Of a stretch of 64,000 bases of DNA, positions 1 through 64,000 are shown in pieces (position 1 is the first letter of the stretch; every line of letters begins with the position of its first letter). Made by a program: the position numbers and the translations under genes. The notes beneath the pieces were generated by a model, which was not told the DNA's origin, did no database searches, and saw nothing but the letters and a program-made list of their open reading frames with translations. The stretch spans positions 146,539 through 210,538 of the forward strand of contig JAFZWG010000072.1 in assembly GCA_017617395.1 (NCBI GenBank), given 5' to 3'. This stretch comes from Lachnospiraceae bacterium. Lineage in GTDB: Bacteria; Bacillota; Clostridia; Lachnospirales; Lachnospiraceae.

Positions 1-546
1 GAGAAGCGCAGCACCGAGCACACCGCCGACACAACCTTCCACGGACTTCTTAGGGCTTAACACAGGAAATGCCTTGTGCTTTCCGATCAACACGCCGACG
101 CAGTACGCGCACGTGTCCGAACCCCAGGCACCCAGGAACACAAGCCATACCAGGAACGCACCGCTCTCAAGCTCGCGGATGCGGAAAATGCAGCACAGCA
201 TGATCGCTACGTAGAACACGCTGAAAAATGCAGCCATCACCTCGGTAAACTGAAATCTCGGATAGCCGATCACGAACGTGACGAGCAACAATAAAACAAG
301 GCACATCACGCAAGGACGGATCGCATTCTCGTAACCGAGCACCATCAGCACATAGTATCCGACCGCCGCCGCATAGCAAATCAGCGTCGGCGCCTTCCAC
401 GGTGCCTTAAAGACGCGGTTGAACTCGAACATACCGATCAGCGAAATCGCCAACAGCACGCCCCAGAGAACGTAGCCGCCGAAGCAGATGGCACCGAAGG
501 CGACCAGCACGAGAATAATCCCGCTGAGCAATCGTTTCTTAAACAT
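1..546 (-). CDS. cdsA: Phosphatidate cytidylyltransferase, 3'-truncated by the window edge
   Basis: Makes CDP-diacylglycerol from phosphatidic acid and CTP, the branch point of phospholipid synthesis, in the cytoplasmic membrane. The first 182 residues are present: a start MFKKRLLSGIILVLVAFGA, several hydrophobic membrane segments, and the SPKKSVEG motif typical of CdsA near residue 170. The C-terminal signature region lies beyond base 1, so completeness cannot be judged. The ATG at 546 follows a GGAGGACTGTGA-type ribosome site and lies 15 bases after the uppS stop. The order uppS-cdsA is the usual one in Firmicutes. The family call is secure; only the missing end is uncertain. Confidence 0.92.
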   Translation of the reverse strand, partial: MFKKRLLSGIILVLVAFGAICFGGYVLWGVLLAISLIGMFEFNRVFKAPWKAPTLICYAAAVGYYVLMVLGYENAIRPCVMCLVLLLLVTFVIGYPRFQFTEVMAAFFSVFYVAIMLCCIFRIRELESGAFLVWLVFLGAWGSDTCAYCVGVLIGKHKAFPVLSPKKSVEGCVGGVLGAALL

Positions 547-561
547 TCACAGTCCTCCAAA

Positions 562-1290
562 TCACTTCACGCCGCCGAATCTGCGATCGCGTCCCTGATA
601 GTACTCGATCGCCTTCTGCAGCTCTTTTTTATTGAAATCCGGCCACAACACATCCGTAAAATAGAACTCGGTATAAGCCAACTGCCACGGCAGAAAATTC
701 GACGTGCGCATCTCTCCGCTCGTCCGGATCATCAGGTCCGGATACGGAATCCCGGCCGTGTCAAAATAAGAGTAGAAAATCTCCTCCGTCAGATCCGAAG
801 CCTTCTTTTTCCCTGCCTCGCAATCCGCGGCAAATGCGCGCGCCGCACGCAGAATCTCATCTCTCCCACCATAGTTAATAGCAACCTGGAACTGTAAACC
901 CGTATTGACCGCAGAAACCTCCTCCAGCTTCCGAATGCTCTCCTGCAGGTCCTCATCCAACGCGGAAATATCGCCGATCACACGAACACGCATATTGTTC
1001 TTGCTGCTTCTGGCGATACTGTCCTTCATGTATTTGCGAAGAAGCTTCATCAAAGCGTCGACCTCGTCCTTCGGCCGAGCCCAGTTTTCCGTGGAAAATG
1101 CATAGACGGTAAGATATTCGATTCCCAGGTTAAACGCATCCTCGCAGATCTGCTCCGCGGTGCGGCTGCCCGCAGCATGCCCCGCATTGCGCGGCAGCAG
1201 GCGCTTTTTCGCCCAGCGTCCGTTTCCGTCCATGATAATGGCAACGTGGCGCGGCACCGGTTTTTCCGAGATGTCCGTCGTCTTACTCAT
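562..1290 (-). CDS. uppS: Undecaprenyl diphosphate synthase (isoprenyl transferase)
   Basis: Condenses isopentenyl diphosphate units onto farnesyl diphosphate to give C55 undecaprenyl diphosphate, the lipid carrier for wall precursors. Diagnostic blocks are HVAIIMDGNGRWAKKR near the N-terminus, with the catalytic Asp in the IIMDGNGRWA motif, and RTSGEMRTSNFLPWQ followed by FYFTDVLWPDF near the C-terminus. I start at the ATG at 1290 (MSKTTDIS, 242 residues) because GGAAGG lies just upstream; the in-frame ATG ten codons earlier has no ribosome site. It sits between frr and cdsA, all on the minus strand. Length is normal for the family. Confidence 0.95.
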   Translation of the reverse strand: MSKTTDISEKPVPRHVAIIMDGNGRWAKKRLLPRNAGHAAGSRTAEQICEDAFNLGIEYLTVYAFSTENWARPKDEVDALMKLLRKYMKDSIARSSKNNMRVRVIGDISALDEDLQESIRKLEEVSAVNTGLQFQVAINYGGRDEILRAARAFAADCEAGKKKASDLTEEIFYSYFDTAGIPYPDLMIRTSGEMRTSNFLPWQLAYTEFYFTDVLWPDFNKKELQKAIEYYQGRDRRFGGVK

Positions 1291-1323
1291 CTTCCATCCT
1301 TCCCGTTCTTCGCATGTCATACG

Positions 1324-1348
1324 AAAAGGGCGTCTGTGACGCCCTTTT
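1324..1348 (-). terminator. Hairpin between frr and uppS
   Basis: Perfect 11-bp stem (AAAAGGGCGTC, loop TGT, GACGCCCTTTT) in the frr-uppS gap. The U tail after the stem is only about four bases, so this is probably a partial terminator or attenuator that lowers expression of uppS and cdsA relative to pyrH-frr. Confidence 0.55.
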
Positions 1349-1386
1349 GCAGTCAGTCCGAAACGATTCTCATACTGTATTGAATC

Positions 1387-1935
1387 TTAAACCGTCATGA
1401 TCTCCTTGGTCTTGTCATCAACGGTCTTGTCGATCAGCTCGATGAACTTGTCGGTCATCTTCTGAGCATCGGTCTCCATCTTCTTGGTCTCGTCCTCGGA
1501 AATCTCCTTGCCGGCCTTCTTGATGGCGTCGTTCGCATCGCGGCGGATGTTGCGGATGGCAACCTTCGCTGCCTCGCCCTTCTTCTTCACATCCTTCGCA
1601 AGCTCCTTACGACGGTCCTCGGTGAGCTCCGGGAACGTAAGGCGAACAACCTTGCCGTCGTTGCTCGGCGTGATACCGATATCGGACGCAAGAATCGCCT
1701 TCTCGATCTCCTTGATCATCTTCGACTCCCAGGGCTGGATCATAATGACACGTGCCTCGGGAACGGAAACGTTCGCAACACCCTGCAGATTCGTCTGCGT
1801 GCCGTAGTAATCAACACGGATCTTATCGAGAAGATGCGGGTTGGCACGGCCTGCGCGGATGTTCGCGTACTCCTCCTTCAAAAAGTCAATCGTCTTGTTC
1901 ATCGACTCCTCAAACGGCTTCAAAACCTCATTCAT
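1387..1935 (-). CDS. frr: Ribosome recycling factor
   Basis: Splits post-termination ribosomes together with EF-G. The 182-residue protein has the canonical length and sequence: an N-terminal helix (EVLKPFEESMNKTIDFLKEEY), the RAGRANPHLLDKIRVDYYGT block, and a C-terminal helical end with DDKTKEIMTV. The ATG at 1935 follows GGAGGTAGCAAA. It is immediately downstream of pyrH (51-base gap) and upstream of uppS, the conserved pyrH-frr-uppS-cdsA order. Nothing unusual in length or composition. Confidence 0.97.
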   Translation of the reverse strand: MNEVLKPFEESMNKTIDFLKEEYANIRAGRANPHLLDKIRVDYYGTQTNLQGVANVSVPEARVIMIQPWESKMIKEIEKAILASDIGITPSNDGKVVRLTFPELTEDRRKELAKDVKKKGEAAKVAIRNIRRDANDAIKKAGKEISEDETKKMETDAQKMTDKFIELIDKTVDDKTKEIMTV

Positions 1936-1986
1936 TTTGCTACCTCCTGTAAACTCTATACTCTTACAAAAAAAACGAAATGTCGT

Positions 1987-2691
1987 TTATACCGTAACCA
2001 CGGTTCCCGTGTTGGTTCCGTTAACGTTCGTCACGATGCTGTTCTCCTCGTTAAGAGAGAACACCAGCGTGGGAATGTTATTCTCCATGCACATTACCGT
2101 CGCCGTGAGATCCAGAACCTTCAGCTTGCGGTCCAGAAGCTCCTGATACGTGACGGTCGTGTACTTCACAGCCGTCGGATCGGTCTTCGGGTCTCCGGTG
2201 TACACACCGTCCACCGCGCGTGCCATCACGATCGCGTCGCAGTCAAGCTGCACCGCACGCAGCGACGTTGCCGTGTCCGTCGAAAAATAAGGATGTCCCG
2301 TGCCGCCCGCAAGGAAGATCACATGACCCGCCTTCATCGCCGCTACGGCCTTATCCTTGGAGAACAACTCGCTCACCGTACCGCAGGCGAACGGCGTGTA
2401 GATGTCCGTCTCCAGCCCGCAGCAGCGGCAGATCTCCGACATATAAATGCAATTCATGACCGTGGCCAGCATGCCGATGGAGTCCGCCTTCGTACGGTCG
2501 ATCGTCTCGCTGCTTCTGCCGCGCCAGAAATTGCCTCCGCCGATGACGATCGCCACCTGCGTGCCGCCGTCAACAAGCGTCTTAATCTGCTTCGCAACCT
2601 CCATGCAGGTCGCCTCGTCGAAGCCGGTCTTCTTCTCGCCGGCGAGGGCTTCCCCGCTCAATTTCAACAAAATTCTTGCGTAAGTGCTCAA
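1987..2691 (-). CDS. pyrH: UMP kinase
   Basis: Phosphorylates UMP to UDP with ATP in pyrimidine nucleotide synthesis. It is an amino-acid-kinase-fold protein: phosphate-binding motifs LLKLSGEALAG at the N-terminus and IVIGGGNFWRG near residue 50, and LAGGTGHPYFSTDTA near residue 130. The start codon is TTG at 2691 (STYARILLKLSG), since GGGAGG lies about six bases upstream and no ATG is available before the conserved N-terminal strand. 234 residues is the usual size. A good promoter precedes it, so it probably heads a pyrH-frr-uppS-cdsA transcript. Confidence 0.96.
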   Translation of the reverse strand: MSTYARILLKLSGEALAGEKKTGFDEATCMEVAKQIKTLVDGGTQVAIVIGGGNFWRGRSSETIDRTKADSIGMLATVMNCIYMSEICRCCGLETDIYTPFACGTVSELFSKDKAVAAMKAGHVIFLAGGTGHPYFSTDTATSLRAVQLDCDAIVMARAVDGVYTGDPKTDPTAVKYTTVTYQELLDRKLKVLDLTATVMCMENNIPTLVFSLNEENSIVTNVNGTNTGTVVTV

Positions 2692-2737
2692 AGTAACCTC
2701 CCTGGGCGAGGGAAAGCGTCCACTCGCTCCGCACCCT

Positions 2738-2766
2738 ATTTTACCATACCGGCCATGTCAAATCAA
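2738..2766 (-). promoter_or_regulatory. Sigma-A-type promoter for pyrH
   Basis: Minus-strand TTGATT (2761-2766), 17-base spacer, TAAAAT (2738-2743) with an upstream TGG that can act as an extended -10. It lies about 45 bases upstream of the pyrH TTG start. An inner TTGACA here is only 12 bases from the -10 and was not used. Confidence 0.55.
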
Positions 2767-2790
2767 CACCAAAACGAAAGTGCATAAGCA

Positions 2791-2825
2791 CAAAATCAAA
2801 AGGCCCCGGCAGAAGCACCGGGGCC
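2791..2825 (-). terminator. Terminator of the sugar ABC transporter operon
   Basis: Eight-bp GC stem GGCCCCGG/CCGGGGCC (2802-2809 and 2818-2825) with an eight-base loop. On the minus strand it is followed by TTTTGATTTTG. It lies 40 bases past the stop of the last permease gene. Confidence 0.8.
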
Positions 2826-2864
2826 CTAAGAGAACGTCACATTTTACGACGATTTTATTTCTTT

Positions 2865-3845
2865 CTACTCCTTCACACCGCCGACGGACACGCCGCCAAC
2901 GATATTCTTCGCAAAGAAGATATACACGACGATAACCGGCAGAACCGACAACGCCATCGCGACATACTGGAAACCGAGGTCCTTATCCTTCTCCGTCGCC
3001 GCACGCAGCGTGTAGATCAAAATCGGGAGCGTACGCTTCTTGCTGCTCGAGAGGATCATGGCAGGCATATAGTAGTTGTTCCAGCTTGCGACAAATGCAA
3101 AGATCAACTGTACCGCCAACGCAGGCTTCATCAGCGGAAGCACGATGCGGTTTAAGATGCTGACCTCAAAGCAGCCGTCGATTCTCGCGGCCTCGATCAG
3201 GGACATCGGAAGGTTGCTCTTCATGTACTGCACGATGTAGAAATACGTGACGGGCGCAGCGATCGACGGAACGATCAGCGGGATGAAGCTGTCCTTCATC
3301 TTCAGCGTATCGACAACCAGGCGATAGAAACCGAGCGACGTAACCTGCGTAGGGATCATCATGATCGCAAGAATAAATACGTGAACCGCTTTTCTTCCCT
3401 TAAACCGGTACGCATGGATCGCATACGCGGTCATCATCGAGAAGTAAACGTTCAGAATGGCGCTGGAAAATGCAATGATCGCACTGTTCAGGGTGCCTCT
3501 GAAGAAGTCAAGCGTACTGTTCTGCAGTTTTTTAAGGTTGTTTAAAAGCTGATCTCCGGGCACAAACGAAACGCCTGTGGTGATCTGTGAATGCGAACGG
3601 GTCGCGTTGATGAACAACAGGTAGAACCAGATGAGACACAACACGCTCAACGCGGTGAGCACAAGGTACGCGATCACGCGGATGGTACCCATTCCCATGG
3701 ATTTCTTCACGGTGTACGGGCTCTTCCCTGAGTTCTTCTGAAGCATCTCCTCCGCGGCGATCGCCTGTAACGACGTCTCCTCCGGAGCAGCTTCCGTCTG
3801 ATTCATTTCGTTCGGAATCAGATCCGATTGAATTTTCTTACTCAT
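2865..3845 (-). CDS. Carbohydrate ABC transporter permease, MalG/UgpE type
   Basis: Second membrane subunit of a CUT1-family sugar importer. The protein (326 residues) has a cytoplasmic N-terminal extension of about 50 residues, then about six membrane segments and the EAA loop EAARIDGCFEVSILNRIVLP near residue 230, which docks on the ATPase. The ATG at 3845 (MSKKIQSDL) follows GGAGGTG; an upstream in-frame ATG lacks a ribosome site. It follows the partner permease by 13 bases and is followed by a terminator. No ATPase is encoded nearby, so a shared MsmK-type ATPase elsewhere is likely. Substrate unknown. Confidence 0.9.
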   Translation of the reverse strand: MSKKIQSDLIPNEMNQTEAAPEETSLQAIAAEEMLQKNSGKSPYTVKKSMGMGTIRVIAYLVLTALSVLCLIWFYLLFINATRSHSQITTGVSFVPGDQLLNNLKKLQNSTLDFFRGTLNSAIIAFSSAILNVYFSMMTAYAIHAYRFKGRKAVHVFILAIMMIPTQVTSLGFYRLVVDTLKMKDSFIPLIVPSIAAPVTYFYIVQYMKSNLPMSLIEAARIDGCFEVSILNRIVLPLMKPALAVQLIFAFVASWNNYYMPAMILSSSKKRTLPILIYTLRAATEKDKDLGFQYVAMALSVLPVIVVYIFFAKNIVGGVSVGGVKE

Positions 3846-3858
3846 ACCGCACCTCCGC

Positions 3859-4800
3859 TCAATCTTCGTCCTTTGCCATAAACTTGTATACCACAAAACT
3901 GAGGATACCGGTTATGAACAAAAGCATTACGGACAGTGCTCCGGCAGAACCGTAGTTCTTACTCTTGCTGATGTACTGAGCAAGACGCATGATCACGGTC
4001 TCCGCAGCGGGAACGTTGGTAGAGAAGATATCCTTGTTCATCGGCATGCCGGAACCCTTGGTCACAACCTCGGGCACGTCATACATCTGAATACCGCCGA
4101 TCAGGGAGGTAATCAATACGTAGACAAGGATCGGCTTCAAAATCGGCAGGGTAATCTTACGGAACACCTGGAACTGGCTTGCGCCGTCCACTTCCGCCGC
4201 CTCAAAGAGCGACTCGTTGATTCCCATGATACCGGCCATCAACAGAATGGTCGTGTTGCCGAACCACATGATGAAGTTGATAAATGCGATCAACGAACGC
4301 GTCGGCGCAATATGGAAGAACAAGTCGTAGTCCTTGCTCATACCGAACGACTCAAAAATCTGGTGAACCGGGCCGCCGCGCGAAAACATCGTGAAGAACA
4401 TCATACCGAAGGCAATTGCCATAATCAGGTTCGGCAGGTAGATGACCGCCTTAAAGAAACCTGCGGCACGAATGCGGAGCCGGTTGTTCGCAAACCACGA
4501 AGCCAGCAACAGCGAGAACAGTATCTGCGGGATGAAACCCATGACCCAAAGGATCATCGTGTTGAAGAACAGGCGAGCGGTTCCAGCGGAAAAAAGCGCC
4601 TTGTAGTTCTTCAGGCCGACGAACTTGTTCACGTAGTCAAAGTCGGTCTGCGAAAAATAATGGTCAAAAAAGCTGAAATAGATCGTCTGAATCAGCGGAT
4701 AAAAAGAAAAAACCAGGAATACGACAAAGAAGGGAATCAAAAAGATATAACCCCACTTATCCTTTCCCAGTTTCGAATGTTTCTTAACGGTTTCGTTCAT
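3859..4800 (-). CDS. Carbohydrate ABC transporter permease, MalF/UgpA type
   Basis: First membrane subunit of the same CUT1 importer. The 313 residues contain an N-terminal membrane segment (GYIFLIPFFVVFLVFSFYP), a periplasm-side loop and five more membrane segments, with the EAA loop EAAEVDGASQFQVFRKITLP near residue 200. The gene lies between the binding-protein gene (154 bases upstream, across a strong hairpin) and the second permease. The pairing is the classical binding protein-permease-permease operon for oligosaccharide or glycerol-phosphate-like substrates. The sequence does not identify the sugar. Confidence 0.9.
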   Translation of the reverse strand: MNETVKKHSKLGKDKWGYIFLIPFFVVFLVFSFYPLIQTIYFSFFDHYFSQTDFDYVNKFVGLKNYKALFSAGTARLFFNTMILWVMGFIPQILFSLLLASWFANNRLRIRAAGFFKAVIYLPNLIMAIAFGMMFFTMFSRGGPVHQIFESFGMSKDYDLFFHIAPTRSLIAFINFIMWFGNTTILLMAGIMGINESLFEAAEVDGASQFQVFRKITLPILKPILVYVLITSLIGGIQMYDVPEVVTKGSGMPMNKDIFSTNVPAAETVIMRLAQYISKSKNYGSAGALSVMLLFITGILSFVVYKFMAKDED

Positions 4801-4876
4801 ATCAATCTCTCCGTCGTGGATTGGACTCTGATATCGAGTGACTTGGAGAAGCGTTCAATACATTTTCATTGTAATA

Positions 4877-4902
4877 CCGGATGCCCCGTGCGGGGCATCC
4901 GG
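4877..4902 (-). terminator. Intercistronic hairpin between binding protein and permease genes
   Basis: Twelve-bp nearly loopless dyad (CCGGATGCCCCG/CGGGGCATCCGG). No U run follows it, so it is more likely an RNA-stabilising or partial-termination element that lets the binding protein be made in excess over the permeases, as is common in such operons. Confidence 0.5.
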
Positions 4903-4954
4903 TAAAACTCTGATTCATGCCCTGTCATTAGACAGGCTTCTTCGGAAGAATCAA

Positions 4955-6313
4955 TTAGCGCTTGATCGTGTCAACATTGACATCCGGATAAGCTGCCTTG
5001 ATCTTAACCTTGAAGGCCTCGAGAGCCTCTTCGAACGTTGCATTGCCAAGGAAGTACTCCTTCATGCAAGACTGGAAGTTCTCGTTGCAACCCTGATCGT
5101 AAGCACTTGCGTACTTGATGCTGATCTTGTTTGCGCCCTCTGCAAGAACACCGTAAAGGTTCTGTCCGCCAAGGTAAGCATTGCCGATCGTGGTGTCAGC
5201 TGCAAGCTTCTCCATAGCCGGCTTGTCGTTTACGAAGTCGGAGAACTTCTGAGCAAGCTTAACAAGAGTATCGGTGTCAGCCGTCATCTTAAGGATGATG
5301 TCCTTAACAAGCTCGCTGTTGTCCGTACCGGTTGCTGCGCAAACCCAGGTACCGCCCCAGAAGAAACCTTCCGGACCAACGGTGATGTGCCACTTGCCTG
5401 CCTCACCAACGGAGTTAGGCTCGGTGCAGTTCATGCAGAAATCGATGAACCAAGCGGGTCCAAAGTAGCAGAACGTGGTACCGTCAAGGAAGAAACCATC
5501 CTTCCAAGGTCCCTGACCCCAAAGGGAATCCTTGAGGTTGTAACCGTTGTCGGTGAACTTCTTCGTCTGATCAACCCAATCCCAAATTCTCTGGTCAACG
5601 ATTACGTTCTTATCCTTGTCAACCCAAGCGGACGTAACGTTGTTGGAGAATACACGGTAGGAATCATCAAAACCTGCTACCATAGCGTAGCCGGCTTCCT
5701 TCATCTTAGCTGCGGTAGCTTCGAACGAAGCCCAATCCTTTACAGCCTCCTGAACCGTTGCAACATCGGAAGATCCGAGAACTCTCTCGGCGATGTCAGT
5801 TCTGTAGATGAGACCTGCGGGACATCCCTGCCAGGAAGCACCCTTAAGGTTGCCCTTGGAATCGGTAACGATGTCCTGCGTATACTTGTACTGATTTGCA
5901 AGATCCTTGGAAACATTGATGCCAAGATCTGCAAGATTCATGGAAACGCTGGGCTCAACATACTTCAGTGCGTAGTCAGCCTCGATCAGGAACAAGTCAA
6001 CCTTGTCGTCTGCCTTGGCATCCTTCTGATTCTTAAGAGCCTCGTCAAGTGCGTTCTGGTAAGCCATACCCTCGTTCGGGGTGATGTTCCAAACGACCGT
6101 CGTGTCGCCGATCTTGCCCTTGTTCGAATCGCTCGAATCCTTGGTGTAACCGGGATAGAGCTCCTCGAGTCTCTGCTTGAACTCCTCGTTCCAGCAGTAG
6201 ATGTTCAGGACCTTGCCCTGCTCTGCCTTGTCATCCTTGCCGCAAGCTGCGAAACAGCAAACGATCATTGCAAGGACAAGTACCAGAGAGAGTACTTTTG
6301 CTGCTTTCTTCAT
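4955..6313 (-). CDS. Extracellular solute-binding lipoprotein of a sugar ABC transporter
   Basis: Captures substrate outside the cell for the two permeases downstream. The 452-residue protein begins with a lipoprotein signal (MKKAAKVLSLVLVLAMIVCC) and a lipobox ending FAAC near residue 21. The mature part has the family 1 binding-protein pattern: a first strand with VLNIYCWNEEF, and aromatic-rich C-lobe segments such as FFWGGTWVCAATGTDNSE. I start at the ATG at 6313 because AAGGAGTG precedes it and the signal peptide begins there; the longer reading has 54 extra residues with no ribosome site. It has its own promoter (6402-6430). Substrate unassigned. Confidence 0.9.
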   Translation of the reverse strand: MKKAAKVLSLVLVLAMIVCCFAACGKDDKAEQGKVLNIYCWNEEFKQRLEELYPGYTKDSSDSNKGKIGDTTVVWNITPNEGMAYQNALDEALKNQKDAKADDKVDLFLIEADYALKYVEPSVSMNLADLGINVSKDLANQYKYTQDIVTDSKGNLKGASWQGCPAGLIYRTDIAERVLGSSDVATVQEAVKDWASFEATAAKMKEAGYAMVAGFDDSYRVFSNNVTSAWVDKDKNVIVDQRIWDWVDQTKKFTDNGYNLKDSLWGQGPWKDGFFLDGTTFCYFGPAWFIDFCMNCTEPNSVGEAGKWHITVGPEGFFWGGTWVCAATGTDNSELVKDIILKMTADTDTLVKLAQKFSDFVNDKPAMEKLAADTTIGNAYLGGQNLYGVLAEGANKISIKYASAYDQGCNENFQSCMKEYFLGNATFEEALEAFKVKIKAAYPDVNVDTIKR

Positions 6314-6401
6314 AGATGAACACTCCTTCACTTTTTTTACCTTGACATTATTATCAAGGCATCCGGTCCGATACGTCACTCTGCGCTCGGCCATCGACGC
6401 C

Positions 6402-6430
6402 ATCATAACACACAATTTTTGCAGATGCAA
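6402..6430 (-). promoter_or_regulatory. Promoter of the sugar transporter operon
   Basis: Minus-strand TTGCAT (6425-6430), 17-base spacer, TATGAT (6402-6407). It lies about 90 bases upstream of the binding-protein ATG. One copy of the repeated CACAATTTTT lies in the spacer, so a regulator bound there would affect polymerase access directly. Confidence 0.7.
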
Positions 6431-6450
6431 GCGGAAATTCACAATTTTTT
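6411..6450. repeat. Direct repeat CACAATTTTT, 30 bp apart
   Basis: Identical 10-mers at 6411-6420 and 6441-6450, start to start exactly 30 bp, about three helical turns, so both lie on one face of the DNA. One sits in the promoter spacer and one just upstream of the -35. This arrangement fits an operator pair, but no regulator gene is adjacent. Confidence 0.4.
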
Positions 6451-6639
6451 CATGGTTTTTTCTGTACTCCGACACGATTTATAGCAATTTCCGACAAAAG
6501 AACCCCGTATTTTCCGAGTAAAAGCATGTAAAAAGTAACATAAAAATTCAACCAATGATCAAATATGATAACTCATTAGATTTCTAACTCAAAAATCAAA
6601 TAACGCGTAATCTCATGTGTTGTTTTCCGCAAATACGCA

Positions 6640-6672
6640 AAAAACAAGGCTTCCGCAACTGCGAAAGCCCTG
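6640..6672 (-). terminator. Terminator downstream of tsf
   Basis: Stem GGCTTCCGC/GCGAAAGCC with one mismatch and loop AACT, followed on the minus strand by GTTTTTTG. It closes the rpsB-tsf transcript 47 bases after the tsf stop. Confidence 0.8.
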
Positions 6673-6718
6673 TCTGTTAATAGCATTTTTTTGACTTTTC
6701 GTGCAAAACCGGTAGGAA

Positions 6719-7648
6719 TTACTTGCCCATCTGCTTTGCAACTTCCTCTGCGAAGTTCTCCTCGCGCTTCTCCATACCCTCACCGGTCTCGAAACGAACG
6801 AACTTCACAATGTCAAGATCCTTGGAAACGCTTGCAACGTAAGCTGCAACCTTCTTCTCCTGATCCTTGACATAAATCTGGTCAACAAGGCAGATCTCCT
6901 TGAGCTCCTTGTCAAGACGACCCGGAACGATACGCTCGATGACGATGTTCTCCGGCTTCGGCTTCGCGCTCTCGGCGTTCTCCTTCAGAGCCTCCTTCGT
7001 GATGATCTCGGTCTCGGAAGCGATGAAATCAGCGGAGATCTCCTCCTTGCGAACGTAAGCGGGCTTCATAGCGCAAACCTGCATTGCAACATTCTTCGCG
7101 CACTCGATCGTAGCGTCGGTAGCCTCACCCTTCATCTGAACAAGGATGCCGAGCTTGCCGCCGTTGTGGATGTAGCTTACAACAAAGCCGTCCTCAGCGA
7201 CGATCTTCTCAAAGCGGCGGATGGAAAGCTTCTCACCGATAACGGCAACAAGATTTGCCAGAGCCTCCTTGATCGAAATGGAGGAATCCTCGCACCAGGG
7301 CTCAGCAAGGAAGCAGTCGATGCAAGCAGCGTCGGTCTCGGCAGCCTGCTTCGCAACCTTTGCAACAAACTCCTGGAACTTCTCATTCTTAGCAACAAAG
7401 TCGGTCTCCGAGTTAACCTCTACAACGGAAGCAACCTTGTTATCAGCGGTAACATAAGCAGCGCAGATACCCTCAGCGGCAATTCTGCTCTCCTTCTTGG
7501 CAGCCTTGGCAAGACCGTTCTCACGGAGCCATACAACCGCCTTCTCCATATCGCCGTCAGTCTCGGTCAGTGCCTTCTTGCAGTCCATCATGCCGGCACC
7601 GGTCGACTCACGGAGATCCTTAACCATGCTTGCAGTAATCGTAGCCAT
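6719..7648 (-). CDS. tsf: Translation elongation factor Ts
   Basis: Nucleotide exchange factor for EF-Tu. The N-terminal UBA-like domain (SMVKDLRESTGAGMMDCKKA, residues 7-26) and the EF-Tu contact motif TDFVAKNEKF near residue 80 are intact. 309 residues is typical. It follows rpsB after 62 bases with no promoter in between, so the two are co-transcribed from the rpsB promoter, the near-universal arrangement. The ATG at 7648 follows AGGAGAATAAGACT. A terminator follows. Confidence 0.97.
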   Translation of the reverse strand: MATITASMVKDLRESTGAGMMDCKKALTETDGDMEKAVVWLRENGLAKAAKKESRIAAEGICAAYVTADNKVASVVEVNSETDFVAKNEKFQEFVAKVAKQAAETDAACIDCFLAEPWCEDSSISIKEALANLVAVIGEKLSIRRFEKIVAEDGFVVSYIHNGGKLGILVQMKGEATDATIECAKNVAMQVCAMKPAYVRKEEISADFIASETEIITKEALKENAESAKPKPENIVIERIVPGRLDKELKEICLVDQIYVKDQEKKVAAYVASVSKDLDIVKFVRFETGEGMEKREENFAEEVAKQMGK

Positions 7649-7710
7649 AGTCTTATTCTCCTATCCGGGATATTCCCTGTATGAAATTGAATTTTGAAGT
7701 TATTTCGAAA

Positions 7711-8454
7711 TTAAGCCTCTGCAGCCTCGGTGGTCTCCTCAGCCTCAGACTCGCTGTTGTCAACGAGCTCCTCGCCCTGATTTGCCTCGATGACAGCGTC
7801 TGCCATCTTGCCAACGATCAACTTTACGGCGCGGATTGCGTCGTCGTTGCCCGGGATGACATAATCGAGCTCATCGGGATCGCAGTTCGTGTCGGCGATA
7901 CCGATCAACGGGATGTGAAGAGAATGAGCCTCCTGAACGCAGATGCGCTCCTTCTTGGGGTCTACTACGAAGATGGCATCCGGAACCTGCGTCATCTCCT
8001 TGATACCGCCGAGGTTCTTCTCCAGCTTCTCCCACTCCTTCTTGATGCCGATAACTTCCTTCTTGGGAAGTACATCGAACGTGCCGTCCGTCGACATCTT
8101 CTCGATCTCCTTCAGACGAGCGATACGGGAACGGATCGTCTTGAAGTTGGTGAGCATACCGCCGAGCCAACGCTCGTTTACATAGTACATACCGCAGCGC
8201 TCTGCCTCGCTCTTGATCGAGTCCTGAGCCTGCTTCTTCGTTCCTACGAAGAGGATCTTGCCGCCCTCGGCAATGATGTTCTTAACCGCTGCGTAAGCCT
8301 CGTCCACCTTACCTACCGACTTCTGAAGGTCGATGATGTAGATACCGTTTCTCTCGGTGTAGATGTACGGAGCCATCTTAGGGTTCCAGCGTCTCGTCTG
8401 GTGACCGAAATGTACACCGGCCTCCAGCAGTTGTTTCATTGAGATTACACTCAT
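7711..8454 (-). CDS. rpsB: 30S ribosomal protein S2
   Basis: Component of the small ribosomal subunit, needed for docking of S1-like functions and initiation. Conserved N-terminus [20 protein letters not shown] and the [20 protein letters not shown] block; the last 25 residues are acidic and low complexity, as in many clostridial S2 proteins. 247 residues. The ATG at 8454 follows CGGAGG. A strong promoter lies about 100 bases upstream, leaving a GC-rich untranslated leader that could host autoregulation, though I cannot assign a known leader fold. Confidence 0.97.
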
Positions 8455-8555
8455 GATAATACCTCCGATTGGTTTGTTTCATCTGCGCAGCCCAAAAGGC
8501 ATACCCGCAAGGGGAACCGGCCTTCCGACAGCAGCGCATGCTTAGTGACTTTGGC

Positions 8556-8584
8556 AGTATAGCACAGCTTTTGCAAGGATTCAA
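8556..8584 (-). promoter_or_regulatory. Promoter of rpsB-tsf
   Basis: Minus-strand TTGAAT (8579-8584), 17-base spacer, TATACT (8556-8561) preceded by TGTGC, giving an extended -10. It lies about 100 bases upstream of rpsB, just beyond the codY terminator. Confidence 0.75.
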
Positions 8585-8605
8585 GCAAATTTTACGGAAA
8601 TTTTG

Positions 8606-8643
8606 AAAAATCAGGCCGCAATCGGTAATTCGACTGCGGCCTG
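8606..8643 (-). terminator. Terminator downstream of codY
   Basis: Stem CAGGCCGCA/TGCGGCCTG (8612-8620 and 8634-8642), followed on the minus strand by ATTTTTC. It ends the comM-dprA-topA-codY transcript before the rpsB promoter. Confidence 0.8.
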
Positions 8644-8666
8644 CTGTAAAAATCTTCTGAAAATGC

Positions 8667-9461
8667 TTACTGGTCGGCCTTTTCGGGCATTCCGAACGAC
8701 TCGAGAATGTCGAAGAAATACGGGTTGATGACCTTCACGTACGTGCCCTTCATTCCCGAGGATCTCGCCTCGATAATACCGCCGCTGGAGAGTTTATGCA
8801 GCGCGTTCACGATGATGGAGCGCGTAATCTTGCTCTCGTCGGCAATCTTGCTGGCAATCAAGACACCCTCGACGCCCTTTAAACGGTCCGCCACCGCTCT
8901 CGCTGCGGCAACCTCGCTCATCGACATCGCGTTAAATGCAGCACGGACAACCTGACGGTTGCGAACCTCCGCCGCAGACTCTTCATTCACGGAGCGCATG
9001 ATCTCGAGACCGACAACCGTGGTCGCGTACTCGCACAAAATGATATCGTCTATGCCGAACATCTTGTCCTTGCGGTACAAAAACAGCGAACCGTGGCGCT
9101 CTCCGGCAATGTTGATCGGGTTGATGAAGCCAACCATGCTTTCCGCTTCGGGCTCCTCACAGCCGAGCATCGGAAGGCTCACATTTTCCTTCGTGGAAAG
9201 CGTGTTTAAGAAACGCTCGTTAAGGGCGGGATCGATCACACAGCCGATCTCCTCGCACATGAGCGTCGGAAGGTAGGCGATGTCATCGCGAAGGGCGATG
9301 CCGAGCGTTTTGCCGCGTCTGCTTAACACAAACACGTCTGCCTCGAGGATCTCGCCGAGTACCTTGCAGATATCGGAGAACACAACCTTCTCCGCGTTCG
9401 AGCCGGAATGAAGGAGATTGTTCAGTTTGCGGATCTTGTCAAGCAAAACGACACTCATCAT
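8667..9461 (-). CDS. codY: GTP- and branched-chain amino-acid-sensing pleiotropic repressor CodY
   Basis: Global nutritional regulator of Firmicutes that represses stationary-phase and amino-acid genes when isoleucine, leucine, valine and GTP are plentiful. An N-terminal GAF-type domain (about 1-155) binds the amino acids. The C-terminal winged helix carries IADESKITRSIIVNALHKL, the recognition helix, and ends with GMKGTYVKVINPYFFDIL. 264 residues matches CodY. It overlaps the topA stop by four bases (ATGA), so translation is coupled. Start at 9461; the second ATG directly after it is an equally possible start. Confidence 0.95.
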   Translation of the reverse strand: MMSVVLLDKIRKLNNLLHSGSNAEKVVFSDICKVLGEILEADVFVLSRRGKTLGIALRDDIAYLPTLMCEEIGCVIDPALNERFLNTLSTKENVSLPMLGCEEPEAESMVGFINPINIAGERHGSLFLYRKDKMFGIDDIILCEYATTVVGLEIMRSVNEESAAEVRNRQVVRAAFNAMSMSEVAAARAVADRLKGVEGVLIASKIADESKITRSIIVNALHKLSSGGIIEARSSGMKGTYVKVINPYFFDILESFGMPEKADQ

Positions 9462-11455
9462 ACACCTTCACTTTCTTCCGAAGGCTGTCCGGCCTTCGGC
9501 GCCTGCCACGACATGTAGTCGCACTCGGGGTAGTTCGAGCAGCCGTAGTAACGCTTGCCGCGCTTCGTACGGCGGATCGACAGCTCGTTTCCGCACTTCG
9601 GGCACGGAATTCCGGTCTTCTCGACGTAAGGTTTCGTGAAACGGCACTCCGGGAAACCGGGGCAGGCAAGGAATTTGCCGTGCGGGCCGTATTTGACGAC
9701 AAGCATGCGGCCGCACATCTCGCACGGCTGGTCCGTCGTCTCGTCCGCAATCTTCACCGTCGTCAGGTCCTTCTCCGCGTTCTTCACGGCCGAGACAAGG
9801 TCAGGATAGAAATTGCTGACAACCGTCTTCCAGTTGACCGTACCGTCCTCAACACCGTCGAGCAACAGCTCCATGTTGGCGGTGAAATCAACCGCAACGA
9901 TGCTCGGGAACGCCTTCTTCATCATCTCGTTCACAGCCTCGCCGAGCTCGGTCACAAAGAGATTCCGACCATCCTTGGCGATATAATGGCGCGTCAAAAG
10001 TGTCGTGATCGTCGGCGCGTACGTACTCGGACGGCCGATGCCGAGTTCCTCCATGGTGCGGACAAGGCTCGCCTCGGTGTAGTGTGCCGGAGGCTGCGTA
10101 AAATGCTGCTCTCCCGTCACTTCCTGCGATGCGAACACAAGGCCCTTCTGCGGAAGATAGCGGCAGCTCTTCTCCTGCTCCTTCTCGTCGGTCGCCTCGG
10201 TGTAGACACTGCGGAAACCTTCGAAAACGCACTTCGAAGCGGACGCCGAAAAATCATGCTTACCGTCGCTGATGGTGAGCGTCGTAACATTCGTCACGCT
10301 GTCGGCCATGCGGCTCGCGATGAACCGCTTCCAGATCAGCTGGTACAGGCGGTACTGCTCGTTCGTCAGCTGGTCCTTCACCGCGGACGGGGTAATTTCA
10401 ATATAGGTAGGACGAATCGCTTCATGCGCGTCCTGAATCTTCTTGCCGGACGTATCCTCCTTGCGGCTCTCGCCGAGGAAATCCGCACCGTAGCGTTCCT
10501 TGATGAACGTGCTTGCCGCCGCAGCCGCCTCGTCGCTGATACGCGTCGAATCGGTACGGAGGTAGGTGATCAGACCGACGCTGCCCTGGCCTTTGATCTC
10601 AACACCCTCGTAGAGCTGCTGCGCAACGCGCATCGTCTTGATGGTGCTGTAGTTGAGCTTGCGGGAAGCATCCTGCTGCAGCGTACTCGTCGTATACGGA
10701 AGCGGAGCCTTCTGCTTGCGCTCGCCGGTCTTGGTCTCGGTCACGGAGAACTTCGAGCCGTTCACGGAGGCGATGATCGCGTCCGCCTCGGCCTTCGAAG
10801 CCAGCTCCTTCTTGCCCTTCAAAACATACTCTGCAACGATCGGCTCCTTGTGGACACCGTCGTTGAAACGTCCCTCGATGGACCAGTACTCGCGGCTCTC
10901 GAATGCCGCAATCTCGTTCTCGCGGTCGCTGATGATGCGCAAAGTCACCGACTGCACACGGCCGGCGCTTAAGCCTCTCTTGACCTTCGCCCACAAAATC
11001 GGGCTGATCTCATATCCCACCATACGGTCGAGAACACGTCTCGCCTGCTGTGCATCCACAAGATCCATATTGATGTTGCGAGCGCCCGCCAGGGAAGACT
11101 TTACAGCATTTTTCGTAATCTCGTTGAAGGTGATACGGCGGGTGTCCTTCTCGTCGAGCTTAAGGACCTCCATCAGGTGCCACGAAATCGCCTCTCCCTC
11201 ACGGTCGGGGTCGGTTGCGAGGAACACGCGCTTGGCGGCCTTCGCCTTCTTGCGAAGCTCCGCAAGTGTGTCACCCTTGCCGCGGATGGTAATGTAATGC
11301 GGTTCAAAGTCATGCTCCGTGTCCACGCCCAAAGAACTCTTCGGAAGGTCGCGGACATGTCCGCCCGACGCAATCACGGCATAATCCTTGCCTAAAAACT
11401 TCGCGATGGTTTTTGCCTTTGCGGGGGACTCCACAATGACCAGATACTTGTTCAT
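9458..11455 (-). CDS. topA: DNA topoisomerase I (type IA)
   Basis: Relaxes negative supercoils behind polymerases. A Toprim domain opens the protein (YLVIVESPAKAKTIAKFLG and ATDPDREGEAISWHLMEVL). The active-site tyrosine is in GLITYLRTDSTRISDEA near residue 300. Two C-terminal zinc ribbons (CEMCGRM with a later CPGFPEC; CPKCGNE with CSNYPEC) end the protein. I start at the ATG at 11455 (MNKYLVIVES, 665 residues) because GGAGAG is just upstream; 12 further residues are in frame but unsupported. It lies between dprA and codY with overlapping or short gaps, so these are one operon. Confidence 0.96.
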   Translation of the reverse strand: MNKYLVIVESPAKAKTIAKFLGKDYAVIASGGHVRDLPKSSLGVDTEHDFEPHYITIRGKGDTLAELRKKAKAAKRVFLATDPDREGEAISWHLMEVLKLDEKDTRRITFNEITKNAVKSSLAGARNINMDLVDAQQARRVLDRMVGYEISPILWAKVKRGLSAGRVQSVTLRIISDRENEIAAFESREYWSIEGRFNDGVHKEPIVAEYVLKGKKELASKAEADAIIASVNGSKFSVTETKTGERKQKAPLPYTTSTLQQDASRKLNYSTIKTMRVAQQLYEGVEIKGQGSVGLITYLRTDSTRISDEAAAAASTFIKERYGADFLGESRKEDTSGKKIQDAHEAIRPTYIEITPSAVKDQLTNEQYRLYQLIWKRFIASRMADSVTNVTTLTISDGKHDFSASASKCVFEGFRSVYTEATDEKEQEKSCRYLPQKGLVFASQEVTGEQHFTQPPAHYTEASLVRTMEELGIGRPSTYAPTITTLLTRHYIAKDGRNLFVTELGEAVNEMMKKAFPSIVAVDFTANMELLLDGVEDGTVNWKTVVSNFYPDLVSAVKNAEKDLTTVKIADETTDQPCEMCGRMLVVKYGPHGKFLACPGFPECRFTKPYVEKTGIPCPKCGNELSIRRTKRGKRYYGCSNYPECDYMSWQAPKAGQPSEESEGV

Positions 11456-11497
11456 TTCTCTCTCCATTTCCGGCCGCGCGTAATCCCGCACGACACT

Positions 11498-12652
11498 TTA
11501 CAGGCGCAGCGCGACGCCGGGTTCCTCCGCCCGGTACATCCCGTCCGCAGCCTGCCGGATTCGTCCGTTTTGCTCGAGCGTATACAGCGTTCGAAGCAAC
11601 ACGGCAGGCGTCAGTCCGCTCTCCCAGACCAGCTGGTCGAAAGATTTCGGACTCAAACGCAGAGAAGCATACACCATTTTTTCTTCGCTTGCAAGAGTCA
11701 ATTTTAGCTTTTTTTCGTTTTCTTTTTCAAATGATGTCAGACAAAGTTGACCGTCATCCTCGGTTTGCAATGCAAAACCACCGAGTTGTTCGCGCAAAAC
11801 CGCAAGTATTTCCCCCGGGTCCGTGACGAGCTGTGCGCCCTGTTTGATCAGTTTGTGACACCCCTCGCTGTTCTCGTCCGTGATGCGCCCCGGAATCGCA
11901 AACACCGCCTTCCCCTGGTCGAGCGCGCGGTCCACCGTGATCATCGTCCCGCTCCGAAGTTTCGCCTCTACGACGAGCACCGCATCCGAAAGTCCCGCGA
12001 TCAACCGGTTCCGGTTCGGAAAATGATGCCTAAGCCCCGGCACGCCCGGCCCGTACTCCGAGATCACACACCCCTGCTTCGTGATCTCGCGGTACGTATC
12101 GACGTTCTCAAGAGGATACGCCGTTCCGATACCGGAGCCTAATACCGCAACCGTGATGCCGCCTCCCTCCAATGCGCCCCGGTGCGACGCCACATCGATG
12201 CCCATCGCAAGGCCGCTCACCACCGTGACGCCCGAATCCCCGAGGATCCGTCCGAAGCGGTACGCAACCGTCTCTCCGTACGGCGATGACAGCCTGGTGC
12301 CGACGATCGCCACCGAGCATTGTCTCTGCGGCGGAAGTTTCCCCTGATAAAAGATCCCAAGCGGCGGGTCCGGTATTTCCCGAAGGCACTTCGGAAAATG
12401 CTCCTCCGTATGCCACACAAACCACGCATCCAACCGGTCAAGCTCCCGCCGGATTCTCGTCACATACCGCTCCGTGCATGTCTTCGCGAGCCGCCCGCTC
12501 TCCGTCTTCGTAAGTCCTCCCTCATTTACAAGGCGCTCCTCCCCGGCATAAAAGATCCCTTCCGGGCTTTCAAACTTCTCTAATAGTTTCACGCGCTGCT
12601 CGTGGTCTGTCACCGCGGCGCACAGCCAGATGCGGTATTCTCCTTCCGTCAT
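11498..12652 (-). CDS. dprA: DNA processing protein DprA
   Basis: Binds incoming single-stranded DNA during natural transformation and loads RecA. The Rossmann-like core has VAIVGTRLSSPYGE, SGLAMGIDVASHRGALEGGG and AVLGSGIGTAYPLEN, and the C-terminal winged helix is present (LTPAVLLRTLYTLEQNGRI). I start at the ATG at 12652 (MTEGEYRIW, 384 residues) because GGAGGTG is about six bases upstream. It follows comM by five bases. DprA is widespread in bacteria not known to be competent, so its presence is compatible with DNA uptake but does not prove it. Confidence 0.94.
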   Translation of the reverse strand: MTEGEYRIWLCAAVTDHEQRVKLLEKFESPEGIFYAGEERLVNEGGLTKTESGRLAKTCTERYVTRIRRELDRLDAWFVWHTEEHFPKCLREIPDPPLGIFYQGKLPPQRQCSVAIVGTRLSSPYGETVAYRFGRILGDSGVTVVSGLAMGIDVASHRGALEGGGITVAVLGSGIGTAYPLENVDTYREITKQGCVISEYGPGVPGLRHHFPNRNRLIAGLSDAVLVVEAKLRSGTMITVDRALDQGKAVFAIPGRITDENSEGCHKLIKQGAQLVTDPGEILAVLREQLGGFALQTEDDGQLCLTSFEKENEKKLKLTLASEEKMVYASLRLSPKSFDQLVWESGLTPAVLLRTLYTLEQNGRIRQAADGMYRAEEPGVALRL

Positions 12653-12657
12653 CGCAC

Positions 12658-14163
12658 TCACCTCCATTCCGTGCGGAAGCCGGCCGCCTCCGCCATATGC
12701 TCCGGCAAAACCTTCTCACTGTCCGTCAGGTCCGCGATCGTGCGCGCCACCTTCCACATGCGATGATATCCGCGCGCCGTACAATTCGTCCGCTCTGCGT
12801 ACTCCGACGCGACGCGCTCCGCTTCCCCGGTCACCGCGAAGAACTCCGACAGCTGGCTTCCCGGCACATCCGAATTATATCGGAAGGAAGTGCCCTTATA
12901 CCGCTTCGCCTGACGCCGCCTCGCAATCTCCACACGCTTTCGCACCGCCGCGCTTTTCTCTCCGTTGGAACCGCCCGTGAGCTCCTTCGGAGACAACCCG
13001 TGCACAACCACCGAAATGTCGATTCGATCAAGGATCGGCCGGCTGATTCGCGAGCGGTACCGTGTGATCTGATCCGGCGTGCAGCGACAACGATTCCTAT
13101 CAGGATAATATCCGCACGGGCACGGATTCATCGCCGCGACGAGCATAAACGATGCGGGGTACAACACGCTCCCCTGGAGTCTTGCGACCTGAATACACCG
13201 TTCCTCCAAAGGCTGTCGCAAGATCTCGATGCTCGCCCTCGGAAACTCGGGCAGCTCGTCAAGAAACAACACCCCGCCGGAGGCAAGCGACATCTCCCCG
13301 GGCATCGGGGACCTTCCGCCTCCCGCAAGCGCTGTCACCGTCGCGGTATGGTGCGGCGCGCGGAACGGGCGCTTTTTTAGCATCCCACCCTCCGAAGGCA
13401 CCAGTCCGGCCACACTGTACACTTTCGTGATCTCCAGACTCTCCTCAAACGTAAGCTTCGGAAGTATTCCCGGAATCCGCCTCGCAAGCATCGTCTTGCC
13501 GGCTCCGGGCGGTCCGCTCAACAAAAGATTGTGCATCCCCGCCGCGGCAATCTCCGCAGCTCGCTTAGCCAGAAACTGCCCGTGAATATCGCAAAAATCC
13601 TCCGCTGTGCTCTCGTCCGGGCGAAACCGAACGGGCTTCGCAAGTGTCCCGCCGACCCCCGTAAAATGCTCGACCGCCTCTGTAAGAGTCCTCACGCCGT
13701 ACACACGGATGCCTTCGACGAGCGCGCCTTCCTCCGCATTTTCCGCGGGAAGCAGGACCGAGTGAAATCCTGCCTTCTTTGCGGCGATCACACACGGAAG
13801 AACGCCCGGCACGGCGCGCACGGTGCCGTCGAGGCCGAGCTCCCCTAAGATTCCCGCACCCTCGGTGACATCCCACGGCAGAAAGCCCTGGTTGCAGAGA
13901 ATTCCCAAAGCAATCGCCAGGTCGTATCCGGTTCCGCCCTTTCGCTCGTCCGCCGGTGAAAGATTTACGGTGATCCGCTTCGCGGGCACAGGGTAGCCCG
14001 AGTTTCGGAGCGCCACGCGCACGCGTTCTCGTGCCTCCTTCACCTCGCTCGACAGGTATCCGACCATATCAAAGCACGGAAGACCGTTGCCGACGTCCAC
14101 CTCGACTTTGATGACCGCCGCTTCGATTCCCGTGACCGAAAAACTTTGCAAAGAACAAAACAT
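12658..14163 (-). CDS. comM: YifB/ComM family magnesium chelatase-like AAA+ ATPase
   Basis: ComM is a hexameric helicase that promotes branch migration when transformed DNA is recombined. N-terminal Lon-protease-like domain (about 1-170), then AAA+ core with Walker A GPPGAGKTMLARRIPG, Walker B GGVLFLDELPEF, and a C-terminal Mg-chelatase domain ending in ARTIADLTDSE. The ATG at 14163 (MFCSLQSFSVTGIEA, 501 residues) matches the family start and has AGAGG upstream; a longer reading adds 40 unsupported residues. First gene of a comM-dprA-topA-codY run, with a perfect 16-bp palindrome just upstream. Confidence 0.93.
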   Translation of the reverse strand: MFCSLQSFSVTGIEAAVIKVEVDVGNGLPCFDMVGYLSSEVKEARERVRVALRNSGYPVPAKRITVNLSPADERKGGTGYDLAIALGILCNQGFLPWDVTEGAGILGELGLDGTVRAVPGVLPCVIAAKKAGFHSVLLPAENAEEGALVEGIRVYGVRTLTEAVEHFTGVGGTLAKPVRFRPDESTAEDFCDIHGQFLAKRAAEIAAAGMHNLLLSGPPGAGKTMLARRIPGILPKLTFEESLEITKVYSVAGLVPSEGGMLKKRPFRAPHHTATVTALAGGGRSPMPGEMSLASGGVLFLDELPEFPRASIEILRQPLEERCIQVARLQGSVLYPASFMLVAAMNPCPCGYYPDRNRCRCTPDQITRYRSRISRPILDRIDISVVVHGLSPKELTGGSNGEKSAAVRKRVEIARRRQAKRYKGTSFRYNSDVPGSQLSEFFAVTGEAERVASEYAERTNCTARGYHRMWKVARTIADLTDSEKVLPEHMAEAAGFRTEWR

Positions 14164-14179
14164 CGCATTTTCCTCTCTT

Positions 14180-14195
14180 TGTTTGGTACCAAACA
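14180..14195. promoter_or_regulatory. 16-bp perfect palindrome in the comM promoter region
   Basis: TGTTTGGTACCAAACA, a perfect dyad 16 bases upstream of the comM ATG. On the minus strand it directly follows a possible -10 (TATGCT, 14195-14200), so it would cover the transcription start. The matching -35 (TGGTTT at 14218-14223) is poor, which fits a regulated promoter. Looks like an operator; the binding protein is unknown. Confidence 0.5.
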
Positions 14196-14236
14196 GCATA
14201 TCGAAACCGAGCGGGAAAAACCATTCGCAAAATGAC

Positions 14237-14272
14237 AGAAAAAGCGGCCTCCCGTTTGACGCGGGAAGCCGC
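14237..14272 (-). terminator. Terminator downstream of nrdR
   Basis: Stem GCGGCcTCCCG/CGGGAaGCCGC (14244-14254 and 14262-14272) with one mismatch, followed on the minus strand by CTTTTTCTG. It separates nrdR from comM. Confidence 0.8.
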
Positions 14273-14353
14273 AAAAGATGCATTTTCCGGAAAGCGGTTC
14301 GTCACTACGACGAAACCGGAACCTCATTTTTGTATACTCTGCCGAAATGACCG

Positions 14354-14812
14354 TTACGCCTCGTGATCGAGCAACGTCTTGAGCTCGTCCATGAAGGTGT
14401 TCACGTCCTTGAACTCGCGGTAGACGGATGCGAAGCGAACGTACGCTACCTCGTCGAGTTTCTTGAGCTTGTCCATCACCAGCTCGCCGATGCGGTAGCT
14501 CGGAATCTCCTTCTCCTCCATGGAGAAGATCTCCGTCTCCACCTCGTCCACGAGCTTGCGGATCTGCTCCACGCTGATCGGACGCTTGTGGCAGGACGCA
14601 AACACGCCGCCCTCGATCTTCGTGCGGTCGTACGCCTGACGCACGTTGCCCTTCTTGATGACAACCAACGGAATGGTCTCCACCTTCTCATAGGTGGTAA
14701 AGCGCTTGTCGCACTCATCGCACTGTCTTCTGCGGCGGATGGAATTGGACTCCTCCACCGGACGGGAGTCGATAACTCTCGTGTTCTCGGCACCACAATA
14801 CGGACATTTCAT
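14354..14812 (-). CDS. nrdR: Transcriptional repressor NrdR
   Basis: Represses ribonucleotide reductase genes when dATP is high. The N-terminal zinc ribbon has MKCPYCGAENTRVIDSRP and CDECDKRFTTYE; the ATP-cone domain follows (about 49-139) with IPLVVIKKGNVRQAYDRTKI. 152 residues is standard. The ATG at 14812 follows GAGGTAAACTT. No ribonucleotide reductase gene lies in the window. It is separated from comM by a terminator and from the upstream DUF4867 gene by 60 bases without a clear terminator. Confidence 0.96.
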   Translation of the reverse strand: MKCPYCGAENTRVIDSRPVEESNSIRRRRQCDECDKRFTTYEKVETIPLVVIKKGNVRQAYDRTKIEGGVFASCHKRPISVEQIRKLVDEVETEIFSMEEKEIPSYRIGELVMDKLKKLDEVAYVRFASVYREFKDVNTFMDELKTLLDHEA

Positions 14813-14872
14813 AAGTTTACCTCTTTCCGATATCAGGACACTCCGCGCGGAGCGTTCCGGACGCTTTCTTAG

Positions 14873-15514
14873 TTACGCAATATCGCCGGCAATATCAATG
14901 TTGACACCGGTCAGACCGATGACCGCACCCTGCTTCGCCTCGGAAGCCTCGGGATGCGCGATCAGCCACTTGTTCGCTGCGAACAGGCGGGCATCGTCGT
15001 CATTCTTCACGGTGATGGCGGGTTTGTCAAGGTTCGTTCCCTTCGGAAGAACGATAACTACGCGGAACTGCGCACCGAGCTTCGCGCTGCAGGGAGCGTA
15101 ATGAAGCGTCGTCGCATAGAGCTCTACGCCGGTTCCCGCCGGGCAGAAGAACGCCTCAACCTTCGAGGTATCGAGCATCTTGCCCATGCAGTCCTGCTGC
15201 TTTGCCAGGAGAAGAATGCAGTCCGTCGCCGCGATATCGATCTCGCTGTCGCGATGGTACTCGAGGCAGTTGAGCTTCGTGTTCGTACCGTTGCAGTATC
15301 CGATCTGGATCGGCATGCCGCCGTAGCAGTTATACGTAAAATCAGCCATCGCCGGAGTTGCCTCCAGGTTCGCATCGGACGGAACGTAAACAACCGCATC
15401 CGCAGGTGCCGGCGTCGTCGCCGTCAAAACCTCGAGAAGCTCCTTCGTATCATACCCCGTTACCACTCTGCCGTATGCTTCAAATGCAGCATCATTGACA
15501 TTCAAAATCTTCAT
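14873..15514 (-). CDS. DUF4867 family protein linked to hexuronate genes
   Basis: No biochemical function is known to me for this family. The 213-residue protein has no signal or membrane segment, and its strand-rich middle (AFFCPAGTGVELYATTLHYAPC near 120-140, FRVVIVLPKGTN near 150) resembles a cupin-like small-molecule or sugar-binding barrel; that fold is my inference. The ATG at 15514 follows ACAGGAGGAAGGG. It lies 92 bases downstream of kdgK on the same strand, across a hairpin-rich gap, so it is probably part of the sugar-acid operon. It could be a sugar isomerase- or epimerase-like accessory protein. The family call itself is moderately sure. Confidence 0.65.
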   Translation of the reverse strand: MKILNVNDAAFEAYGRVVTGYDTKELLEVLTATTPAPADAVVYVPSDANLEATPAMADFTYNCYGGMPIQIGYCNGTNTKLNCLEYHRDSEIDIAATDCILLLAKQQDCMGKMLDTSKVEAFFCPAGTGVELYATTLHYAPCSAKLGAQFRVVIVLPKGTNLDKPAITVKNDDDARLFAANKWLIAHPEASEAKQGAVIGLTGVNIDIAGDIA

Positions 15515-15538
15515 TTTGTCCCTTCCTCCTGTAATCCT

Positions 15539-15589
15539 GCGGACCTGCGGTCCGCGTATTCAAAACGGGCTTTCGACCGCCCGCAGGTC
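15539..15589 (-). repeat. Mutually exclusive hairpins between kdgK and the DUF4867 gene
   Basis: Hairpin 1 pairs 15581-15589 with 15542-15550 (9 bp). Hairpin 2 is GCGGACC/GGTCCGC with a three-base loop at 15539-15555. They share bases, so only one can form at a time. No U run follows, so this is not a standard terminator. Confidence 0.45.
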
Positions 15590-15606
15590 TCATTTTCCGA
15601 AAAATG

Positions 15607-16629
15607 CTACCTCTGCACGCGTCCGCTTCCGTCGCCGCCCGCAAGCGCCTCGACCTCCGCGCGCGACACATGGTTGAAGTCGCCGGGAATCGTGTGCTTT
15701 AATGCACTTGCCGCAACCGCGAACTCCAAAACCTCCGCAGCGCTCTTGCCGTCCGCAAGGCCGCAGATCAGACCGGCCGCGAACGAATCGCCGCCGCCTA
15801 CGCGGTCCACAATGTGAAGCTTGTACGTCTTCGAGTGATAGAAGCCGTCGTCACTCAAGATCGCTGCCGACCACGCATTGTCCGATGCGGAGAAGCTCTC
15901 GCGGAGCGAGCTCACGACATATGTAAAGCCGAACTTCGCCTTCATCTCCTTAAACATCGCCTCGTAGCCCGCAAGCTCCAGCGAACCCTTGGTAACATCC
16001 GTGTTGCCCGGCACGAAGCCGAGGACCTTCTGCGCGTCCTCCTCGTTGCCGATGCACACGTCGACATATTGCATCAGATCGGTCATGACCGACTTTGCCT
16101 TCTCGCTGCTCCACAGCTTCTTGCGGTAGTTGAGGTCGCACGAAACCGTGACGCCGTGGCGCTTTGCGGCAATCAACGCAGCCTTCGTCACCGCAGTCGC
16201 CGCGTCGCTGATCGCAGGCGTGATCCCCGTAAAATGGAACCAGTCCGCACCCTCAAAAATCGCATCAAAATCAAAGTCCTCCGGCTTCGCCTCCGCAATC
16301 GCGCTGTGCGCACGGTCGTAGATGACCTTCGAAGGCCGAACCGAGGCTCCTGTCTCAAGATAGTAGATACCAAGGCGCTCTCCGCCGCGCACAATCTGCG
16401 AGCAGTCGACACCTTCCTTGCGAAGCGCCATCAATGCGCTGTCGCCGATTTCATTGGCCGGCAGTTTCGTCACATACGACGCCTCGTGGCCGAAGCCCGC
16501 GAGCGACACCGCAACGTTCGCCTCACCGCCGCCGTAGCAGACATCGAAACTGTCCGCCTGCACAAATCTCTGATTGCCCGGCGTCGACAGCCGAAGCATG
16601 ATCTCGCCGAGCGTAACGATCTTTGCCAT
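15607..16629 (-). CDS. kdgK: 2-dehydro-3-deoxygluconokinase (PfkB family sugar kinase)
   Basis: Phosphorylates 2-keto-3-deoxygluconate to KDPG, the last step before aldol cleavage in hexuronate breakdown. PfkB-family features: MAKIVTLGEIMLRLSTPGNQ at the start, the GGGEANVAVSLAGFG substrate motif near 35, and the catalytic DRVGGGDSFAAGLICGL near 280 with the general-base Asp. 340 residues from the ATG at 16629, which has GGAGG upstream; the longer reading is unsupported. It is divergent from uxaC across a 302-base control region, which supports the KDG assignment over other PfkB sugars. Confidence 0.85.
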   Translation of the reverse strand: MAKIVTLGEIMLRLSTPGNQRFVQADSFDVCYGGGEANVAVSLAGFGHEASYVTKLPANEIGDSALMALRKEGVDCSQIVRGGERLGIYYLETGASVRPSKVIYDRAHSAIAEAKPEDFDFDAIFEGADWFHFTGITPAISDAATAVTKAALIAAKRHGVTVSCDLNYRKKLWSSEKAKSVMTDLMQYVDVCIGNEEDAQKVLGFVPGNTDVTKGSLELAGYEAMFKEMKAKFGFTYVVSSLRESFSASDNAWSAAILSDDGFYHSKTYKLHIVDRVGGGDSFAAGLICGLADGKSAAEVLEFAVAASALKHTIPGDFNHVSRAEVEALAGGDGSGRVQR

Positions 16630-16716
16630 ACAAGATCCTCCGCGTATTCCATCCGTTGTCGCTTCGCGTGCGCACGCGCGAAAATACACTTACACACCCG
16701 AAGAAACACCGTCAAT

Positions 16717-16745
16717 ACTATAACACAGTTACCGCCTTCGTTCAA
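16717..16745 (-). promoter_or_regulatory. Promoter of kdgK
   Basis: Minus-strand TTGAAC (16740-16745), 17-base spacer, TATAGT (16717-16722). It lies about 90 bases upstream of the kdgK ATG. Confidence 0.7.
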
Positions 16746-16758
16746 CCGTTTTTCAGTA

Positions 16759-16814
16759 TTTTGTGTTCGTTTTTGAGATTCCACCCATACGTTGTGTTTT
16801 TTGTGTTCTTTTTT
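16759..16814. repeat. Direct repeat between the divergent promoters, 40 bp apart
   Basis: TTTTGTGTTC followed by one variable base and TTTTT, at 16759 and again at 16799. Start-to-start distance is 40 bp, close to four helical turns. Copy 1 is next to the kdgK -35 and copy 2 is 24 bases upstream of the uxaC -35, a plausible shared operator pair for a hexuronate regulator. Confidence 0.45.
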
Positions 16815-16837
16815 CCTGAAAATGAGGCGTAAAATTC

Positions 16838-16867
16838 TTGACATCCTTGTTTCTTTTGTGGTATATT
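16838..16867 (+). promoter_or_regulatory. Promoter of uxaC
   Basis: TTGACA (16838-16843), 18-base spacer, TATATT (16862-16867). It leaves a leader of about 60 bases containing a strong dyad. Confidence 0.75.
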
Positions 16868-16888
16868 TCCGTAGAACACGACCGAGCA

Positions 16889-16910
16889 TCGCGGACCCGC
16901 GGGTACGCGA
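16889..16910 (+). repeat. 22-bp interrupted dyad in the uxaC leader
   Basis: TCGCG, one base, ACCCGCGGGT, one base, CGCGA. It sits between the uxaC promoter and ribosome site, so it could act as an operator or as an RNA hairpin near the start of translation. Confidence 0.45.
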
Positions 16911-16931
16911 GAAACCTCCGGAGGATTTGAC

Positions 16932-18344
16932 ATGGTTTTCATGGATGACAATTTCCTGTTGACGAACGAGACCGCCAGGGTTTTGTATCATCAATATGCA
17001 TCATCGATGCCGATCATCGACTACCACTGTCACATTCCCGCCGAGGAGATTGCACGGGACGTGTCTTTTTCTTCGATTACGGATCTGTGGCTTGGCGCCG
17101 ACCACTACAAGTGGCGTGCGATGCGCTCCAACGGCGTTCCCGAGGAGCTGATCACCGGCAACGGCGATCCGTTCGAAAAATTCGAAGCATTCGCTTCCAC
17201 CCTCACGCGTGCCATCGGCAATCCGCTGTACCACTGGAGTCACCTTGAACTTCAGCGCTACTTCGGCGTCACCGAGCCTCTCACAAAAGAGAGCGCACGC
17301 CGCATCTACGATCTGTGCAACGCCACGCTGGCCGATCCTTCCATGACCGCGCGCGGCATCTTAAAGCGCTCCAATGTCAAGCTTCTGTGCACGACCGACG
17401 ATCCCGCGGACGATCTCCGCTGGCATCGTTTGATTGCGATGGACTCGACCTTCAAGGTGAAGGTTCTTCCGGCGTTCCGTCCGGACCGCGCCCTCGCGAT
17501 TGAGAAGCCGGATTTTGCCGCATACATCAAGGGCGATCTCTCCCGCGCATGCGGAAGAACGATCGAGCTTTATTCCGATTTAAAGGACGCACTTCGTGAG
17601 AGGATTGCATTTTTCGCGGAAAACGGATGCAAGCTCTCCGACCATGGCATGGCCTATGTGTGCTACGCGCCGTGCTCCGACGAGCAGGCCGAGGTCATCT
17701 TCCGAAAAGCCCTGCAGTCCGACGGTGTCGACCTCTACGAACAGCTTCAGTTTAAGACGAACCTTCTGTCCTTCCTCGCGGCCGAGTACGCGAAGGCAGG
17801 CTGGGTGATGCAGCTTCACTACGGTGTCAAGAGAGACAACAACACAAAGTTGTTCCGTCAGTCCGGCGCCAACAACGGCTGCGACTGCATCGACGATTAC
17901 ACCCCGTGCGCGGAGCTTGCGGATTTCCTCAACTCGCTCTGCGTAAAAGACTCGCTCCCCAAGACGATCCTCTATTCACTCAATCCGATCGACAACGCCG
18001 CCATCGGCACGATCATCGGCTGCTTTCAGGATTCGTCGTGTGCGGGCAAGATCCAGCAGGGTTCCGCATGGTGGTTTAACGATAACAAGAAGGGTATGGA
18101 GGAACAATTGACGTCCCTCGCGAACTTGGGCGTCCTCGGGAATTTTGTCGGTATGCTCACCGATTCCCGCAGTTTCCTCTCCTACACACGCCACGAGTAT
18201 TTCCGTCGCATCCTGTGCAATTTGATCGGCACATGGGTCACCAACGGCGAATACCCCTGTGATCTCACGACGCTCGGCGGTCTTGTTGCCGATATTTCTT
18301 ATAACAATTGCAATCGATACTTCGATTTCGGCCTTACGGACTAA
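16932..18344 (+). CDS. uxaC: Glucuronate (uronate) isomerase
   Basis: Converts D-glucuronate to D-fructuronate, and D-galacturonate to D-tagaturonate, the first intracellular step of hexuronate use. It belongs to the amidohydrolase superfamily. The metal-binding motif [13 protein letters not shown] lies near residue 35, and conserved blocks include [11 protein letters not shown] and [13 protein letters not shown]; the C-terminal [13 protein letters not shown] closes the barrel. 470 residues is the family length. The ATG at 16932 follows GGAGG by seven bases. It is one of only three plus-strand genes here and faces kdgK. UxuB and UxuA, the next two enzymes, lie 30 kb away. Confidence 0.95.
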
Positions 18345-18358
18345 CCCGTAAGGCTTTT
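18331..18358 (+). terminator. Terminator overlapping the uxaC stop codon
   Basis: Stem GCCTTACGG/CCGTAAGGC (18331-18339 and 18346-18354) followed by TTTT. The uxaC stop codon lies in the loop, so translating ribosomes could compete with formation of the hairpin. The U run is short; partial readthrough into pyrB is possible. Confidence 0.6.
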
Positions 18359-18418
18359 CCATGGGTGGGGATTTTCCGCCCGCAACTCTTTTGGTCCGAC
18401 GGACCGGAAAGGACATGT

Positions 18419-19351
18419 ATGAAACATCTCATCAGCCCGATGGACCTGACGCCCGAGGAACTCTCCGAGCTTCTCTCGCTTGCGCAGGACATCATGAAGG
18501 ACCCGGAACGCTACCGCCATGTGTGCGACGGCAAGAAGCTTGCGACGTGCTTCTACGAACCGAGCACGAGAACTCGCTTAAGCTTTGAGGCCGCGATGCT
18601 CAACCTGGGCGGCTCCGTCCTCGGCTTCCAGAGCGCGGACTCGAGCTCCGCAGCCAAAGGCGAAAGCGTCTCCGACACCATCCAGATCATCTCCTACTAC
18701 GCGGACATCTGTGCGATGCGCCACCCGAAGGAGGGTGCGCCCTACGTTGCCTCCAAGCACGCGCGCATTCCGGTGATCAACGCGGGCGACGGCGGCCACA
18801 ACCACCCGACGCAGACGCTGACCGACCTGCTGACGATCCTCGAGTTAAAGGGACGCCTCGACAACTTAACGATCGGTCTCTGCGGCGACTTAAAATTCGG
18901 CCGCACCGTCCACTCCCTGATCAACGCAATGGTTCGCTATCCGAACATCCGCTTCGTCCTGATCAGCCCCGAGGAACTGTGCATCCCCGCCTACTTAAAG
19001 GACGAGGTGCTCGACGCGAAGAACATCCCCTACAAGGAGGTTCGCTCGCTCGACGAGGTGATGCCGGAGCTTGACATTCTGTACATGACCCGCGTACAGC
19101 GCGAGCGCTTCTTCAACGAGGAGGATTACATCCGCCTGAAGAACTCCTTCATTCTCACTCCGGAGAAAATGAAGCTGGCCAGAAGCGATATGTTCGTGCT
19201 TCACCCCCTTCCCCGCGTGAACGAGATCTCCGTGGAGGTCGACGCAGACCCCCGCGCCGCATACTTCCGCCAGGCGGGCTTCGGCGTATACGCGCGAATG
19301 GCGCTCATCATCCTCATGTTAGGTCTCAAGGACCGCATACCACAGGCATAA
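18419..19351 (+). CDS. pyrB: Aspartate carbamoyltransferase, catalytic chain
   Basis: Joins carbamoyl phosphate and aspartate, the committed step of pyrimidine synthesis. Carbamoyl-phosphate site [15 protein letters not shown] near residue 50, aspartate-side loop [13 protein letters not shown], and [14 protein letters not shown] near residue 265. From the ATG at 18419 ([10 protein letters not shown], 310 residues), preceded by GGAAAGGA, length matches PyrB. The upstream gap holds a hairpin (GGTCC/GGACC, 18393-18405) right before the ribosome site, but I see no U-tailed attenuator or clear promoter. It pairs with pyrI 13 bases downstream, so the enzyme is probably the allosteric dodecamer. Confidence 0.96.
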
Positions 19352-19364
19352 GGAGGACAAATTC

Positions 19365-19796
19365 ATGTTAAACATCGGCGGACTTCACCAGGGCGTCGTC
19401 ATCGACCACATCAAAGCCGGCCAGGGCATGCAGATCTACGAGTATCTCGAGCTTGGCAAGCTGGACTGCTGCGTCGCCATCATCAAAAATGCGACTTCCA
19501 ACAAAATGGGCCGCAAGGACATCATCAAGATAGAAGGTCCGATCCTGCCCGACCTCGACGCGCTGGCCGTGCTGGACCCGGACATCACCTTAAACATCAT
19601 CGAAAACGACGTCATCGTCGAGAAGCGCCGCGTGCGTCTTCCCGAGGAGGTTACGAACATTCTGCGCTGCAAGAACCCGCGCTGCATCACCTCGATCGAG
19701 CAGGAGCTGCCGCACCGCTTCCGCCTCACCAATCCCGAGAAGCGCATTTACCGCTGCGTCTACTGCGAGCAGAAGTACAAGGAGACCAACCTGTAG
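19365..19796 (+). CDS. pyrI: Aspartate carbamoyltransferase, regulatory chain
   Basis: Binds CTP and ATP and controls PyrB activity. The N-terminal allosteric domain has IDHIKAGQGMQIYEYL; the C-terminal zinc domain has four cysteines in RCKNPRC and CVYC. 143 residues is slightly shorter than the enterobacterial protein but complete. The ATG at 19365 follows AGGAGG. PyrI is found in enterobacteria, archaea and many Clostridia but not Bacilli, which helps place the organism. A bidirectional terminator follows. Confidence 0.95.
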   Translation: MLNIGGLHQGVVIDHIKAGQGMQIYEYLELGKLDCCVAIIKNATSNKMGRKDIIKIEGPILPDLDALAVLDPDITLNIIENDVIVEKRRVRLPEEVTNILRCKNPRCITSIEQELPHRFRLTNPEKRIYRCVYCEQKYKETNL

Positions 19797-19850
19797 GACT
19801 GCTCAGGCTTTGCACAATTGTGCGTAAGCATTTTCCGAATCGAAACAACC

Positions 19851-19886
19851 AAAAAGCACCGGCCGCGCAAGGCAGTCGGTGCTTTT
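19851..19886. terminator. Bidirectional terminator between pyrI and the SPFH gene
   Basis: Stem AAAAGCACCG/CGGTGCTTTT with a GC-rich loop of about 15 bases. It gives a U run on both strands, so it ends the plus-strand pyrBI and the minus-strand nfeD-SPFH transcripts that converge here. Confidence 0.85.
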
Positions 19887-19969
19887 CTCATGTATACTTT
19901 TATCTCCCGCAATCACTTGCGGTTTCCTTTGGAAAAAACTTCACATAAATGTTTGCGTGTGTTCCCGGA

Positions 19970-20959
19970 TTACTCCGCGGAACCGTCGGAAGCATTGTTC
20001 TTGATACCGGCTGCTTCCACAACACCGGTTGCAAGGCCCGCAAGGCCCTGAATCTCGGAAGGAATGATGATCTTCGTGGACTTGCCGTCCGCCGCCTTGG
20101 CAAATGCCTCCAGGCTCTTAAGGCGCAGTACCGAATCGGTAGGAGCCGCCTCGTTGAGGAACTTCAGACCGTCCGCGTTCGCCTGCTGCACACGAAGGAT
20201 TGCTTCCGCCTGACCTTCTGCCTCGCGGATCGTAGCCTCCTTCTTCGCCTCTGCGCGAAGGATTGCGGCAGCCTTCTCAGCCTCGGCCTCGAGGATTGCG
20301 GACTGCTTCTTACCTTCGGCCACCAGAATGGTGGACTTCTTCTCGCCCTCGGCGATCAGGATGGACTCACGGCGCTCACGCTCTGCCTTCATCTGCTTCT
20401 CCATGGCGTCACGGATGGCAGCCGGCGGCATGATGTTCTTGAGCTCGACACGGTTGACCTTGATGCCCCAAGGGTCGGTCGCCTCATCGAGCAACTGACG
20501 CATCTTGCCGTTGATCAGCTCACGCGAGGTGAGCGTCTCATCGAGCTCGAGGTCACCGATGATATTACGAAGCGTCGTCGCGGTCAGGTTCTCGATTGCC
20601 ATCATCGGGTTCTGAACACCGTAGGCGTACAGCTTCGGGTCGGTAATCTGGAAATATACGACCGTATCGATCTGCATCGTTACGTTATCTTTCGTAATAA
20701 CGGGCTGCGGCGGAAAATCCACAACCTGCTCCTTCAACAACACATCCAATGCGATGCGGTCGATAAACGGTGCACGAAGATGAATTCCTACGCCCCACGT
20801 TGCCTGGTAGCCGCCGAAGCGCTCCAGAATATACGCATGTGCCTGCGGTACCACGCGGATGCATGTGACCGCGAGCAGGATCAGAAGAACGACCGCGATT
20901 ACAATCACGACTGTGGTGGGCGAAAGATCAACGCCCGAACTCTCCAAAAAACTCAACAT
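19970..20959 (-). CDS. SPFH/Band 7 membrane protein (stomatin/QmcA type)
   Basis: Membrane-anchored scaffold protein of the stomatin-prohibitin superfamily, thought to organise membrane microdomains. N-terminal membrane helix (TVVIVIAVVLLILLAVTCI, about 17-37), Band 7 domain (VPQAHAYILERFGGYQATWG to about 180), then an Ala/Glu-rich coiled coil with several A-E-K and A-E-A repeats (190-260) and a Gly/Ala C-terminus. 329 residues. Five bases after nfeD, and SPFH-NfeD pairs are a well-known conserved operon. The precise client of this pair is unknown. Confidence 0.92.
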   Translation of the reverse strand: MLSFLESSGVDLSPTTVVIVIAVVLLILLAVTCIRVVPQAHAYILERFGGYQATWGVGIHLRAPFIDRIALDVLLKEQVVDFPPQPVITKDNVTMQIDTVVYFQITDPKLYAYGVQNPMMAIENLTATTLRNIIGDLELDETLTSRELINGKMRQLLDEATDPWGIKVNRVELKNIMPPAAIRDAMEKQMKAERERRESILIAEGEKKSTILVAEGKKQSAILEAEAEKAAAILRAEAKKEATIREAEGQAEAILRVQQANADGLKFLNEAAPTDSVLRLKSLEAFAKAADGKSTKIIIPSEIQGLAGLATGVVEAAGIKNNASDGSAE

Positions 20960-20964
20960 AACAA

Positions 20965-21399
20965 TTACCCCTCCTTAGGTACTACGATAACTTTGACACC
21001 TTCTACTTTTGTGATCAGGACCATCTCCCCTGCGGGAATCGGTCCGTAACCGTTTGCGGCACGCGCGGCCCATTCCATTCCGCCGAGCGATACTCTTCCG
21101 GTGCCGTCCTCATTGTTCACGGCCACGGTAACTTTTCCGAGTTGTCCGATAACCGTATCCACGTTCGTCGGAATACGCCTTTGATTGAAGCGTTTGACTA
21201 CCGACGGGCGCACCAGGAACAGGAAGGCTGCGGCGACAACGACAAATGCCACGCACTCAACCACAATCGAATCTGCGCAAAAGCTCGCGATCATTGCCGC
21301 AAAGCCGCCGAACGCAAACCAGATGCTTGTCAGCGCCAGCGTGCAAAGCTCCACGAGAATACACACGATCGTGATTGCCAGCCAAAACCAAGGACTCAT
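20965..21399 (-). CDS. nfeD: NfeD family membrane protein (short form)
   Basis: Partner of the SPFH protein encoded directly downstream. Two to three N-terminal membrane segments (FWLAITIVCILVELCTLALT and VVECVAFVVVAAAFLFLV) are followed by a C-terminal OB-fold domain of about 70 residues (IGQLGKVTVAVNNEDGTGRV). At 144 residues it is the short NfeD1b type without the N-terminal ClpP-like protease. The ATG at 21399 follows AAAGGGGG. It has its own promoter with an inverted repeat over the start point, suggesting regulated expression of the pair. Confidence 0.9.
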   Translation of the reverse strand: MSPWFWLAITIVCILVELCTLALTSIWFAFGGFAAMIASFCADSIVVECVAFVVVAAAFLFLVRPSVVKRFNQRRIPTNVDTVIGQLGKVTVAVNNEDGTGRVSLGGMEWAARAANGYGPIPAGEMVLITKVEGVKVIVVPKEG

Positions 21400-21434
21400 A
21401 GTACAACCCCCTTTCGCAACCTTTGTTTACCTTC

Positions 21435-21466
21435 AATACAATTTGGTTGACTTCGTAAATTGTATT
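21435..21466. promoter_or_regulatory. Inverted repeat at the nfeD transcription start
   Basis: AATACAATTT (21435-21444) and AAATTGTATT (21457-21466), perfect 10-bp arms separated by 12 bases. On the minus strand it begins seven bases after the -10, so a dimer bound here would block initiation. Candidate operator; regulator unknown. Confidence 0.55.
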
Positions 21467-21472
21467 TACATA

Positions 21473-21501
21473 ATCATACTACCACGGTTGCGGTTTGTCA
21501 A
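21473..21501 (-). promoter_or_regulatory. Promoter of nfeD-SPFH
   Basis: Minus-strand consensus TTGACA (21496-21501), 17-base spacer, TATGAT (21473-21478). It lies in the short gap after the upstream ATPase gene, about 75 bases before the nfeD ATG. Confidence 0.8.
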
Positions 21502-21514
21502 GAGGAAAATGCAG

Positions 21515-22609
21515 TTATTTCTTGTTTTTCCGGCGTTCCTTGCCTTCTTTCTTTATATCTTTAGAAGACTCCTCGCTCTCGGCGGTCTCCTCCTCACCGT
21601 TTGTCACGATGATGCGGTCATCCTCGAGCTGAAGTCGGATGCGGTTGCCCTTCACGCCGATGGCATCGAGCATTTCACGCGGAAGCTGCACACGGCCCGC
21701 GCGGTCGAGGATGGCGAACTCATCGTGCGTCTCCTCCTCTACAAAGCCTTTGAGCAGGGAAGGATCCGCAAACTCCTGCTTGATGATACGCTCGCTGCTG
21801 GTCTTACCGTCTCGCATCATCACGACACGCTTTACCTTCTTAGCGAGGTTGATGTCGTGCGTTACGATGACGATGGTGATGCCGAGCTCGGTGTTGAGTC
21901 TGCGGAACACATCCAACAAAGCGTCGGACGTTCTCTGGTCAACCGAACCGGTCGGCTCGTCCGCAAGCAACAGCTTCGGACGATTTGCAAGCGCGATGGC
22001 GATTGCGATTCTCTGCTGCTCGCCGCCGGACATCTGATTGAGGCGGCTGTCCTTTTTGTGCGCCATACCGACCAGATTGAGAAGGTCAAGCGCACGCTTC
22101 TCGACGTCCTTGTTGTCGCCGAAGCGGATCGGCAGCTCGACGTTCTGAAGAGCCGTCAGATACGGGAAAAGGTTTCTTGCGTTGTTCTGCCACACGAAAC
22201 CGACTGTATTTTTCTTATAATCGACAAGCTGGCTCTCGGTCATCTTGAAGAGGTCCTTGCCGTCCACATAAAGCTTTCCGGCACTCGGGCGGTCAAGTCC
22301 GCCGATCATGTTGAGGAACGTCGACTTACCGCTACCCGAACTACCGATGATGGCAATGAACTCGCCCTTCTCGACCTTGAGCTCCAGACCCTGCAGCGCC
22401 AAAACCTCGGTCTCCTTCGTCTTGTAAATCTTGACGAGGTTTTCACACAGGATCATGACGTTGTCGCCGAGCTGGTCCTCGAGTTCGCCCTGCGTGTTCT
22501 TCGCATAGGCCTGCATGAAGGAGTCGCGCAGCTCCTGGGAGATCACGGAATCGCGGATGTCGGAGGCGTCGAGCGATGCCTTGTCTACGGTTTTGTTGTC
22601 TTCACTCAT
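21515..22609 (-). CDS. ABC exporter ATPase with a C-terminal SpoVT/AbrB-type domain
   Basis: One of two ATPases for the 950-residue permease of this operon. Residues about 50-290 form a MacB/LolD-type ATPase: Walker A GSSGSGKSTFLNMIGG, signature MSGGEQQRIAIAIAL, Walker B LLLADEPTGSVD. It has an N-terminal extension of about 45 residues. Residues about 298-338 (DRAGRVQLPREMLDAIGVKG, then a strand RIRLQLEDDRIIV) match the swapped-hairpin DNA-binding fold of AbrB, SpoVT and MazE. A Lys/Glu-rich tail follows. This domain is not part of usual exporter ATPases. It overlaps the upstream ATPase gene by four bases. Confidence 0.88.
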   Translation of the reverse strand: MSEDNKTVDKASLDASDIRDSVISQELRDSFMQAYAKNTQGELEDQLGDNVMILCENLVKIYKTKETEVLALQGLELKVEKGEFIAIIGSSGSGKSTFLNMIGGLDRPSAGKLYVDGKDLFKMTESQLVDYKKNTVGFVWQNNARNLFPYLTALQNVELPIRFGDNKDVEKRALDLLNLVGMAHKKDSRLNQMSGGEQQRIAIAIALANRPKLLLADEPTGSVDQRTSDALLDVFRRLNTELGITIVIVTHDINLAKKVKRVVMMRDGKTSSERIIKQEFADPSLLKGFVEEETHDEFAILDRAGRVQLPREMLDAIGVKGNRIRLQLEDDRIIVTNGEEETAESEESSKDIKKEGKERRKNKK

Positions 22610-23310
22610 CGCAGCTGCTCTCCTTTGCCGTGGTATTCGGTGTTGATGATCTCACCGTCCTGAATCTCATAAACGACATCTCCGTAGCCCATGAGTTTCG
22701 TGTCGTGCGTCGTCATGACGAACGTGATGCCCTCCTTCTCGATCAGCTCCTTGAAGATTGCGATAACCTGGAGGCTGGTCGCGGAGTCGAGCTCGCCGGT
22801 GGGCTCGTCGGCGAAGATGATCTTCGGCTTGTGTGCGATGGCTCTTGCGATGGCAACTCGCTGCTGCTCACCGCCGGAGAGCTCCTGCGGCATGTGCGTC
22901 GCACGCTTCGAAAGTCCGACAAGCTTGAGGCACTCCATCACGCGCTCGCGGTAATCGCCCTTGTAGTTCGCAAGCCGCAGCGCATATTCCACATTTTCAT
23001 ACGCATTCATCACCGGGATCAGAGCGACAGACTGGAAAATGTATCCGATCTCATGTCTGCGGAGCACCTCGCGCTCCTTGTCGCTCGCCTTGGAGATGTC
23101 CTTGCCGTCGAAGATGACTGTCCCCGACGTAGGCGCATCCAACGCACCGATGATATTGAGAAGTGTCGTCTTGCCGGAGCCCGAACGACCCTTCAAGATC
23201 GTCAGGGTGTCCTCCGGAACAACAACACTGATACCCTTTAAGGCAAGGAAGTCGCCGCCGGCAACCGGAAAGCTTCGCGTGACCGCTTCGGTTCGTAAGA
23301 TTTCTTTCAT
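22606..23310 (-). CDS. ABC exporter ATPase, MacB/LolD type
   Basis: Second ATPase of the export operon. The 234 residues hold a complete nucleotide-binding domain: Walker [20 protein letters not shown]-loop [20 protein letters not shown], signature [15 protein letters not shown], Walker [14 protein letters not shown] and the H-loop MTTHDTKLM. It follows the permease by 12 bases and overlaps the next ATPase by four. Because the permease carries two FtsX-like halves, the simplest model is a heterodimer of this ATPase with the AbrB-fused one. Confidence 0.92.
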
Positions 23311-23322
23311 AGCGCCTCCTTA

Positions 23323-26175
23323 TCAGTCTTCGCCAAGCTTCAACGCCTGGTTGATCTTAATCTTGGACAACAACGCGGAGATGACGGCGATGCAGCCGGT
23401 CAGCATCAGCGTGACAACGACAGCGATCTTCACCAGATCGGAGCCCGACATCACGATCTTCGCGGGCAGCGTCTCCACCTTCGGCGAGTACGCGATCTGA
23501 ATCAGCGGCAGGAACATCTTCGAAGCGAGAAGCCCGATGCCTGCGCCGAAGAGGATCGGCAGGATCGACCCGAAGACATGCTCGTTCACGAGCATCCGGA
23601 TCAGCTCTCCCATCGACATACCCATCGCGCGGTAGATACCGAAGATGAGCTCTCTGGAGCGGATCGACGTGATCCAGAAGATCAGGAAACCGATCGCGCA
23701 CAGTACCAACACGACGATAAATGTGATGGTCAGCATACCGTTCGTAATCTGGAAATACGGATCGTTTTTGAGGCCGATCATATCGTTGGAGAGGTCGGAA
23801 AATTCCTTGAAAGTGATCTTGTTCTCCTCCGCCCATTTGTAGAAGAAATCGGTGCTGCCCTCAATCTTCAGCCACACTTCGTACGGAACCACGGGATAAT
23901 CCAGCAACACGTTGTCGTAGTTGCAGACCGTCAGATACACCGGCTTCATCTCAAGCTCGCCGGTCTCGGTCTTCATCTCGCGACTGTTCTCATAGCCGGG
24001 CCAGTACTCCACGATGTCAACAACCGTAAAGCTCTTGCGTCCCATGGACTGGCGCGTCTCGTCGAAGCGCTCGAGCGTCAGGCTGTCGCCCACCGCATAA
24101 CCGCAGGCATCCGCAAGATTCTTGGAGATGATCACTCCCTCGGGATTTTGCGCAAGCTTGTTCAGATTCTCGTACCAGTGGTGCTCTGTGACACCGTCAG
24201 GCATCTGCGCCGTATTGCCGAACTCGTAGGTGTTGATCGCGAACATCTCGACATTGCTGATTCCATTGCCGCCAAAGATCACCTGCGCGTCCGTATCGTG
24301 GATCACGCGGGTCATCGAGACGACGCGGTCGGCATTTTCCTCGGCCATCCGCTCGAATCTGGTGTAATCACCCTCGTTGTAGCGAAGCTTCGTCGCGTAA
24401 CCCTGGCGGATGCTCGAGACGTTGTTCGCCCAGTTCTCCTTCACAACCAGATCGGCGCCGTCGGTGTAGCTGATGCGTTCCTCCTCGTTCTGGTTGACCG
24501 TTCTCGCGATATTCGCGTTGAAGATACCGAGAGCGATTGTGAGCACCAGGAACACGGTGATGAAACTCTGCTTATGAATGTCCCTCGTAATCTGCAAAAA
24601 TGACGCGTACTCCGCCGGTTTCCACGACTTGCGTCCGATGCGGAAAATGAGCGACGACAACAGCGGGATCACCCGCAGGAATACGATCGCGCAGCTTAGG
24701 ATGAACAACGACGCCGAGAAGAACAGCATCGGATTGACCGCCTCGCCATTGGCGATGGCCTTCATCAGTTCATCCTTCTGGTTGTTGAAATCGTAAAAGC
24801 CGTACAAGGCAAGTGCCAGCAGCGCAAAATCAAGGAACATGCGCTGCCACAACGGCTTGTTTTTCTTTCTCTTGTGAGCCTTCTGCTCAACGATACTGAA
24901 GCGTGCGAACTTCAAAACCGGCAGCGTCATGATCAGAATGCCGCTCGCGCAACTCACAAGCGCGTACAGAAGCGATTCTCCCGTGATGCGTACATTTAGC
25001 GACTTGCGGCCGACAAACTCCAGGAACGCGTTCGTGGAGCCGAAGACGTGACACAGAATGTAGCCGAACGGAATGCCGATGATCAGCGCGATGCCGCCTA
25101 GGATCGCGGACTGAAGCAGGTACGTCAAGATCAGCTGCAGCCGGCTGACGCCGCGGCTTTTGAGCATTGCGATCTCACCCTGCTCGATATCGATAACCTG
25201 GTTGGAAACCATGAAGATGAATACAGCCAAAAGCACCAGGATCGGCACCTGCAGAATCCACATCGTCGCTTCCACCTTCGAGGAATCCTTCAAAAACTGC
25301 GTGAAGATCTCCTGATAGTTGCAATATACCGAGTACAGGCAGTCGGTCGTCTTGTAGTCCGTCTCGAGCTTCTCGAAGGTGTCGAGCATGCGCTGCACCT
25401 GCGGTATCTCGATGTCGGAGTAATCGTACAGAAGGAAATACTTCGCGTGAATGTTGCCGGAGACCTCACCGCCCTCCAGGAACTTGTTCACGAAGATCGA
25501 CTGCGGGATGAAAAATTCATCCTGATACGACAGCGGATCGTTCACCCAGTAGAGATCCTGCGTGTCCTTCGCGCGGAACACACCGCTCACGCGAATCTTC
25601 ACCGGCTCTCCCGCAAGCGTCACCACGCCGTACATCTCGAGCTCGTCACCGATGACGATGTTCGAGGTCAGATACACCTTCTCGTTGATGATACAATCGA
25701 TGAAGCCGTCCGCTCCGATCTCGTTTTTATACATATCGCCGTAGATGATCTCGATATGCTCATCAAGGTTCGAGAGCGACGCAAGCTTCATCTTGATGCT
25801 GCTTAAGCCGGAACGGCTCACAGCGAATTTCGCATCCTGCTGGAACGTGTGCTCGAACAGCGTAACCTTCTGCGTCGCTTTCTGCTCGAACATCTTCTCC
25901 GCGTCATCCGCGACCGTGAGATAATCATTAAAATACCGGGACGAATGGCTCGTCAGCCGCGTCTTGCTGAGTCTCGAATCCAGCGTGAGAAGGCCCGGAT
26001 ACTGGTTGGTCTCCTCGAGATAGCCGCTCATGCGCTTGGTGAGCATTTTCTGAAGAGCCGCGCGCGAATACATCGGGTTGCAGCAAGCGATGCCCACCAA
26101 AAGAACATTGCCGATCAAAATACTGAGGATCAGCCATTTTTTGTTTAATAACTTTTGTAAAATAAACCGAAACAT
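23323..26175 (-). CDS. Large FtsX-type ABC permease with two extracellular domains
   Basis: Membrane subunit of the export operon, 950 residues. Layout: one N-terminal membrane segment (about 14-33), an extracellular domain (35-300), a block of membrane segments between about 305 and 545, a second extracellular domain (550-815) and three C-terminal segments. The FtsX signature regions EIAMLKSRGVSRLQLI and ELIFGIYRAMGMSMGELI recur in each half, so the protein looks like two MacB/LolC-type permeases in one chain. The ATG at 26175 follows TAGGAGGAGCC. Such permeases move lipids, peptides or drugs; the substrate is not evident. Confidence 0.88.
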   Translation of the reverse strand: MFRFILQKLLNKKWLILSILIGNVLLVGIACCNPMYSRAALQKMLTKRMSGYLEETNQYPGLLTLDSRLSKTRLTSHSSRYFNDYLTVADDAEKMFEQKATQKVTLFEHTFQQDAKFAVSRSGLSSIKMKLASLSNLDEHIEIIYGDMYKNEIGADGFIDCIINEKVYLTSNIVIGDELEMYGVVTLAGEPVKIRVSGVFRAKDTQDLYWVNDPLSYQDEFFIPQSIFVNKFLEGGEVSGNIHAKYFLLYDYSDIEIPQVQRMLDTFEKLETDYKTTDCLYSVYCNYQEIFTQFLKDSSKVEATMWILQVPILVLLAVFIFMVSNQVIDIEQGEIAMLKSRGVSRLQLILTYLLQSAILGGIALIIGIPFGYILCHVFGSTNAFLEFVGRKSLNVRITGESLLYALVSCASGILIMTLPVLKFARFSIVEQKAHKRKKNKPLWQRMFLDFALLALALYGFYDFNNQKDELMKAIANGEAVNPMLFFSASLFILSCAIVFLRVIPLLSSLIFRIGRKSWKPAEYASFLQITRDIHKQSFITVFLVLTIALGIFNANIARTVNQNEEERISYTDGADLVVKENWANNVSSIRQGYATKLRYNEGDYTRFERMAEENADRVVSMTRVIHDTDAQVIFGGNGISNVEMFAINTYEFGNTAQMPDGVTEHHWYENLNKLAQNPEGVIISKNLADACGYAVGDSLTLERFDETRQSMGRKSFTVVDIVEYWPGYENSREMKTETGELEMKPVYLTVCNYDNVLLDYPVVPYEVWLKIEGSTDFFYKWAEENKITFKEFSDLSNDMIGLKNDPYFQITNGMLTITFIVVLVLCAIGFLIFWITSIRSRELIFGIYRAMGMSMGELIRMLVNEHVFGSILPILFGAGIGLLASKMFLPLIQIAYSPKVETLPAKIVMSGSDLVKIAVVVTLMLTGCIAVISALLSKIKINQALKLGED

Positions 26176-26183
26176 GGCTCCTC

Positions 26184-28409
26184 CTAGTGAACGATAATCG
26201 TGTCGCTGTCCTTAAGACCGTCGACGATCCAGCACTGCTTGCCGGAAACCCGCATCACGCGGATATAGCGCTTCACGGCACATCCGGACTCGTCATACAC
26301 CCAAACATACGCCTTGCCCTTGCTCGTCTCATGCTCTTCGCTGTCGAACTTGTAGGACTCGGCCTCCTCATAGATCGGCTCCTCTTCGACCGGACCCCAG
26401 CCGCCCCAGCCGCCCTGCTGATTGTTGGGCTGCGTGGTGGTCTTCTGGGTCGTCTCGGTCTTCGGATTGTGATAGACGAGGGATTCGTCGATCACCATAC
26501 ATCCGCCGATGTTATACTCATCGTAATACAAAACGCTCGTAGGTCCCGTCTCCGCGTAGCGGTCCGGCTCATCCAGCGCGACGTAGATGACATTCTTGTC
26601 GTTCACATCGTCCGGACGGACATTTGCCGCAGAGATGATGTGCGCAGGAAGCTGAACCTCAACCGAGTCCACCGCGGAGCTCAGGGTCACGCTCTGTCCG
26701 TAGCGAAGTCGGGTCGTCTCGGACGGGGACTCGATGCAAATGCAGTACGAATTCAGGTCGTACATGTCGAACAGAATCTGTCCCTCTGCGATGTCGGTTC
26801 CGACCTTGTACTTGGAGATACTGCTGATCACACAGTCCTTCTCGGCGCAGATAGTCACCGACTGATCGGTCCAGGCCTCAAAATTCTCAATCCGCTTCGT
26901 AAGCTTCTCAATCTGCTCCGCCGCTTCCTCGTCGAGCTTCGCGATCTCTTCCTTCAGGTCGTCGCGGTCAAGCTCCGCCAGCGAGTATTCCAGAGACGAG
27001 CGACTGATGTTGCGCATGCGCTTCTCCAGATCCTCGATCTTCTTCTCAATCGCCTTTCTGGCTTCCTCGTAGTCGTCCGTGTATTTGCGGAGATCGACTT
27101 TGGCCTGCTCCTGATCGGCGCGGCCGACCGAGGACTTGACCGTAAAGATCGGATCGCCCTTCTTCACGGTGATGTCCGAGATGCCCTTGACATGGATCTC
27201 GCTGATCTTGCCGGGAACCGGATTTTCAAACGGCTCCGTGATGCGTGCAACCTTGCGCGCACCGGTGCAGCCGACATTTTCCTTGTATGTGATCGTCGTT
27301 GGCTTCTTGGTCTCGTAGGCGACGCCGAATCTCGCAAGATTCTTTGCCACAAACACGACATCGCCCTCCGACAGTCCCGAGGTAATCTCGGTATCGTTCA
27401 GGCCGGACTCGCCGACCGTCACCTCGCGGGTCTCCATATAACCCTCGCGGACGATCGTCAACGAATACTGCGTCCCGTACTTTGTGATGGCCGACGTGGG
27501 CACCGAAATCACCGGAGTACCGGTCGTTCTCGTGAAGACAAACTGAACATAGTCACCGATCTTCACGCTGTCCTTCAAGTCCGCCATAAAATACGAATCG
27601 TACTTGTTGCCGGTGCGCTCGAGCTTGTACACTTCCTCCTCCGTGTACGGAAGGTACGTGACATCGTACTCGTCCTCACCGATCTTCGCGGTAACATTCG
27701 AATACGAAGCGTAGTCCGATGCGGACACATAGCCGCAGGCGAGCAGCTTCGTGCCGTCCTTGGCAATCGACAGGAACGTCCTGTCCTTGACGATCGCGTC
27801 ACCGTCCTCCGCAACGCTCAAGTACACGATGGTGCCGTCGCAGGGCGCGTACACCTTCGCATCCGCAGCCTCCTGCTGCTTCTTCTCGAGCTCCTCGCGC
27901 TCCTTTGCGATCTTCTTGGCCAGCTCCTCGTGGCTGCGGTCAAAATTCAGCTGCATCTCCTGCATCTGCAGACGCAGCATGCGTCCGTCGTAGGAGCTGC
28001 CGAGCATGTTCGCATAGTTTCGAATGTTCTTGATCTGCTTGTTGAACTGTTCCAGATCGTAATCGTACTCTGTCTGCTCGCGCACAAGCGAGAGCTCGAG
28101 GCGCTTGATGTCCTCCTCGAGGTTGGGGTTGAGCTCCATCAGAAGCTGACCTTTCGTCACGTGCTCGCCGAGCGAAACGCCAACACGGTACGCGGACGTA
28201 TCGTAATCAAACTTCATGTCCACGCACTCCGGAACAACATACCCTCCGGTGCTCTGCACGACCGTCATCGGCGCCTTCTTCACGACGCACACCGCGTTGG
28301 CCGTTTCAACCGGATATAAAAGCTCGGGGACTTCGACCTTCTCCCCGCAGCCGGTGAAGGAAAGCATGAATACCGTCACCGCTAAGAACAATGCAATTCG
28401 CTTCTTCAT
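26184..28409 (-). CDS. Duplicated HlyD/RND-type adaptor lipoprotein
   Basis: Periplasmic-adaptor-like partner of the permease. Lipoprotein signal MKKRIALFLAVTVFMLSFTGC with the lipid cysteine at about 21. Two barrel-sandwich hybrid units, each with a long coiled-coil hairpin: the first near 50-220 (VGVSLGEHVTKGQLLMELN), the second near 380-560 (PVPGKISEIHVKG, IAEGQILFDM). A Gln/Asn/Gly/Trp-rich linker (QPNNQQGGWGGWG) lies near 680. At 741 residues it is about twice a normal adaptor, consistent with an internal duplication. It lies between the single adaptor gene and the permease, with 8-9-base gaps. Confidence 0.85.
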   Translation of the reverse strand: MKKRIALFLAVTVFMLSFTGCGEKVEVPELLYPVETANAVCVVKKAPMTVVQSTGGYVVPECVDMKFDYDTSAYRVGVSLGEHVTKGQLLMELNPNLEEDIKRLELSLVREQTEYDYDLEQFNKQIKNIRNYANMLGSSYDGRMLRLQMQEMQLNFDRSHEELAKKIAKEREELEKKQQEAADAKVYAPCDGTIVYLSVAEDGDAIVKDRTFLSIAKDGTKLLACGYVSASDYASYSNVTAKIGEDEYDVTYLPYTEEEVYKLERTGNKYDSYFMADLKDSVKIGDYVQFVFTRTTGTPVISVPTSAITKYGTQYSLTIVREGYMETREVTVGESGLNDTEITSGLSEGDVVFVAKNLARFGVAYETKKPTTITYKENVGCTGARKVARITEPFENPVPGKISEIHVKGISDITVKKGDPIFTVKSSVGRADQEQAKVDLRKYTDDYEEARKAIEKKIEDLEKRMRNISRSSLEYSLAELDRDDLKEEIAKLDEEAAEQIEKLTKRIENFEAWTDQSVTICAEKDCVISSISKYKVGTDIAEGQILFDMYDLNSYCICIESPSETTRLRYGQSVTLSSAVDSVEVQLPAHIISAANVRPDDVNDKNVIYVALDEPDRYAETGPTSVLYYDEYNIGGCMVIDESLVYHNPKTETTQKTTTQPNNQQGGWGGWGPVEEEPIYEEAESYKFDSEEHETSKGKAYVWVYDESGCAVKRYIRVMRVSGKQCWIVDGLKDSDTIIVH

Positions 28410-28418
28410 GGCTTCCTC

Positions 28419-29495
28419 CTACTTCAAAATTACCATCTCGCCGGCCGTGAGACCGGAGATGACTTCCGTGCGATTCTCTTCGGGGTCGGATTTGCCGTCC
28501 ACGGACAGGCCGATCTCGATGAAGCGGATGCTTCTCATTCCCTTGTCATCCGTCACATATACCGCGCTCTTGCCGTCGATCGTACGAAGAGCGTACGTCG
28601 GAATGTACGTTACATTCGTGCGGGACCCGGTCTCGATGATCAGGTCGCCGCTCGTGCCGATGACGAGATTCTCGTCCGGATGAAGCGGTTCCAGCACGAC
28701 GTTGGTACGACCGCCGGCACCCGATGCCGGGCGGTTGATCTTCACGACCTCGCACTCGTAGGAGCCAACGTCGGTCACGATCGTATAGACATCACCGAAG
28801 TGATAAATGCTGTCGTCCAGTGTCGGAATCACGAAGCCGGTCTTCTCGGAGTGGATGGAGATGTATTTTTCGCGCGCATTGATGCGGCCGTTGTACCACG
28901 CGGGAATCTGGCGGATGTAATCGACGATGCCGTCGATACCGGCAACAAGCCGGCGGCCGTTCACGTCGGCCTCAAGCTCGCCCAGACGAAGCTCCGCGAC
29001 GTACTTGCGTCCGGCAACCTCCTCGTAGGCGTTCGTCGCCTTCGTGAGTTTGCTCTGGTCGTAATCTCTGCCGTAACGCTTTGCAAGTGCCGCGCGCTCC
29101 TTCTCGATGCTCAAAAGGCCCTCGTAGTAGGCAGCCTCCTCGTCGAGCTGTTCGACAAGCTTGCGGCTCTCTTCAAGCTCCTCCTCGATCGATTCGATGG
29201 AGAGTTCCGCAAGGACATCGCCCGCGAACACCTTCTGACCGAGTGTCACGTACGTCTCCTTGATCGCCTCACCGCCGACCTCGAAGCTCAAGCTCTGACT
29301 CGTCTGGTACTGGTACGTACAATGCTCGGACACATAGTCGCGAATATTGCCGACCTTCACCTCCGCCGTCGTAAAATACTCTTCCTCGACCGACTGCACC
29401 ACAGGTGCCTTCTTCAATTCCTCCTCCGCGGGGAACAACCCGCATCCGGAGAGAAGAACGCAAACCGCGAGGGCAAGAGCTGCCAACTTCTTCAT
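28419..29495 (-). CDS. HlyD/RND-type adaptor lipoprotein
   Basis: First gene of the export operon. 358 residues from the ATG at 29495, which has a GGAGG ribosome site; lipoprotein signal MKKLAALALAVCVLLSGC with the lipid cysteine at 18. A split barrel-sandwich hybrid flanks a coiled-coil hairpin rich in Glu (about 95-180), then a beta-barrel domain and a C-terminal domain containing TVIPTYAL-like and SGLTAGEMVILK segments. In Gram-negatives such adaptors bridge to an outer-membrane channel; in a monoderm they are thought to handle substrate outside the membrane. The operon order is adaptor, double adaptor, permease, ATPase, ATPase-AbrB. Confidence 0.86.
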   Translation of the reverse strand: MKKLAALALAVCVLLSGCGLFPAEEELKKAPVVQSVEEEYFTTAEVKVGNIRDYVSEHCTYQYQTSQSLSFEVGGEAIKETYVTLGQKVFAGDVLAELSIESIEEELEESRKLVEQLDEEAAYYEGLLSIEKERAALAKRYGRDYDQSKLTKATNAYEEVAGRKYVAELRLGELEADVNGRRLVAGIDGIVDYIRQIPAWYNGRINAREKYISIHSEKTGFVIPTLDDSIYHFGDVYTIVTDVGSYECEVVKINRPASGAGGRTNVVLEPLHPDENLVIGTSGDLIIETGSRTNVTYIPTYALRTIDGKSAVYVTDDKGMRSIRFIEIGLSVDGKSDPEENRTEVISGLTAGEMVILK

Positions 29496-29528
29496 ACAAA
29501 AAACCTCCGACTGATTTCTGACACTATC

Positions 29529-29559
29529 CGGCCGGCCGCTGACTTGCAACGGCCGGCCG
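29529..29559. repeat. Twin CGGCCGGCCG palindromes
   Basis: The same 10-bp self-palindrome at 29529-29538 and 29550-29559, 11 bases apart, between fhs and the first adaptor gene. It can form one long hairpin. No U run follows, so a terminator role for fhs is uncertain. Confidence 0.5.
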
Positions 29560-29573
29560 ATGTTTGATGCTAT

Positions 29574-29602
29574 ATATAATCTTTGAAAGTTCGATGAGAC
29601 AA
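29574..29602 (-). promoter_or_regulatory. Possible promoter of the export operon
   Basis: Minus-strand TTGTCT (29597-29602), 17-base spacer, TTATAT (29574-29579) within an ATATATA tract. It lies about 80 bases upstream of the first adaptor, with the twin palindromes in between. Confidence 0.4.
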
Positions 29603-29613
29603 ATGCTGCCCGC

Positions 29614-31284
29614 TTAGAACAGGCCGTCGATCATGCCTTCCTCGTTCACGTCGATCCGCTCTGCGGCCGGGGACTTCGGAAGACCCGGCATCGTCATGAT
29701 CGTTCCGGTGATCGCTACGACAAATCCCGCACCCGCCGACACATACACCTCTCTCACGTTGACCGTGAAATCGGTCGGACGGCCGAGCTTCTTCGGATCG
29801 TCCGAGAGCGAGTACTGCGTCTTCGCCATACATACGGGCATATTGCCGAATCCGAGCTCCGTGAGCTTGTCAAGCGTTGTAAGCGCTGCCGGATCAAACG
29901 ACACACCGTCCGCACCGTAGATCTTCTTTGCTACGGTCTCGATCTTCTCCTTAAGAGGCATCTCATCCGGATAGAGCGTGTGGAAGTTGCTCTTCTTTGT
30001 CTCGAGTGTGTTCAGAAGATGCTCCGCAAGCTCGATGCCGCCGTCACCGCCCTTGCCCCAAACCTCGGACAAAGCGAAATCGCAGCCGCGGTCGCGGCAG
30101 AATTTTTCGACGTAGCCAAGCTCTGCGTCCGTATCCTCGGTGAAGCGGTTCAGTGTCACCACAACCGGCACATCGTACTGCTTCAAGTTCTCGATGTGCT
30201 TTTCTAGGTTGACGATACCCGCCTTGAGGGCTTCGAGGTTCTCCGCTCCGAGCTCTGTCTTCGGAACACCGCCGTTGTACTTAAGGGCACGAACCGTTGC
30301 GACCAAAACGATCGCGTCGGGCTTAAGGCCGGCCATGCGGCACTTGATATCGAGGAATTTCTCCGCACCGAGATCGGCGCCGAAGCCTGCCTCAGTGATC
30401 ACGTAGTCCGCAAGCTTGAGCGCCGCCTTCGTCGCGCGGACGCTGTTGCAGCCGTGTGCTATGTTGGCGAAGGGACCGCCGTGAACAAGTGCGGGTGTAT
30501 TTTCAATCGTCTGAATGAGATTCGGCCGGATCGCATCCTTGAGAAGTGCGGCCATGGAGCCGACTGCCTTCAGATCCGCAGCCGTCACCGGCGTTCCGTC
30601 ATAGCGGTACGCAACGATGATGCGGGAAAGACGCTTCTTGAGATCTGCGATATCATCCGCGAGGCAAAGGATTGCCATGATCTCGGATGCGACCGTGATG
30701 ATGAAATGATCCTCGCGAACGACGCCGTCGGACTTCTTGCCGAGGCCGATCACGATATTGCGAAGTGCCCGGTCGTTCATGTCGAGGCAGCGCTTCCACA
30801 CGACCTGCTTGGGGTCGATGCCGAGCGCGTTGCCCTGCATGATATGATTGTCAAGCATTGCTGCCAGAAGATTATTTGCCGAGGTGATGGCATGGAAATC
30901 GCCCGTAAAATGCAGGTTCAGATCTTCCATCGGCACAACCTGCGCATATCCGCCGCCGGCCGCACCGCCCTTGATGCCGAAGCACGGTCCGAGCGACGGC
31001 TCGCGAAGTGCGATGACCGCCTTCTTGCCGAGCTTGCCGAGTGCCTCGCCGATACCAACCGTCGTGGTAGTCTTGCCTTCTCCTGCCGGGGTCGGGTTGA
31101 TGGCCGTGACAAGCACGAGCTTGCCGTCCGGTCTTCCCTCCAGAGACTTCAGAAAATCGTCCGAGAGCTTCGCCTTGTAACGTCCGTAGAGCTCGAGGTC
31201 ATCCATCTTGATGTCGAGTTTCTCGGCAACCTCCCAGATCGGTTTCATCTTCGCTTCCTGAGCGATTTGAATATCTGTCTTCAT
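29614..31284 (-). CDS. fhs: Formate-tetrahydrofolate ligase
   Basis: Makes 10-formyl-tetrahydrofolate from formate, THF and ATP; in Clostridia it serves purine synthesis, one-carbon balance and, where present, the Wood-Ljungdahl route. ATP-binding P-loop [19 protein letters not shown] near residue 65 and [20 protein letters not shown] near 95 are diagnostic. 556 residues from the ATG at 31284 ([12 protein letters not shown]), which follows GGAGGTG; an upstream reading adds 73 unsupported residues. It has its own promoter and appears monocistronic. No other Wood-Ljungdahl gene lies nearby. Confidence 0.97.
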
Positions 31285-31401
31285 GCCGCACCTCCGTATT
31301 GTATATTTTGATCCGGCAAATGTCCGCCGGAAATACGTACTTTTTTCGGTTTTTCTACAGCATTTTTCCGACGGTGAATCGAATTGAATCAAACCTGAAT
31401 T

Positions 31402-31430
31402 ATTATAGCAAAATCCCTGCCGTTTTCCAA
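31402..31430 (-). promoter_or_regulatory. Promoter of fhs
   Basis: Minus-strand TTGGAA (31425-31430), 17-base spacer, consensus TATAAT (31402-31407), about 115 bases upstream of the fhs ATG. The leader between has no clear riboswitch fold. Confidence 0.75.
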
Positions 31431-31510
31431 CATCGTTTCCGCCCGGAAATGTGTAATTTCCGTGAAATAACAGTAACAATCCGGTGAAAAACGCATTCCG
31501 CATTTTTCAA

Positions 31511-31540
31511 ACAAAAAACGCGCCGCAGAAACGACGCGTT
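31511..31540 (-). terminator. Terminator downstream of manA
   Basis: Stem AACGCG/CGCGTT (31517-31522 and 31535-31540), extended by inner CG pairs. On the minus strand it is followed by TTTTTTGTTTG. Confidence 0.75.
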
Positions 31541-31555
31541 ATCTTATATTTCTGT

Positions 31556-32491
31556 TCAGACTCTCGCCACGATCGCCGTAAACCTTCCCCAGGTTTTCAT
31601 CGAGCCGTAGCCTGCCGTAAGGATCAGGTGGTCACCCTTCTCCACACGGCATCCGTCGATGTATCCCTCACCTTCGATCACGCTCATCGTGTGGAACATA
31701 CCGGACAGAGGCACCGCCTCCGCCGTGCCGTCCACCTCAAGCTTGTACACCGTGTAGAAACGACAGTCAAAATACTTTGTGAGCTTCGCTCCCTTCATGG
31801 AGCAGGTGACCGGACGAATCTCCTTCGGCTCGAACGGTGTGCGGATCACATCGAGGCTTTTCTCAATGTGAAGCGGACGCTTCTTTCCGTTCTGAAGGCG
31901 GTCGTAGTCGTATAAGCGATAGGTGACATCGCTGCTCTCCTGAGTCTCGAGCACGAGCGTACCTGCCTTGATCGCATGGACGGTACCCGGCTCGATCTGG
32001 AAGAAGTCGCCAGCCTTGACGGGAATCTCGCGGATCAACTCGCGGAACTTGCCGTCGCGGATCATCTCCTCAAGCTCTTCCTTCGTCTTCGCATGGTGTC
32101 CGATCACAATCGTGGCACCTTCCGCAGCATCGAGCACATACCAGCACTCCGTCTTGCCGCAGGCGCCGTTCTCGTGTTCTTTCGCATATTCATCATCCGG
32201 ATGAACCTGAATGCTCAGGTCCTCCTGCGCGTCGATGATCTTGATCAGCAGAGGAAAATCCTCCGTTATCTCCTCACCGCCGAACAGTTCGGGCTCATTT
32301 TTCCAAAGCTCATCGAGGCGTCGTCCGTCGTAAATTCCGCCCCGGACGGTACAACAGCTGCTCGGATAGGCACTCACCCCCCAGCACTCGCCGGTGTGAT
32401 CCGACGGCAGATCATACCGGTATTCGGCGAGACGGTTGCCGCCCCAGAGTCGTTCCTGAAGCACCGGTTGTAAATACAGGATCTTTTTCAT
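31556..32491 (-). CDS. manA: Mannose-6-phosphate isomerase, class I (short form)
   Basis: Interconverts mannose-6-phosphate and fructose-6-phosphate, a zinc enzyme of the cupin fold. The metal and active-site block IQVHPDDEYAKEHENG followed by GKTECWYVLDA (about 95-125) and LLIKIIDAQEDLS are present; 311 residues matches the short Firmicutes type. The ATG at 32491 is supported by the conserved start MKKILYLQPVLQERLWGG, yet no ribosome binding site precedes it; instead the leader holds two competing hairpins. It follows the phosphohexomutase gene without a clear terminator between. Confidence 0.93.
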   Translation of the reverse strand: MKKILYLQPVLQERLWGGNRLAEYRYDLPSDHTGECWGVSAYPSSCCTVRGGIYDGRRLDELWKNEPELFGGEEITEDFPLLIKIIDAQEDLSIQVHPDDEYAKEHENGACGKTECWYVLDAAEGATIVIGHHAKTKEELEEMIRDGKFRELIREIPVKAGDFFQIEPGTVHAIKAGTLVLETQESSDVTYRLYDYDRLQNGKKRPLHIEKSLDVIRTPFEPKEIRPVTCSMKGAKLTKYFDCRFYTVYKLEVDGTAEAVPLSGMFHTMSVIEGEGYIDGCRVEKGDHLILTAGYGSMKTWGRFTAIVARV

Positions 32492-32502
32492 ACATACTAG
32501 AA

Positions 32503-32556
32503 CACGGCCTGCCGATTTCTCGACAAGCCGTGCATAATTCCCTTCATGTCATGCAC
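32503..32556 (-). promoter_or_regulatory. Competing hairpins in the manA leader
   Basis: Hairpin B: CACGGCCTG (32503-32511) with CAAGCCGTG (32524-32532), 9 bp with one wobble. Hairpin A: GTGCAT (32530-32535) with ATGCAC (32551-32556). The arms overlap at 32530-32532, so they exclude each other. Hairpin B ends 12 bases before the manA ATG, where a ribosome site would be expected. Confidence 0.4.
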
Positions 32557-32694
32557 AATTTCGGCTGATTGAATTCCTCCGTCAACAGGTGATGAAATAT
32601 TATAAATCATCCCCCCGAAACTCGGGAAATGTCTGAAACCTTGGTTTAATAATACCACAAAGCCTCTCCGAAAAATTGTACATTTCCACTCAAA

Positions 32695-34419
32695 TCAATT
32701 AGAAAACTCCATCAATGCGCGATCCAGCTTCGCAAGTTTCGCGTCCGCATCCTCGAACGAGGTGCCCTTGACGCCCATATAGAACTTGATCTTCGGCTCG
32801 GTGCCGGACGGGCGTACACATGCCCACGCATTGTCCGTAAGATCAAAATACAGAACGTTGGAACGACGAAGTCCGGTCGGTCTCTTCTCGCCGGTCGCAA
32901 TGTCGGTGATGACATTCTTCTCGTAATCGCGGAACTCCGTGACCTTATAATCGCCGAGCTGCTTCGGCGGATTCTCGCGGATCGCATCCATCATCTGCGC
33001 GATCTTCGCCGCACCCTCAAAGCCCTTGAGCTCGAGCGTCTCGATACCTTCGCGGAAGAAGCCGTATTTGCGGTAGATGTTCATCATCTGATCCCAGAGC
33101 GTAAGCCCCTTCGTGCGGTAGTAAGCCGCCGCCTCACAAAGCATCATGACGGCGACAACCGCATCCTTGTCGCGCGCGTGCGTTCCGACAAGGCAGCCGT
33201 AGCTCTCCTCGAAGCCGAACTCATAGTGTCCTTTGCCGGTCTCCTCGGAGAGTCGGATCAACTCACCGATGAACTTGAATCCGGTCAGGCACTCCTTAAG
33301 TTCAATACCGTACTCCGCAGCGATCAGATCCGCCATGTTTGTGGAAACGATCGTCTTTACCAGGAAACCGTCATCGTGGATCTTACCGAGTTCTTTTCTC
33401 TGGCTCAGCAGATACTCGCAGATCAGCATGCCGGACATGTTGCCGGTGAACGACTTATACTCACCGCTCGCGGAATCCTTCGCGAACACACCGAGGCGGT
33501 CCGCATCGGGATCGGTCGCCAGAACAAGTTCGGCGCCGACCTTCTCAGCCAGCGCGAGTGCCAGTTCGAAAGCGGCTTTATTTTCCGGGTTCGGACTCTT
33601 CACGGTCGGGAAGTTGCCGTCCGGAAGCTCCTGCTCCGGAACAACATACACCTGCTCGAAGCCGATCTCCTTCAAGATGCGGCGAACCGGCAGATTGCCC
33701 GTGCCGTGCAGCGGCGTGTAGACAACCTTCATATCCTTGCCGATCTCGCGGCACAGATCGCCGCGGATAACCTGCTTCTTGAGCTCCTCCATGTAGCGGT
33801 CGTCGATCTCGCTGCCGATCACGAAGTAGAGACCCTTGCGGATCGCCTCCACGCGCGTCATCGTGCGCACGGTCGCCCAGTCGGTCACGGCGTTCACCTC
33901 GTCGATGATCTCCGCATCCTTCGGCGGCGTCACCTGCGCGCCGTCATCCCAGTATACTTTGTAACCGTTGTACTCCGCGGGGTTGTGGCTCGCCGTCACG
34001 ACGATACCGGCGATACAGCCGAGTTCTCTCACAGCAAACGAGAGCTCCGGCGTCGGACGAAGTGACTCAAAGCGATATGCCTTGATACCGTTGGCAGCCA
34101 GGCACAGCGCTGCCTCCTCGCTGAACTCGATTGACATCCGACGCGAGTCATACGCAATCGCAACGCCCTTCTCGGCGCCGCCTTCCTTCAGGATAAAATT
34201 GGCCAACCCCTGCGTCGCCTTGCGAACGGTGTAGAGATTCATACGGTTCGTTCCTGCACCGATGATACCGCGCAGACCGCCCGTACCGAACTCGAGACTA
34301 CGGTAAAACCGGTCCTTAATCTCGTTCTCATCGCCCGCGATCGCCGCAAGCTCCTTCTTAGTTCCCTCGTCGAAGTAAGGATTTTCGCACCAGAAACGGT
34401 ATTCCTCCATGTAATCCAT
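32695..34419 (-). CDS. Phosphoglucomutase/phosphomannomutase
   Basis: Interconverts hexose 1- and 6-phosphates, linking catabolism to sugar-nucleotide synthesis. Alpha-D-phosphohexomutase domains in order: the active-site phosphoserine loop VVTASHNPAEYNGYKVYW near 140, the metal loop LATDPDADRLGVF near 300, the sugar-binding loop GFEESYGCLVG near 400, and the C-terminal CVRPSGTEPKIKFY near 545. 574 residues fits the PgcA-type enzyme. The ATG at 34419 follows AAGGAGG. With manA downstream, a role in mannose and glucose phosphate metabolism is likely; glucose versus mannose preference cannot be told. Confidence 0.93.
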   Translation of the reverse strand: MDYMEEYRFWCENPYFDEGTKKELAAIAGDENEIKDRFYRSLEFGTGGLRGIIGAGTNRMNLYTVRKATQGLANFILKEGGAEKGVAIAYDSRRMSIEFSEEAALCLAANGIKAYRFESLRPTPELSFAVRELGCIAGIVVTASHNPAEYNGYKVYWDDGAQVTPPKDAEIIDEVNAVTDWATVRTMTRVEAIRKGLYFVIGSEIDDRYMEELKKQVIRGDLCREIGKDMKVVYTPLHGTGNLPVRRILKEIGFEQVYVVPEQELPDGNFPTVKSPNPENKAAFELALALAEKVGAELVLATDPDADRLGVFAKDSASGEYKSFTGNMSGMLICEYLLSQRKELGKIHDDGFLVKTIVSTNMADLIAAEYGIELKECLTGFKFIGELIRLSEETGKGHYEFGFEESYGCLVGTHARDKDAVVAVMMLCEAAAYYRTKGLTLWDQMMNIYRKYGFFREGIETLELKGFEGAAKIAQMMDAIRENPPKQLGDYKVTEFRDYEKNVITDIATGEKRPTGLRRSNVLYFDLTDNAWACVRPSGTEPKIKFYMGVKGTSFEDADAKLAKLDRALMEFSN

Positions 34420-34483
34420 CGACCCATCCTCCTTATCTCATCCCGCAACACACCTGCGGGGTCTTCACACATTTGTTGATGCA

Positions 34484-34489
34484 AGTATA
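34484..34489 (-). promoter_or_regulatory. Extended -10 element for the phosphohexomutase gene
   Basis: Minus-strand TGC-TATACT, the same TGTGCTATACT core as the rpsB promoter, but with no good -35. A small hairpin (CCCGCA/TGCGGG, 34442-34447 and 34455-34460) follows in the leader. Confidence 0.45.
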
Positions 34490-34573
34490 GCACATTTTAC
34501 GCATGCAGGCACGAAAAATGTACCTTTTCTGTCCTCAAAAAACAGTACAAATCGATCTTTTTCGGACACCTGC

Positions 34574-36040
34574 CTAGCACTTTCCCTTGATCGCGTTCAA
34601 AATCGGCGCGTAACGAACCCGGAATCGCGGCAGTGCGGGCAGCACCGTGACATAGTCGGTCATCCACGTATCCTTCGCTCCGGGCACGGCGTGAGCCTCG
34701 TCGTTCTCACCGGTTGCCGGCGTCGCGATGATCGTGACCGCAAGCTCTCCGCCCGAGAACGCCCCGTCGAAAAATGCACTCGCCAGATCGACGCAGCGCA
34801 CTCCCGGCGCCTTGTAAAACCACTTGCCGTTGACCTCAAGCATCAGATTGAGATCCGCGAGCTCACCGTCAAAGTAGCTCTCGAAGAACACCGGCGCACC
34901 CTCGAGTTCCATCGGGATGCACACGCCCTCGCAGTCCTCCGCCCCGCCGTAGCGAAGCGCAAGCGGCAGCTTCGCCGCCTTCCCATTTTTGCGGGCAGGC
35001 GAGAAGAACGGATCGTGAATGATGTCGCGGTACACCGACATCACCGGCTGCTCGATGCCGTTGTCGGCATTGTTCGGGTCCTCGATCTCGAGTCCGAGGC
35101 GTCCGCGGTCACGGAACTGATACATCGTAAATCCCGAGAGCCAGTGCTCGCGGTCGCTTTTTACAAGGTCACAGAACCGCTTCACCTTCTCGGCCTGGTA
35201 GTACGCTCCGGTCACGTCGCCGTCTGCGTTTAACTCGGACATGACCATCGGCTTCTTGACACCGTCGTTCATCAAAACGTAGCGGCGATAGCTCTTCTTC
35301 GCAAGCTTGTAAATGTCGTCCGTGTCGTAGTCCGCGGCGCTTCTGCCGTCCTCGCACACGTCGTTCGGCCATCCCCAGTGAAGTGCCAGATACCGGTCGA
35401 CGGACACGATGTCCGCAGCCTTTGCGGCCTCCGTGAAGATGTCCTCCATGAGCATTTTCCGCTCCGAGAGCTCCTTGCAGCCATCGAGGCATAAAACGAT
35501 CTTGCAGTTCGGTGCCTCCCTGTGGAACACGCCGCAGGCTCTTACGAAAAATGCAGCCACCTCCTCGTAGCTCGCCCGGCGGTTAAACGAAAACCACGTG
35601 CCGGTCGCCTCATGGTTGATGCGCACCGTCACACGGCCGAAGGTGCGAAGATCGCGCGCCACGGCCGCGATGTGCTCGTCCGATAAAAACGGGTCCATCG
35701 TGATTGTCAGGCACACGTCCTGACCGTGTCTGCGGATGTCGCGCATCTGCGCAAACACCGGACCGTCATGGTCGCCGCCGAGTCCGCCCGTGTACGGGAA
35801 ATAATCATCGTACGGGTAGTCCCACGCAAACGATGCGTCGTGTGCGTGCGCAACGCTCGCCCGCAGAGGCCATCCCTCATCGTTCGGATAGTAACAATAC
35901 ATCAGATTGATCGCGCGGTGCGGCCGGCCGAGCTTCGTCAGCACATAGTCCTGGTTGACATACTCGCCCCGCTCGCTTCCGTCGCAGAGGTCAACGGCGC
36001 AGGCCGCCGGCCCGAAGTGCACAAGATACGGTTTCCTCAT
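34574..36040 (-). CDS. Putative TIM-barrel glycosidase-like protein, family unassigned
   Basis: I do not recognise the family with certainty. The 488-residue protein has no signal peptide, so it should be cytoplasmic. Features of clan GH-A glycosidases: VRINHEATGTWFSFNRR near 140, with a Glu placed like the acid/base of mannanases, and KPMVMSELNADGDVTGAYY near 265, with a Glu placed like the nucleophile. A beta-rich C-terminal part (about 370-480) resembles an accessory sandwich domain. The ATG at 36040 follows AAGGAGG. It sits upstream of the phosphohexomutase and manA genes, hinting at mannose- or glucose-containing substrates. Confidence 0.55.
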   Translation of the reverse strand: MRKPYLVHFGPAACAVDLCDGSERGEYVNQDYVLTKLGRPHRAINLMYCYYPNDEGWPLRASVAHAHDASFAWDYPYDDYFPYTGGLGGDHDGPVFAQMRDIRRHGQDVCLTITMDPFLSDEHIAAVARDLRTFGRVTVRINHEATGTWFSFNRRASYEEVAAFFVRACGVFHREAPNCKIVLCLDGCKELSERKMLMEDIFTEAAKAADIVSVDRYLALHWGWPNDVCEDGRSAADYDTDDIYKLAKKSYRRYVLMNDGVKKPMVMSELNADGDVTGAYYQAEKVKRFCDLVKSDREHWLSGFTMYQFRDRGRLGLEIEDPNNADNGIEQPVMSVYRDIIHDPFFSPARKNGKAAKLPLALRYGGAEDCEGVCIPMELEGAPVFFESYFDGELADLNLMLEVNGKWFYKAPGVRCVDLASAFFDGAFSGGELAVTIIATPATGENDEAHAVPGAKDTWMTDYVTVLPALPRFRVRYAPILNAIKGKC

Positions 36041-36146
36041 AGGGAACCTCCTTTAGACGTAACATTTTTCCGATTCATTTTCCCAAACGATTTCCAAATC
36101 CCAACAAGAATATTCATTGCAAGCTGCTGCCTCCCGCAGGCATTCA

Positions 36147-39119
36147 CTAACGTCCGCGGATCGCGTCGATCGGGCGCTTGCGCGAAAAATGCCATACCGG
36201 CAGGAACGTCGCGACCATCGCGGTCACAAAGGTCACCGCAAAGATGAGAAGCACCTGGCGAAGCCCGAACTCCATCAGGCTGACATGCCAGAACTCCACG
36301 AGATAACCGTTGATCAACGCGGTCAGAATACCCGTGATCAGAGTCGACAAAACAAAGCAGAACGACGCGATCGTCGCGCTCTCGGAACCGAAGATGCGGA
36401 ACACGTCGCCGCCGCGAGAACCGATGGCGCGCAGAATACCGACCTCCTGCCGCTTGTAGGCGATACTCGTCGCGATAAAGCTTGTAAGCATCAATGCGGC
36501 AAACACGGCGAACACGATGCCGATCACGAGCAGAACCTTGTGAAGAATGTTCATCACGATATCGGCGCCGTCAAGCTCGACCGTGTACTTGGTGATGATC
36601 TGGAAGCGATACTTCTCCGGCACACCCTCGTACGTATATTTGATGAAATCGCGCATCTCCTGGCGATCCGTCGGAAGAACGACCATCGCACCGCAATAGT
36701 ACGCGTCGGTTTTTCCGATAAACCCGGCAAGCGCCCCGGGATCCGCCAAAAGAATCGAGTCATCTCTCTTCTTTTCGTACTCCCGGTTCGCATCCTCAAC
36801 CGTCTTCGACGCGTCCGTCTCCAGGATCATCGATTTTGCGCAAAGCTTCAGCGAGCAGTCCTCGATCCCCTCGAAAAATGCATCCTGTCTCGTGATGTAC
36901 AACGGCGCATACGATTGGATCTTCGCTACCAGCTCGGCCAGTTCCGCGTTGCTCAGGCTCTCGAGATACGCATTGTTCAACCGTGTGTCGATGGAGTCGA
37001 GGTTCGGCTGAAGATTATACGATTCGGGCGGTGTCAGATCATCCGGAAGGGCCAGAAGAGTGCCTCCGTCCTTGGCCGCCAGCTGGTTGAATTTTTCGTA
37101 CGCAGCCTTTTCGATTCCCAGGAACTTGCGGTTGTCCGCACTGAGCGTTCCGCGCAGCGCCGCCGTGATCAGCCTGCGGTTTACGACGCAAACAACGCCG
37201 CTCTCGTCCGCATACGTGTCCGGAGCGCAGGAAACGGTTTTAAACTCCTTTTCGGCAGCAATGTCACCGTAGTTTAAGTAGTACACGTTGGACGATGCGT
37301 ACTTGTTGGCGTCGGATCCGAATGTCAGGGAAAACGTCTCCTGACGGCGGATCAGAAAGCTCTCCTTCTGCCGCTCGATGAAGCCCTTCCCGACGAGAAT
37401 ACACGATGCGAGATTGCTCTCCATATCGTACGCAAAATCGGACGCGGCAAGTGCGGCGCGGGCAAAGTTGATGTCCAGTCCGGTGCCTCTGCGTTCGGAG
37501 TTGCCCTTCTCGCCGATCAGCGAAATGATCTTGGACATAACCTCCATATAGTCAAGCTTCGTGTCGATGATACCGCTGACGGTGACCTTCGTCCCGTTGG
37601 AAAGCACAAACGTTTTTCCGATCATATCGGACATCTTCGGTATTTTACTTCCCGAGAGAAGCGCCGAGTTTCGGATCATCTCGTATGTGACCTTACTGAT
37701 GGCAATCTCATCCCTGCTACCGTCGGGAAGCTCGCCGAGCACAAGCTCCGCGTTAAATGCAGGCAGCATGTCGGCCGAGATCTCCAGGAAACGCGACGCA
37801 CTTGTCACCGAGACCGACAAAATTCCGTCGGCATCGGCAAATTCCATTCCGTCCAGATAATCAACAGAGAGGCTGCCGAGCTTGCGCACCGGATACACCG
37901 TAACGCCTTTTTGCGCAATCAGCGATGCCATCTCCTCATCGGAGCATTTCAAGTCGGAAGACGTCGTAAAAAAGCCCTCCTGTATCCCGTCGTCACGAGT
38001 TTCATACCACTCATACTCCGTGTATACCGTCTTCACATCATTTTCCAAAAAGACCTTGCTGACGGTCTTCTCGTAGTTGTAGTCCGCAAGTGTCGAGGCA
38101 AAGCCGAACAGGCAAAATGCAATCGTCGACATCAAAAGCGTGAAGAACAGCTTGACCTTCTTGTTCTTTAGACTCGAGACACCGATCCGGAATGCTCTTG
38201 TCATCGGAAGCTTCGACTTTGTCTTCGTAAACGTCTGCTCGCCATACTCGTAGTCTGACTCGTCGGTCGTAGCAAACGAAAAACCTCTCGTCAGATTGTC
38301 ATCCACGCGGATCTTCAATTTCTCCTCCGCGTGATCCGCCAGGTAGCGGTTGATCATCTCGCGGTCCGCTTCGGTGAGCTCGTAGCCGCCCGGCACCTTG
38401 CAGGTTCCGTTGGCAATTACCGGCTTCCTCTCGACCTCCGTGACCGCCGTTTTCTCGACATCGGAGATGATCTCCCCGTCCGCAAGCTCGATGATACGGT
38501 CGGCAAACTGCTCCGAATACTCGCGGTCGTGCGAAACGATGATCACAAGCTTCGTCTCCGAAAGCTTCTTAAGAAGCTCAAACACCGCTCTGCCGGTCTT
38601 GCTGTCCAAAGCGCCGGTCGGCTCGTCCGCTAAGATCATCTTCGGATTCTTCACAAGGGCACGCGCGATGGCGACTCTCTGCAACTGACCGCCGGAGAGC
38701 TCGTTCGGACGACGGTTTGCGTAATTTGCCAGGTCAACCTCCTCCAGGATCGCGGAAATCTCCTCCGAGGTCGCCTTTCGGCCCTGCAGCTCGATCGCAA
38801 GAGCAATATTCACACCGACCGTAAACTCCGGAAGCACATTGTACTCCTGGAAGATAAAACCGACGCAGGCGTTTCGGTACGAATCAAAATCCGACTGCGA
38901 AAAATTCTTCGTGGAAACACCGTCCAGCACGATATCGCCCTCGTCGTAGCGGTCCAGACCGCCGATCAGGTTGAGAAGCGTCGATTTGCCGGAACCGGAT
39001 TTGCCGAGCAAAAAGACCATGCCCTTCTCCGGGAACCGGATGGAAACGTCTTTGACCGCCGCGACCGAAAGACCGCTTTTCGGCTTGTATGTTTTCTTTA
39101 AATGCAATACCTCTAACAT
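36147..39119 (-). CDS. ABC transporter, ATPase fused to an FtsX-type permease (paralogue 1)
   Basis: MacB-like exporter in one chain, 990 residues. The N-terminal ATPase (1-225) has Walker A GKSGSGKSTLLNLIGG, signature [15 protein letters not shown] and Walker B MILADEPTGALD. A linker with EADREMINRYLADH follows, then a membrane segment near 310-335, an extracellular domain of about 500 residues, and three C-terminal segments with the FtsX motif RQEVGILRAIGSRGGDVF, ending KRPIDAIRG. The ATG at 39119 follows GGGGGAAATTACA. It lies 12 bases downstream of its paralogue, so a heterodimer is likely. Substrate unknown; related proteins export peptides or give antimicrobial resistance. Confidence 0.88.
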   Translation of the reverse strand: MLEVLHLKKTYKPKSGLSVAAVKDVSIRFPEKGMVFLLGKSGSGKSTLLNLIGGLDRYDEGDIVLDGVSTKNFSQSDFDSYRNACVGFIFQEYNVLPEFTVGVNIALAIELQGRKATSEEISAILEEVDLANYANRRPNELSGGQLQRVAIARALVKNPKMILADEPTGALDSKTGRAVFELLKKLSETKLVIIVSHDREYSEQFADRIIELADGEIISDVEKTAVTEVERKPVIANGTCKVPGGYELTEADREMINRYLADHAEEKLKIRVDDNLTRGFSFATTDESDYEYGEQTFTKTKSKLPMTRAFRIGVSSLKNKKVKLFFTLLMSTIAFCLFGFASTLADYNYEKTVSKVFLENDVKTVYTEYEWYETRDDGIQEGFFTTSSDLKCSDEEMASLIAQKGVTVYPVRKLGSLSVDYLDGMEFADADGILSVSVTSASRFLEISADMLPAFNAELVLGELPDGSRDEIAISKVTYEMIRNSALLSGSKIPKMSDMIGKTFVLSNGTKVTVSGIIDTKLDYMEVMSKIISLIGEKGNSERRGTGLDINFARAALAASDFAYDMESNLASCILVGKGFIERQKESFLIRRQETFSLTFGSDANKYASSNVYYLNYGDIAAEKEFKTVSCAPDTYADESGVVCVVNRRLITAALRGTLSADNRKFLGIEKAAYEKFNQLAAKDGGTLLALPDDLTPPESYNLQPNLDSIDTRLNNAYLESLSNAELAELVAKIQSYAPLYITRQDAFFEGIEDCSLKLCAKSMILETDASKTVEDANREYEKKRDDSILLADPGALAGFIGKTDAYYCGAMVVLPTDRQEMRDFIKYTYEGVPEKYRFQIITKYTVELDGADIVMNILHKVLLVIGIVFAVFAALMLTSFIATSIAYKRQEVGILRAIGSRGGDVFRIFGSESATIASFCFVLSTLITGILTALINGYLVEFWHVSLMEFGLRQVLLIFAVTFVTAMVATFLPVWHFSRKRPIDAIRGR

Positions 39120-39131
39120 TGTAATTTCCCC

Positions 39132-41894
39132 CTATCTGCCGCGAATGACATCGATCGGCTTCCTTCTCGCAATGCCCCACACCGGAAGGAACGTGGCAAT
39201 GATCGCCACAAGCGCCGCAATTCCGAACGTAACCAGCGTCTGTCTGGCTCCGAAATGCAGTAACTCTATATTTTTCGTGTAATAACTCTGTGCCGCCCCG
39301 TTGTTGATGGAACGGACGATCGTGCGCGCCAAAAGCGTGGCAATCAAGCCGTTTACAAACGCGATCACGGCCGTCTCACAGAGGAAGATACGGTACACGT
39401 CGAGACTTCTCGCACCGAGCGCCCGGAGCACACCGATCTCCTGCTTTTTGTGGATGATACTGTTCGCGATAAAAACCGCGAACAACACCGCGGAAAATGC
39501 CGCCAGCACGGCGCCGACCCAGCGAAGCACAGGCTTCGCCCTATCCGCGGCCTCGCTGATCATGTCGACCGCCATCAACTCGTACGCGGTCGGATCGTAT
39601 CTGGTACCGTCGTGTTCCTCGTACAAAAAGTCGACGAGTTTGCGAAGTTTCGAATACTCCGAGGGAACTCTCGCAAACAGTGTGCTGTAGCCCGTCTCCA
39701 CCGCACCCCGAAGCGCCTGATATCCTGCGTCGGAGATTGCCACGTAAGAATTCGAGCGTTTCCACAACGAAGAATCCTCGTCGTCCGGAACAACGATTCC
39801 GGCAAGGCAATACGTTTTGCCGTTTTCGTCTTTAAACTCATAATCGCCGCTGAACACGGCCAACAGTCTTGCGTACTCGGCACGACGTTCCGCAACCGGC
39901 GTCTCCTGCTGCCAGTCATACGGCGAGGTCTCCTCGGTATGCGGGAGTACGTCGTAAAAAATGCTCATGGCCTCCGCCTCGGAGAGCACCAATACGGACT
40001 CATCGGCAAGAAGCGCTTCCGCGTCCTTTAGAAACGCGATTTCGGACGCGTCGAGACTCGAGACAGGCGCCGCAGAGGAAAACGTGCCGAGGATCATATC
40101 TTCGTCATCTTTTGCGCACACGCGGATGACCTGCTCCTGCGGGAACGATAACACCGGAGATCCGTTCATGGAAACATACTCTCCGTACCCCGGAGTACAG
40201 AACAGCGCTGCAGGAAGTCCGTAGGCACACTCCGTCTGGCACAGCTCCGTTGCGATGTAATCGGCAAACGCTTCCGCCTGGCTCTTCTGCTTTGTCTCGT
40301 CGAACAGCTCCATGTAATGTGCGACATCCACCGGGATATCGATGATTCCGACGATCGCCAGATCCGTGTCGAAGGCGCGGAAGGATTTGCCGTTAAAGCT
40401 GTTCAGAATATCCTCATACGTCTTGTTCTTGAAGTTCGAATTGTAGCGAAGAATGCTGTCCGCGGCAAGCGTGGAGATGCAGATTTCATTTTCCGCAGCC
40501 GGAAGACGTCCCTTGACAATCGTCGCTCCAAGAGCCGACAGCACATGCTCATCGACCTCGATGACTCCGATGCTGAATCGCGGATACAGCGTCCCTTCCA
40601 TTCGATCCTCGCTCTGGTTGCGGTCTCCGAACCAGATTCCGAGGCCGCTGTAGGAAGGAACAAACTCGATGCCCGTGTCCTTCCCCATCTTTGTAATCTC
40701 CTCCTCGGAGATCATAAAGTTATAGTTTGAGTAATCATTCCAGTTCGCGGGCTGTTTCTGCAGCGTAAGGAACTTGCGCCCCGAGCGCACCAGGGAGTCC
40801 GTCGCACATGTGTTGTGGTCAAATGCCGCAAACGTGTCGGCGATCGCAAACAGCGTGAGTGCCGCCACCGACAGCAATACCGTAAAGAACAGACCGAGCT
40901 TTTTGTGCTTGATCGAGTTCACACCGATTCCGAAGCTGCGCTTCCACGGCAGTTTCGACTTGATCAGCGAAAAATGCTTCCCCTCGAACTCGATCGCGTC
41001 CTCGTTCGTCGCAAAGAACCGCTCCTTCTTGGGCGTCACCACAGAGCCCTCCGTCAGAAGCACATTGCCGTCCTTCTGCAGCTCGAGGTAGCGGTTGATC
41101 TTCTCGCGGTCCTCGTCCGTCAGGACGTAGCCGGCGTCGACCATCAGGCCGTCGCGCTCCACGGTGATGCCGTCCTCGGGCGGAAACACGGTCTCCTGCA
41201 CGCCCGACAGCTCCGACAACGGCTTGAGCTCCTCATCGGAGATCACACAGCCGTCCGCAAGTTCGATGATGCGGTCCGCATACTGCTCCGAATAGTCGCG
41301 GTCGTGCGAAACGATGATCACAAGCTTTCGCTTCGAAAGCTTCTTGAGCGTCTCAAACACATCGCGGCCGGTCGCGCTGTCCAACGCGCCGGTCGGCTCG
41401 TCCGCAAGGATGATGTCCGGGTCCTTGATGAGCGCACGTGCGATCGCCACACGCTGCAGCTGACCTCCCGAGAGCTCGTTCGGCTTGCGCTTTGCGTAAT
41501 CGGTGAGCCCGACCTCCGCAAGCAGCTCGCTGATGCGCTCGTTTGTCGCACGCTTCCCCTGAAGCTCCATCGCGAGCGCGATGTTTGCGCCGACGTTGAA
41601 CTCCGGCAGCACATTATAGTCCTGGAAAATGAAGCCCACATAAGTGTTTCGGTACGAGTCCATCATCGCGTTCGAAAAATCCTTCGTGGACTTTCCGTGG
41701 ATGATGATATCCCCGGAATCGTAGCGGTCCAGCGCACCCAGCAGATGAAGCAGGGTGGATTTGCCGCTTCCCGAGCGACCCAGAATAAAGACCATGCCCC
41801 TCTCCGGGAATCGCAAACTGATGTTTTTTGTGGCTTCGACGACGACACCGTCGCGCGAACGGTACGTCTTGCACAGGTTCTTTACCTCCAGCAT
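39132..41894 (-). CDS. ABC transporter, ATPase fused to an FtsX-type permease (paralogue 2)
   Basis: Same architecture as the next gene, 920 residues: ATPase (Walker A GRSGSGKSTLLHLLGALD, signature [16 protein letters not shown], Walker B IILADEPTGALDS), a linker with DEDREKINRYLELQKDG, one membrane segment (KLGLFFTVLLSVAALTLFAI, about 335-355), a large extracellular domain, and three C-terminal membrane segments with KQEIGVLRALGARSLDVYRI. The ends match (RRKPIDVIRG here). The ATPase domains are close copies while the extracellular domains differ strongly, as expected for two non-equivalent halves. No two-component sensor is adjacent. Confidence 0.88.
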   Translation of the reverse strand: MLEVKNLCKTYRSRDGVVVEATKNISLRFPERGMVFILGRSGSGKSTLLHLLGALDRYDSGDIIIHGKSTKDFSNAMMDSYRNTYVGFIFQDYNVLPEFNVGANIALAMELQGKRATNERISELLAEVGLTDYAKRKPNELSGGQLQRVAIARALIKDPDIILADEPTGALDSATGRDVFETLKKLSKRKLVIIVSHDRDYSEQYADRIIELADGCVISDEELKPLSELSGVQETVFPPEDGITVERDGLMVDAGYVLTDEDREKINRYLELQKDGNVLLTEGSVVTPKKERFFATNEDAIEFEGKHFSLIKSKLPWKRSFGIGVNSIKHKKLGLFFTVLLSVAALTLFAIADTFAAFDHNTCATDSLVRSGRKFLTLQKQPANWNDYSNYNFMISEEEITKMGKDTGIEFVPSYSGLGIWFGDRNQSEDRMEGTLYPRFSIGVIEVDEHVLSALGATIVKGRLPAAENEICISTLAADSILRYNSNFKNKTYEDILNSFNGKSFRAFDTDLAIVGIIDIPVDVAHYMELFDETKQKSQAEAFADYIATELCQTECAYGLPAALFCTPGYGEYVSMNGSPVLSFPQEQVIRVCAKDDEDMILGTFSSAAPVSSLDASEIAFLKDAEALLADESVLVLSEAEAMSIFYDVLPHTEETSPYDWQQETPVAERRAEYARLLAVFSGDYEFKDENGKTYCLAGIVVPDDEDSSLWKRSNSYVAISDAGYQALRGAVETGYSTLFARVPSEYSKLRKLVDFLYEEHDGTRYDPTAYELMAVDMISEAADRAKPVLRWVGAVLAAFSAVLFAVFIANSIIHKKQEIGVLRALGARSLDVYRIFLCETAVIAFVNGLIATLLARTIVRSINNGAAQSYYTKNIELLHFGARQTLVTFGIAALVAIIATFLPVWGIARRKPIDVIRGR

Positions 41895-41934
41895 TGTAAT
41901 AATCCCCCATTGATATTAGTTCAACACCCGAAGC

Positions 41935-44595
41935 CTAGCCCGAGTGGTTGATCTCGTCCTGCAGCTTGTACAAAAGATTCAACGCATCGATCGGCGTGAC
42001 GGTCGCGAGGTCGAGCTCGCGGATTCGCTCCGCAATCTCGGCGTATGCCGCATTTCCGAACATCGACATCTGATTCGGAGCAGCATCCTTATGTCTCGGC
42101 ACCCACGAATCGTCCGTGTTCGGCACGACCGCGTCGCGGAAGATCTCTCTTGTGCGCTCCGCAAGGTCATTTTGCGTCAATTGTTCGACGAGCTCCTGCG
42201 CGCGCTTAAGAACCTCCTCCGGCACGCCTGCAAGGCGGGCCACCTGGATACCGTAGCTCTTGTCGGCACCGCCGCGAACGATTTTGCGAAGGAACACGAT
42301 GGAATCGCCCTGCTCCTTCACGGCGATGCAGTAGTTGCACACGCCGCCCAATTTGCCCTCAAGCTCCGTGAGCTCGTGGTAGTGCGTTGCAAACAAGGTC
42401 TTCGCGCCGATGATCTTTCGGTTTGCCACATGCTCGATCACGGCCCACGCGATGGCGAGACCGTCGAACGTCGACGTGCCGCGGCCGATCTCATCGAGGA
42501 TCAGAAGGCTTCTCTTGGTCGCGTTCTTTAAGATGTTGGCAACCTCATTCATCTCCACCATGAACGTGGACTGGCCGGTGCTTAAGTCATCCGACGCACC
42601 GACGCGAGTGAAGATGCGGTCGACGATGCCGATATCCGCCTCCTTCGCCGGCACGTAGGACCCGATCTGCGCGAGCAGAACGATCAACGCGCACTGGCGC
42701 ATGTAGGTGGATTTGCCGGCCATATTCGGTCCGGTGATGATCGCCACGCGGTTGTCATCGCCGTCCAAAGTTGTATTGTTAGCGACAAATGTACCTCCCG
42801 GCAGCAGCTGCTCCACAACCGGATGGCGTCCGTCAACAATATGAATCTTGCCCTGCTTGTTGATCTGCGGGCACACGTAATGGTTGTGCTCCGCGACATA
42901 CGCAAGCGAGGCGATTGCATCCAAAACGGCAACCGCCTTCGCGGTCTTTTGAATGCGCGTAATCTCCGCGGCAACCGCGTCGCGCACGTCCGTAAAGATG
43001 CGGTACTCCAGCGCGTAGAGACGGTCCTCCGCGTTGACGATCGTGTCCTCGAGCTCCTTCAGTTCCGGCGTCGTGTAGCGCTCGGCGCCCGAGAGCGTCT
43101 GCTTTCTCGACCACTCCTCCGGCACGAGGTCCTTAAAGGAGTTCGTAACCTCCAGAAAATACCCGAACACATTGTTGTATTTGATTCTCAGATTCTTGAT
43201 CCCGGTGCGGTCCCGCTCTCTCGCCTCGAGCTCCGCTAACCACTGCTTGCCCTGCGTCTTCGCAGCGCGCAGGCGGTCAACCTCCTCGTTGAAGCCGTCC
43301 CGGATCATGCCGCCCTCGCGGACCGTAAACGGCGGGTCCGGCTTGATGGCGGTGTCGATCTTCTCCTCGAGATCCTCCAAAGGATCGAGGTCCGCGAGCT
43401 CGCTCACGATAAGCTTGCTCTTAAAGTCCGTGAGGAGTCTGCGGATGTGCGGAAGCATCGAGAGCGACTGGGCAAATGCTCTCAAATCTCTCGGGTTCGC
43501 GCTCCGGTAGCTCACGCGGCACACAAGCCGCTCGAGGTCGTAGATCGAGTTCAAATACTCGCGAAGCTCCTCCCTCGTCATGAGGTTTTCATTCATCTCC
43601 GCGATTGCCGCCTGCCGCGCCAAAATCGCGTCGCGGTTGATGAGCGGCTGCTCCACGAAGGTGCGCAGAAGTCTCGCACCCATCGCGGTCTTCGTCTTAT
43701 CGATGACCCACAGAAGCGAGCCGCGCTTTTTCTTCTCGCGCATCGTCTCCGTGAGCTCCAAGTTTCTTCTCGTAGCCGTGTCGAGGATCATGTAATCGCC
43801 CGAGGAATACGGCTGAATTCTCGTGATGTGCGACAGCTCGGTCATCTGCGTCTGGTAGAGATACGCAAGCACCGTTCCGGCAGTGACGCACCCGGTCTCC
43901 ATGCTTCCCAGGCCCAGCACGTGGCGGCTTCCCGCCTTAAAATGCGACAATAAAAGCCGCTCGCACACATCCGCTTCGTACGCCTGTCCGGAGATGACCG
44001 TGACGGTCACACCGGTGCGCGCCTTGAGCTCCTCCAGATCAACGCCCGAGATTTGAAACTCGGGGTTGCACAACAGCTCCGCTGGGGCATGGCGGATGAT
44101 CTCGTCGGAGCATTTTCTGGCCGTGTTCACCTCCGTCACGAAAAAATCGCCGGTGGAGACGTCCACGGTCGCAACGCCGAAGACACCGTCCATCCACAGC
44201 GCACCCATGAGGTACACATTTTTCTTTTCGTCGATGTTGTCGGCGAACACGTTCGTGCCGGGCGTGACGATTCGCGTGACACCGCGCTTCACCATGCCCT
44301 TGGCTTCCTTCGGGTCCTCAAGCTGGTCGCACACAGCGACGCGGTATCCCTTCTCCACAAGGCGACTGATGTACTCCTCCACGGCATGGTGCGGCACGCC
44401 GCACATCGGCGCGCGCTCGGCGAGACCGCAGTCGCGGCCCGTAAGCGTCAGCTCGAGTTCGCGCGAAGCATTTACCGCATCGTCGAAGAACATTTCATAA
44501 AAATCCCCGAGTCGATAAAACAAAAAACAATCCGGATATTGTTTTTTAATCTCCAGATAGTGTTCCATCATCGGGGATAGTTTTTCTTTCTTCAT
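41935..44595 (-). CDS. mutS: DNA mismatch repair protein MutS
   Basis: Recognises mismatches and small loops and recruits MutL. The mismatch-binding domain I has DCFLFYRLGDFYEMFFDDA with the Phe-X-Glu wedge (GDFYEMF); connector, lever and clamp follow; the C-terminal ATPase has Walker A ITGPNMAGKSTYMRQ and Walker B LLILDEIGRGTSTFDG. The ATG at 44595 (MKKEKLSPMMEHYL, 886 residues) matches family N-termini; a start ten codons upstream is possible and neither has an ideal ribosome site. No mutL gene in the window. It follows rnhA and a membrane MutS-like gene on the same strand. Confidence 0.96.
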   Translation of the reverse strand: MKKEKLSPMMEHYLEIKKQYPDCFLFYRLGDFYEMFFDDAVNASRELELTLTGRDCGLAERAPMCGVPHHAVEEYISRLVEKGYRVAVCDQLEDPKEAKGMVKRGVTRIVTPGTNVFADNIDEKKNVYLMGALWMDGVFGVATVDVSTGDFFVTEVNTARKCSDEIIRHAPAELLCNPEFQISGVDLEELKARTGVTVTVISGQAYEADVCERLLLSHFKAGSRHVLGLGSMETGCVTAGTVLAYLYQTQMTELSHITRIQPYSSGDYMILDTATRRNLELTETMREKKKRGSLLWVIDKTKTAMGARLLRTFVEQPLINRDAILARQAAIAEMNENLMTREELREYLNSIYDLERLVCRVSYRSANPRDLRAFAQSLSMLPHIRRLLTDFKSKLIVSELADLDPLEDLEEKIDTAIKPDPPFTVREGGMIRDGFNEEVDRLRAAKTQGKQWLAELEARERDRTGIKNLRIKYNNVFGYFLEVTNSFKDLVPEEWSRKQTLSGAERYTTPELKELEDTIVNAEDRLYALEYRIFTDVRDAVAAEITRIQKTAKAVAVLDAIASLAYVAEHNHYVCPQINKQGKIHIVDGRHPVVEQLLPGGTFVANNTTLDGDDNRVAIITGPNMAGKSTYMRQCALIVLLAQIGSYVPAKEADIGIVDRIFTRVGASDDLSTGQSTFMVEMNEVANILKNATKRSLLILDEIGRGTSTFDGLAIAWAVIEHVANRKIIGAKTLFATHYHELTELEGKLGGVCNYCIAVKEQGDSIVFLRKIVRGGADKSYGIQVARLAGVPEEVLKRAQELVEQLTQNDLAERTREIFRDAVVPNTDDSWVPRHKDAAPNQMSMFGNAAYAEIAERIRELDLATVTPIDALNLLYKLQDEINHSG

Positions 44596-44660
44596 GACCG
44601 TTACAACCCTTTCCGTGAAATTCATTCCGAAGGGATAGTGTTATGCACACCATCGGGAAA

Positions 44661-45377
44661 TCACTCCCGATACAACAGCTCCTCCAACTGCTCGGAGAGC
44701 TCCATCTCCCGATCGATCTGGGCCTGTAGCTCCTCCAGTAATTCCGACAACTCCTCCTTGGAGGTCCGACCGGCCAGCGCATCGTTGATCCTCGCCGTGT
44801 TGGCAGCCCAGAAACCGCCGTCCGCGGTGTCAGCACTGCCCGCACCGGCACCCGGCGCGGTACCGCCCGTCATCTTCGGTGCCAAGACCTCCTCGCGAAG
44901 ATCGCCGCCGTCGTCCAGCAGCAGATTCTCGCCGTCCGCGGCCGTGGTCGCAAGCTCGTCGCAGCGCTCATTTTCCGCGTGACCCGCGTGACCCTTGACC
45001 CACACAAACGTGACTTCGTGGCGATCGGTCTGCTCCACGAGGCGCTTCCAAAGCTCGACATTCTTGACCGGGTCGCCGCTCTTGTTGCGGTAGCCGTGGT
45101 CCTTCCAGTAGAACACCCAGCCCTCGTTGTAGGCGTCGGTCAGGTACTTCGAATCCGAGTACAGCGTCACGCTGCAGGGCATGCGAAGCTTCTCGAGCGC
45201 GACAATCGCCGCCATCAGCTCCATGCGGTTGTTCGTCGTAACTGCATAGCCCGCCGAGTACTCACGCTCGAACACCTTGCCGGAGTCGTCCGTGTAGCGC
45301 AAAAGCGCTCCGTAGCCACCGGGCCCGTTCGGGTTACCGCGCGCCGCACCGTCCGTAAAAATCGTCACCTGAGCCAT
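44661..45377 (-). CDS. rnhA: Ribonuclease HI with a C-terminal coiled-coil extension
   Basis: Cleaves RNA in RNA-DNA hybrids. Catalytic acids are visible: Asp in [18 protein letters not shown], Glu in [13 protein letters not shown], Asp in [12 protein letters not shown] and Asp in ERCDELA, with the [12 protein letters not shown] loop. The catalytic domain ends near residue 145. About 90 extra residues follow: an acidic stretch, an Ala/Gly-rich linker, and a Glu-rich helix ([20 protein letters not shown]) likely to form a coiled coil. The ATG at 45377 has AGGAGG upstream. The extension is unusual for RNase HI and may mediate oligomerisation or partner binding. Confidence 0.92.
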
Positions 45378-45425
45378 GATTTGCCTCCTGTGGAAGTCCG
45401 CCCTCACTAAAAGGCGGAAAATGTA

Positions 45426-47087
45426 TCACCGGGAAAGGAACGCTACCGCCTCGCGGTCCGCGGCATCCACGATCTCCTCGGGATAGCCGAACATGCGAAG
45501 AAGTAATATGGCGTTTCGGGACGTCGCCTTGCCCTCCTTGAGGAGGTAGTCAAACGTCACGGCATCCTCGGTCACCGTCTCGCTGAAATGCCGCATTTCG
45601 TAGCAGTCCTTCAAGATGTCCGTAAGTTCGAGATCATGCGTCGCGGCAAAGCAAAGCACTCCGCGCTTTGCGAGGAACCGAAGAATCTGGCCGGATGCGG
45701 CGATTCGCTCTGCCGTGTTTGTTCCGCGCAGCACCTCGTCGACGAAGCACAACACCGGATCGCCATCCTCGGACGCATCGAGGATGCGCTTTAAAGACCG
45801 GATCTCGACAATATAGTAACTCTCCTTCGCGGCCAGATCATCGCGAAGCGCCATCGAGGAAAAGATGCGGTAGTACTGCCCCTCGTATGACTCTCCGACT
45901 ACCGTATGGATCGTCTGCGCTAAAAGCGCATTAATCGCTACCGTCTTTAGGAAGGTCGATTTGCCGGAGGCGTTGCTGCCGGTCAGGAGGACGCTTCCGT
46001 CCGTCGTAAGGGAGTTCGGAACCGGCTTTTCGATCATCGGGTGGCACAGATTCGCAAACGAAAGCGGCACCGGATCAAACGAAAGCTTCGGAATGCACCA
46101 GCCGCTTCGCGAAGCGCGGTACGATGCGATGGCAAGCGCCATATCGATGCGCCCGGTGTCCTCGAAGAGACGCTCCAGATCGGACTTCTGCTCGCGGAGC
46201 ACCGAGAGCATGCTGTTGAATTTGATCAGATCGACGTGCGTGAGCATCCGGACATAGTCAAGAAGCATCTGCGCGACATCACCGACCGGCTCGTTTCCGC
46301 CGAGGATCGAGGAGCCTCTGCGGAACGACGCAAAGCTCTTCGCCGTCTCGTGCATGACCGCAAGCTCATCCCCGAGCTGAGTACCCTCCGCCGCAGGAAT
46401 TTTGCTCATGCGCTCAATCTCGCCGATCCAGTTGCTGACGAACGTCATCGCTTTTAAGTACGGCTCGATCTCGCTCTTTCGCCGGTAGTACGAAACGATG
46501 CTGTAACCGACGGCCGCAACCGCTGTGATCAGGCACGGCGTCACGTACGTGAGCGCTCCGAGCACGACCGCAGCGACATATCCGATCGCGGGAAGCAGAT
46601 GTCTTATATAGCCGTCCGACTTCACGCCCTCAAAGCTCGTGAGGTATTGATACAGTGAGACATTGCGCATTTTCCCAAGGCGCGCAAGGCACATCTGCAT
46701 CTCCAGACGAAGTTCGGGTTTCTCGGCGAACAGAGTCATGAGCCGCTCGCGGCGCAGAAGCTCGACATCGGTACACTCCGGGCGGAACAACGCGGCGAAC
46801 AGATACTCCTCGCCGACGGCGCTCTGCGTGCGGTTTAACTCCTTGAACACGCGGTCCATCTCAAGGTCGTTCCACGTGATGGCGTCGATGTCGTACGTGC
46901 GCGGAAACAGCGAGTCGCGGTACGCCCCGAGCGATTCGTAGCGTTTCGCGCTCATCGTGTTTCTCACGGGCCCCGTAAACTCGGCGTCAAGCCGTGCCCT
47001 CAGCTCCTTGTTCTTCCGATACCGGTCCAAAATGCCAAGCACTACCAAAAGCACAATGACAATGCTGACCGCAATCCCTGTTTTCAT
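45426..47087 (-). CDS. Membrane-anchored MutS-like ATPase
   Basis: Carries the MutS C-terminal ATPase but lacks the mismatch-binding domain. 553 residues: N-terminal membrane helix (AVSIVIVLLVVLGIL, about 6-21), two adjacent hydrophobic segments (YVAAVVLGALTYVTPCLITAV, about 170-200), a helical core like the MutS clamp, then Walker A LLTGSNASGKSTFLKT near 370, Walker B PVLCFVDEVLRGTN near 450 and FAATHDLEL. Membrane-associated MutS homologues occur in Firmicutes and Bacteroidetes genomes; their role is unknown to me. Two genes upstream of true mutS on the same strand. Confidence 0.85.
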   Translation of the reverse strand: MKTGIAVSIVIVLLVVLGILDRYRKNKELRARLDAEFTGPVRNTMSAKRYESLGAYRDSLFPRTYDIDAITWNDLEMDRVFKELNRTQSAVGEEYLFAALFRPECTDVELLRRERLMTLFAEKPELRLEMQMCLARLGKMRNVSLYQYLTSFEGVKSDGYIRHLLPAIGYVAAVVLGALTYVTPCLITAVAAVGYSIVSYYRRKSEIEPYLKAMTFVSNWIGEIERMSKIPAAEGTQLGDELAVMHETAKSFASFRRGSSILGGNEPVGDVAQMLLDYVRMLTHVDLIKFNSMLSVLREQKSDLERLFEDTGRIDMALAIASYRASRSGWCIPKLSFDPVPLSFANLCHPMIEKPVPNSLTTDGSVLLTGSNASGKSTFLKTVAINALLAQTIHTVVGESYEGQYYRIFSSMALRDDLAAKESYYIVEIRSLKRILDASEDGDPVLCFVDEVLRGTNTAERIAASGQILRFLAKRGVLCFAATHDLELTDILKDCYEMRHFSETVTEDAVTFDYLLKEGKATSRNAILLLRMFGYPEEIVDAADREAVAFLSR

Positions 47088-47155
47088 CCTTCCTCCCCGC
47101 AGGCGACATTGGAAAATGCCGCCCGATCACATCCCATATTCTGTCAATAATTCAG

Positions 47156-48763
47156 TTACCCAACATACTTCTCAAGCGTTCTGCGAACCGCACCTTCGCC
47201 CGCAAAGAGCTCCTTCGCAAGCGACTCCGCAAGCTCGCCGACGCCGACCTCGTAGAGATCGACACCGAAGACATCGCTTCTTCCGAACAGCTTCGCAAGG
47301 CACGACCAGTCATTGTCGCCCGCAAGCGAAAGCCCGCTCACGATCTCCGAGAGCTCCGCCAACAAAGGATCGGGGCTTTGCTCGAACGCATTGCCGTTAT
47401 CGTCAAGGCCGCGCAGATAGCGCGCATAGCCCGCAAGCACCAGAGGAATCAGCGTGAGCTTCGAGATATCCAGCCCGCGCTCCCTGTACGCCTTCAACGT
47501 CTCGCCGAAGCGGATAGGCAGCTTCTGCGACGTGTCGGTCGCGATACGCTGCGGCGCATCGGGCATGAACGGATTCGGAAGACGCTTCGTAAGCACCGCT
47601 CCGATGAATTCCGACGGCTTAAGGATGCCTGGATCCACGACGACGGGCATCGCCTCCTCGTAGCCCATGCGCGTCACCAGTTTGCTGAGCTGCGGATCCT
47701 TCATCTCCTCCGAGATCAACGTGTACCCGAGCATACAGCCGTAGATGGCAAGAGCCGTGTGAAGAGGATTTAAGCACGTGCACACCTTCATCTTCTCGAC
47801 CTTGTCGACGGTCTCGCGGTCGGTGTACAAAACACCGCCGCACTCCAGCTTCGGTCTTCCGTTCGGGAACGAATCCTCGACAACCAGATACTCGGTCTCC
47901 TCCGCGTTGACGAAGGGCGCCGTGTACGTGCGGAAGCCCGTGATGATAATATTGTTGTCCTCAAAACCGTCCGCGGCGAGCATCTCCTGCACCTTCGCAT
48001 CGGGTCTGGGGGTGATCTTGTCGATCATGCTCCAGGGGAACGTCACCTTGCCGCTTCTCTCGAGCCATGCGACGAATTCGCCGTTCACAAGGCCCTGACG
48101 GCACCACTCGCGCGCGTAGGTAAATACCGCCTTCGCAAGCTTGTCGCCGTTGTGCGAGCAGTTGTCCATGCTCGACATCGTAACCGGTGCGCCGCCCGCG
48201 AGGAAGCGCTCCCACAACAATGCCGTAACCTTGCCCATCGCCGTCTGCGGCTTTAAACCTCTCGACGCAAAATCCTCCGCCGCAGCGCGGTTGTAGGACC
48301 CATCGGGATTCCATAGCGAGTATCCCTTCTCGGTGATCGTAAAGGTCACCATCTGCAGGGACGGATTGCGGAAAATCTCCGCAAGTCTTCCAAAGTCCTC
48401 CGAAGCGGTGTCCGCCTTCAGGCTCTCCGCCACGCTTCCGACCACTCGCTTTTCGATGCTTCCGTCGGCCTTCAACACAACGAGAAGGCTCAGGTCATCG
48501 TACGGACGATACGCCATATCGATGATGTCATAATCAAAGCCTTCCGCAACGATCACGCCCGTGTCGGCCTCGCCGCGGTTCAACATTCCCTCGAGAACCG
48601 CCGCCGGAAATGCACGGAAGATATTGCCCGCACCGAAGTGTACCCAGGTGGGATTTGCCTTCGTCCGCGCGATCATCGCCTCGCGGTCGTACTGCGGAAG
48701 CGCATAGCCCTTCGCTTCCCACGAAGCCCGGTTTTCGGGCTTCACGATATCGATCAATTTCAT
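47156..48763 (-). CDS. uxuB: Fructuronate reductase (mannitol dehydrogenase family)
   Basis: Reduces D-fructuronate to D-mannonate with NADH. It is a long-chain dehydrogenase: the dinucleotide motif VHFGAGNIFRAFPA near 40, MSSMDNCSHNGDKLA near 195, the catalytic Lys region FPWSMIDKITPRPD near 240, and the C-terminal helical domain. 535 residues. Tagaturonate reductase and mannitol dehydrogenase belong to the same family; the uxuA neighbour upstream favours fructuronate. It follows uxuA by 42 bases, and the operon runs aguA-uxuA-uxuB. Confidence 0.88.
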   Translation of the reverse strand: MKLIDIVKPENRASWEAKGYALPQYDREAMIARTKANPTWVHFGAGNIFRAFPAAVLEGMLNRGEADTGVIVAEGFDYDIIDMAYRPYDDLSLLVVLKADGSIEKRVVGSVAESLKADTASEDFGRLAEIFRNPSLQMVTFTITEKGYSLWNPDGSYNRAAAEDFASRGLKPQTAMGKVTALLWERFLAGGAPVTMSSMDNCSHNGDKLAKAVFTYAREWCRQGLVNGEFVAWLERSGKVTFPWSMIDKITPRPDAKVQEMLAADGFEDNNIIITGFRTYTAPFVNAEETEYLVVEDSFPNGRPKLECGGVLYTDRETVDKVEKMKVCTCLNPLHTALAIYGCMLGYTLISEEMKDPQLSKLVTRMGYEEAMPVVVDPGILKPSEFIGAVLTKRLPNPFMPDAPQRIATDTSQKLPIRFGETLKAYRERGLDISKLTLIPLVLAGYARYLRGLDDNGNAFEQSPDPLLAELSEIVSGLSLAGDNDWSCLAKLFGRSDVFGVDLYEVGVGELAESLAKELFAGEGAVRRTLEKYVG

Positions 48764-48805
48764 GATTTATCTACTCCTGTATCCATACCAAAATGATTTA
48801 ACTGC

Positions 48806-49888
48806 TTATTTGCTGGCAGCTCCGCTCTTGTCGATGGCCTCCCAGAGACCGTTTAAGTACGCAACACCGAGCGCGCGGTCATAAAGGCCGTAGCCGGGTC
48901 TTGCAACCTCGCCCCAGATCATGCGGCCGTGGTCGGGACGGATCACGCCGTCGAAGCCGACCTCCTGCAGCGCCTTCACGATCTCGTACATGTCAAACTG
49001 ACCGTCCGAAGAAAGGTGGCTGCTCTCGTGGAACACGCCGGGCGCCTCGAATTTGATGTTGCGAAGATGCGCAAAATGAATTCTCGGTGCGATCGTCTTG
49101 TTGCGGATCACGTGAGGAAGATCGTTCTCCAGATTCGACCCAAGGGAGCCCGTGCAAAGCGTAAAGCCGTTGTAGATCGAAGGGTTGAGCGAAGCGATCT
49201 TCTCAAGTGCCTTCTCGCTCGTCACGATGCGCGGCAGTCCGAACACGCTCCACGCGGGGTCGTCCGGATGCACAGCCATCTTGATCTTGTATTTTTCGCA
49301 GGTCGGCATGATGCCGTCGAGGAAATACTTGAAGTTGTTCATGAGATCGTCGGCTGTCACGCCCTTGTAGCGCTCAAACAGCTCCTTGATCTCGTCCTTG
49401 CGGTTCGGCTCCCAGCCGGGAAGAATGTAGCCTCCGCTCGCCTTCTCCATGCGCTCGAACATCGTGTTCGGGTCGATGCCGTCGATCAGATTCGAGTCGT
49501 ACGCCAGTGCGGTCGAACCGTCCGGCAACGGCTGCGCGAGATCCGTTCTCGTCCAGTCAAAAATCGGCATGAAGTTATAGCAAACGAGGTGAATGTCGTT
49601 CCTGCCGACCGCCTCGAGAGACTTGCAATAGTTCTCGATGTACATGTCCCTCGTCGGCGCGCCGAGCTTGATGTCCTCGTGCACGTTGATGCTCTCGATT
49701 CCCGTGAGCGAAAGCCCTGCGGCCTCCACCTCGTCCTTCAGTTCCTTCACCTGCTCGTACGTCCAGGCCTCTCCCGCCGGCACCTTGTGAAGCGACGAGA
49801 TGACTCCCGTAACGCCGGGGATCTGACGGATCTGCTCCAGCGTAACGCTGTCCATGTCCTTGCCGTACCAGCGCAAAGTCATTTCCAT
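48806..49888 (-). CDS. uxuA: Mannonate dehydratase
   Basis: Dehydrates D-mannonate to 2-keto-3-deoxygluconate, the substrate of KdgK. It is a TIM-barrel metal enzyme: MTLRWYGKDMDSVTLEQIRQ at the start, GIESINVHEDIKLG near 80, VHPDDPAWSVFGLPRI near 220, CTGSLGSNLEND near 260, and IHFAHLRNIK with FHESSHLSSDGQ near 290. 360 residues is standard. The ATG at 49888 follows AAGGAGA. A GGCCC/GGGCC hairpin (49932-49944) separates it from the glucuronidase gene. Confidence 0.95.
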   Translation of the reverse strand: MEMTLRWYGKDMDSVTLEQIRQIPGVTGVISSLHKVPAGEAWTYEQVKELKDEVEAAGLSLTGIESINVHEDIKLGAPTRDMYIENYCKSLEAVGRNDIHLVCYNFMPIFDWTRTDLAQPLPDGSTALAYDSNLIDGIDPNTMFERMEKASGGYILPGWEPNRKDEIKELFERYKGVTADDLMNNFKYFLDGIMPTCEKYKIKMAVHPDDPAWSVFGLPRIVTSEKALEKIASLNPSIYNGFTLCTGSLGSNLENDLPHVIRNKTIAPRIHFAHLRNIKFEAPGVFHESSHLSSDGQFDMYEIVKALQEVGFDGVIRPDHGRMIWGEVARPGYGLYDRALGVAYLNGLWEAIDKSGAASK

Positions 49889-49963
49889 AACCTTTTTTTC
49901 TCCTTGTCTTGTTTGCGTGTATTCGATTCATGGCCCTATGGGCCGATCGTTCGTTGAAAATTC

Positions 49964-51916
49964 TTACTCCGCATCCTCGGGGTACGTGATGTCCTCCTCG
50001 GAGACGGCGTAGATCTTTCTGCGCTTCGCATCGCCGATGCCGCTCATGCGGCAGAAATACGTGTTGATGCGGTCGCGCCACTCCTTCGCGTTCGCAAGTT
50101 GCATCGCAAAGCGCTCCATGATGCGGGTGTACTCCTTCTCCGGAATCGAGCCCTGCACGGTCACGACGGACTCGATCAGGGACCGAAGCTCCTCGACGCC
50201 CTCAAAATGCGTGTCGTAAATGTGCTGAATGAGCGTCTCGCCGCCCTTCATCCGGTAGGTGTACGGAAGTCTGTGGAAGAACAACAGCCACTCCTCGGGC
50301 GTCGTCTCGGGCTTGTCGAAGAGATCCGCCAGAGGCTCCGAATACTGTCTCGAGTAGCCGGTGCCGGTCTTCGTGCGGTCGACGCCGATCGCCTTGCACG
50401 AAGCGCGGTGATACGTGCCCCAGCGGTCGTACTCGTAGCCGTCCACGTTCGGGCCGTAATGGTAATTCGGATTGCACATCCAGCCGATTCCGAGAGGCGC
50501 TGTGTATTTGGCGTAGATATTGTACGATGCGAGCAACACCTTGACCAGGATGCTTCGAACCGCATTGTCCGTGCCGAACGTAAGCCCTGCCCACTCGGTG
50601 GCAATCTCCTCCGAGGAGAGCTGCGGCTTCCACGCCAGACGGCCGAAGCCGTACCAGTTTGCCGCCGCAAGGTCCGAGCCGGTCCAATTGTCATCGTCGC
50701 CCGTGTTCGTCACCGCGGCCATACCGCAGTTTCCGTTCGGACGATGTGCGCCGCACACGATGTCCGACACGCGGTCGGCCTTCTCGTAGGAGTGCGTGTG
50801 GAACCGAAGCACATCCTTCCACATCGGCACAAGGAAGCAAACGTGCTTCTGCTGTCCGGTGTACTCCTGCGCCGCCTGAACCTCCAGCATGAGGTTGGTG
50901 TTCTTCATACCGCAGAACAACGGTGACACCGGCTCTCCCACCTGGAAGTCCACAGGGCCGTTTTTGACCTGCAGAATGACATTGTCGTCAAATGCTCCGT
51001 CCAACGGCATGAACGTATCGTACGCCGCGCATGCGCGGTCGAGCGTCACGTCGCGCCAGTCCTGGGAGCAGTTGTAAACAAAGCATCTCCAGATCAATCT
51101 GCCGCCGAACGGTGCCAGCGCGCGGGCGAGCATATTCGCGCCGTCCGCCTGTGTGCGTCCGTACGTGTACGGACCGGGACGACCCTCGGAGTCCGCCTTG
51201 ACCAGGAATCCTCCGAAGTCCGGAATCACCTCGTACACGTGCGCCGTAATCTCTTTCCAGAACTGCGCTACCGCCGGGTCCAGAGGATCCGACGTCGCAA
51301 GACCGCCGATCTCAATCGTCGCCGCAAAATTCACACAAAGATACAACTTCACGCCGTACGACGCAAAGATGTCCGAAAGTTCCTTAAGGCGCCCGAGATA
51401 CCGGTCCGTGATCAGCCACGTCGCATCGCCCTTGACGTTTACATTGTTGATCACAACCGCGTTGATTCCCACGCTCGCGCACAGGCGCGCGTAAAATAAA
51501 GTGCGGTCGGTAAGAAGAAGCTCACCGTCCCGGAAAAAGAAGGAATTCCCGGCGTAGCCTCTCTCGATGGAACCGTCCGCATTGTCCCAATGATTCATCA
51601 TACGAAGCGGCGCAGCGGGACGCTCCGACACGGAAACAACCGTGTCAGTAAGCAGCAGCTGTCTCTGCGCATCGAAAAGAGCGTATAAAACGCCCGACTT
51701 CGAACCGCCCAGAATATCCGCTTTTCCCTCGCCGACAATCAATTCATAACCTTCCTCCGGCAGCGATTCGGTCACCATGTAGGACCAGGAAATTGACTCC
51801 GCCAAAGAGCGGAGCACAGAAAGCTCCGCCTCGATCGCATCATCGATTGTGTGAATCACCGTGCCCGCCGGAAGCGGCACCCTCTTCAGCCAGATCGGCT
51901 CATAACTCATACCCAT
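49964..51916 (-). CDS. aguA: Alpha-glucuronidase, glycoside hydrolase family 67
   Basis: Releases (4-O-methyl-)D-glucuronic acid from the non-reducing end of xylo-oligosaccharides (aldouronic acids). The GH67 core is clear: GGFLVKADSEGRPGP near residue 220, where the Glu corresponds to the catalytic acid, then NVILQVKNGPVDFQVGEP and EVQAAQEYTGQQKHV, carrying the Asp and Glu of the inverting base pair. 650 residues, no signal peptide, so it acts in the cytoplasm on imported fragments. The start is 51916, or the ATG two codons later, which is better spaced from GGAG. It heads aguA-uxuA-uxuB. Confidence 0.93.
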   Translation of the reverse strand: MGMSYEPIWLKRVPLPAGTVIHTIDDAIEAELSVLRSLAESISWSYMVTESLPEEGYELIVGEGKADILGGSKSGVLYALFDAQRQLLLTDTVVSVSERPAAPLRMMNHWDNADGSIERGYAGNSFFFRDGELLLTDRTLFYARLCASVGINAVVINNVNVKGDATWLITDRYLGRLKELSDIFASYGVKLYLCVNFAATIEIGGLATSDPLDPAVAQFWKEITAHVYEVIPDFGGFLVKADSEGRPGPYTYGRTQADGANMLARALAPFGGRLIWRCFVYNCSQDWRDVTLDRACAAYDTFMPLDGAFDDNVILQVKNGPVDFQVGEPVSPLFCGMKNTNLMLEVQAAQEYTGQQKHVCFLVPMWKDVLRFHTHSYEKADRVSDIVCGAHRPNGNCGMAAVTNTGDDDNWTGSDLAAANWYGFGRLAWKPQLSSEEIATEWAGLTFGTDNAVRSILVKVLLASYNIYAKYTAPLGIGWMCNPNYHYGPNVDGYEYDRWGTYHRASCKAIGVDRTKTGTGYSRQYSEPLADLFDKPETTPEEWLLFFHRLPYTYRMKGGETLIQHIYDTHFEGVEELRSLIESVVTVQGSIPEKEYTRIMERFAMQLANAKEWRDRINTYFCRMSGIGDAKRRKIYAVSEEDITYPEDAE

Positions 51917-51946
51917 ACTCCGTTTCTTAACGGACAGCCGACCGCC

Positions 51947-52741
51947 TTATTTGACGGCTTTTGCGGCTGTCCAGGTATATTCCACAGTCACATAACTTAA
52001 GGCGACATATGCCACCTGATCGCCGTTTTGCACCTTGCAAAACAGCGGCACTTCGGTATCGCCGTCCGAGAACACCACCGGCTCGATGACCGAGAAGACG
52101 GTGCCCTTGCCGACGGACTTGACCTTGTTATTTTCCTTTGTTGTCGGCGCCGAGCGAACATTCACGCCCGACTTCGTCACGGCGCGGCACACCATCGTCT
52201 CCTGCGCGTAGCGAACCGCCTCAGCACCGGTCACGAGATAGCTTGAACGGCAATATCCCTTGACCGATCCCGACGTGATCTTCGCCCAGTCACCGTCCAC
52301 CGACTCGACGATACAATAGTTGTTCGGATAGAGGATTCCCACCTGCTTGGAGGAGGCGCTCGCCTTCTCCCGAATGCTTAAGGACTCCTCGACATTCGCA
52401 AACGCAATTCCGTCGGGAATCACCGGCGTCTTTGCCTTCTGGTACATCTCCTTGTCGGCGTCCGAGAGCGCAGCAAATCTGGCCTCCTCTTCCGACATCG
52501 GTGTCGGAGTCGGTGTGCCCGGTTCCTCCGTGGGCGTAGGCAGTCCCTGCACGCCGCCCGGATAATAGACTCTGTTTCCGCTTCCGAAGATAGTGCCGTC
52601 CTCGCTGATCTCCACAACGCGGTGCTCCCCTTCGAGGAGTGCCTCGTTGCGCTCCGCCTTCTTTTGGAACCGAAGGCAAAGCAACAGGATCAGAACAACG
52701 ATAACCGCGATCTCGATTTCCAGAATGTACCGTTTGAGCAT
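51947..52741 (-). CDS. Membrane-anchored protein with two bacterial SH3 domains
   Basis: Likely binds cell-wall peptides at the outer membrane face. 264 residues: one N-terminal membrane helix (IEIAVIVVLILLLCL, about 9-23), a Pro/Thr linker (TPTEEPGTPTPTPMSEEE, about 69-86), then two SH3b domains (about 112-170, LSIREKASASSKQVGILYP; and about 185-255, VNVRSAPTTKENNKVKSVG). No catalytic domain, so it is probably a sensor or tether rather than a hydrolase. It lies five bases after gpsA, in the der-plsY-gpsA run. Function not established. Confidence 0.8.
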   Translation of the reverse strand: MLKRYILEIEIAVIVVLILLLCLRFQKKAERNEALLEGEHRVVEISEDGTIFGSGNRVYYPGGVQGLPTPTEEPGTPTPTPMSEEEARFAALSDADKEMYQKAKTPVIPDGIAFANVEESLSIREKASASSKQVGILYPNNYCIVESVDGDWAKITSGSVKGYCRSSYLVTGAEAVRYAQETMVCRAVTKSGVNVRSAPTTKENNKVKSVGKGTVFSVIEPVVFSDGDTEVPLFCKVQNGDQVAYVALSYVTVEYTWTAAKAVK

Positions 52742-52746
52742 TTCGT

Positions 52747-53754
52747 TTACCTCTTGGTGCCCTGGTACTCCTCCGTGGGATTTCTGCGTAATAGATCCAT
52801 CACGGAGTCGCGTACCGACTCACCATGGAACAAAACATCGTTGATCTCCTCCACGATCGGGAGGCACACCTTGTACTTCTTGCCCAGAGCCAGCGCGGCC
52901 TTCGCGCAGTTGACACCCTCGACAACCTGGCCGACCTCCGCAAGCGCCTCCTCGGTCGTCTTGCCCTGACCGATCAGGAATCCTGCGTTGTGGTTGCGGC
53001 TGTGATTACTCGTGCACGTAACGATCAGATCGCCGATGCCCGAGAGGCCGTAGAACGTCGACTCCTTGCCGCCCATCTTCGCACCCAGACGGCTGATCTC
53101 CGCGATACCGCGGGTCATCAAAGCAGCCTTCGTGTTGTCGCCGTACTCCAGGCCGTCCACCATACCGGCCGCAAGCGCGATGACGTTCTTAAGCGATCCG
53201 CCGAGCTCGATGCCGAGCACGTCGTCGCTCGTGTAAACGCGGAACATATCCGCGAAAAATGCTTCCTGCACGATCTTGGCAACCTCGGGATCCTCCGCGC
53301 CCACAACGACCGCCGTGGGAATGTTGCGGCTGACCTCCTCCGCATGGCTCGGGCCGGACAAAACCGCCAGGCGCGCGCCCGGGATCTCCTCACCGATGAT
53401 CTGCGTCATCGTAAGGAGCGTCTTCTCCTCGATACCCTTGCTCACGTTGACGATGATCTGGCCCTCGTGAACATACTTCTTCATCTTTGCAGCCGTCTCG
53501 CGGACATAGGGCGAAGCCACGGCACAAACCAGAATCTCCTCGTCGTCGCAAGCGTCCGCAAGGTCCGTCGTCAGACGGATCGACGCAGGCAAAGTCGCTC
53601 CGGGAAGGTTCGTCACGTGCGTGCGGTCCGCCGCCAGCGCAGCGATCTCCCGCTCCACCGCGGACCACAGCGTCACCTGCTGTCCCTTGTTTGCCAGCTC
53701 GATTGCGAGTGCGGTTCCCCACGTTCCCGCGCCGAGCACACTGATCTTACTCAT
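52747..53754 (-). CDS. gpsA: Glycerol-3-phosphate dehydrogenase [NAD(P)+]
   Basis: Makes sn-glycerol-3-phosphate from dihydroxyacetone phosphate for phospholipid synthesis. N-terminal Rossmann motif SVLGAGTWGTALA, VNVSKGIEEKTL near 105, AVLSGPSHAEEVSRNIPTAV near 140, catalytic Lys region LGGSLKNVIALAAGMVDGL near 190 and the C-terminal NHSRNHNAGFLIGQG. The ATG at 53754 (335 residues) follows AGGAGG by nine bases; a TTG three codons earlier is less likely. Its start overlaps the plsY stop by eight bases, so translation is coupled. GpsA and PlsY act in consecutive steps. Confidence 0.95.
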   Translation of the reverse strand: MSKISVLGAGTWGTALAIELANKGQQVTLWSAVEREIAALAADRTHVTNLPGATLPASIRLTTDLADACDDEEILVCAVASPYVRETAAKMKKYVHEGQIIVNVSKGIEEKTLLTMTQIIGEEIPGARLAVLSGPSHAEEVSRNIPTAVVVGAEDPEVAKIVQEAFFADMFRVYTSDDVLGIELGGSLKNVIALAAGMVDGLEYGDNTKAALMTRGIAEISRLGAKMGGKESTFYGLSGIGDLIVTCTSNHSRNHNAGFLIGQGKTTEEALAEVGQVVEGVNCAKAALALGKKYKVCLPIVEEINDVLFHGESVRDSVMDLLRRNPTEEYQGTKR

Positions 53755-54433
53755 TGCTGCCAACCTCCTGTTTTTCTTGCTCGGAGTCCGTACCAGAAAC
53801 CGGCTCCGGCTCCACCTTCACATGGTGGCCGATTTTATTTTCCGTACCGTTCAACAGGCGCTTAATGTTCGCCCGATGCATATAGATACCGGATATCGTG
53901 TATAACAATGCAGCCGCAACCATCCAGCGGTAGTAGCTGTGTCCTCGGTAGACGATCGCCATGTAGGTCGGGAACAAAGCAACCACGAACAGCGATCCTA
54001 CGGAGACATATTTCCAGATGTACACAATCAATGCGAACGCGAACGTGAAAAACACCAGTCTCCAGTCGACGCAGAGCATTGCGCCCGCCGTCACGGCGAT
54101 TCCCTTGCCGCCGCGGAACTGCATCCAGAACGGGAAGCAATGTCCGATCACGGCACCGAATCCCAGAATCTCACAAAGCAAAATAACGTACGGCTTACCC
54201 GGAAAGATAGCAAACCGAAGAATCATTCCCGGGATTAAAACTTTCAAAAGATCCCCGATAAATACGAGGCTTCCGCTCTTTCTTCCGAGCGTCCGCATGG
54301 CGTTCGTTGTGCCCGCGTTGCCGCTACCGTAGCGGCGAATATCGATTCCGTGCGCCTTTCCGACGAAAAATGCAGTCTGCAGATTCCCGCAGAGATACCC
54401 GACCAGCAGGCAGATCAATGCCTTGATCACCAT
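53747..54433 (-). CDS. plsY: Acyl-phosphate:glycerol-3-phosphate acyltransferase
   Basis: Integral membrane enzyme that transfers the acyl group from acyl-phosphate to glycerol-3-phosphate, giving lysophosphatidic acid. Conserved cytoplasmic motifs: GSGNAGTTNAMRTLG near 38-52 and FRGGKGIAVTAGAML near 105-120, among five to six membrane segments. The C-terminal 30 residues are charged and longer than usual (228 residues in total). The ATG at 54433 has AAGGAGGG upstream. It is between der and gpsA, the typical Firmicutes grouping. Confidence 0.94.
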   Translation of the reverse strand: MVIKALICLLVGYLCGNLQTAFFVGKAHGIDIRRYGSGNAGTTNAMRTLGRKSGSLVFIGDLLKVLIPGMILRFAIFPGKPYVILLCEILGFGAVIGHCFPFWMQFRGGKGIAVTAGAMLCVDWRLVFFTFAFALIVYIWKYVSVGSLFVVALFPTYMAIVYRGHSYYRWMVAAALLYTISGIYMHRANIKRLLNGTENKIGHHVKVEPEPVSGTDSEQEKQEVGSNE

Positions 54434-54460
54434 GACCGATCCCTCCTTGCAAAAGTTATA

Positions 54461-55789
54461 TTATTTCTTTTCTTCGTCGCGCTGACGGATGATAAACTTC
54501 AACGATGTGCCCTCGAAGCCGAACGCCTCGCGGATCTTGTTCTCGATGTAACGCGTGTACGAAAAATGCATCAGTTCCTTGTCGTTTACGAAGATCACGA
54601 ATGTCGGCGGCTTCACAGCGACCTGCGTGATGTAGAACAGCTTCAGTCTCCGGCCCTTGTCCGACGGCGGCTGCTGCAGCACGGTAGCCTCCATCATGAT
54701 CTCGTTGAGAACACCCGTGCCGATGCGCTTGTTTTGATTCTCGATGACCTTCTCGATCTCCTCGAAGAGCTTCGGAAGACGCTGTCCCGACAGCGCGGAG
54801 ATAAACACAATGTCCGCGTACGGAATGAACGAGAGAATCTCGCGGATGCGATTTCTGTGCTCATAGATGGTCTTGTCGTCCTTCTCGATGGCGTCCCACT
54901 TGTTGACGGCGATGATAATGCCCTTGCCGCGCTCGTGCGCAATGCCGGCGATCTTCGCATCCTGCTCGGTCACGCCCTCGGTCGCATCGATCACGACAAC
55001 GGCGACATCACAGCGCTCCACGGCTGCAACGGTGCGGATGACGCTGTAGCGTTCAATCTCCTCGGTAATGCGAGCTTTGCGGCGCAGACCGGCCGTGTCG
55101 ATGAAGACGTACTCTTTATGGTTGTACGTAACCTCCGTATCGATCGCATCGCGCGTCGTGCCGGCGATGTCCGAGACGATCACGCGGTTCTCGCCCAACA
55201 GGCGGTTGACGATGGAGGATTTGCCGACGTTCGGCTTTCCGACGATGGCCACCTTCGGGCGCGTGTCTTCCGCATCACCCGCGGAGCTCTCCGGAAAATG
55301 CTTCACTACCTCGTCCAAAAGCTCGCCGAAACCGAGCCGTGAGGACGCTGAAACCGGGATCGGATCGCCGATTCCCAGGTTGTAAAATTCATAGACGTCA
55401 GCCTCGTACTTGTTGAAGCTGTCGACCTTGTTGACACACAAAACGACAGGCTTTCCGGAGCGGCGCAGCATGTCCGCAACCTTGCCGTCCGAGTCCACGA
55501 GACCCTCGCGGACATCCGTCACGAAAATGATCACGTCCGCAGACGCGATGGCAATCTCCGCCTGCTCGCGCATGTGGCGAAGCATCGCATCCTTCGTGTC
55601 CGGCTCGATACCGCCGGTGTCCACCATCGTAAACGCGTGCGAAAGCCACGTCGCATCGGCATAGATCCGGTCTCTGGTGACACCGGGGTTGTCCTGCACG
55701 ATGCTGATCTGCTCTCCCGCGATCGCGTTGAAAAGAGTCGATTTTCCTACATTCGGGCGACCCACGATCGCCACAATCGGCTTGCTCAT
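54461..55789 (-). CDS. der: Ribosome biogenesis GTPase Der (EngA)
   Basis: Essential tandem GTPase that assists 50S subunit maturation. Two G domains: first P-loop IVGRPNVGKSTLFNAIAG at residue 7 with DTGGIE and NKVD, second P-loop IVGKPNVGKSSIVNRLLG near 180 with DTAGLRRKARI and NKWD near 295. A C-terminal KH-like domain follows (TGVLNEIMMEA to the end). 442 residues. The ATG overlaps the stop of the upstream radical-SAM gene by four bases. Confidence 0.97.
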   Translation of the reverse strand: MSKPIVAIVGRPNVGKSTLFNAIAGEQISIVQDNPGVTRDRIYADATWLSHAFTMVDTGGIEPDTKDAMLRHMREQAEIAIASADVIIFVTDVREGLVDSDGKVADMLRRSGKPVVLCVNKVDSFNKYEADVYEFYNLGIGDPIPVSASSRLGFGELLDEVVKHFPESSAGDAEDTRPKVAIVGKPNVGKSSIVNRLLGENRVIVSDIAGTTRDAIDTEVTYNHKEYVFIDTAGLRRKARITEEIERYSVIRTVAAVERCDVAVVVIDATEGVTEQDAKIAGIAHERGKGIIIAVNKWDAIEKDDKTIYEHRNRIREILSFIPYADIVFISALSGQRLPKLFEEIEKVIENQNKRIGTGVLNEIMMEATVLQQPPSDKGRRLKLFYITQVAVKPPTFVIFVNDKELMHFSYTRYIENKIREAFGFEGTSLKFIIRQRDEEKK

Positions 55790-57111
55790 AACTGTTCTTC
55801 ATTCCCTTCTTCCACGAGCGATTCCACAAAATCATACCCTTCGGATTTTACAATACGCACCCGTGTTTGTAAAGCATTTTCAATGTCCGAGACGGTCTTG
55901 TCATCAAGCAAAACCGGCTCTCCGCTGCGCAGCAGATTCTCGGGTAAAATCAGCTTTCCGCGGATCTCCCGGTCCTTCATCTGAGCGATGATATCCTGCC
56001 CGGTTAAAAGCCCCGATACCGTAATGGTTTCCCCGAAGAAATGGTTGATGATCGGGATGACCGTCACGTGCAGATTCGGGTACACCTCGCAGACTCGGTT
56101 GCACAACTTCTCGATCGTCGGCGCGATCAAAACACCCGTCGCGATCGTCGCCTCGTGCACCCGGTCGTCGCCCTCACGGTCCGAGAGCTCCCATTCGACC
56201 TCCTCGGTCAACGAACGGACCATTCCGACGCCGTTTTCGATCTGCGGATAGCCCTCGTATTCATCCTCCGAAGGAAGCAGCAGTCCAGCCGTCAAAAACC
56301 ACTCGTCGGAGGCAAACACAAAGCGCGTGTCGAAATATTCGAGGCAGATCTTCTGCCATTTGGCGATGATGCCGATCACCTCGCGCGACTCGTCCTTCGT
56401 GAAGGTCCGTATCTTCGGCAAATGATCACGGTATTTCGTAAGTCCCACCGGCACGACGCTTAAGCTCTGCAGGTTCGGCAGAAACTCCGTTAAGTCGTGG
56501 ATGGTGCGCTCGAGCTCGGCGCCGTCGTTGTACTCCGGAACGAGCACGATCTGGCCGTTCATCGTGATGCCGGCCTCCTTGAGGCGGCGCATTTTCCGGA
56601 TGATCTCGCCTGCGAAGCGGTTGTGGAGCATCTTGCATCGAAGCTCCGGGTTTGTGGTGTGAACCGATATGTTCATCGGCGAGAGCTTGTAAAAGCAGAT
56701 GCGCTCCAGCTCTTCGTCCGAGACGTTCGTAAGTGTTACATAGTTGCCCTGCAGGAACGAAAGACGCGTGTCATCGTCCTTAAAATACAGCGTCTCGCGC
56801 ATGCCCGGGGGCATCTGGTTGATGAAGCAGAACACGCAGTCGTTGCGGCACGAGCGGTAGTCGTCCATCAACGACTCGGCGAAGACAAGTCCAAGCTCCT
56901 CGCACTCGCCCTTTTTGATCGTGACCTCGCTCTCCTCGCCGTCCCGCAGGAAAGAAAGCGTCAGCTGCGTCTCTTCCTCCTCGAAACGGAAGTCCAAAAC
57001 GTCGATGACGTCGCGTCCGTTCATTCGGAGAAGACGGTCGCCCCTCTTTAGTCCCGCCTTGTAAGCGGGGCTTCCCGGGATGACATCCACGATGGAATGC
57101 TCATGGTTCAC
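55786..57111 (-). CDS. DUF512 family protein with PDZ and radical-SAM-like domains
   Basis: Function not established. 441 residues from a GTG at 57111 (NHEHSIVDVIPGSPAYKAG), chosen because GAAAGGAAG lies about nine bases upstream. An N-terminal PDZ-like segment (about 5-55) precedes a CRNDCVFCF cluster near 95, the CX3CX2C pattern that binds the iron-sulfur cluster of radical SAM enzymes. A TIM-barrel-like middle follows, and DUF512 forms the C-terminal part (about 270-430). It nearly always sits before der in Clostridia, as here with a four-base overlap, which suggests a link to ribosome assembly or modification. Confidence 0.88.
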   Translation of the reverse strand: MNHEHSIVDVIPGSPAYKAGLKRGDRLLRMNGRDVIDVLDFRFEEEETQLTLSFLRDGEESEVTIKKGECEELGLVFAESLMDDYRSCRNDCVFCFINQMPPGMRETLYFKDDDTRLSFLQGNYVTLTNVSDEELERICFYKLSPMNISVHTTNPELRCKMLHNRFAGEIIRKMRRLKEAGITMNGQIVLVPEYNDGAELERTIHDLTEFLPNLQSLSVVPVGLTKYRDHLPKIRTFTKDESREVIGIIAKWQKICLEYFDTRFVFASDEWFLTAGLLLPSEDEYEGYPQIENGVGMVRSLTEEVEWELSDREGDDRVHEATIATGVLIAPTIEKLCNRVCEVYPNLHVTVIPIINHFFGETITVSGLLTGQDIIAQMKDREIRGKLILPENLLRSGEPVLLDDKTVSDIENALQTRVRIVKSEGYDFVESLVEEGNEEQL

Positions 57112-57159
57112 GCTGGTCTCTTCCTTTCTCCCGGTCGTTCCCAAATCACGCCCAAAGCC

Positions 57160-57987
57160 TTACGTCTTCGGCCGCATCATCAAAAACGCCGCGTTGCTTC
57201 CTCTCTTCCCGCCCGTTGCGCGGTGGGAAAATGTAATCTCCGGACGGCACATCGTGCAAAAGCCGCTCACAGAGATATTCTCTGCCTTAAGTCCCGCCGA
57301 AAGAAGCGTGAGCCGGTTCGCCTCCCACAGATTGACATGAGGCTTGCATCCCTCCTTGCGGATCGTCGCCGCACCGCCGTACGCCTCGTCGAAGACGACC
57401 GCCACCTCCTCGCCGACCTCGAAGCACTCCGGGCCGATGGACGGTCCGATCACCGCAACGATGTCCGCGGGGTCGCACGAAAACTCCTTCTGCATCAGCA
57501 AAACGGTTTCTTTCGCGATACCGCCGACGGTTCCCCGCCAGCCCGCATGGCAAAGTCCGATTGCGCGCGCCTTCGGATCGTACAGATACACCGGCACACA
57601 GTCGGCCGTGAAGACCGTGAGCGCAACGTTGCACTCATTTGTCACAAGACCGTCGATATCGTCGTAGGGAATCTCCCGCTCGATGCCGATGCCGCGGTCC
57701 GAAGCCGTCACACGCATCACGTTCACGGTGTGCGTCTGCTTCGTAAAGACCGCCGAGCCCTCCGGAATCGCCAGGTTTCGAAAGATTCTCCGGTAATTCT
57801 CCCTCACGTTCGCGGGATCGTCCCCGCGGTTAAAACCGAGGTTCATCGACGAACAATATCCGTCGCTCACGCCGCCAAAGCGCGTGGAAAATGCATGGCA
57901 CAACTCGCCGTCATACTCCGACAGCGCCGGATATGTGATCACCCGGACGCCCAGATCATCCGGCTCGGTGATGCGGTAACAATCCAC
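57160..57987 (-). CDS. pgeF: Laccase-domain protein, YfiH/PgeF family
   Basis: Family members are multi-purpose purine nucleoside phosphorylases and, in E. coli, edit peptidoglycan errors. The metal-site residues are visible: His in FTKQTHTVNVMR, Cys in FTADCVPVYLYD and His in LCHAGWRGTVGG. I start at the GTG at 57987 (DCYRITEPDD, 275 residues) because GGAGG is seven bases upstream; two ATGs further up lack a ribosome site. It is encoded 48 bases before the DUF512 gene and probably in the same transcript. Confidence 0.9.
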   Translation of the reverse strand: MDCYRITEPDDLGVRVITYPALSEYDGELCHAFSTRFGGVSDGYCSSMNLGFNRGDDPANVRENYRRIFRNLAIPEGSAVFTKQTHTVNVMRVTASDRGIGIEREIPYDDIDGLVTNECNVALTVFTADCVPVYLYDPKARAIGLCHAGWRGTVGGIAKETVLLMQKEFSCDPADIVAVIGPSIGPECFEVGEEVAVVFDEAYGGAATIRKEGCKPHVNLWEANRLTLLSAGLKAENISVSGFCTMCRPEITFSHRATGGKRGSNAAFLMMRPKT

Positions 57988-58059
57988 GTTGGAACCTCCG
58001 TTTCCCTGCATTTTAAGTATTATACAAAACTTATACTGCAAAAAGTCTTCAAAACATCG

Positions 58060-58401
58060 TCAAAAAGCGTCTTTATAGAGCCGGATTTCCCGCGAATCCA
58101 TCGCCACGACGTCAAATCGCACAGGCGTATCCTCAGGAATGCGCTGCTCCTTTAAAAACCACGCGGCGGCACGGCGGATGCGCAGCTGCTTCTTCGCATC
58201 GACCGCCTCCTCCGGAAGACCGAACTCCTCCGTGCGGCGGTATTTGACCTCCGCAAAGACAAGGTACTCGCCGTCGCGCGCAACAAGATCGATCTCGCCC
58301 GCGCGGCAACGGTAGTTTCGCTGCACGGGCTCATACCCCTGGCCCGTGAGATACTCCATGGCCCGCTCTTCCGTGACCGAGCCGACCGACCGCTTGTTCA
58401 T
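58060..58401 (-). CDS. yraN: UPF0102 family protein YraN, endonuclease-like fold
   Basis: Small nuclease-fold protein of uncertain role, widespread in bacteria. The core carries the restriction-endonuclease-like pattern: Glu in RCRAGEIDLVARDGEYLVF, then EVKYRRTEEFG with the Glu-X-Lys pair. 113 residues from the ATG at 58401 (MNKRSVGSVTEERAM), with GGAGG upstream. It follows rnhB by 26 bases, the conserved rnhB-yraN order. Confidence 0.9.
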   Translation of the reverse strand: MNKRSVGSVTEERAMEYLTGQGYEPVQRNYRCRAGEIDLVARDGEYLVFAEVKYRRTEEFGLPEEAVDAKKQLRIRRAAAWFLKEQRIPEDTPVRFDVVAMDSREIRLYKDAF

Positions 58402-58427
58402 AACCCCTCCGCAAAAGCCGAAACACG

Positions 58428-59183
58428 TCAGACGAACGCATGGATAAAGCTTCGTCTGTGAATCTCGCACGGCCCCTTCTCGCGCAGCGCCGCAATGTGC
58501 TCCGCGGAGCCGTAGCCCTTGTTGCCGGCGAAGCCGTAGCCCGGATACTTCTCATCCATCTCGACCATCAGCCGGTCTCTCGTCACCTTCGCAACGATGC
58601 TCGCTGCCGCGATGCTGATGGACTGCGCATCACCCTTGATGATGCCGCGCTGCGGAATCGAAATGCCCGGAATGTGCACGGCGTCGACCAGCAGCTGGTC
58701 GGGCTGCACACTCATCCTAGAAATCGCCTCGCGCATGGCTGCGTAGGTCGCCTGCAGTATGTTGATCTCATCGATCAGCTCGTGGGACGAACTGCCGATT
58801 CCAACCGCAACCGCCTCCTCCAGGATGCGGTCGTAAAGCTCCTCGCGCTTCTTCTCCGAAAGCTGCTTGGAGTCATTGATATACAAAAGCTTGCAATCCT
58901 TCGGCAGTATGACGCACGCGGCCACCACAGGTCCCGCCAGAGGACCGCGGCCGACCTCATCGATTCCGCCGATGTACTCGCGGTCGGGATACAACCGCTC
59001 GTAGTGCCACATCTGCTCGGTCCGCGCCACTTCCTTCTCATACGCGGCAATGCGCTTTCTGCCCGAGGCGATCAGGCTCTGCACGCCCGCGCGCTCGTCC
59101 GTGGCAAGCTCCGCTAAAAGCGCTGCAAGTGCCTCCTCCGGACAGGCTTTGATTCTCTCCCGAATACTCCCGATGGATTCCAT
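58428..59183 (-). CDS. rnhB: Ribonuclease HII
   Basis: Removes RNA from RNA-DNA hybrids and single ribonucleotides from DNA. Active-site acids are in GGIDEVGRGPLAGPVVAAC near 75 (Asp, Glu), INDSKQLSEKKREELY near 105 and LLVDAVHIPGISIP near 165. A helical N-terminal extension of about 70 residues (IRERIKACPEEALAALLAEL) is typical of the Bacillus-Clostridium form; 251 residues in total. It lies 14 bases after rbgA. With rnhA at 45 kb the cell has both RNase H types. Confidence 0.95.
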   Translation of the reverse strand: MESIGSIRERIKACPEEALAALLAELATDERAGVQSLIASGRKRIAAYEKEVARTEQMWHYERLYPDREYIGGIDEVGRGPLAGPVVAACVILPKDCKLLYINDSKQLSEKKREELYDRILEEAVAVGIGSSSHELIDEINILQATYAAMREAISRMSVQPDQLLVDAVHIPGISIPQRGIIKGDAQSISIAAASIVAKVTRDRLMVEMDEKYPGYGFAGNKGYGSAEHIAALREKGPCEIHRRSFIHAFV

Positions 59184-59197
59184 ATTGCTCTTCCCCG

Positions 59198-60082
59198 CTA
59201 TGCGATATCGTCCGGCCGTTCCAGACTGACCAGACCGATTTTTACGTTTCGAAACTCGTCGACAACGATTGCGGCCGCGCGCTCCAGATCAAACTCGCCG
59301 CCTTTTTTGAGGCACCCTCTGCGAACAGCGATGCGGGACAACAACTCTGCCCCCGGATGCTCCGCGCCGCTCACATCCTCATCGATTCCGAAGTGCTCGG
59401 AGATCATGCCCTTGTAGCGGTCCGCGAGGAAGCAAAGAAGCTTCTCCGCCATCTCCGTCGTCACCAAAATCTGGTCGTTGATGGAGCCGATCCACGCGAT
59501 GCGCTGCCCGATCTCCGCCGATTCAAACTTGGGCCAGAGGATACCGGGCGTATCCAGAAGCTCCACGTTTTTGTTGAGCCGGATCCACTGCTTGCCCTTC
59601 GTCACACCGGGCTTGTTGCCGGTCTTTGCGACCGCCTTGCCGGCGAAGCTGTTGATGAACGTCGACTTTCCGACGTTGGGGATTCCGACGATCATCGCGC
59701 GCAGCGGACGGTTTTGAATTCCTCTGCGGCGGTCTCTCTCAATCTTCTCCTTGCACGCGGTCATGATACAGTCGTTGACGGCCTTAAGACCGTTTCCGCT
59801 TCTTGCGTTGATGGCCGCTACAACGAAGCCTTTGCCCTCGTAATATGCCTTCCACAGAGCGGTGACCGCGGGGTCCGCCATGTCCGCCTTGTTGAGCAGG
59901 ATGACCCTCGCCTTGCCCTGCGCGAGCGCGTCGATATCCGGGTTTTTACTGCTGTAGGGAATCCGCGCGTCCACCAGCTCCACAACGACATCGATGATCT
60001 TCATGTCGTCCTGCATTTGCCGTCTGGCCTTCGCCATGTGCCCGGGATACCAGTTGATAATTGTCTGCTTTGTATCGCTCAT
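59198..60082 (-). CDS. rbgA: Ribosome biogenesis GTPase A
   Basis: Circularly permuted GTPase (YlqF) that acts late in 50S assembly. G motifs are in permuted order: NKAD (ILLNKADMADP, near 65) first, then the P-loop VGIPNVGKSTFINSFAGK near 135 and DTPGILWP near 180. A C-terminal RNA-binding helical domain completes 294 residues. The start is MSDTKQTIINWYPGHMAKAR. It is between lepB and rnhB, the standard Firmicutes order. Confidence 0.96.
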   Translation of the reverse strand: MSDTKQTIINWYPGHMAKARRQMQDDMKIIDVVVELVDARIPYSSKNPDIDALAQGKARVILLNKADMADPAVTALWKAYYEGKGFVVAAINARSGNGLKAVNDCIMTACKEKIERDRRRGIQNRPLRAMIVGIPNVGKSTFINSFAGKAVAKTGNKPGVTKGKQWIRLNKNVELLDTPGILWPKFESAEIGQRIAWIGSINDQILVTTEMAEKLLCFLADRYKGMISEHFGIDEDVSGAEHPGAELLSRIAVRRGCLKKGGEFDLERAAAIVVDEFRNVKIGLVSLERPDDIA

Positions 60083-60103
60083 ACTGCCTCTTGTATATCG
60101 TGA

Positions 60104-60697
60104 TTACTCTTCTTCGCGCTTGTTTAAGCTGTTGACGAATCCGAACTTGTTCGTGCGGATCCACGCCCTTCCCACGATCTCGCTTCGCTTGACGTTGCCG
60201 ACCGTGGCGTAGCGACTGTCCTCGGAGTTGTTTCGGGAGTCGCCGAGGACGAAAAATTCATCCTCCCCCAGCTCAATCTCATAGTTCGCAAGTCCCGGCA
60301 GGATCATCGAATCCACCTTGGCAAATTCCTCCATGACCTCGCCGTTAATATACACAACGCCCTCCGAGATGCGGATCTTCTCACCCGGAAGACCGATGAC
60401 GCGCTTGATGTTATAAAAACTGTGCTCGCTGTCGCCCTGCCGGAACACGATGATCTCGTTTCGTTTCGGCGCGCGAATGCGGTATGTCAGGGTATCGATG
60501 ATGATCTTGTCCCCCTCCAGAAGCGTCGGCTCCATGGAGGCATCCACGACCGTCGTCTTCTCGATGGAGAAGCGGATCAAAAGCCACGCGAGAGCGATGA
60601 CCGCAACCACGGACACCACCCAGATGCTCACGGAAATGCAGATTTTGATGATCCGCTCTTTCCGCTCGGCATGTGTATAATCGTAACGCTCAGCCAC
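60104..60697 (-). CDS. lepB: Signal peptidase I
   Basis: Removes signal peptides from exported proteins; membrane-anchored serine-lysine protease. N-terminal membrane segment (SIWVVSVVAVIALAWLLI, about 24-41), catalytic Ser in VVDASMEPTLLEGDKI near 55, Lys in RAPKRNEIIVFR near 80, and GDSRNNSEDSRYATVG near 150. The start is GTG at 60697 (AERYDYTHAE, 197 residues), seven bases after GGAGG. It has its own promoter and a double terminator isolates it from rplS. Confidence 0.95.
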   Translation of the reverse strand: MAERYDYTHAERKERIIKICISVSIWVVSVVAVIALAWLLIRFSIEKTTVVDASMEPTLLEGDKIIIDTLTYRIRAPKRNEIIVFRQGDSEHSFYNIKRVIGLPGEKIRISEGVVYINGEVMEEFAKVDSMILPGLANYEIELGEDEFFVLGDSRNNSEDSRYATVGNVKRSEIVGRAWIRTNKFGFVNSLNKREEE

Positions 60698-60751
60698 CCC
60701 GGTACCTCCAACGCATTCCTACCGCATTTTACTTAGTTTGCATACATAGTC

Positions 60752-60780
60752 AGTATACCAAATCACGCCCGATTTAGCAA
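60752..60780 (-). promoter_or_regulatory. Promoter of lepB
   Basis: Minus-strand TTGCTA (60775-60780), 17-base spacer, TATACT (60752-60757), about 50 bases upstream of the lepB GTG. Confidence 0.75.
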
Positions 60781-60800
60781 GCAAACGCGCGCGAATCGGC

Positions 60801-60843
60801 AAAAAAAGTCCCCCGAAAACGGCACAAAAAGACCGTTCCGGGG
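60801..60843 (-). terminator. Second terminator after rplS
   Basis: Stem of CCCCG and AACGG arms paired with CCGTT and CGGGG, interrupted by a small internal loop, followed on the minus strand by ACTTTTTTTG. The strongest U run in the window. Confidence 0.8.
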
Positions 60844-60853
60844 AAAATGAAAA

Positions 60854-60878
60854 TCGCGCCCGGAAAAACCGGGCGCGA
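60854..60878 (-). terminator. First terminator after rplS
   Basis: Perfect 10-bp stem TCGCGCCCGG/CCGGGCGCGA with a five-base loop, followed by ATTTTCATTTTC on the minus strand. Together with the hairpin 10 bases further on it forms a tandem terminator. Confidence 0.8.
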
Positions 60879-60899
60879 ATGCTTGTTGACTTTGGTTGA

Positions 60900-61253
60900 T
60901 TACCGAAGAACTTCCTTAACCTTGGCAGCCTTGCCGGTTCTCTCACGCAGGTACGTGAGCTTCGCACGGCGAACCTTACCGCGACGGATCACGGTGACGC
61001 TCTCAAGGATCGGGGAATGAAGCGGCCAGGTCTTCTCAACACCGCAGCCGTTCGAGTTCTTGCGAACCGTGAACGTCTCGTGAACGCCGCCGTTCTGTCT
61101 CTTTACGACCACACCCTCAAAAGCCTGGGTACGCTCGCGGTTTCCTTCCTTTACCTTCGACAATACGCGAACCGTATCACCGACTGCGAAGGAATCAACA
61201 GTCTCCTTCATGTTCTCTTTTGCAAGAGATGCCATGTACTCTACATCTGTCAT
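60900..61253 (-). CDS. rplS: 50S ribosomal protein L19
   Basis: Large-subunit protein at the 30S-50S interface. Conserved blocks [32 protein letters not shown] and [20 protein letters not shown] near the C-terminus. 117 residues, complete. The ATG at 61253 follows AAGGAGG by about eight bases. A separate promoter and a leader of about 75 bases with a small hairpin (CCGCT/AGCGG) precede it, which may be an L19-type autoregulatory leader, though I could not match a known fold. Confidence 0.97.
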
Positions 61254-61334
61254 TGGTATGACCTCCTTCTAAATGCTGCGGTCTTCATACTGCCGCTCAT
61301 CGGCACAGCGGAACATCGCGTCTCACGGGTATCA

Positions 61335-61363
61335 AATATACCATATCCGTTTGGAAAATGCAA
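61335..61363 (-). promoter_or_regulatory. Promoter of rplS
   Basis: Minus-strand TTGCAT (61358-61363), 17-base spacer, TATATT (61335-61340). The -35 overlaps a copy of the repeated GGAAAATGC motif (61353-61361). It lies immediately after the trmD stop. Confidence 0.6.
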
Positions 61364-61366
61364 GCA

Positions 61367-62134
61367 CTATTTTTCGTTATTTTTCGATTCTTCTTTCGAC
61401 GCTTTCGCCTCCGCCAGGCGCTCCCGGTAATACTTTGCGCTCTTTTTGTCAAGCACGGCACCCTCCATGAGTTCCGGCCGGTACTGCATCGTCCGGTCGA
61501 TGGAGCGCTGCATGCGCCACTCCGCGACTTTAGCGTGATGGCCGCTCAGCAAAACCTCGGGCACCGTCTCGTCGCGCCACACCTCGGGGCGCGTATATTG
61601 CGGATACTCCAGAAGGTTATTCTCAAAGCTCTCGGTCTCGCCGCTCTCCTCGTTTGTGAGAACGCCGGGCACCATCCGCGCAATCGCATCGATCATCACC
61701 ATCGCCGGCAGCTCGCCGCCCGAGAGCACGTAATCGCCGATGGACACGGGGTCCGTCACGTAGCGCGACAGAACTCTCTCATCGACACCCTCGTAGTGGC
61801 CGCACAAAAAGACAAGCTCGTCCTCCTGCGCCAGCTCCTTCGCCATGTTCTGGTCGAACACACGGCCCCAGGGCGTCAGGTAGACGAGGCGCTTCGGGGG
61901 ACCGCCCGCGCAGATATCCTCAAAGCATTTGGCGATCGGCTCCGCAGCCATCACCATGCCCGCGCCGCCGCCGTAGGGGTAATCGTCCACATGGCGGTGC
62001 TTATCCTCGGAGTAATCGCGGATGTTGACGGTGTTTAAGGAGATGATCCCCGCGTCGAGCGCGCGCCCCAGGATGCTCGTGTGAAGCCCCTGTTCGATCA
62101 TCTCGGGAAATAACGTCATCACATGGAATTTCAT
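61367..62134 (-). CDS. trmD: tRNA (guanine-N1-)-methyltransferase
   Basis: Methylates G37 next to the anticodon of several tRNAs using SAM. A SPOUT-fold enzyme with the knotted SAM site: PYGGGAGMVMAAEPI near 60, VFLCGHYEGVDERVL near 110, IGDYVLSGGELPAM near 135 and LLSGHHAKVAEWR near 215. 255 residues from the ATG at 62134 (MKFHVMTLFPEM), with GAGGTGG upstream. It follows rimM by 16 bases in the ribosomal operon. Confidence 0.97.
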   Translation of the reverse strand: MKFHVMTLFPEMIEQGLHTSILGRALDAGIISLNTVNIRDYSEDKHRHVDDYPYGGGAGMVMAAEPIAKCFEDICAGGPPKRLVYLTPWGRVFDQNMAKELAQEDELVFLCGHYEGVDERVLSRYVTDPVSIGDYVLSGGELPAMVMIDAIARMVPGVLTNEESGETESFENNLLEYPQYTRPEVWRDETVPEVLLSGHHAKVAEWRMQRSIDRTMQYRPELMEGAVLDKKSAKYYRERLAEAKASKEESKNNEK

Positions 62135-62150
62135 GTTCCACCTCGTTTTC

Positions 62151-62663
62151 TCACACAAGGCCCGGCATCAAAAAGACCGTGACCTTCTTCGCGGCGATAT
62201 CGACCGCTTTGATGCAGTCGGGAATCACCGGAAGCAAAATCTCGCGCCCGGCGTCGGTTTTCACGATATAAACATCGTTCGCGCCGGTCGTCATCACATC
62301 AACAAGTGTGCCGACCCTCGTGCCGTCCTCCTCAACCACCTCGCAGTCGACGAGATCGCACACGTAGTACTCGCCCTCCGCAAGCGGAAGCGCGTCCTCG
62401 CGGGAGACATACAGGTCGCACCTTTTGTATTTTTCAATGTCTTCGATCGAGTCGATCCCTTCAAACTTCAGGATGACCAGATTCTTAAAATGCTTCACCG
62501 ACGAGACCGTGACCGGCTTTGCACCCTGCTTCGTGTCAAGGTACAAAACGAGTCCCTTGTGGAACCGGTTCACATCATCGGTCGTCGGGTACAGCTTCAC
62601 TTCTCCGCGGATGCCGTGCGTGTTGATCACGATGCCCACGCGGAGCATGTCGGAAATCTCCAT
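62151..62663 (-). CDS. rimM: 16S rRNA processing protein RimM
   Basis: Helps 30S head maturation by binding S19 and the 16S 3' domain. The N-terminal barrel has LRVGIVINTHGIRGEVKLYP and the PRC barrel has CDLVDCEVVEEDGTRVGTL and EILLPVIPDCIKAVD. 171 residues from the ATG at 62663 (MEISDMLRVG), which follows AAGGAG; five extra in-frame residues upstream are unsupported. A terminator-like hairpin lies between it and khpA, so expression may be reduced relative to the front genes of the operon. Confidence 0.95.
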   Translation of the reverse strand: MEISDMLRVGIVINTHGIRGEVKLYPTTDDVNRFHKGLVLYLDTKQGAKPVTVSSVKHFKNLVILKFEGIDSIEDIEKYKRCDLYVSREDALPLAEGEYYVCDLVDCEVVEEDGTRVGTLVDVMTTGANDVYIVKTDAGREILLPVIPDCIKAVDIAAKKVTVFLMPGLV

Positions 62664-62709
62664 AGAACTCCTTCGCAAATGCAGCCTTCCGCCCGCAGGG
62701 GGCGGGAAG

Positions 62710-62738
62710 AAAAAGGCTGTTGCTCATCACAACAGCCC
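62710..62738 (-). terminator. Internal terminator between khpA and rimM
   Basis: Perfect 8-bp stem GGCTGTTG/CAACAGCC (62715-62722 and 62730-62737), followed by TTTTTCTT on the minus strand. No promoter is visible between it and rimM, so it is probably partial and sets the level of rimM-trmD. Confidence 0.75.
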
Positions 62739-62745
62739 GATTTTC

Positions 62746-62976
62746 TTATTGCAGAATGTCCACAACTACCTTCTTGTCCTCTTTCACAGCGGCAACCTTC
62801 ACTACCGTGCGGATTGCTTTTGCGATGCGGCCTTGCTTGCCGATGACCTTACCCATATCGTCGGGCGCAACCTGGAGCGTGATCACGACGTTGTTGCCGT
62901 TGACCGTCTCCGTTACGACCACCTGGTCAGGACAAGTTACCAGGGACTTGGCAATAACTTCCACGAGTTCTTTCAT
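62746..62976 (-). CDS. khpA: KH-domain RNA-binding protein KhpA
   Basis: Small RNA-binding protein (YlqC) that, with KhpB/Jag, affects cell division and small-RNA function in Gram-positives. A single KH domain fills the 76 residues: ALVTCPDQV-like strand, then VAPDDMGKVIGKQGRIAKAI, which contains the GXXG loop GKQG. The ATG at 62976 follows CAGGGGGG. It sits between rpsP and rimM, its standard place in Firmicutes. Confidence 0.94.
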   Translation of the reverse strand: MKELVEVIAKSLVTCPDQVVVTETVNGNNVVITLQVAPDDMGKVIGKQGRIAKAIRTVVKVAAVKEDKKVVVDILQ

Positions 62977-62991
62977 TGCGCACCCCCCTGA

Positions 62992-63237
62992 TTACTTCTG
63001 AATCCCAGCCTGCTTGAACAATCTGGCAACGGTCTCCGTCGGCTGTGCGCCGTTGGCAAGCCACTTCTTCGCAGCTTCCTCATCAACGCTGAACGCCATC
63101 GGCTCCTTCGTGGGATCGTAGGTACCGATCTCATCGATGAAACGGCCGTCTCTGGGCGATCTCTCATCCGCAACGATAACTCTGTAGAACGGAGCATGCT
63201 TCTGTCCCATTCTTCTCAAACGAATCTTTACTGCCAT
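62992..63237 (-). CDS. rpsP: 30S ribosomal protein S16
   Basis: Small-subunit assembly protein. [19 protein letters not shown] and [19 protein letters not shown] are canonical. 81 residues from the ATG at 63237, with TAAGGAGGTG upstream; the 14 upstream in-frame residues are unsupported. It is downstream of ffh; the gap has two short hairpins (63273-63286 and 63294-63306) without U runs. Confidence 0.97.
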
Positions 63238-63330
63238 TATATTCACCTCCTTAGTGTAATCCATATCTTGCCGGGGCATCCGCCCCTATATAAATGGCCC
63301 GAGGCCACGTATACCGAACTTACAAAAAGC

Positions 63331-64000
63331 TTAGAAACCGAACGGCAGCTTCATGCCGAAGCGCTTGCCCTTCTTGCCGTTCATCATGCCCGACATCTGC
63401 TTCATCATCTTCTTCGACTGCTCGAACTGCTTCATGAGCTTGTTCACTTCCGAGATGTCGACGCCCGCACCCGCAGCGATACGACGCTTGCGCGGCGGCG
63501 TGATGATATCGGGGTTGAGGCGTTCCTTCTTCGTCATCGAATTGATCATCGCCTCGGTCTGCTTGAACGCATCGTCGTCGATGTCCAGATTCTTCAGCTG
63601 ACCCATGCCGGGAAGCATGCCCAGAAGGCTCTTGATGCCGCCCATCTTCTTCATCTGCTGAATCTGATCGTAGAAATCCTCGAAGTTGAACTCGGCACGG
63701 CGGAACTTCTTCTCAAGCTCCTTCGCCTGCTCCTCCGTGACCTCGGCCTGAACCTTGTCGATCAGCGAGAGCACATCGCCCATGCCGAGGATTCGGGAAG
63801 CCATACGATCCGGATGGAACTGCTCCACATCCGTGAGCTTCTCGCCCGTACCGACATAGAGAATCGGCTTTCCGGTGACAGCGCGCAGCGAAAGCGCGGC
63901 ACCGCCTCTCGTATCGCCGTCGAGCTTCGTGAGGATGACGCCGGTGATTCCGATCTTCTCCTCGAACGTGTTCGCGACGTTAAGAACATCCTGACCGGTC
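63331..64000 (-). CDS. ffh: Signal recognition particle protein Ffh, 5'-truncated by the window edge
   Basis: GTPase that binds signal sequences and targets ribosomes to the membrane. The window holds the last 223 or so codons. The end of the G domain shows TGVILTKLDGDTRGGAALSL and YVGTGEKLTDVEQFHPDRMA; the methionine-rich M domain follows with MKKMGGIKSLLGMLPGMG, the GXG-flanked RNA-binding helices (PPRKRRIAAGAGVDISEVN) and a Met/Lys-rich C-terminus. It is cut by the right edge, so the N-terminal part cannot be seen. It heads the conserved ffh-rpsP operon. Confidence 0.97.
   Translation of the reverse strand, partial: TGQDVLNVANTFEEKIGITGVILTKLDGDTRGGAALSLRAVTGKPILYVGTGEKLTDVEQFHPDRMASRILGMGDVLSLIDKVQAEVTEEQAKELEKKFRRAEFNFEDFYDQIQQMKKMGGIKSLLGMLPGMGQLKNLDIDDDAFKQTEAMINSMTKKERLNPDIITPPRKRRIAAGAGVDISEVNKLMKQFEQSKKMMKQMSGMMNGKKGKRFGMKLPFGF

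Follow-up and report, generated by a model that had tools for sequence, protein, structure and literature searches.

A graded 10-bp motif over-represented in a rumen Lachnospiraceae genome, a candidate DNA uptake sequence

The 2.34-Mb draft genome of an uncultured rumen Lachnospiraceae bacterium (G000) carries 927 copies of the word GRAAAATGC, 454 forward and 473 reverse, against 28 copies (10 forward, 18 reverse) of the reversed control word. We consider it likely, at roughly two chances in three, that the motif serves DNA uptake and is recognised by a type IV pilus, in convergence with the DUS of Neisseria and the USS of Haemophilus. An earlier note, made from a 64-kb stretch of this DNA (64,000 nucleotides; the window), had proposed a DNA-level signal of genome-wide extent, with uptake, nucleoid, segregation and modification as candidate roles. 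The genome-wide scale, the codon independence, the dual orientation and the intergenic excess in G000 support this proposal, and the enrichment extends far beyond the window.

Results

The window contains 32 exact copies of GRAAAATGC, 20 on the plus and 12 on the minus strand, spanning 183..61361 (Table 1), whereas 100 dinucleotide shuffles give a mean of 1.53 and a maximum of 5. The earlier figures, about 32 copies (about 20 plus, about 12 minus) and a rough expectation of about one, agree with this recount. According to our own gene calls, which leave 4,396 bp of intergenic DNA, 23 copies are coding, 8 are intergenic and 1 lies at a gene edge, near the nine intergenic copies previously claimed. 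The copies placed earlier in topA, dprA, gpsA, plsY and der lie in these genes in our calls too, and the gene formerly named DUF512 is TIGR03279-like at a score below the model cut-off. The presence of dprA and comM is confirmed by matches over the cut-off; as stated before, the two genes are context and do not decide the matter.

Table 1. Copies of GRAAAATGC, listed by word, and two matched genes in the window
Feature	Position	Strand	Context
GGAAAATGC	183..191	+	coding, antisense
GAAAAATGC	223..231	+	coding, antisense
GGAAAATGC	1093..1101	+	coding, antisense
GGAAAATGC	3465..3473	+	coding, antisense
GAAAAATGC	11106..11114	-	topA, sense
dprA	11498..12667	-	TIGR00732, E 4.8e-71, over cut-off
GGAAAATGC	12393..12401	+	dprA, antisense
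yifB/comM-type AAA ATPase	12658..14151	-	TIGR00368, E 1.6e-157, over cut-off
GGAAAATGC	13736..13744	-	yifB/comM, sense
GGAAAATGC	14165..14173	-	intergenic
GGAAAATGC	14280..14288	-	intergenic by own gene call; a longer upstream-ORF start would include it
GAAAAATGC	15599..15607	+	gene edge; head-to-head with CATTTTCC word beginning at 15591
GAAAAATGC	17607..17615	-	coding, antisense
GGAAAATGC	19828..19836	-	intergenic
GGAAAATGC	21504..21512	+	intergenic
GGAAAATGC	24332..24340	-	coding, sense
GAAAAATGC	31360..31368	-	intergenic (own gene call)
GAAAAATGC	31500..31508	-	intergenic (own gene call)
GAAAAATGC	34769..34777	+	coding, antisense
GGAAAATGC	35452..35460	-	coding, sense
GAAAAATGC	35546..35554	+	coding, antisense
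GAAAAATGC	36184..36192	+	coding, antisense
GAAAAATGC	36873..36881	+	coding, antisense
GGAAAATGC	39492..39500	+	coding, antisense
GAAAAATGC	40969..40977	+	coding, antisense
GGAAAATGC	46667..46675	-	coding, sense; differs in relatives L020 and L021
GGAAAATGC	47111..47119	+	intergenic
GAAAAATGC	53254..53262	+	gpsA, antisense; same in L020 and L021
GAAAAATGC	54365..54373	+	plsY, antisense; same in L021, 1 change in L020
GAAAAATGC	54561..54569	+	der, antisense; same in L020, L021, L022 and L023
GGAAAATGC	55293..55301	+	der, antisense; same in L020, 1 change in L021
GGAAAATGC	56589..56597	-	TIGR03279-like (DUF512-type) gene, below cut-off, sense; differs in L020 and L021
GGAAAATGC	57886..57894	+	coding, antisense; same in L021, differs in L020
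GGAAAATGC	61353..61361	+	intergenic; same in L020, 1 change in L021

The over-represented 9-mer is real, but it is a shortened view of the complete motif, a graded 10-bp pattern, cG(g/a)(a/c)AAAT(g)(c/a), that tolerates substitutions in a graded fashion. The top enriched words are CGGAAAATG and GGAAAATG, with GGAAAATGA and GGCAAATG enriched as well, and position -1 of the motif favours C. Motif sites are conserved between relatives above the background identity of 18–21%: in a strict count, in which overlapping words are not counted twice, 9 of 25, 5 of 10 and 4 of 8 sites are identical (one-sided p 0.03–0.04 each).

Copies in G000 lie mostly within genes. In 687 kb of the 2.34 Mb, genes hold 84 sense copies against 7.8 after synonymous codon shuffling, and 103 antisense copies against 10.4; the shuffle preserves per-gene codon usage, not codon-pair preference. 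The intergenic density in the same DNA is 4.2 times the coding density, in agreement with the enrichment reported from the window. The corresponding values in 338 kb of G167 are 44 against 7.6 (sense) and 45 against 5.2 (antisense), with an intergenic density 1.9 times that of coding DNA. Base composition, or a bias in codons or codon pairs, might be invoked for such an excess, given that CGGAAAATGC exceeds its reversed control several times in many family genomes, with PilT present or absent, so that a baseline coding effect exists. The motif does occur in varied frames and in both senses, as previously stated, but unevenly, with 62 of the 84 sense copies in one frame and 73 of the 103 antisense copies in another. 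The roughly tenfold excess over synonymous shuffles on both gene strands of G000, together with the intergenic excess, nevertheless disfavours this explanation for G000 and G167 and renders it highly improbable for the motif as such, as had been argued from the window. In G029, G199 and G229, bias may explain some of the excess.

Among the 22 species in the genus of G000, 12 are strongly enriched, 2 are intermediate and 8 are weak. Genus g74 has a related word, GGNCAATGC, with 850 copies against 65 reversed and 734 against 68 in its two genomes (two species). It resembles a dialect of the G000 motif; GGNCAATGC is found 104 times against 43 in G000 and is also present in G073 genes. The latter contain 31 and 42 copies of GGNCAATG against 6.6 and 6.4 after codon shuffling, and the intergenic excess is absent in G073 (0.53 times the coding density). 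Weaker, few-copy variants are GGTAAATG in G139 and GGCAAATG in G154. These two are better supported by the codon shuffle than by z: the highest-scoring words in G089, G139 and G154 reach z 3.4–3.9, hardly more than chance words attain in genomes without the motif (at most about 3.4, and 3.7 in G162). G073, G089, G139 and G229 were chosen as outliers and their GGAAAATG excess is therefore selected; GGNCAATG and GGTAAATG are not the words on which the outlier genomes were chosen. G229 holds 112 copies of CGGAAAATGC against 1 reversed. Reversed-word ratios can mislead, since PilT-less G141 has GGNCAATGC at 137 against 14, but sense-biased in genes (16 against 3).

A family-wide motif was rejected: across 80 named family loci, z > 3 was exceeded by 6 words of this class and by 5 control words; above z 4, the GGNNAATG class is represented by L021 alone (z 7.6), alongside one control word. 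Of the genomes sampled, neither PilT-less G035, G043, G059 and G141 nor PilT-bearing G361, G411, G252 and G339 show a word of this class with an excess in both senses. A sense-only excess was observed for GGAAAATG in G252 and G043, and for GGNCAATG in G141. G401 (12% coding by the gene caller) and G062 (about 22 kb) were left out of the family sample, and G163, with stretches that are too short, was left out of gene calling.

Orientation was compared with GC skew, a proxy for replication direction in draft contigs. GRAAAATGC is distributed 132:145 in G000 and 60:55 in G167, and the union of the two core words, with each site counted once, 248:197 toward the G-rich strand in G000 (p 0.018) and 105:82 in G167 (p 0.11, not significant). 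At most 56% of the motif thus resides on the G-rich strand, which carries 87.5% (G000) and 91% (G167) of gene bases, and any replication lean is slight. Directional segregation signals of the KOPS/SRS type, read by FtsK/SpoIIIE, are also short oligomers spread genome-wide; they are strongly polar from origin to terminus, and the near balance against GC skew argues against such a signal, which we regard as extremely improbable. A Chi-type recombination hotspot, read by AddAB/RecBCD and accumulated by selection, would likewise occur genome-wide, and Chi sites are short, asymmetric and strongly over-represented, as the motif is; the lean of the core-word union in G000 points the same way. Chi is, however, usually skewed clearly to the leading strand, in contrast to the little or no polarity found here, and the weakness of the motif in congeners, with no enrichment in the analysed stretches of G162 and G168, and the fourfold intergenic excess in G000 are unexpected of Chi. 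We rate this explanation as quite unlikely.

The broad motif has a density of 0.79/kb in G000 and a roughly random spacing. Random spacing, near strand balance and graded specificity would all be compatible with a chromosome-wide binding site for a nucleoid or chromosome-organising protein. The per-stretch density varies only from 0.31 to 1.20/kb, so that no strong regional domain is present in the G000 DNA analysed, and this observation, the different word in g74 and the weakness in congeners make such a site unlikely. Methylation, modification and defence systems typically recognise asymmetric short words, a description that suits the motif. Their recognition motifs are not generally known to build up to a tens-of-fold excess, and this origin seems very unlikely. 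Depletion of the motif in mobile DNA is not established: in two motif-poor stretches, L012 and L116, the scan of 10 of the 21 proteins yielded common chromosomal families or nothing at all. Head-to-head motif pairs 8–12 bp apart number 7 against 0.6 expected. The USS of Pasteurellaceae shows the same two features, intergenic excess and head-to-head pairs.

In members of the genus, a search for competence-pilus genes revealed a type IV pilus that includes PilT, together with ComEA and ComEC. ComEC is found in 20 of the 22 genus genomes, ComEA over the cut-off in 21 and full-length PilB in 17, and pilus operons were located in G167, G170, G162, G168 and G154. Both the occurrence of a related word outside the genus and the pilus/ComEA/ComEC route within it favour DNA uptake, and this machinery would both recognise the motif and import the DNA. 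The case for an uptake sequence is weakened by motif-poor congeners that possess the machinery (in G162 and G168 the ComEC frame is intact and the pilus operon looks complete), by motif-rich G229, with no pilus-type PilB/PilT match, and by the four sampled PilT-bearing relatives that lack the motif. The lean of the core-word union in G000, the missing intergenic excess in G073 and the result from the 80 family loci also count against it. PilT is insufficient as a predictor of the motif: it is over the cut-off in 240 of 397 genomes and, on a by-eye comparison, is contradicted by G229. ComEC looks split or interrupted in motif-weak G153 and G159, and other species with an intact ComEC frame are equally motif-weak.

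A FimT-like minor pilin may be the receptor for the motif, although the sequence comparison is no more than suggestive. Its identity to the G167 protein is 46–77% in six motif-rich species and 33–41% in nine others, including motif-rich G152 (Spearman 0.63 between identity and motif, n 15, a correlation confounded by phylogeny). The Pfam match is limited to the N-terminal methylation motif, and a profile search against solved structures matches pilin N-terminal parts only. No such gene was found in G000, whose pilus operon is cut off within PilB.

Discussion

If the motif is an uptake sequence, the type IV pilus would bind the 10-bp tag through a minor pilin or its tip complex, PilT would retract the pilus, and ComEA and ComEC would take over the DNA, which would enter the cell and recombine. 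Cells favouring tagged DNA would re-import tagged alleles preferentially, and molecular drive would consequently raise the number of tags at all places where genes can bear them. On balance, and with somewhat less assurance than for uptake itself, we find it probable that sequence-specific uptake evolved here a third time, independently and for the first time in a Gram-positive lineage (Bacillota), that its dialects share a GGnnAATG frame and differ from genus to genus, and that a type IV pilus reads them, the system shaping rumen Lachnospiraceae genomes. If true, such a third, monoderm origin would provide an independent case for weighing drive against selection in the spread of tags. Pairing pilins with dialects could then point to the receptor, and DNA carrying the tag could help the laboratory transformation of gut bacteria of the uncultivated type.

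The motif, at 9–10 bp, near one copy per kb and with dialects, resembles the USS of Pasteurellaceae (Haemophilus); as a putative uptake sequence it differs in its unrelated sequence and Gram-positive lineage. The DUS of Neisseriaceae is bound by the minor pilin ComP. As described in the available text of PMC5031613 and PMC12616744, the DUS shares with our motif the hundreds of short copies, the division into dialects among relatives, and a genome that also encodes ComEC and a type IV pilus. The motif differs from the DUS in its unrelated sequence and its Bacillota host, and any receptor equivalent to ComP is putative. It matches neither the DUS nor the USS consensus as given in the available part of PMC5031613. 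A 2025 paper, in its accessible portion, describes sequence-specific uptake as known from two Gram-negative families only (PMC12616744), and none of the papers among the literature matches listed deals with uptake sequences of Lachnospiraceae or Clostridia. A Veillonella study screened for over-represented words and, in the text available, settled on none (PMC5397411). A close Gram-positive counterpart in kind is the competence pilus that ComGC-GG form in Streptococcus pneumoniae; its minor pilins have been implicated in binding DNA by charge, with no sequence preference described in the available sections (PMC12040237). By comparison, the operon found here adds PilT and a longer set of pilin-like proteins.

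Abundance and Form of the Motif

The window contains 32 copies of the 9-mer GRAAAATGC, 20 on the plus strand and 12 on the minus strand, as the earlier note had reported, and the strong over-representation it described is borne out by 100 dinucleotide shuffles (mean 1.53 copies, maximum 5). The signal is also genome-wide, as had been proposed: the host draft genome (G000; 2.34 Mb, 97 contigs, 85% complete) carries 454 and 473 copies on its two strands, compared with 10 and 18 of the reversed word, which has the same letters backwards. The word CGGAAAATGC is found 114 times in 704 kb of this genome, where a third-order Markov model predicts 4.6. Single-change counts in the host indicate that tolerance is lowest at the first G and in the AAAT core (at most 10 copies per changed word in the 704 kb), while position 3 accepts A, C or T, position 4 accepts C and, weakly, T, and the last and flanking positions accept several bases. 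Because of this pattern, the 9-mer is a good description, but one shorter than the motif itself.

Placement Relative to Genes and Strands

By our own gene calls, 23 of the window copies are coding, 8 are intergenic and 1 lies at a gene edge; the earlier note gave a similar figure of nine intergenic copies. The claimed four-fold intergenic enrichment is reproduced in 687 kb of the host (572 genes, own calls), where intergenic density is 4.2 times the coding density; the factor is 1.9 in 338 kb of the motif-rich congener G167. The broad motif is similarly frequent in tandem, convergent and divergent gaps of the host (2.6, 3.2 and 2.4 per kb). Codon usage does not account for the excess within genes when compared with 100 synonymous-codon shuffles, a null in which codon-pair preference is not kept. 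The host has 84 sense and 103 antisense copies versus shuffled means of 7.8 and 10.4, and G167 has 44 versus 7.6 and 45 versus 5.2, respectively.

With each site counted once, GRAAAATGC lies on the G-rich strand at 132 of 277 sites in the host (p 0.47) and 60 of 115 in G167 (p 0.71); for the union with CGRAAAATG, the values are 248 of 445 in the host (p 0.018) and 105 of 187 in G167 (p 0.11). That strand carries about 87.5% of gene bases in the host and about 91% in G167. The motif therefore has little or no polarity, a slight lean being the upper limit. Spacing is consistent with random placement in the host (CV 0.950 versus 0.981, sd 0.040) and slightly clumped in G167 (1.068 versus 0.989, sd 0.063), with 7 gaps longer than 6 kb versus 3.6. 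Head-to-head pairs at 8–12 bp number 7 versus 0.6 expected, and all pairs up to 40 bp apart show no clear excess (24 versus 19).

Distribution Among Relatives

A search with the Der protein of the window returned mostly Lachnospiraceae, the nearest being RUG13295 (96% identical) and then RGIG8148 from water-buffalo rumen (94%); no 16S match was found in the host draft. Motif sites are identical at 9 of 25 aligned positions in G167 (background 9-mers 18.5%, one-sided p 0.030), 5 of 10 in RUG13295 (20.7%, p 0.038) and 4 of 8 in RGIG8148 (17.6%, p 0.037), which amounts to modest conservation in three comparisons that have the host in common.

The ratio of motif to reversed control spans 2.4 to 69.8 in the genus (22 genomes), where 12 genomes reach 22 or above, 2 fall between 13 and 16, and the other 8 do not exceed 8.6; GGAAAATG is not enriched in genes of the stretches read from the motif-poor congeners G162 and G168. 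By our own reading of the table for 397 family genomes, seven exceed 100 copies of CGGAAAATGC (the host, G167, G073, G397, G229, G149 and G089) and the remainder have at most 87. Ordinary members, too, usually have several-fold fewer copies of the reversed word, which shows that there is a baseline. No family-wide signal was seen at 80 named family loci.

When 8-mers were ranked by enrichment in both senses of genes, GGAAAATG came first in both the host and G167, with z 28.5 and z 19.7, respectively. The top words in G073, from another genus, were GGTCAATG (z 4.8), GGGCAATG (z 4.6) and GGCCAATG (z 3.2). Genome-wide, GGNCAATGC occurs 850 times versus 65 reversed in G073, 734 versus 68 in its congener G397 and 104 versus 43 in the host. 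Among 19 other genomes counted, the ratio is also high in G141, which lacks PilT (137 to 14); gene copies there are sense-biased (16 sense, 3 antisense). Relative to codon shuffling, G073 has 31 and 42 copies of GGNCAATG versus 6.6 and 6.4, G139 has 11 and 6 of GGTAAATG versus 2.1 and 1.2, G154 has 7 and 10 of GGCAAATG versus 1.9 and 0.7, and G089 has 9 and 9 of GGAAAATG versus 3.0 and 1.5. These dialect-like words conform to a GGnnAATG frame; copy numbers are low for those of G139, G154 and G089.

Pilus and Competence Genes

ComEC is present in 20 of the 22 genus genomes, ComEA is above cut-off in 21, and PilB is full-length in 17, with a PilT-type match adjoining. The operon of G167 runs PilB, PilT, PilC, two pilins, PilD, PilM, PilO and more pilin-like proteins; Pfam confirmed prepilin peptidase, PilM, T2SSF and N-methylation signatures among 10 proteins scanned, and the labels PilO, PilV, PilX, FimT and PilW are our own, by position and N-terminal sequence. 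The host operon is interrupted inside PilB by a contig end; ComEA and ComEC share one contig and a PilT-family gene lies on another. The dprA and comM-type genes named in the window were both confirmed.

Locations of features noted in the genus
Genome	Contig or stretch	Coordinates	Feature
G167	L133	3200-11620	8.4-kb motif-free gap; looks like the dnaA-dnaN-recF-gyrB region (labels from N-terminal sequence)
G000	C97	37242-38255	second PilT-family ATPase gene, off the pilus-operon contig
G167	C5	108062-109078	second PilT-family ATPase gene, off the pilus-operon contig
G153 (motif-weak)	C63		ComEC looks split or interrupted; assembly error possible
G159 (motif-weak)	C57		ComEC looks split or interrupted; assembly error possible

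The motif-poor congeners have the same machinery (pilus, ComEC), which therefore does not explain the motif difference within the genus. In four sampled PilT-bearing relatives (G361, G411, G252 and G339), no motif-class word is enriched in both senses of genes, and this absence weakens the link between motif and pilus; non-specific uptake would likewise yield PilT-bearing genomes without such a word. G229 has CGGAAAATGC at 112 versus 1 and gave no PilB or PilT match of pilus type.

We put the chance that the motif functions in DNA uptake at roughly two in three. Its scale, its near balance between strands, its independence of codons, the geometry of its pairs and its graded specificity all match known uptake sequences, as does the presence of a related word in another genus. 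None of the rivals we considered accounts for every one of these features. The putative uptake motif would be convergent with the uptake sequences of Neisseriaceae (DUS) or Pasteurellaceae (USS), and a member of neither.

Other Repeated Words

GAGCTTGCGG is also over-represented in the window (10 versus 0.24 expected); it lies mostly on the gene sense strand in 687 kb of the host (30 versus 4), and therefore probably reflects a coding effect. In 60 kb read from G139 (L175-L177), words around GGCTACCAAA, distinct from the GGTAAATG word, have about 9 copies. GAGAAGTGAA, AGTGAATTTT and similar words occur 9–11 times each in 138 kb of G168 (L184-L190), a recurrence that suggests a dispersed repeat family.
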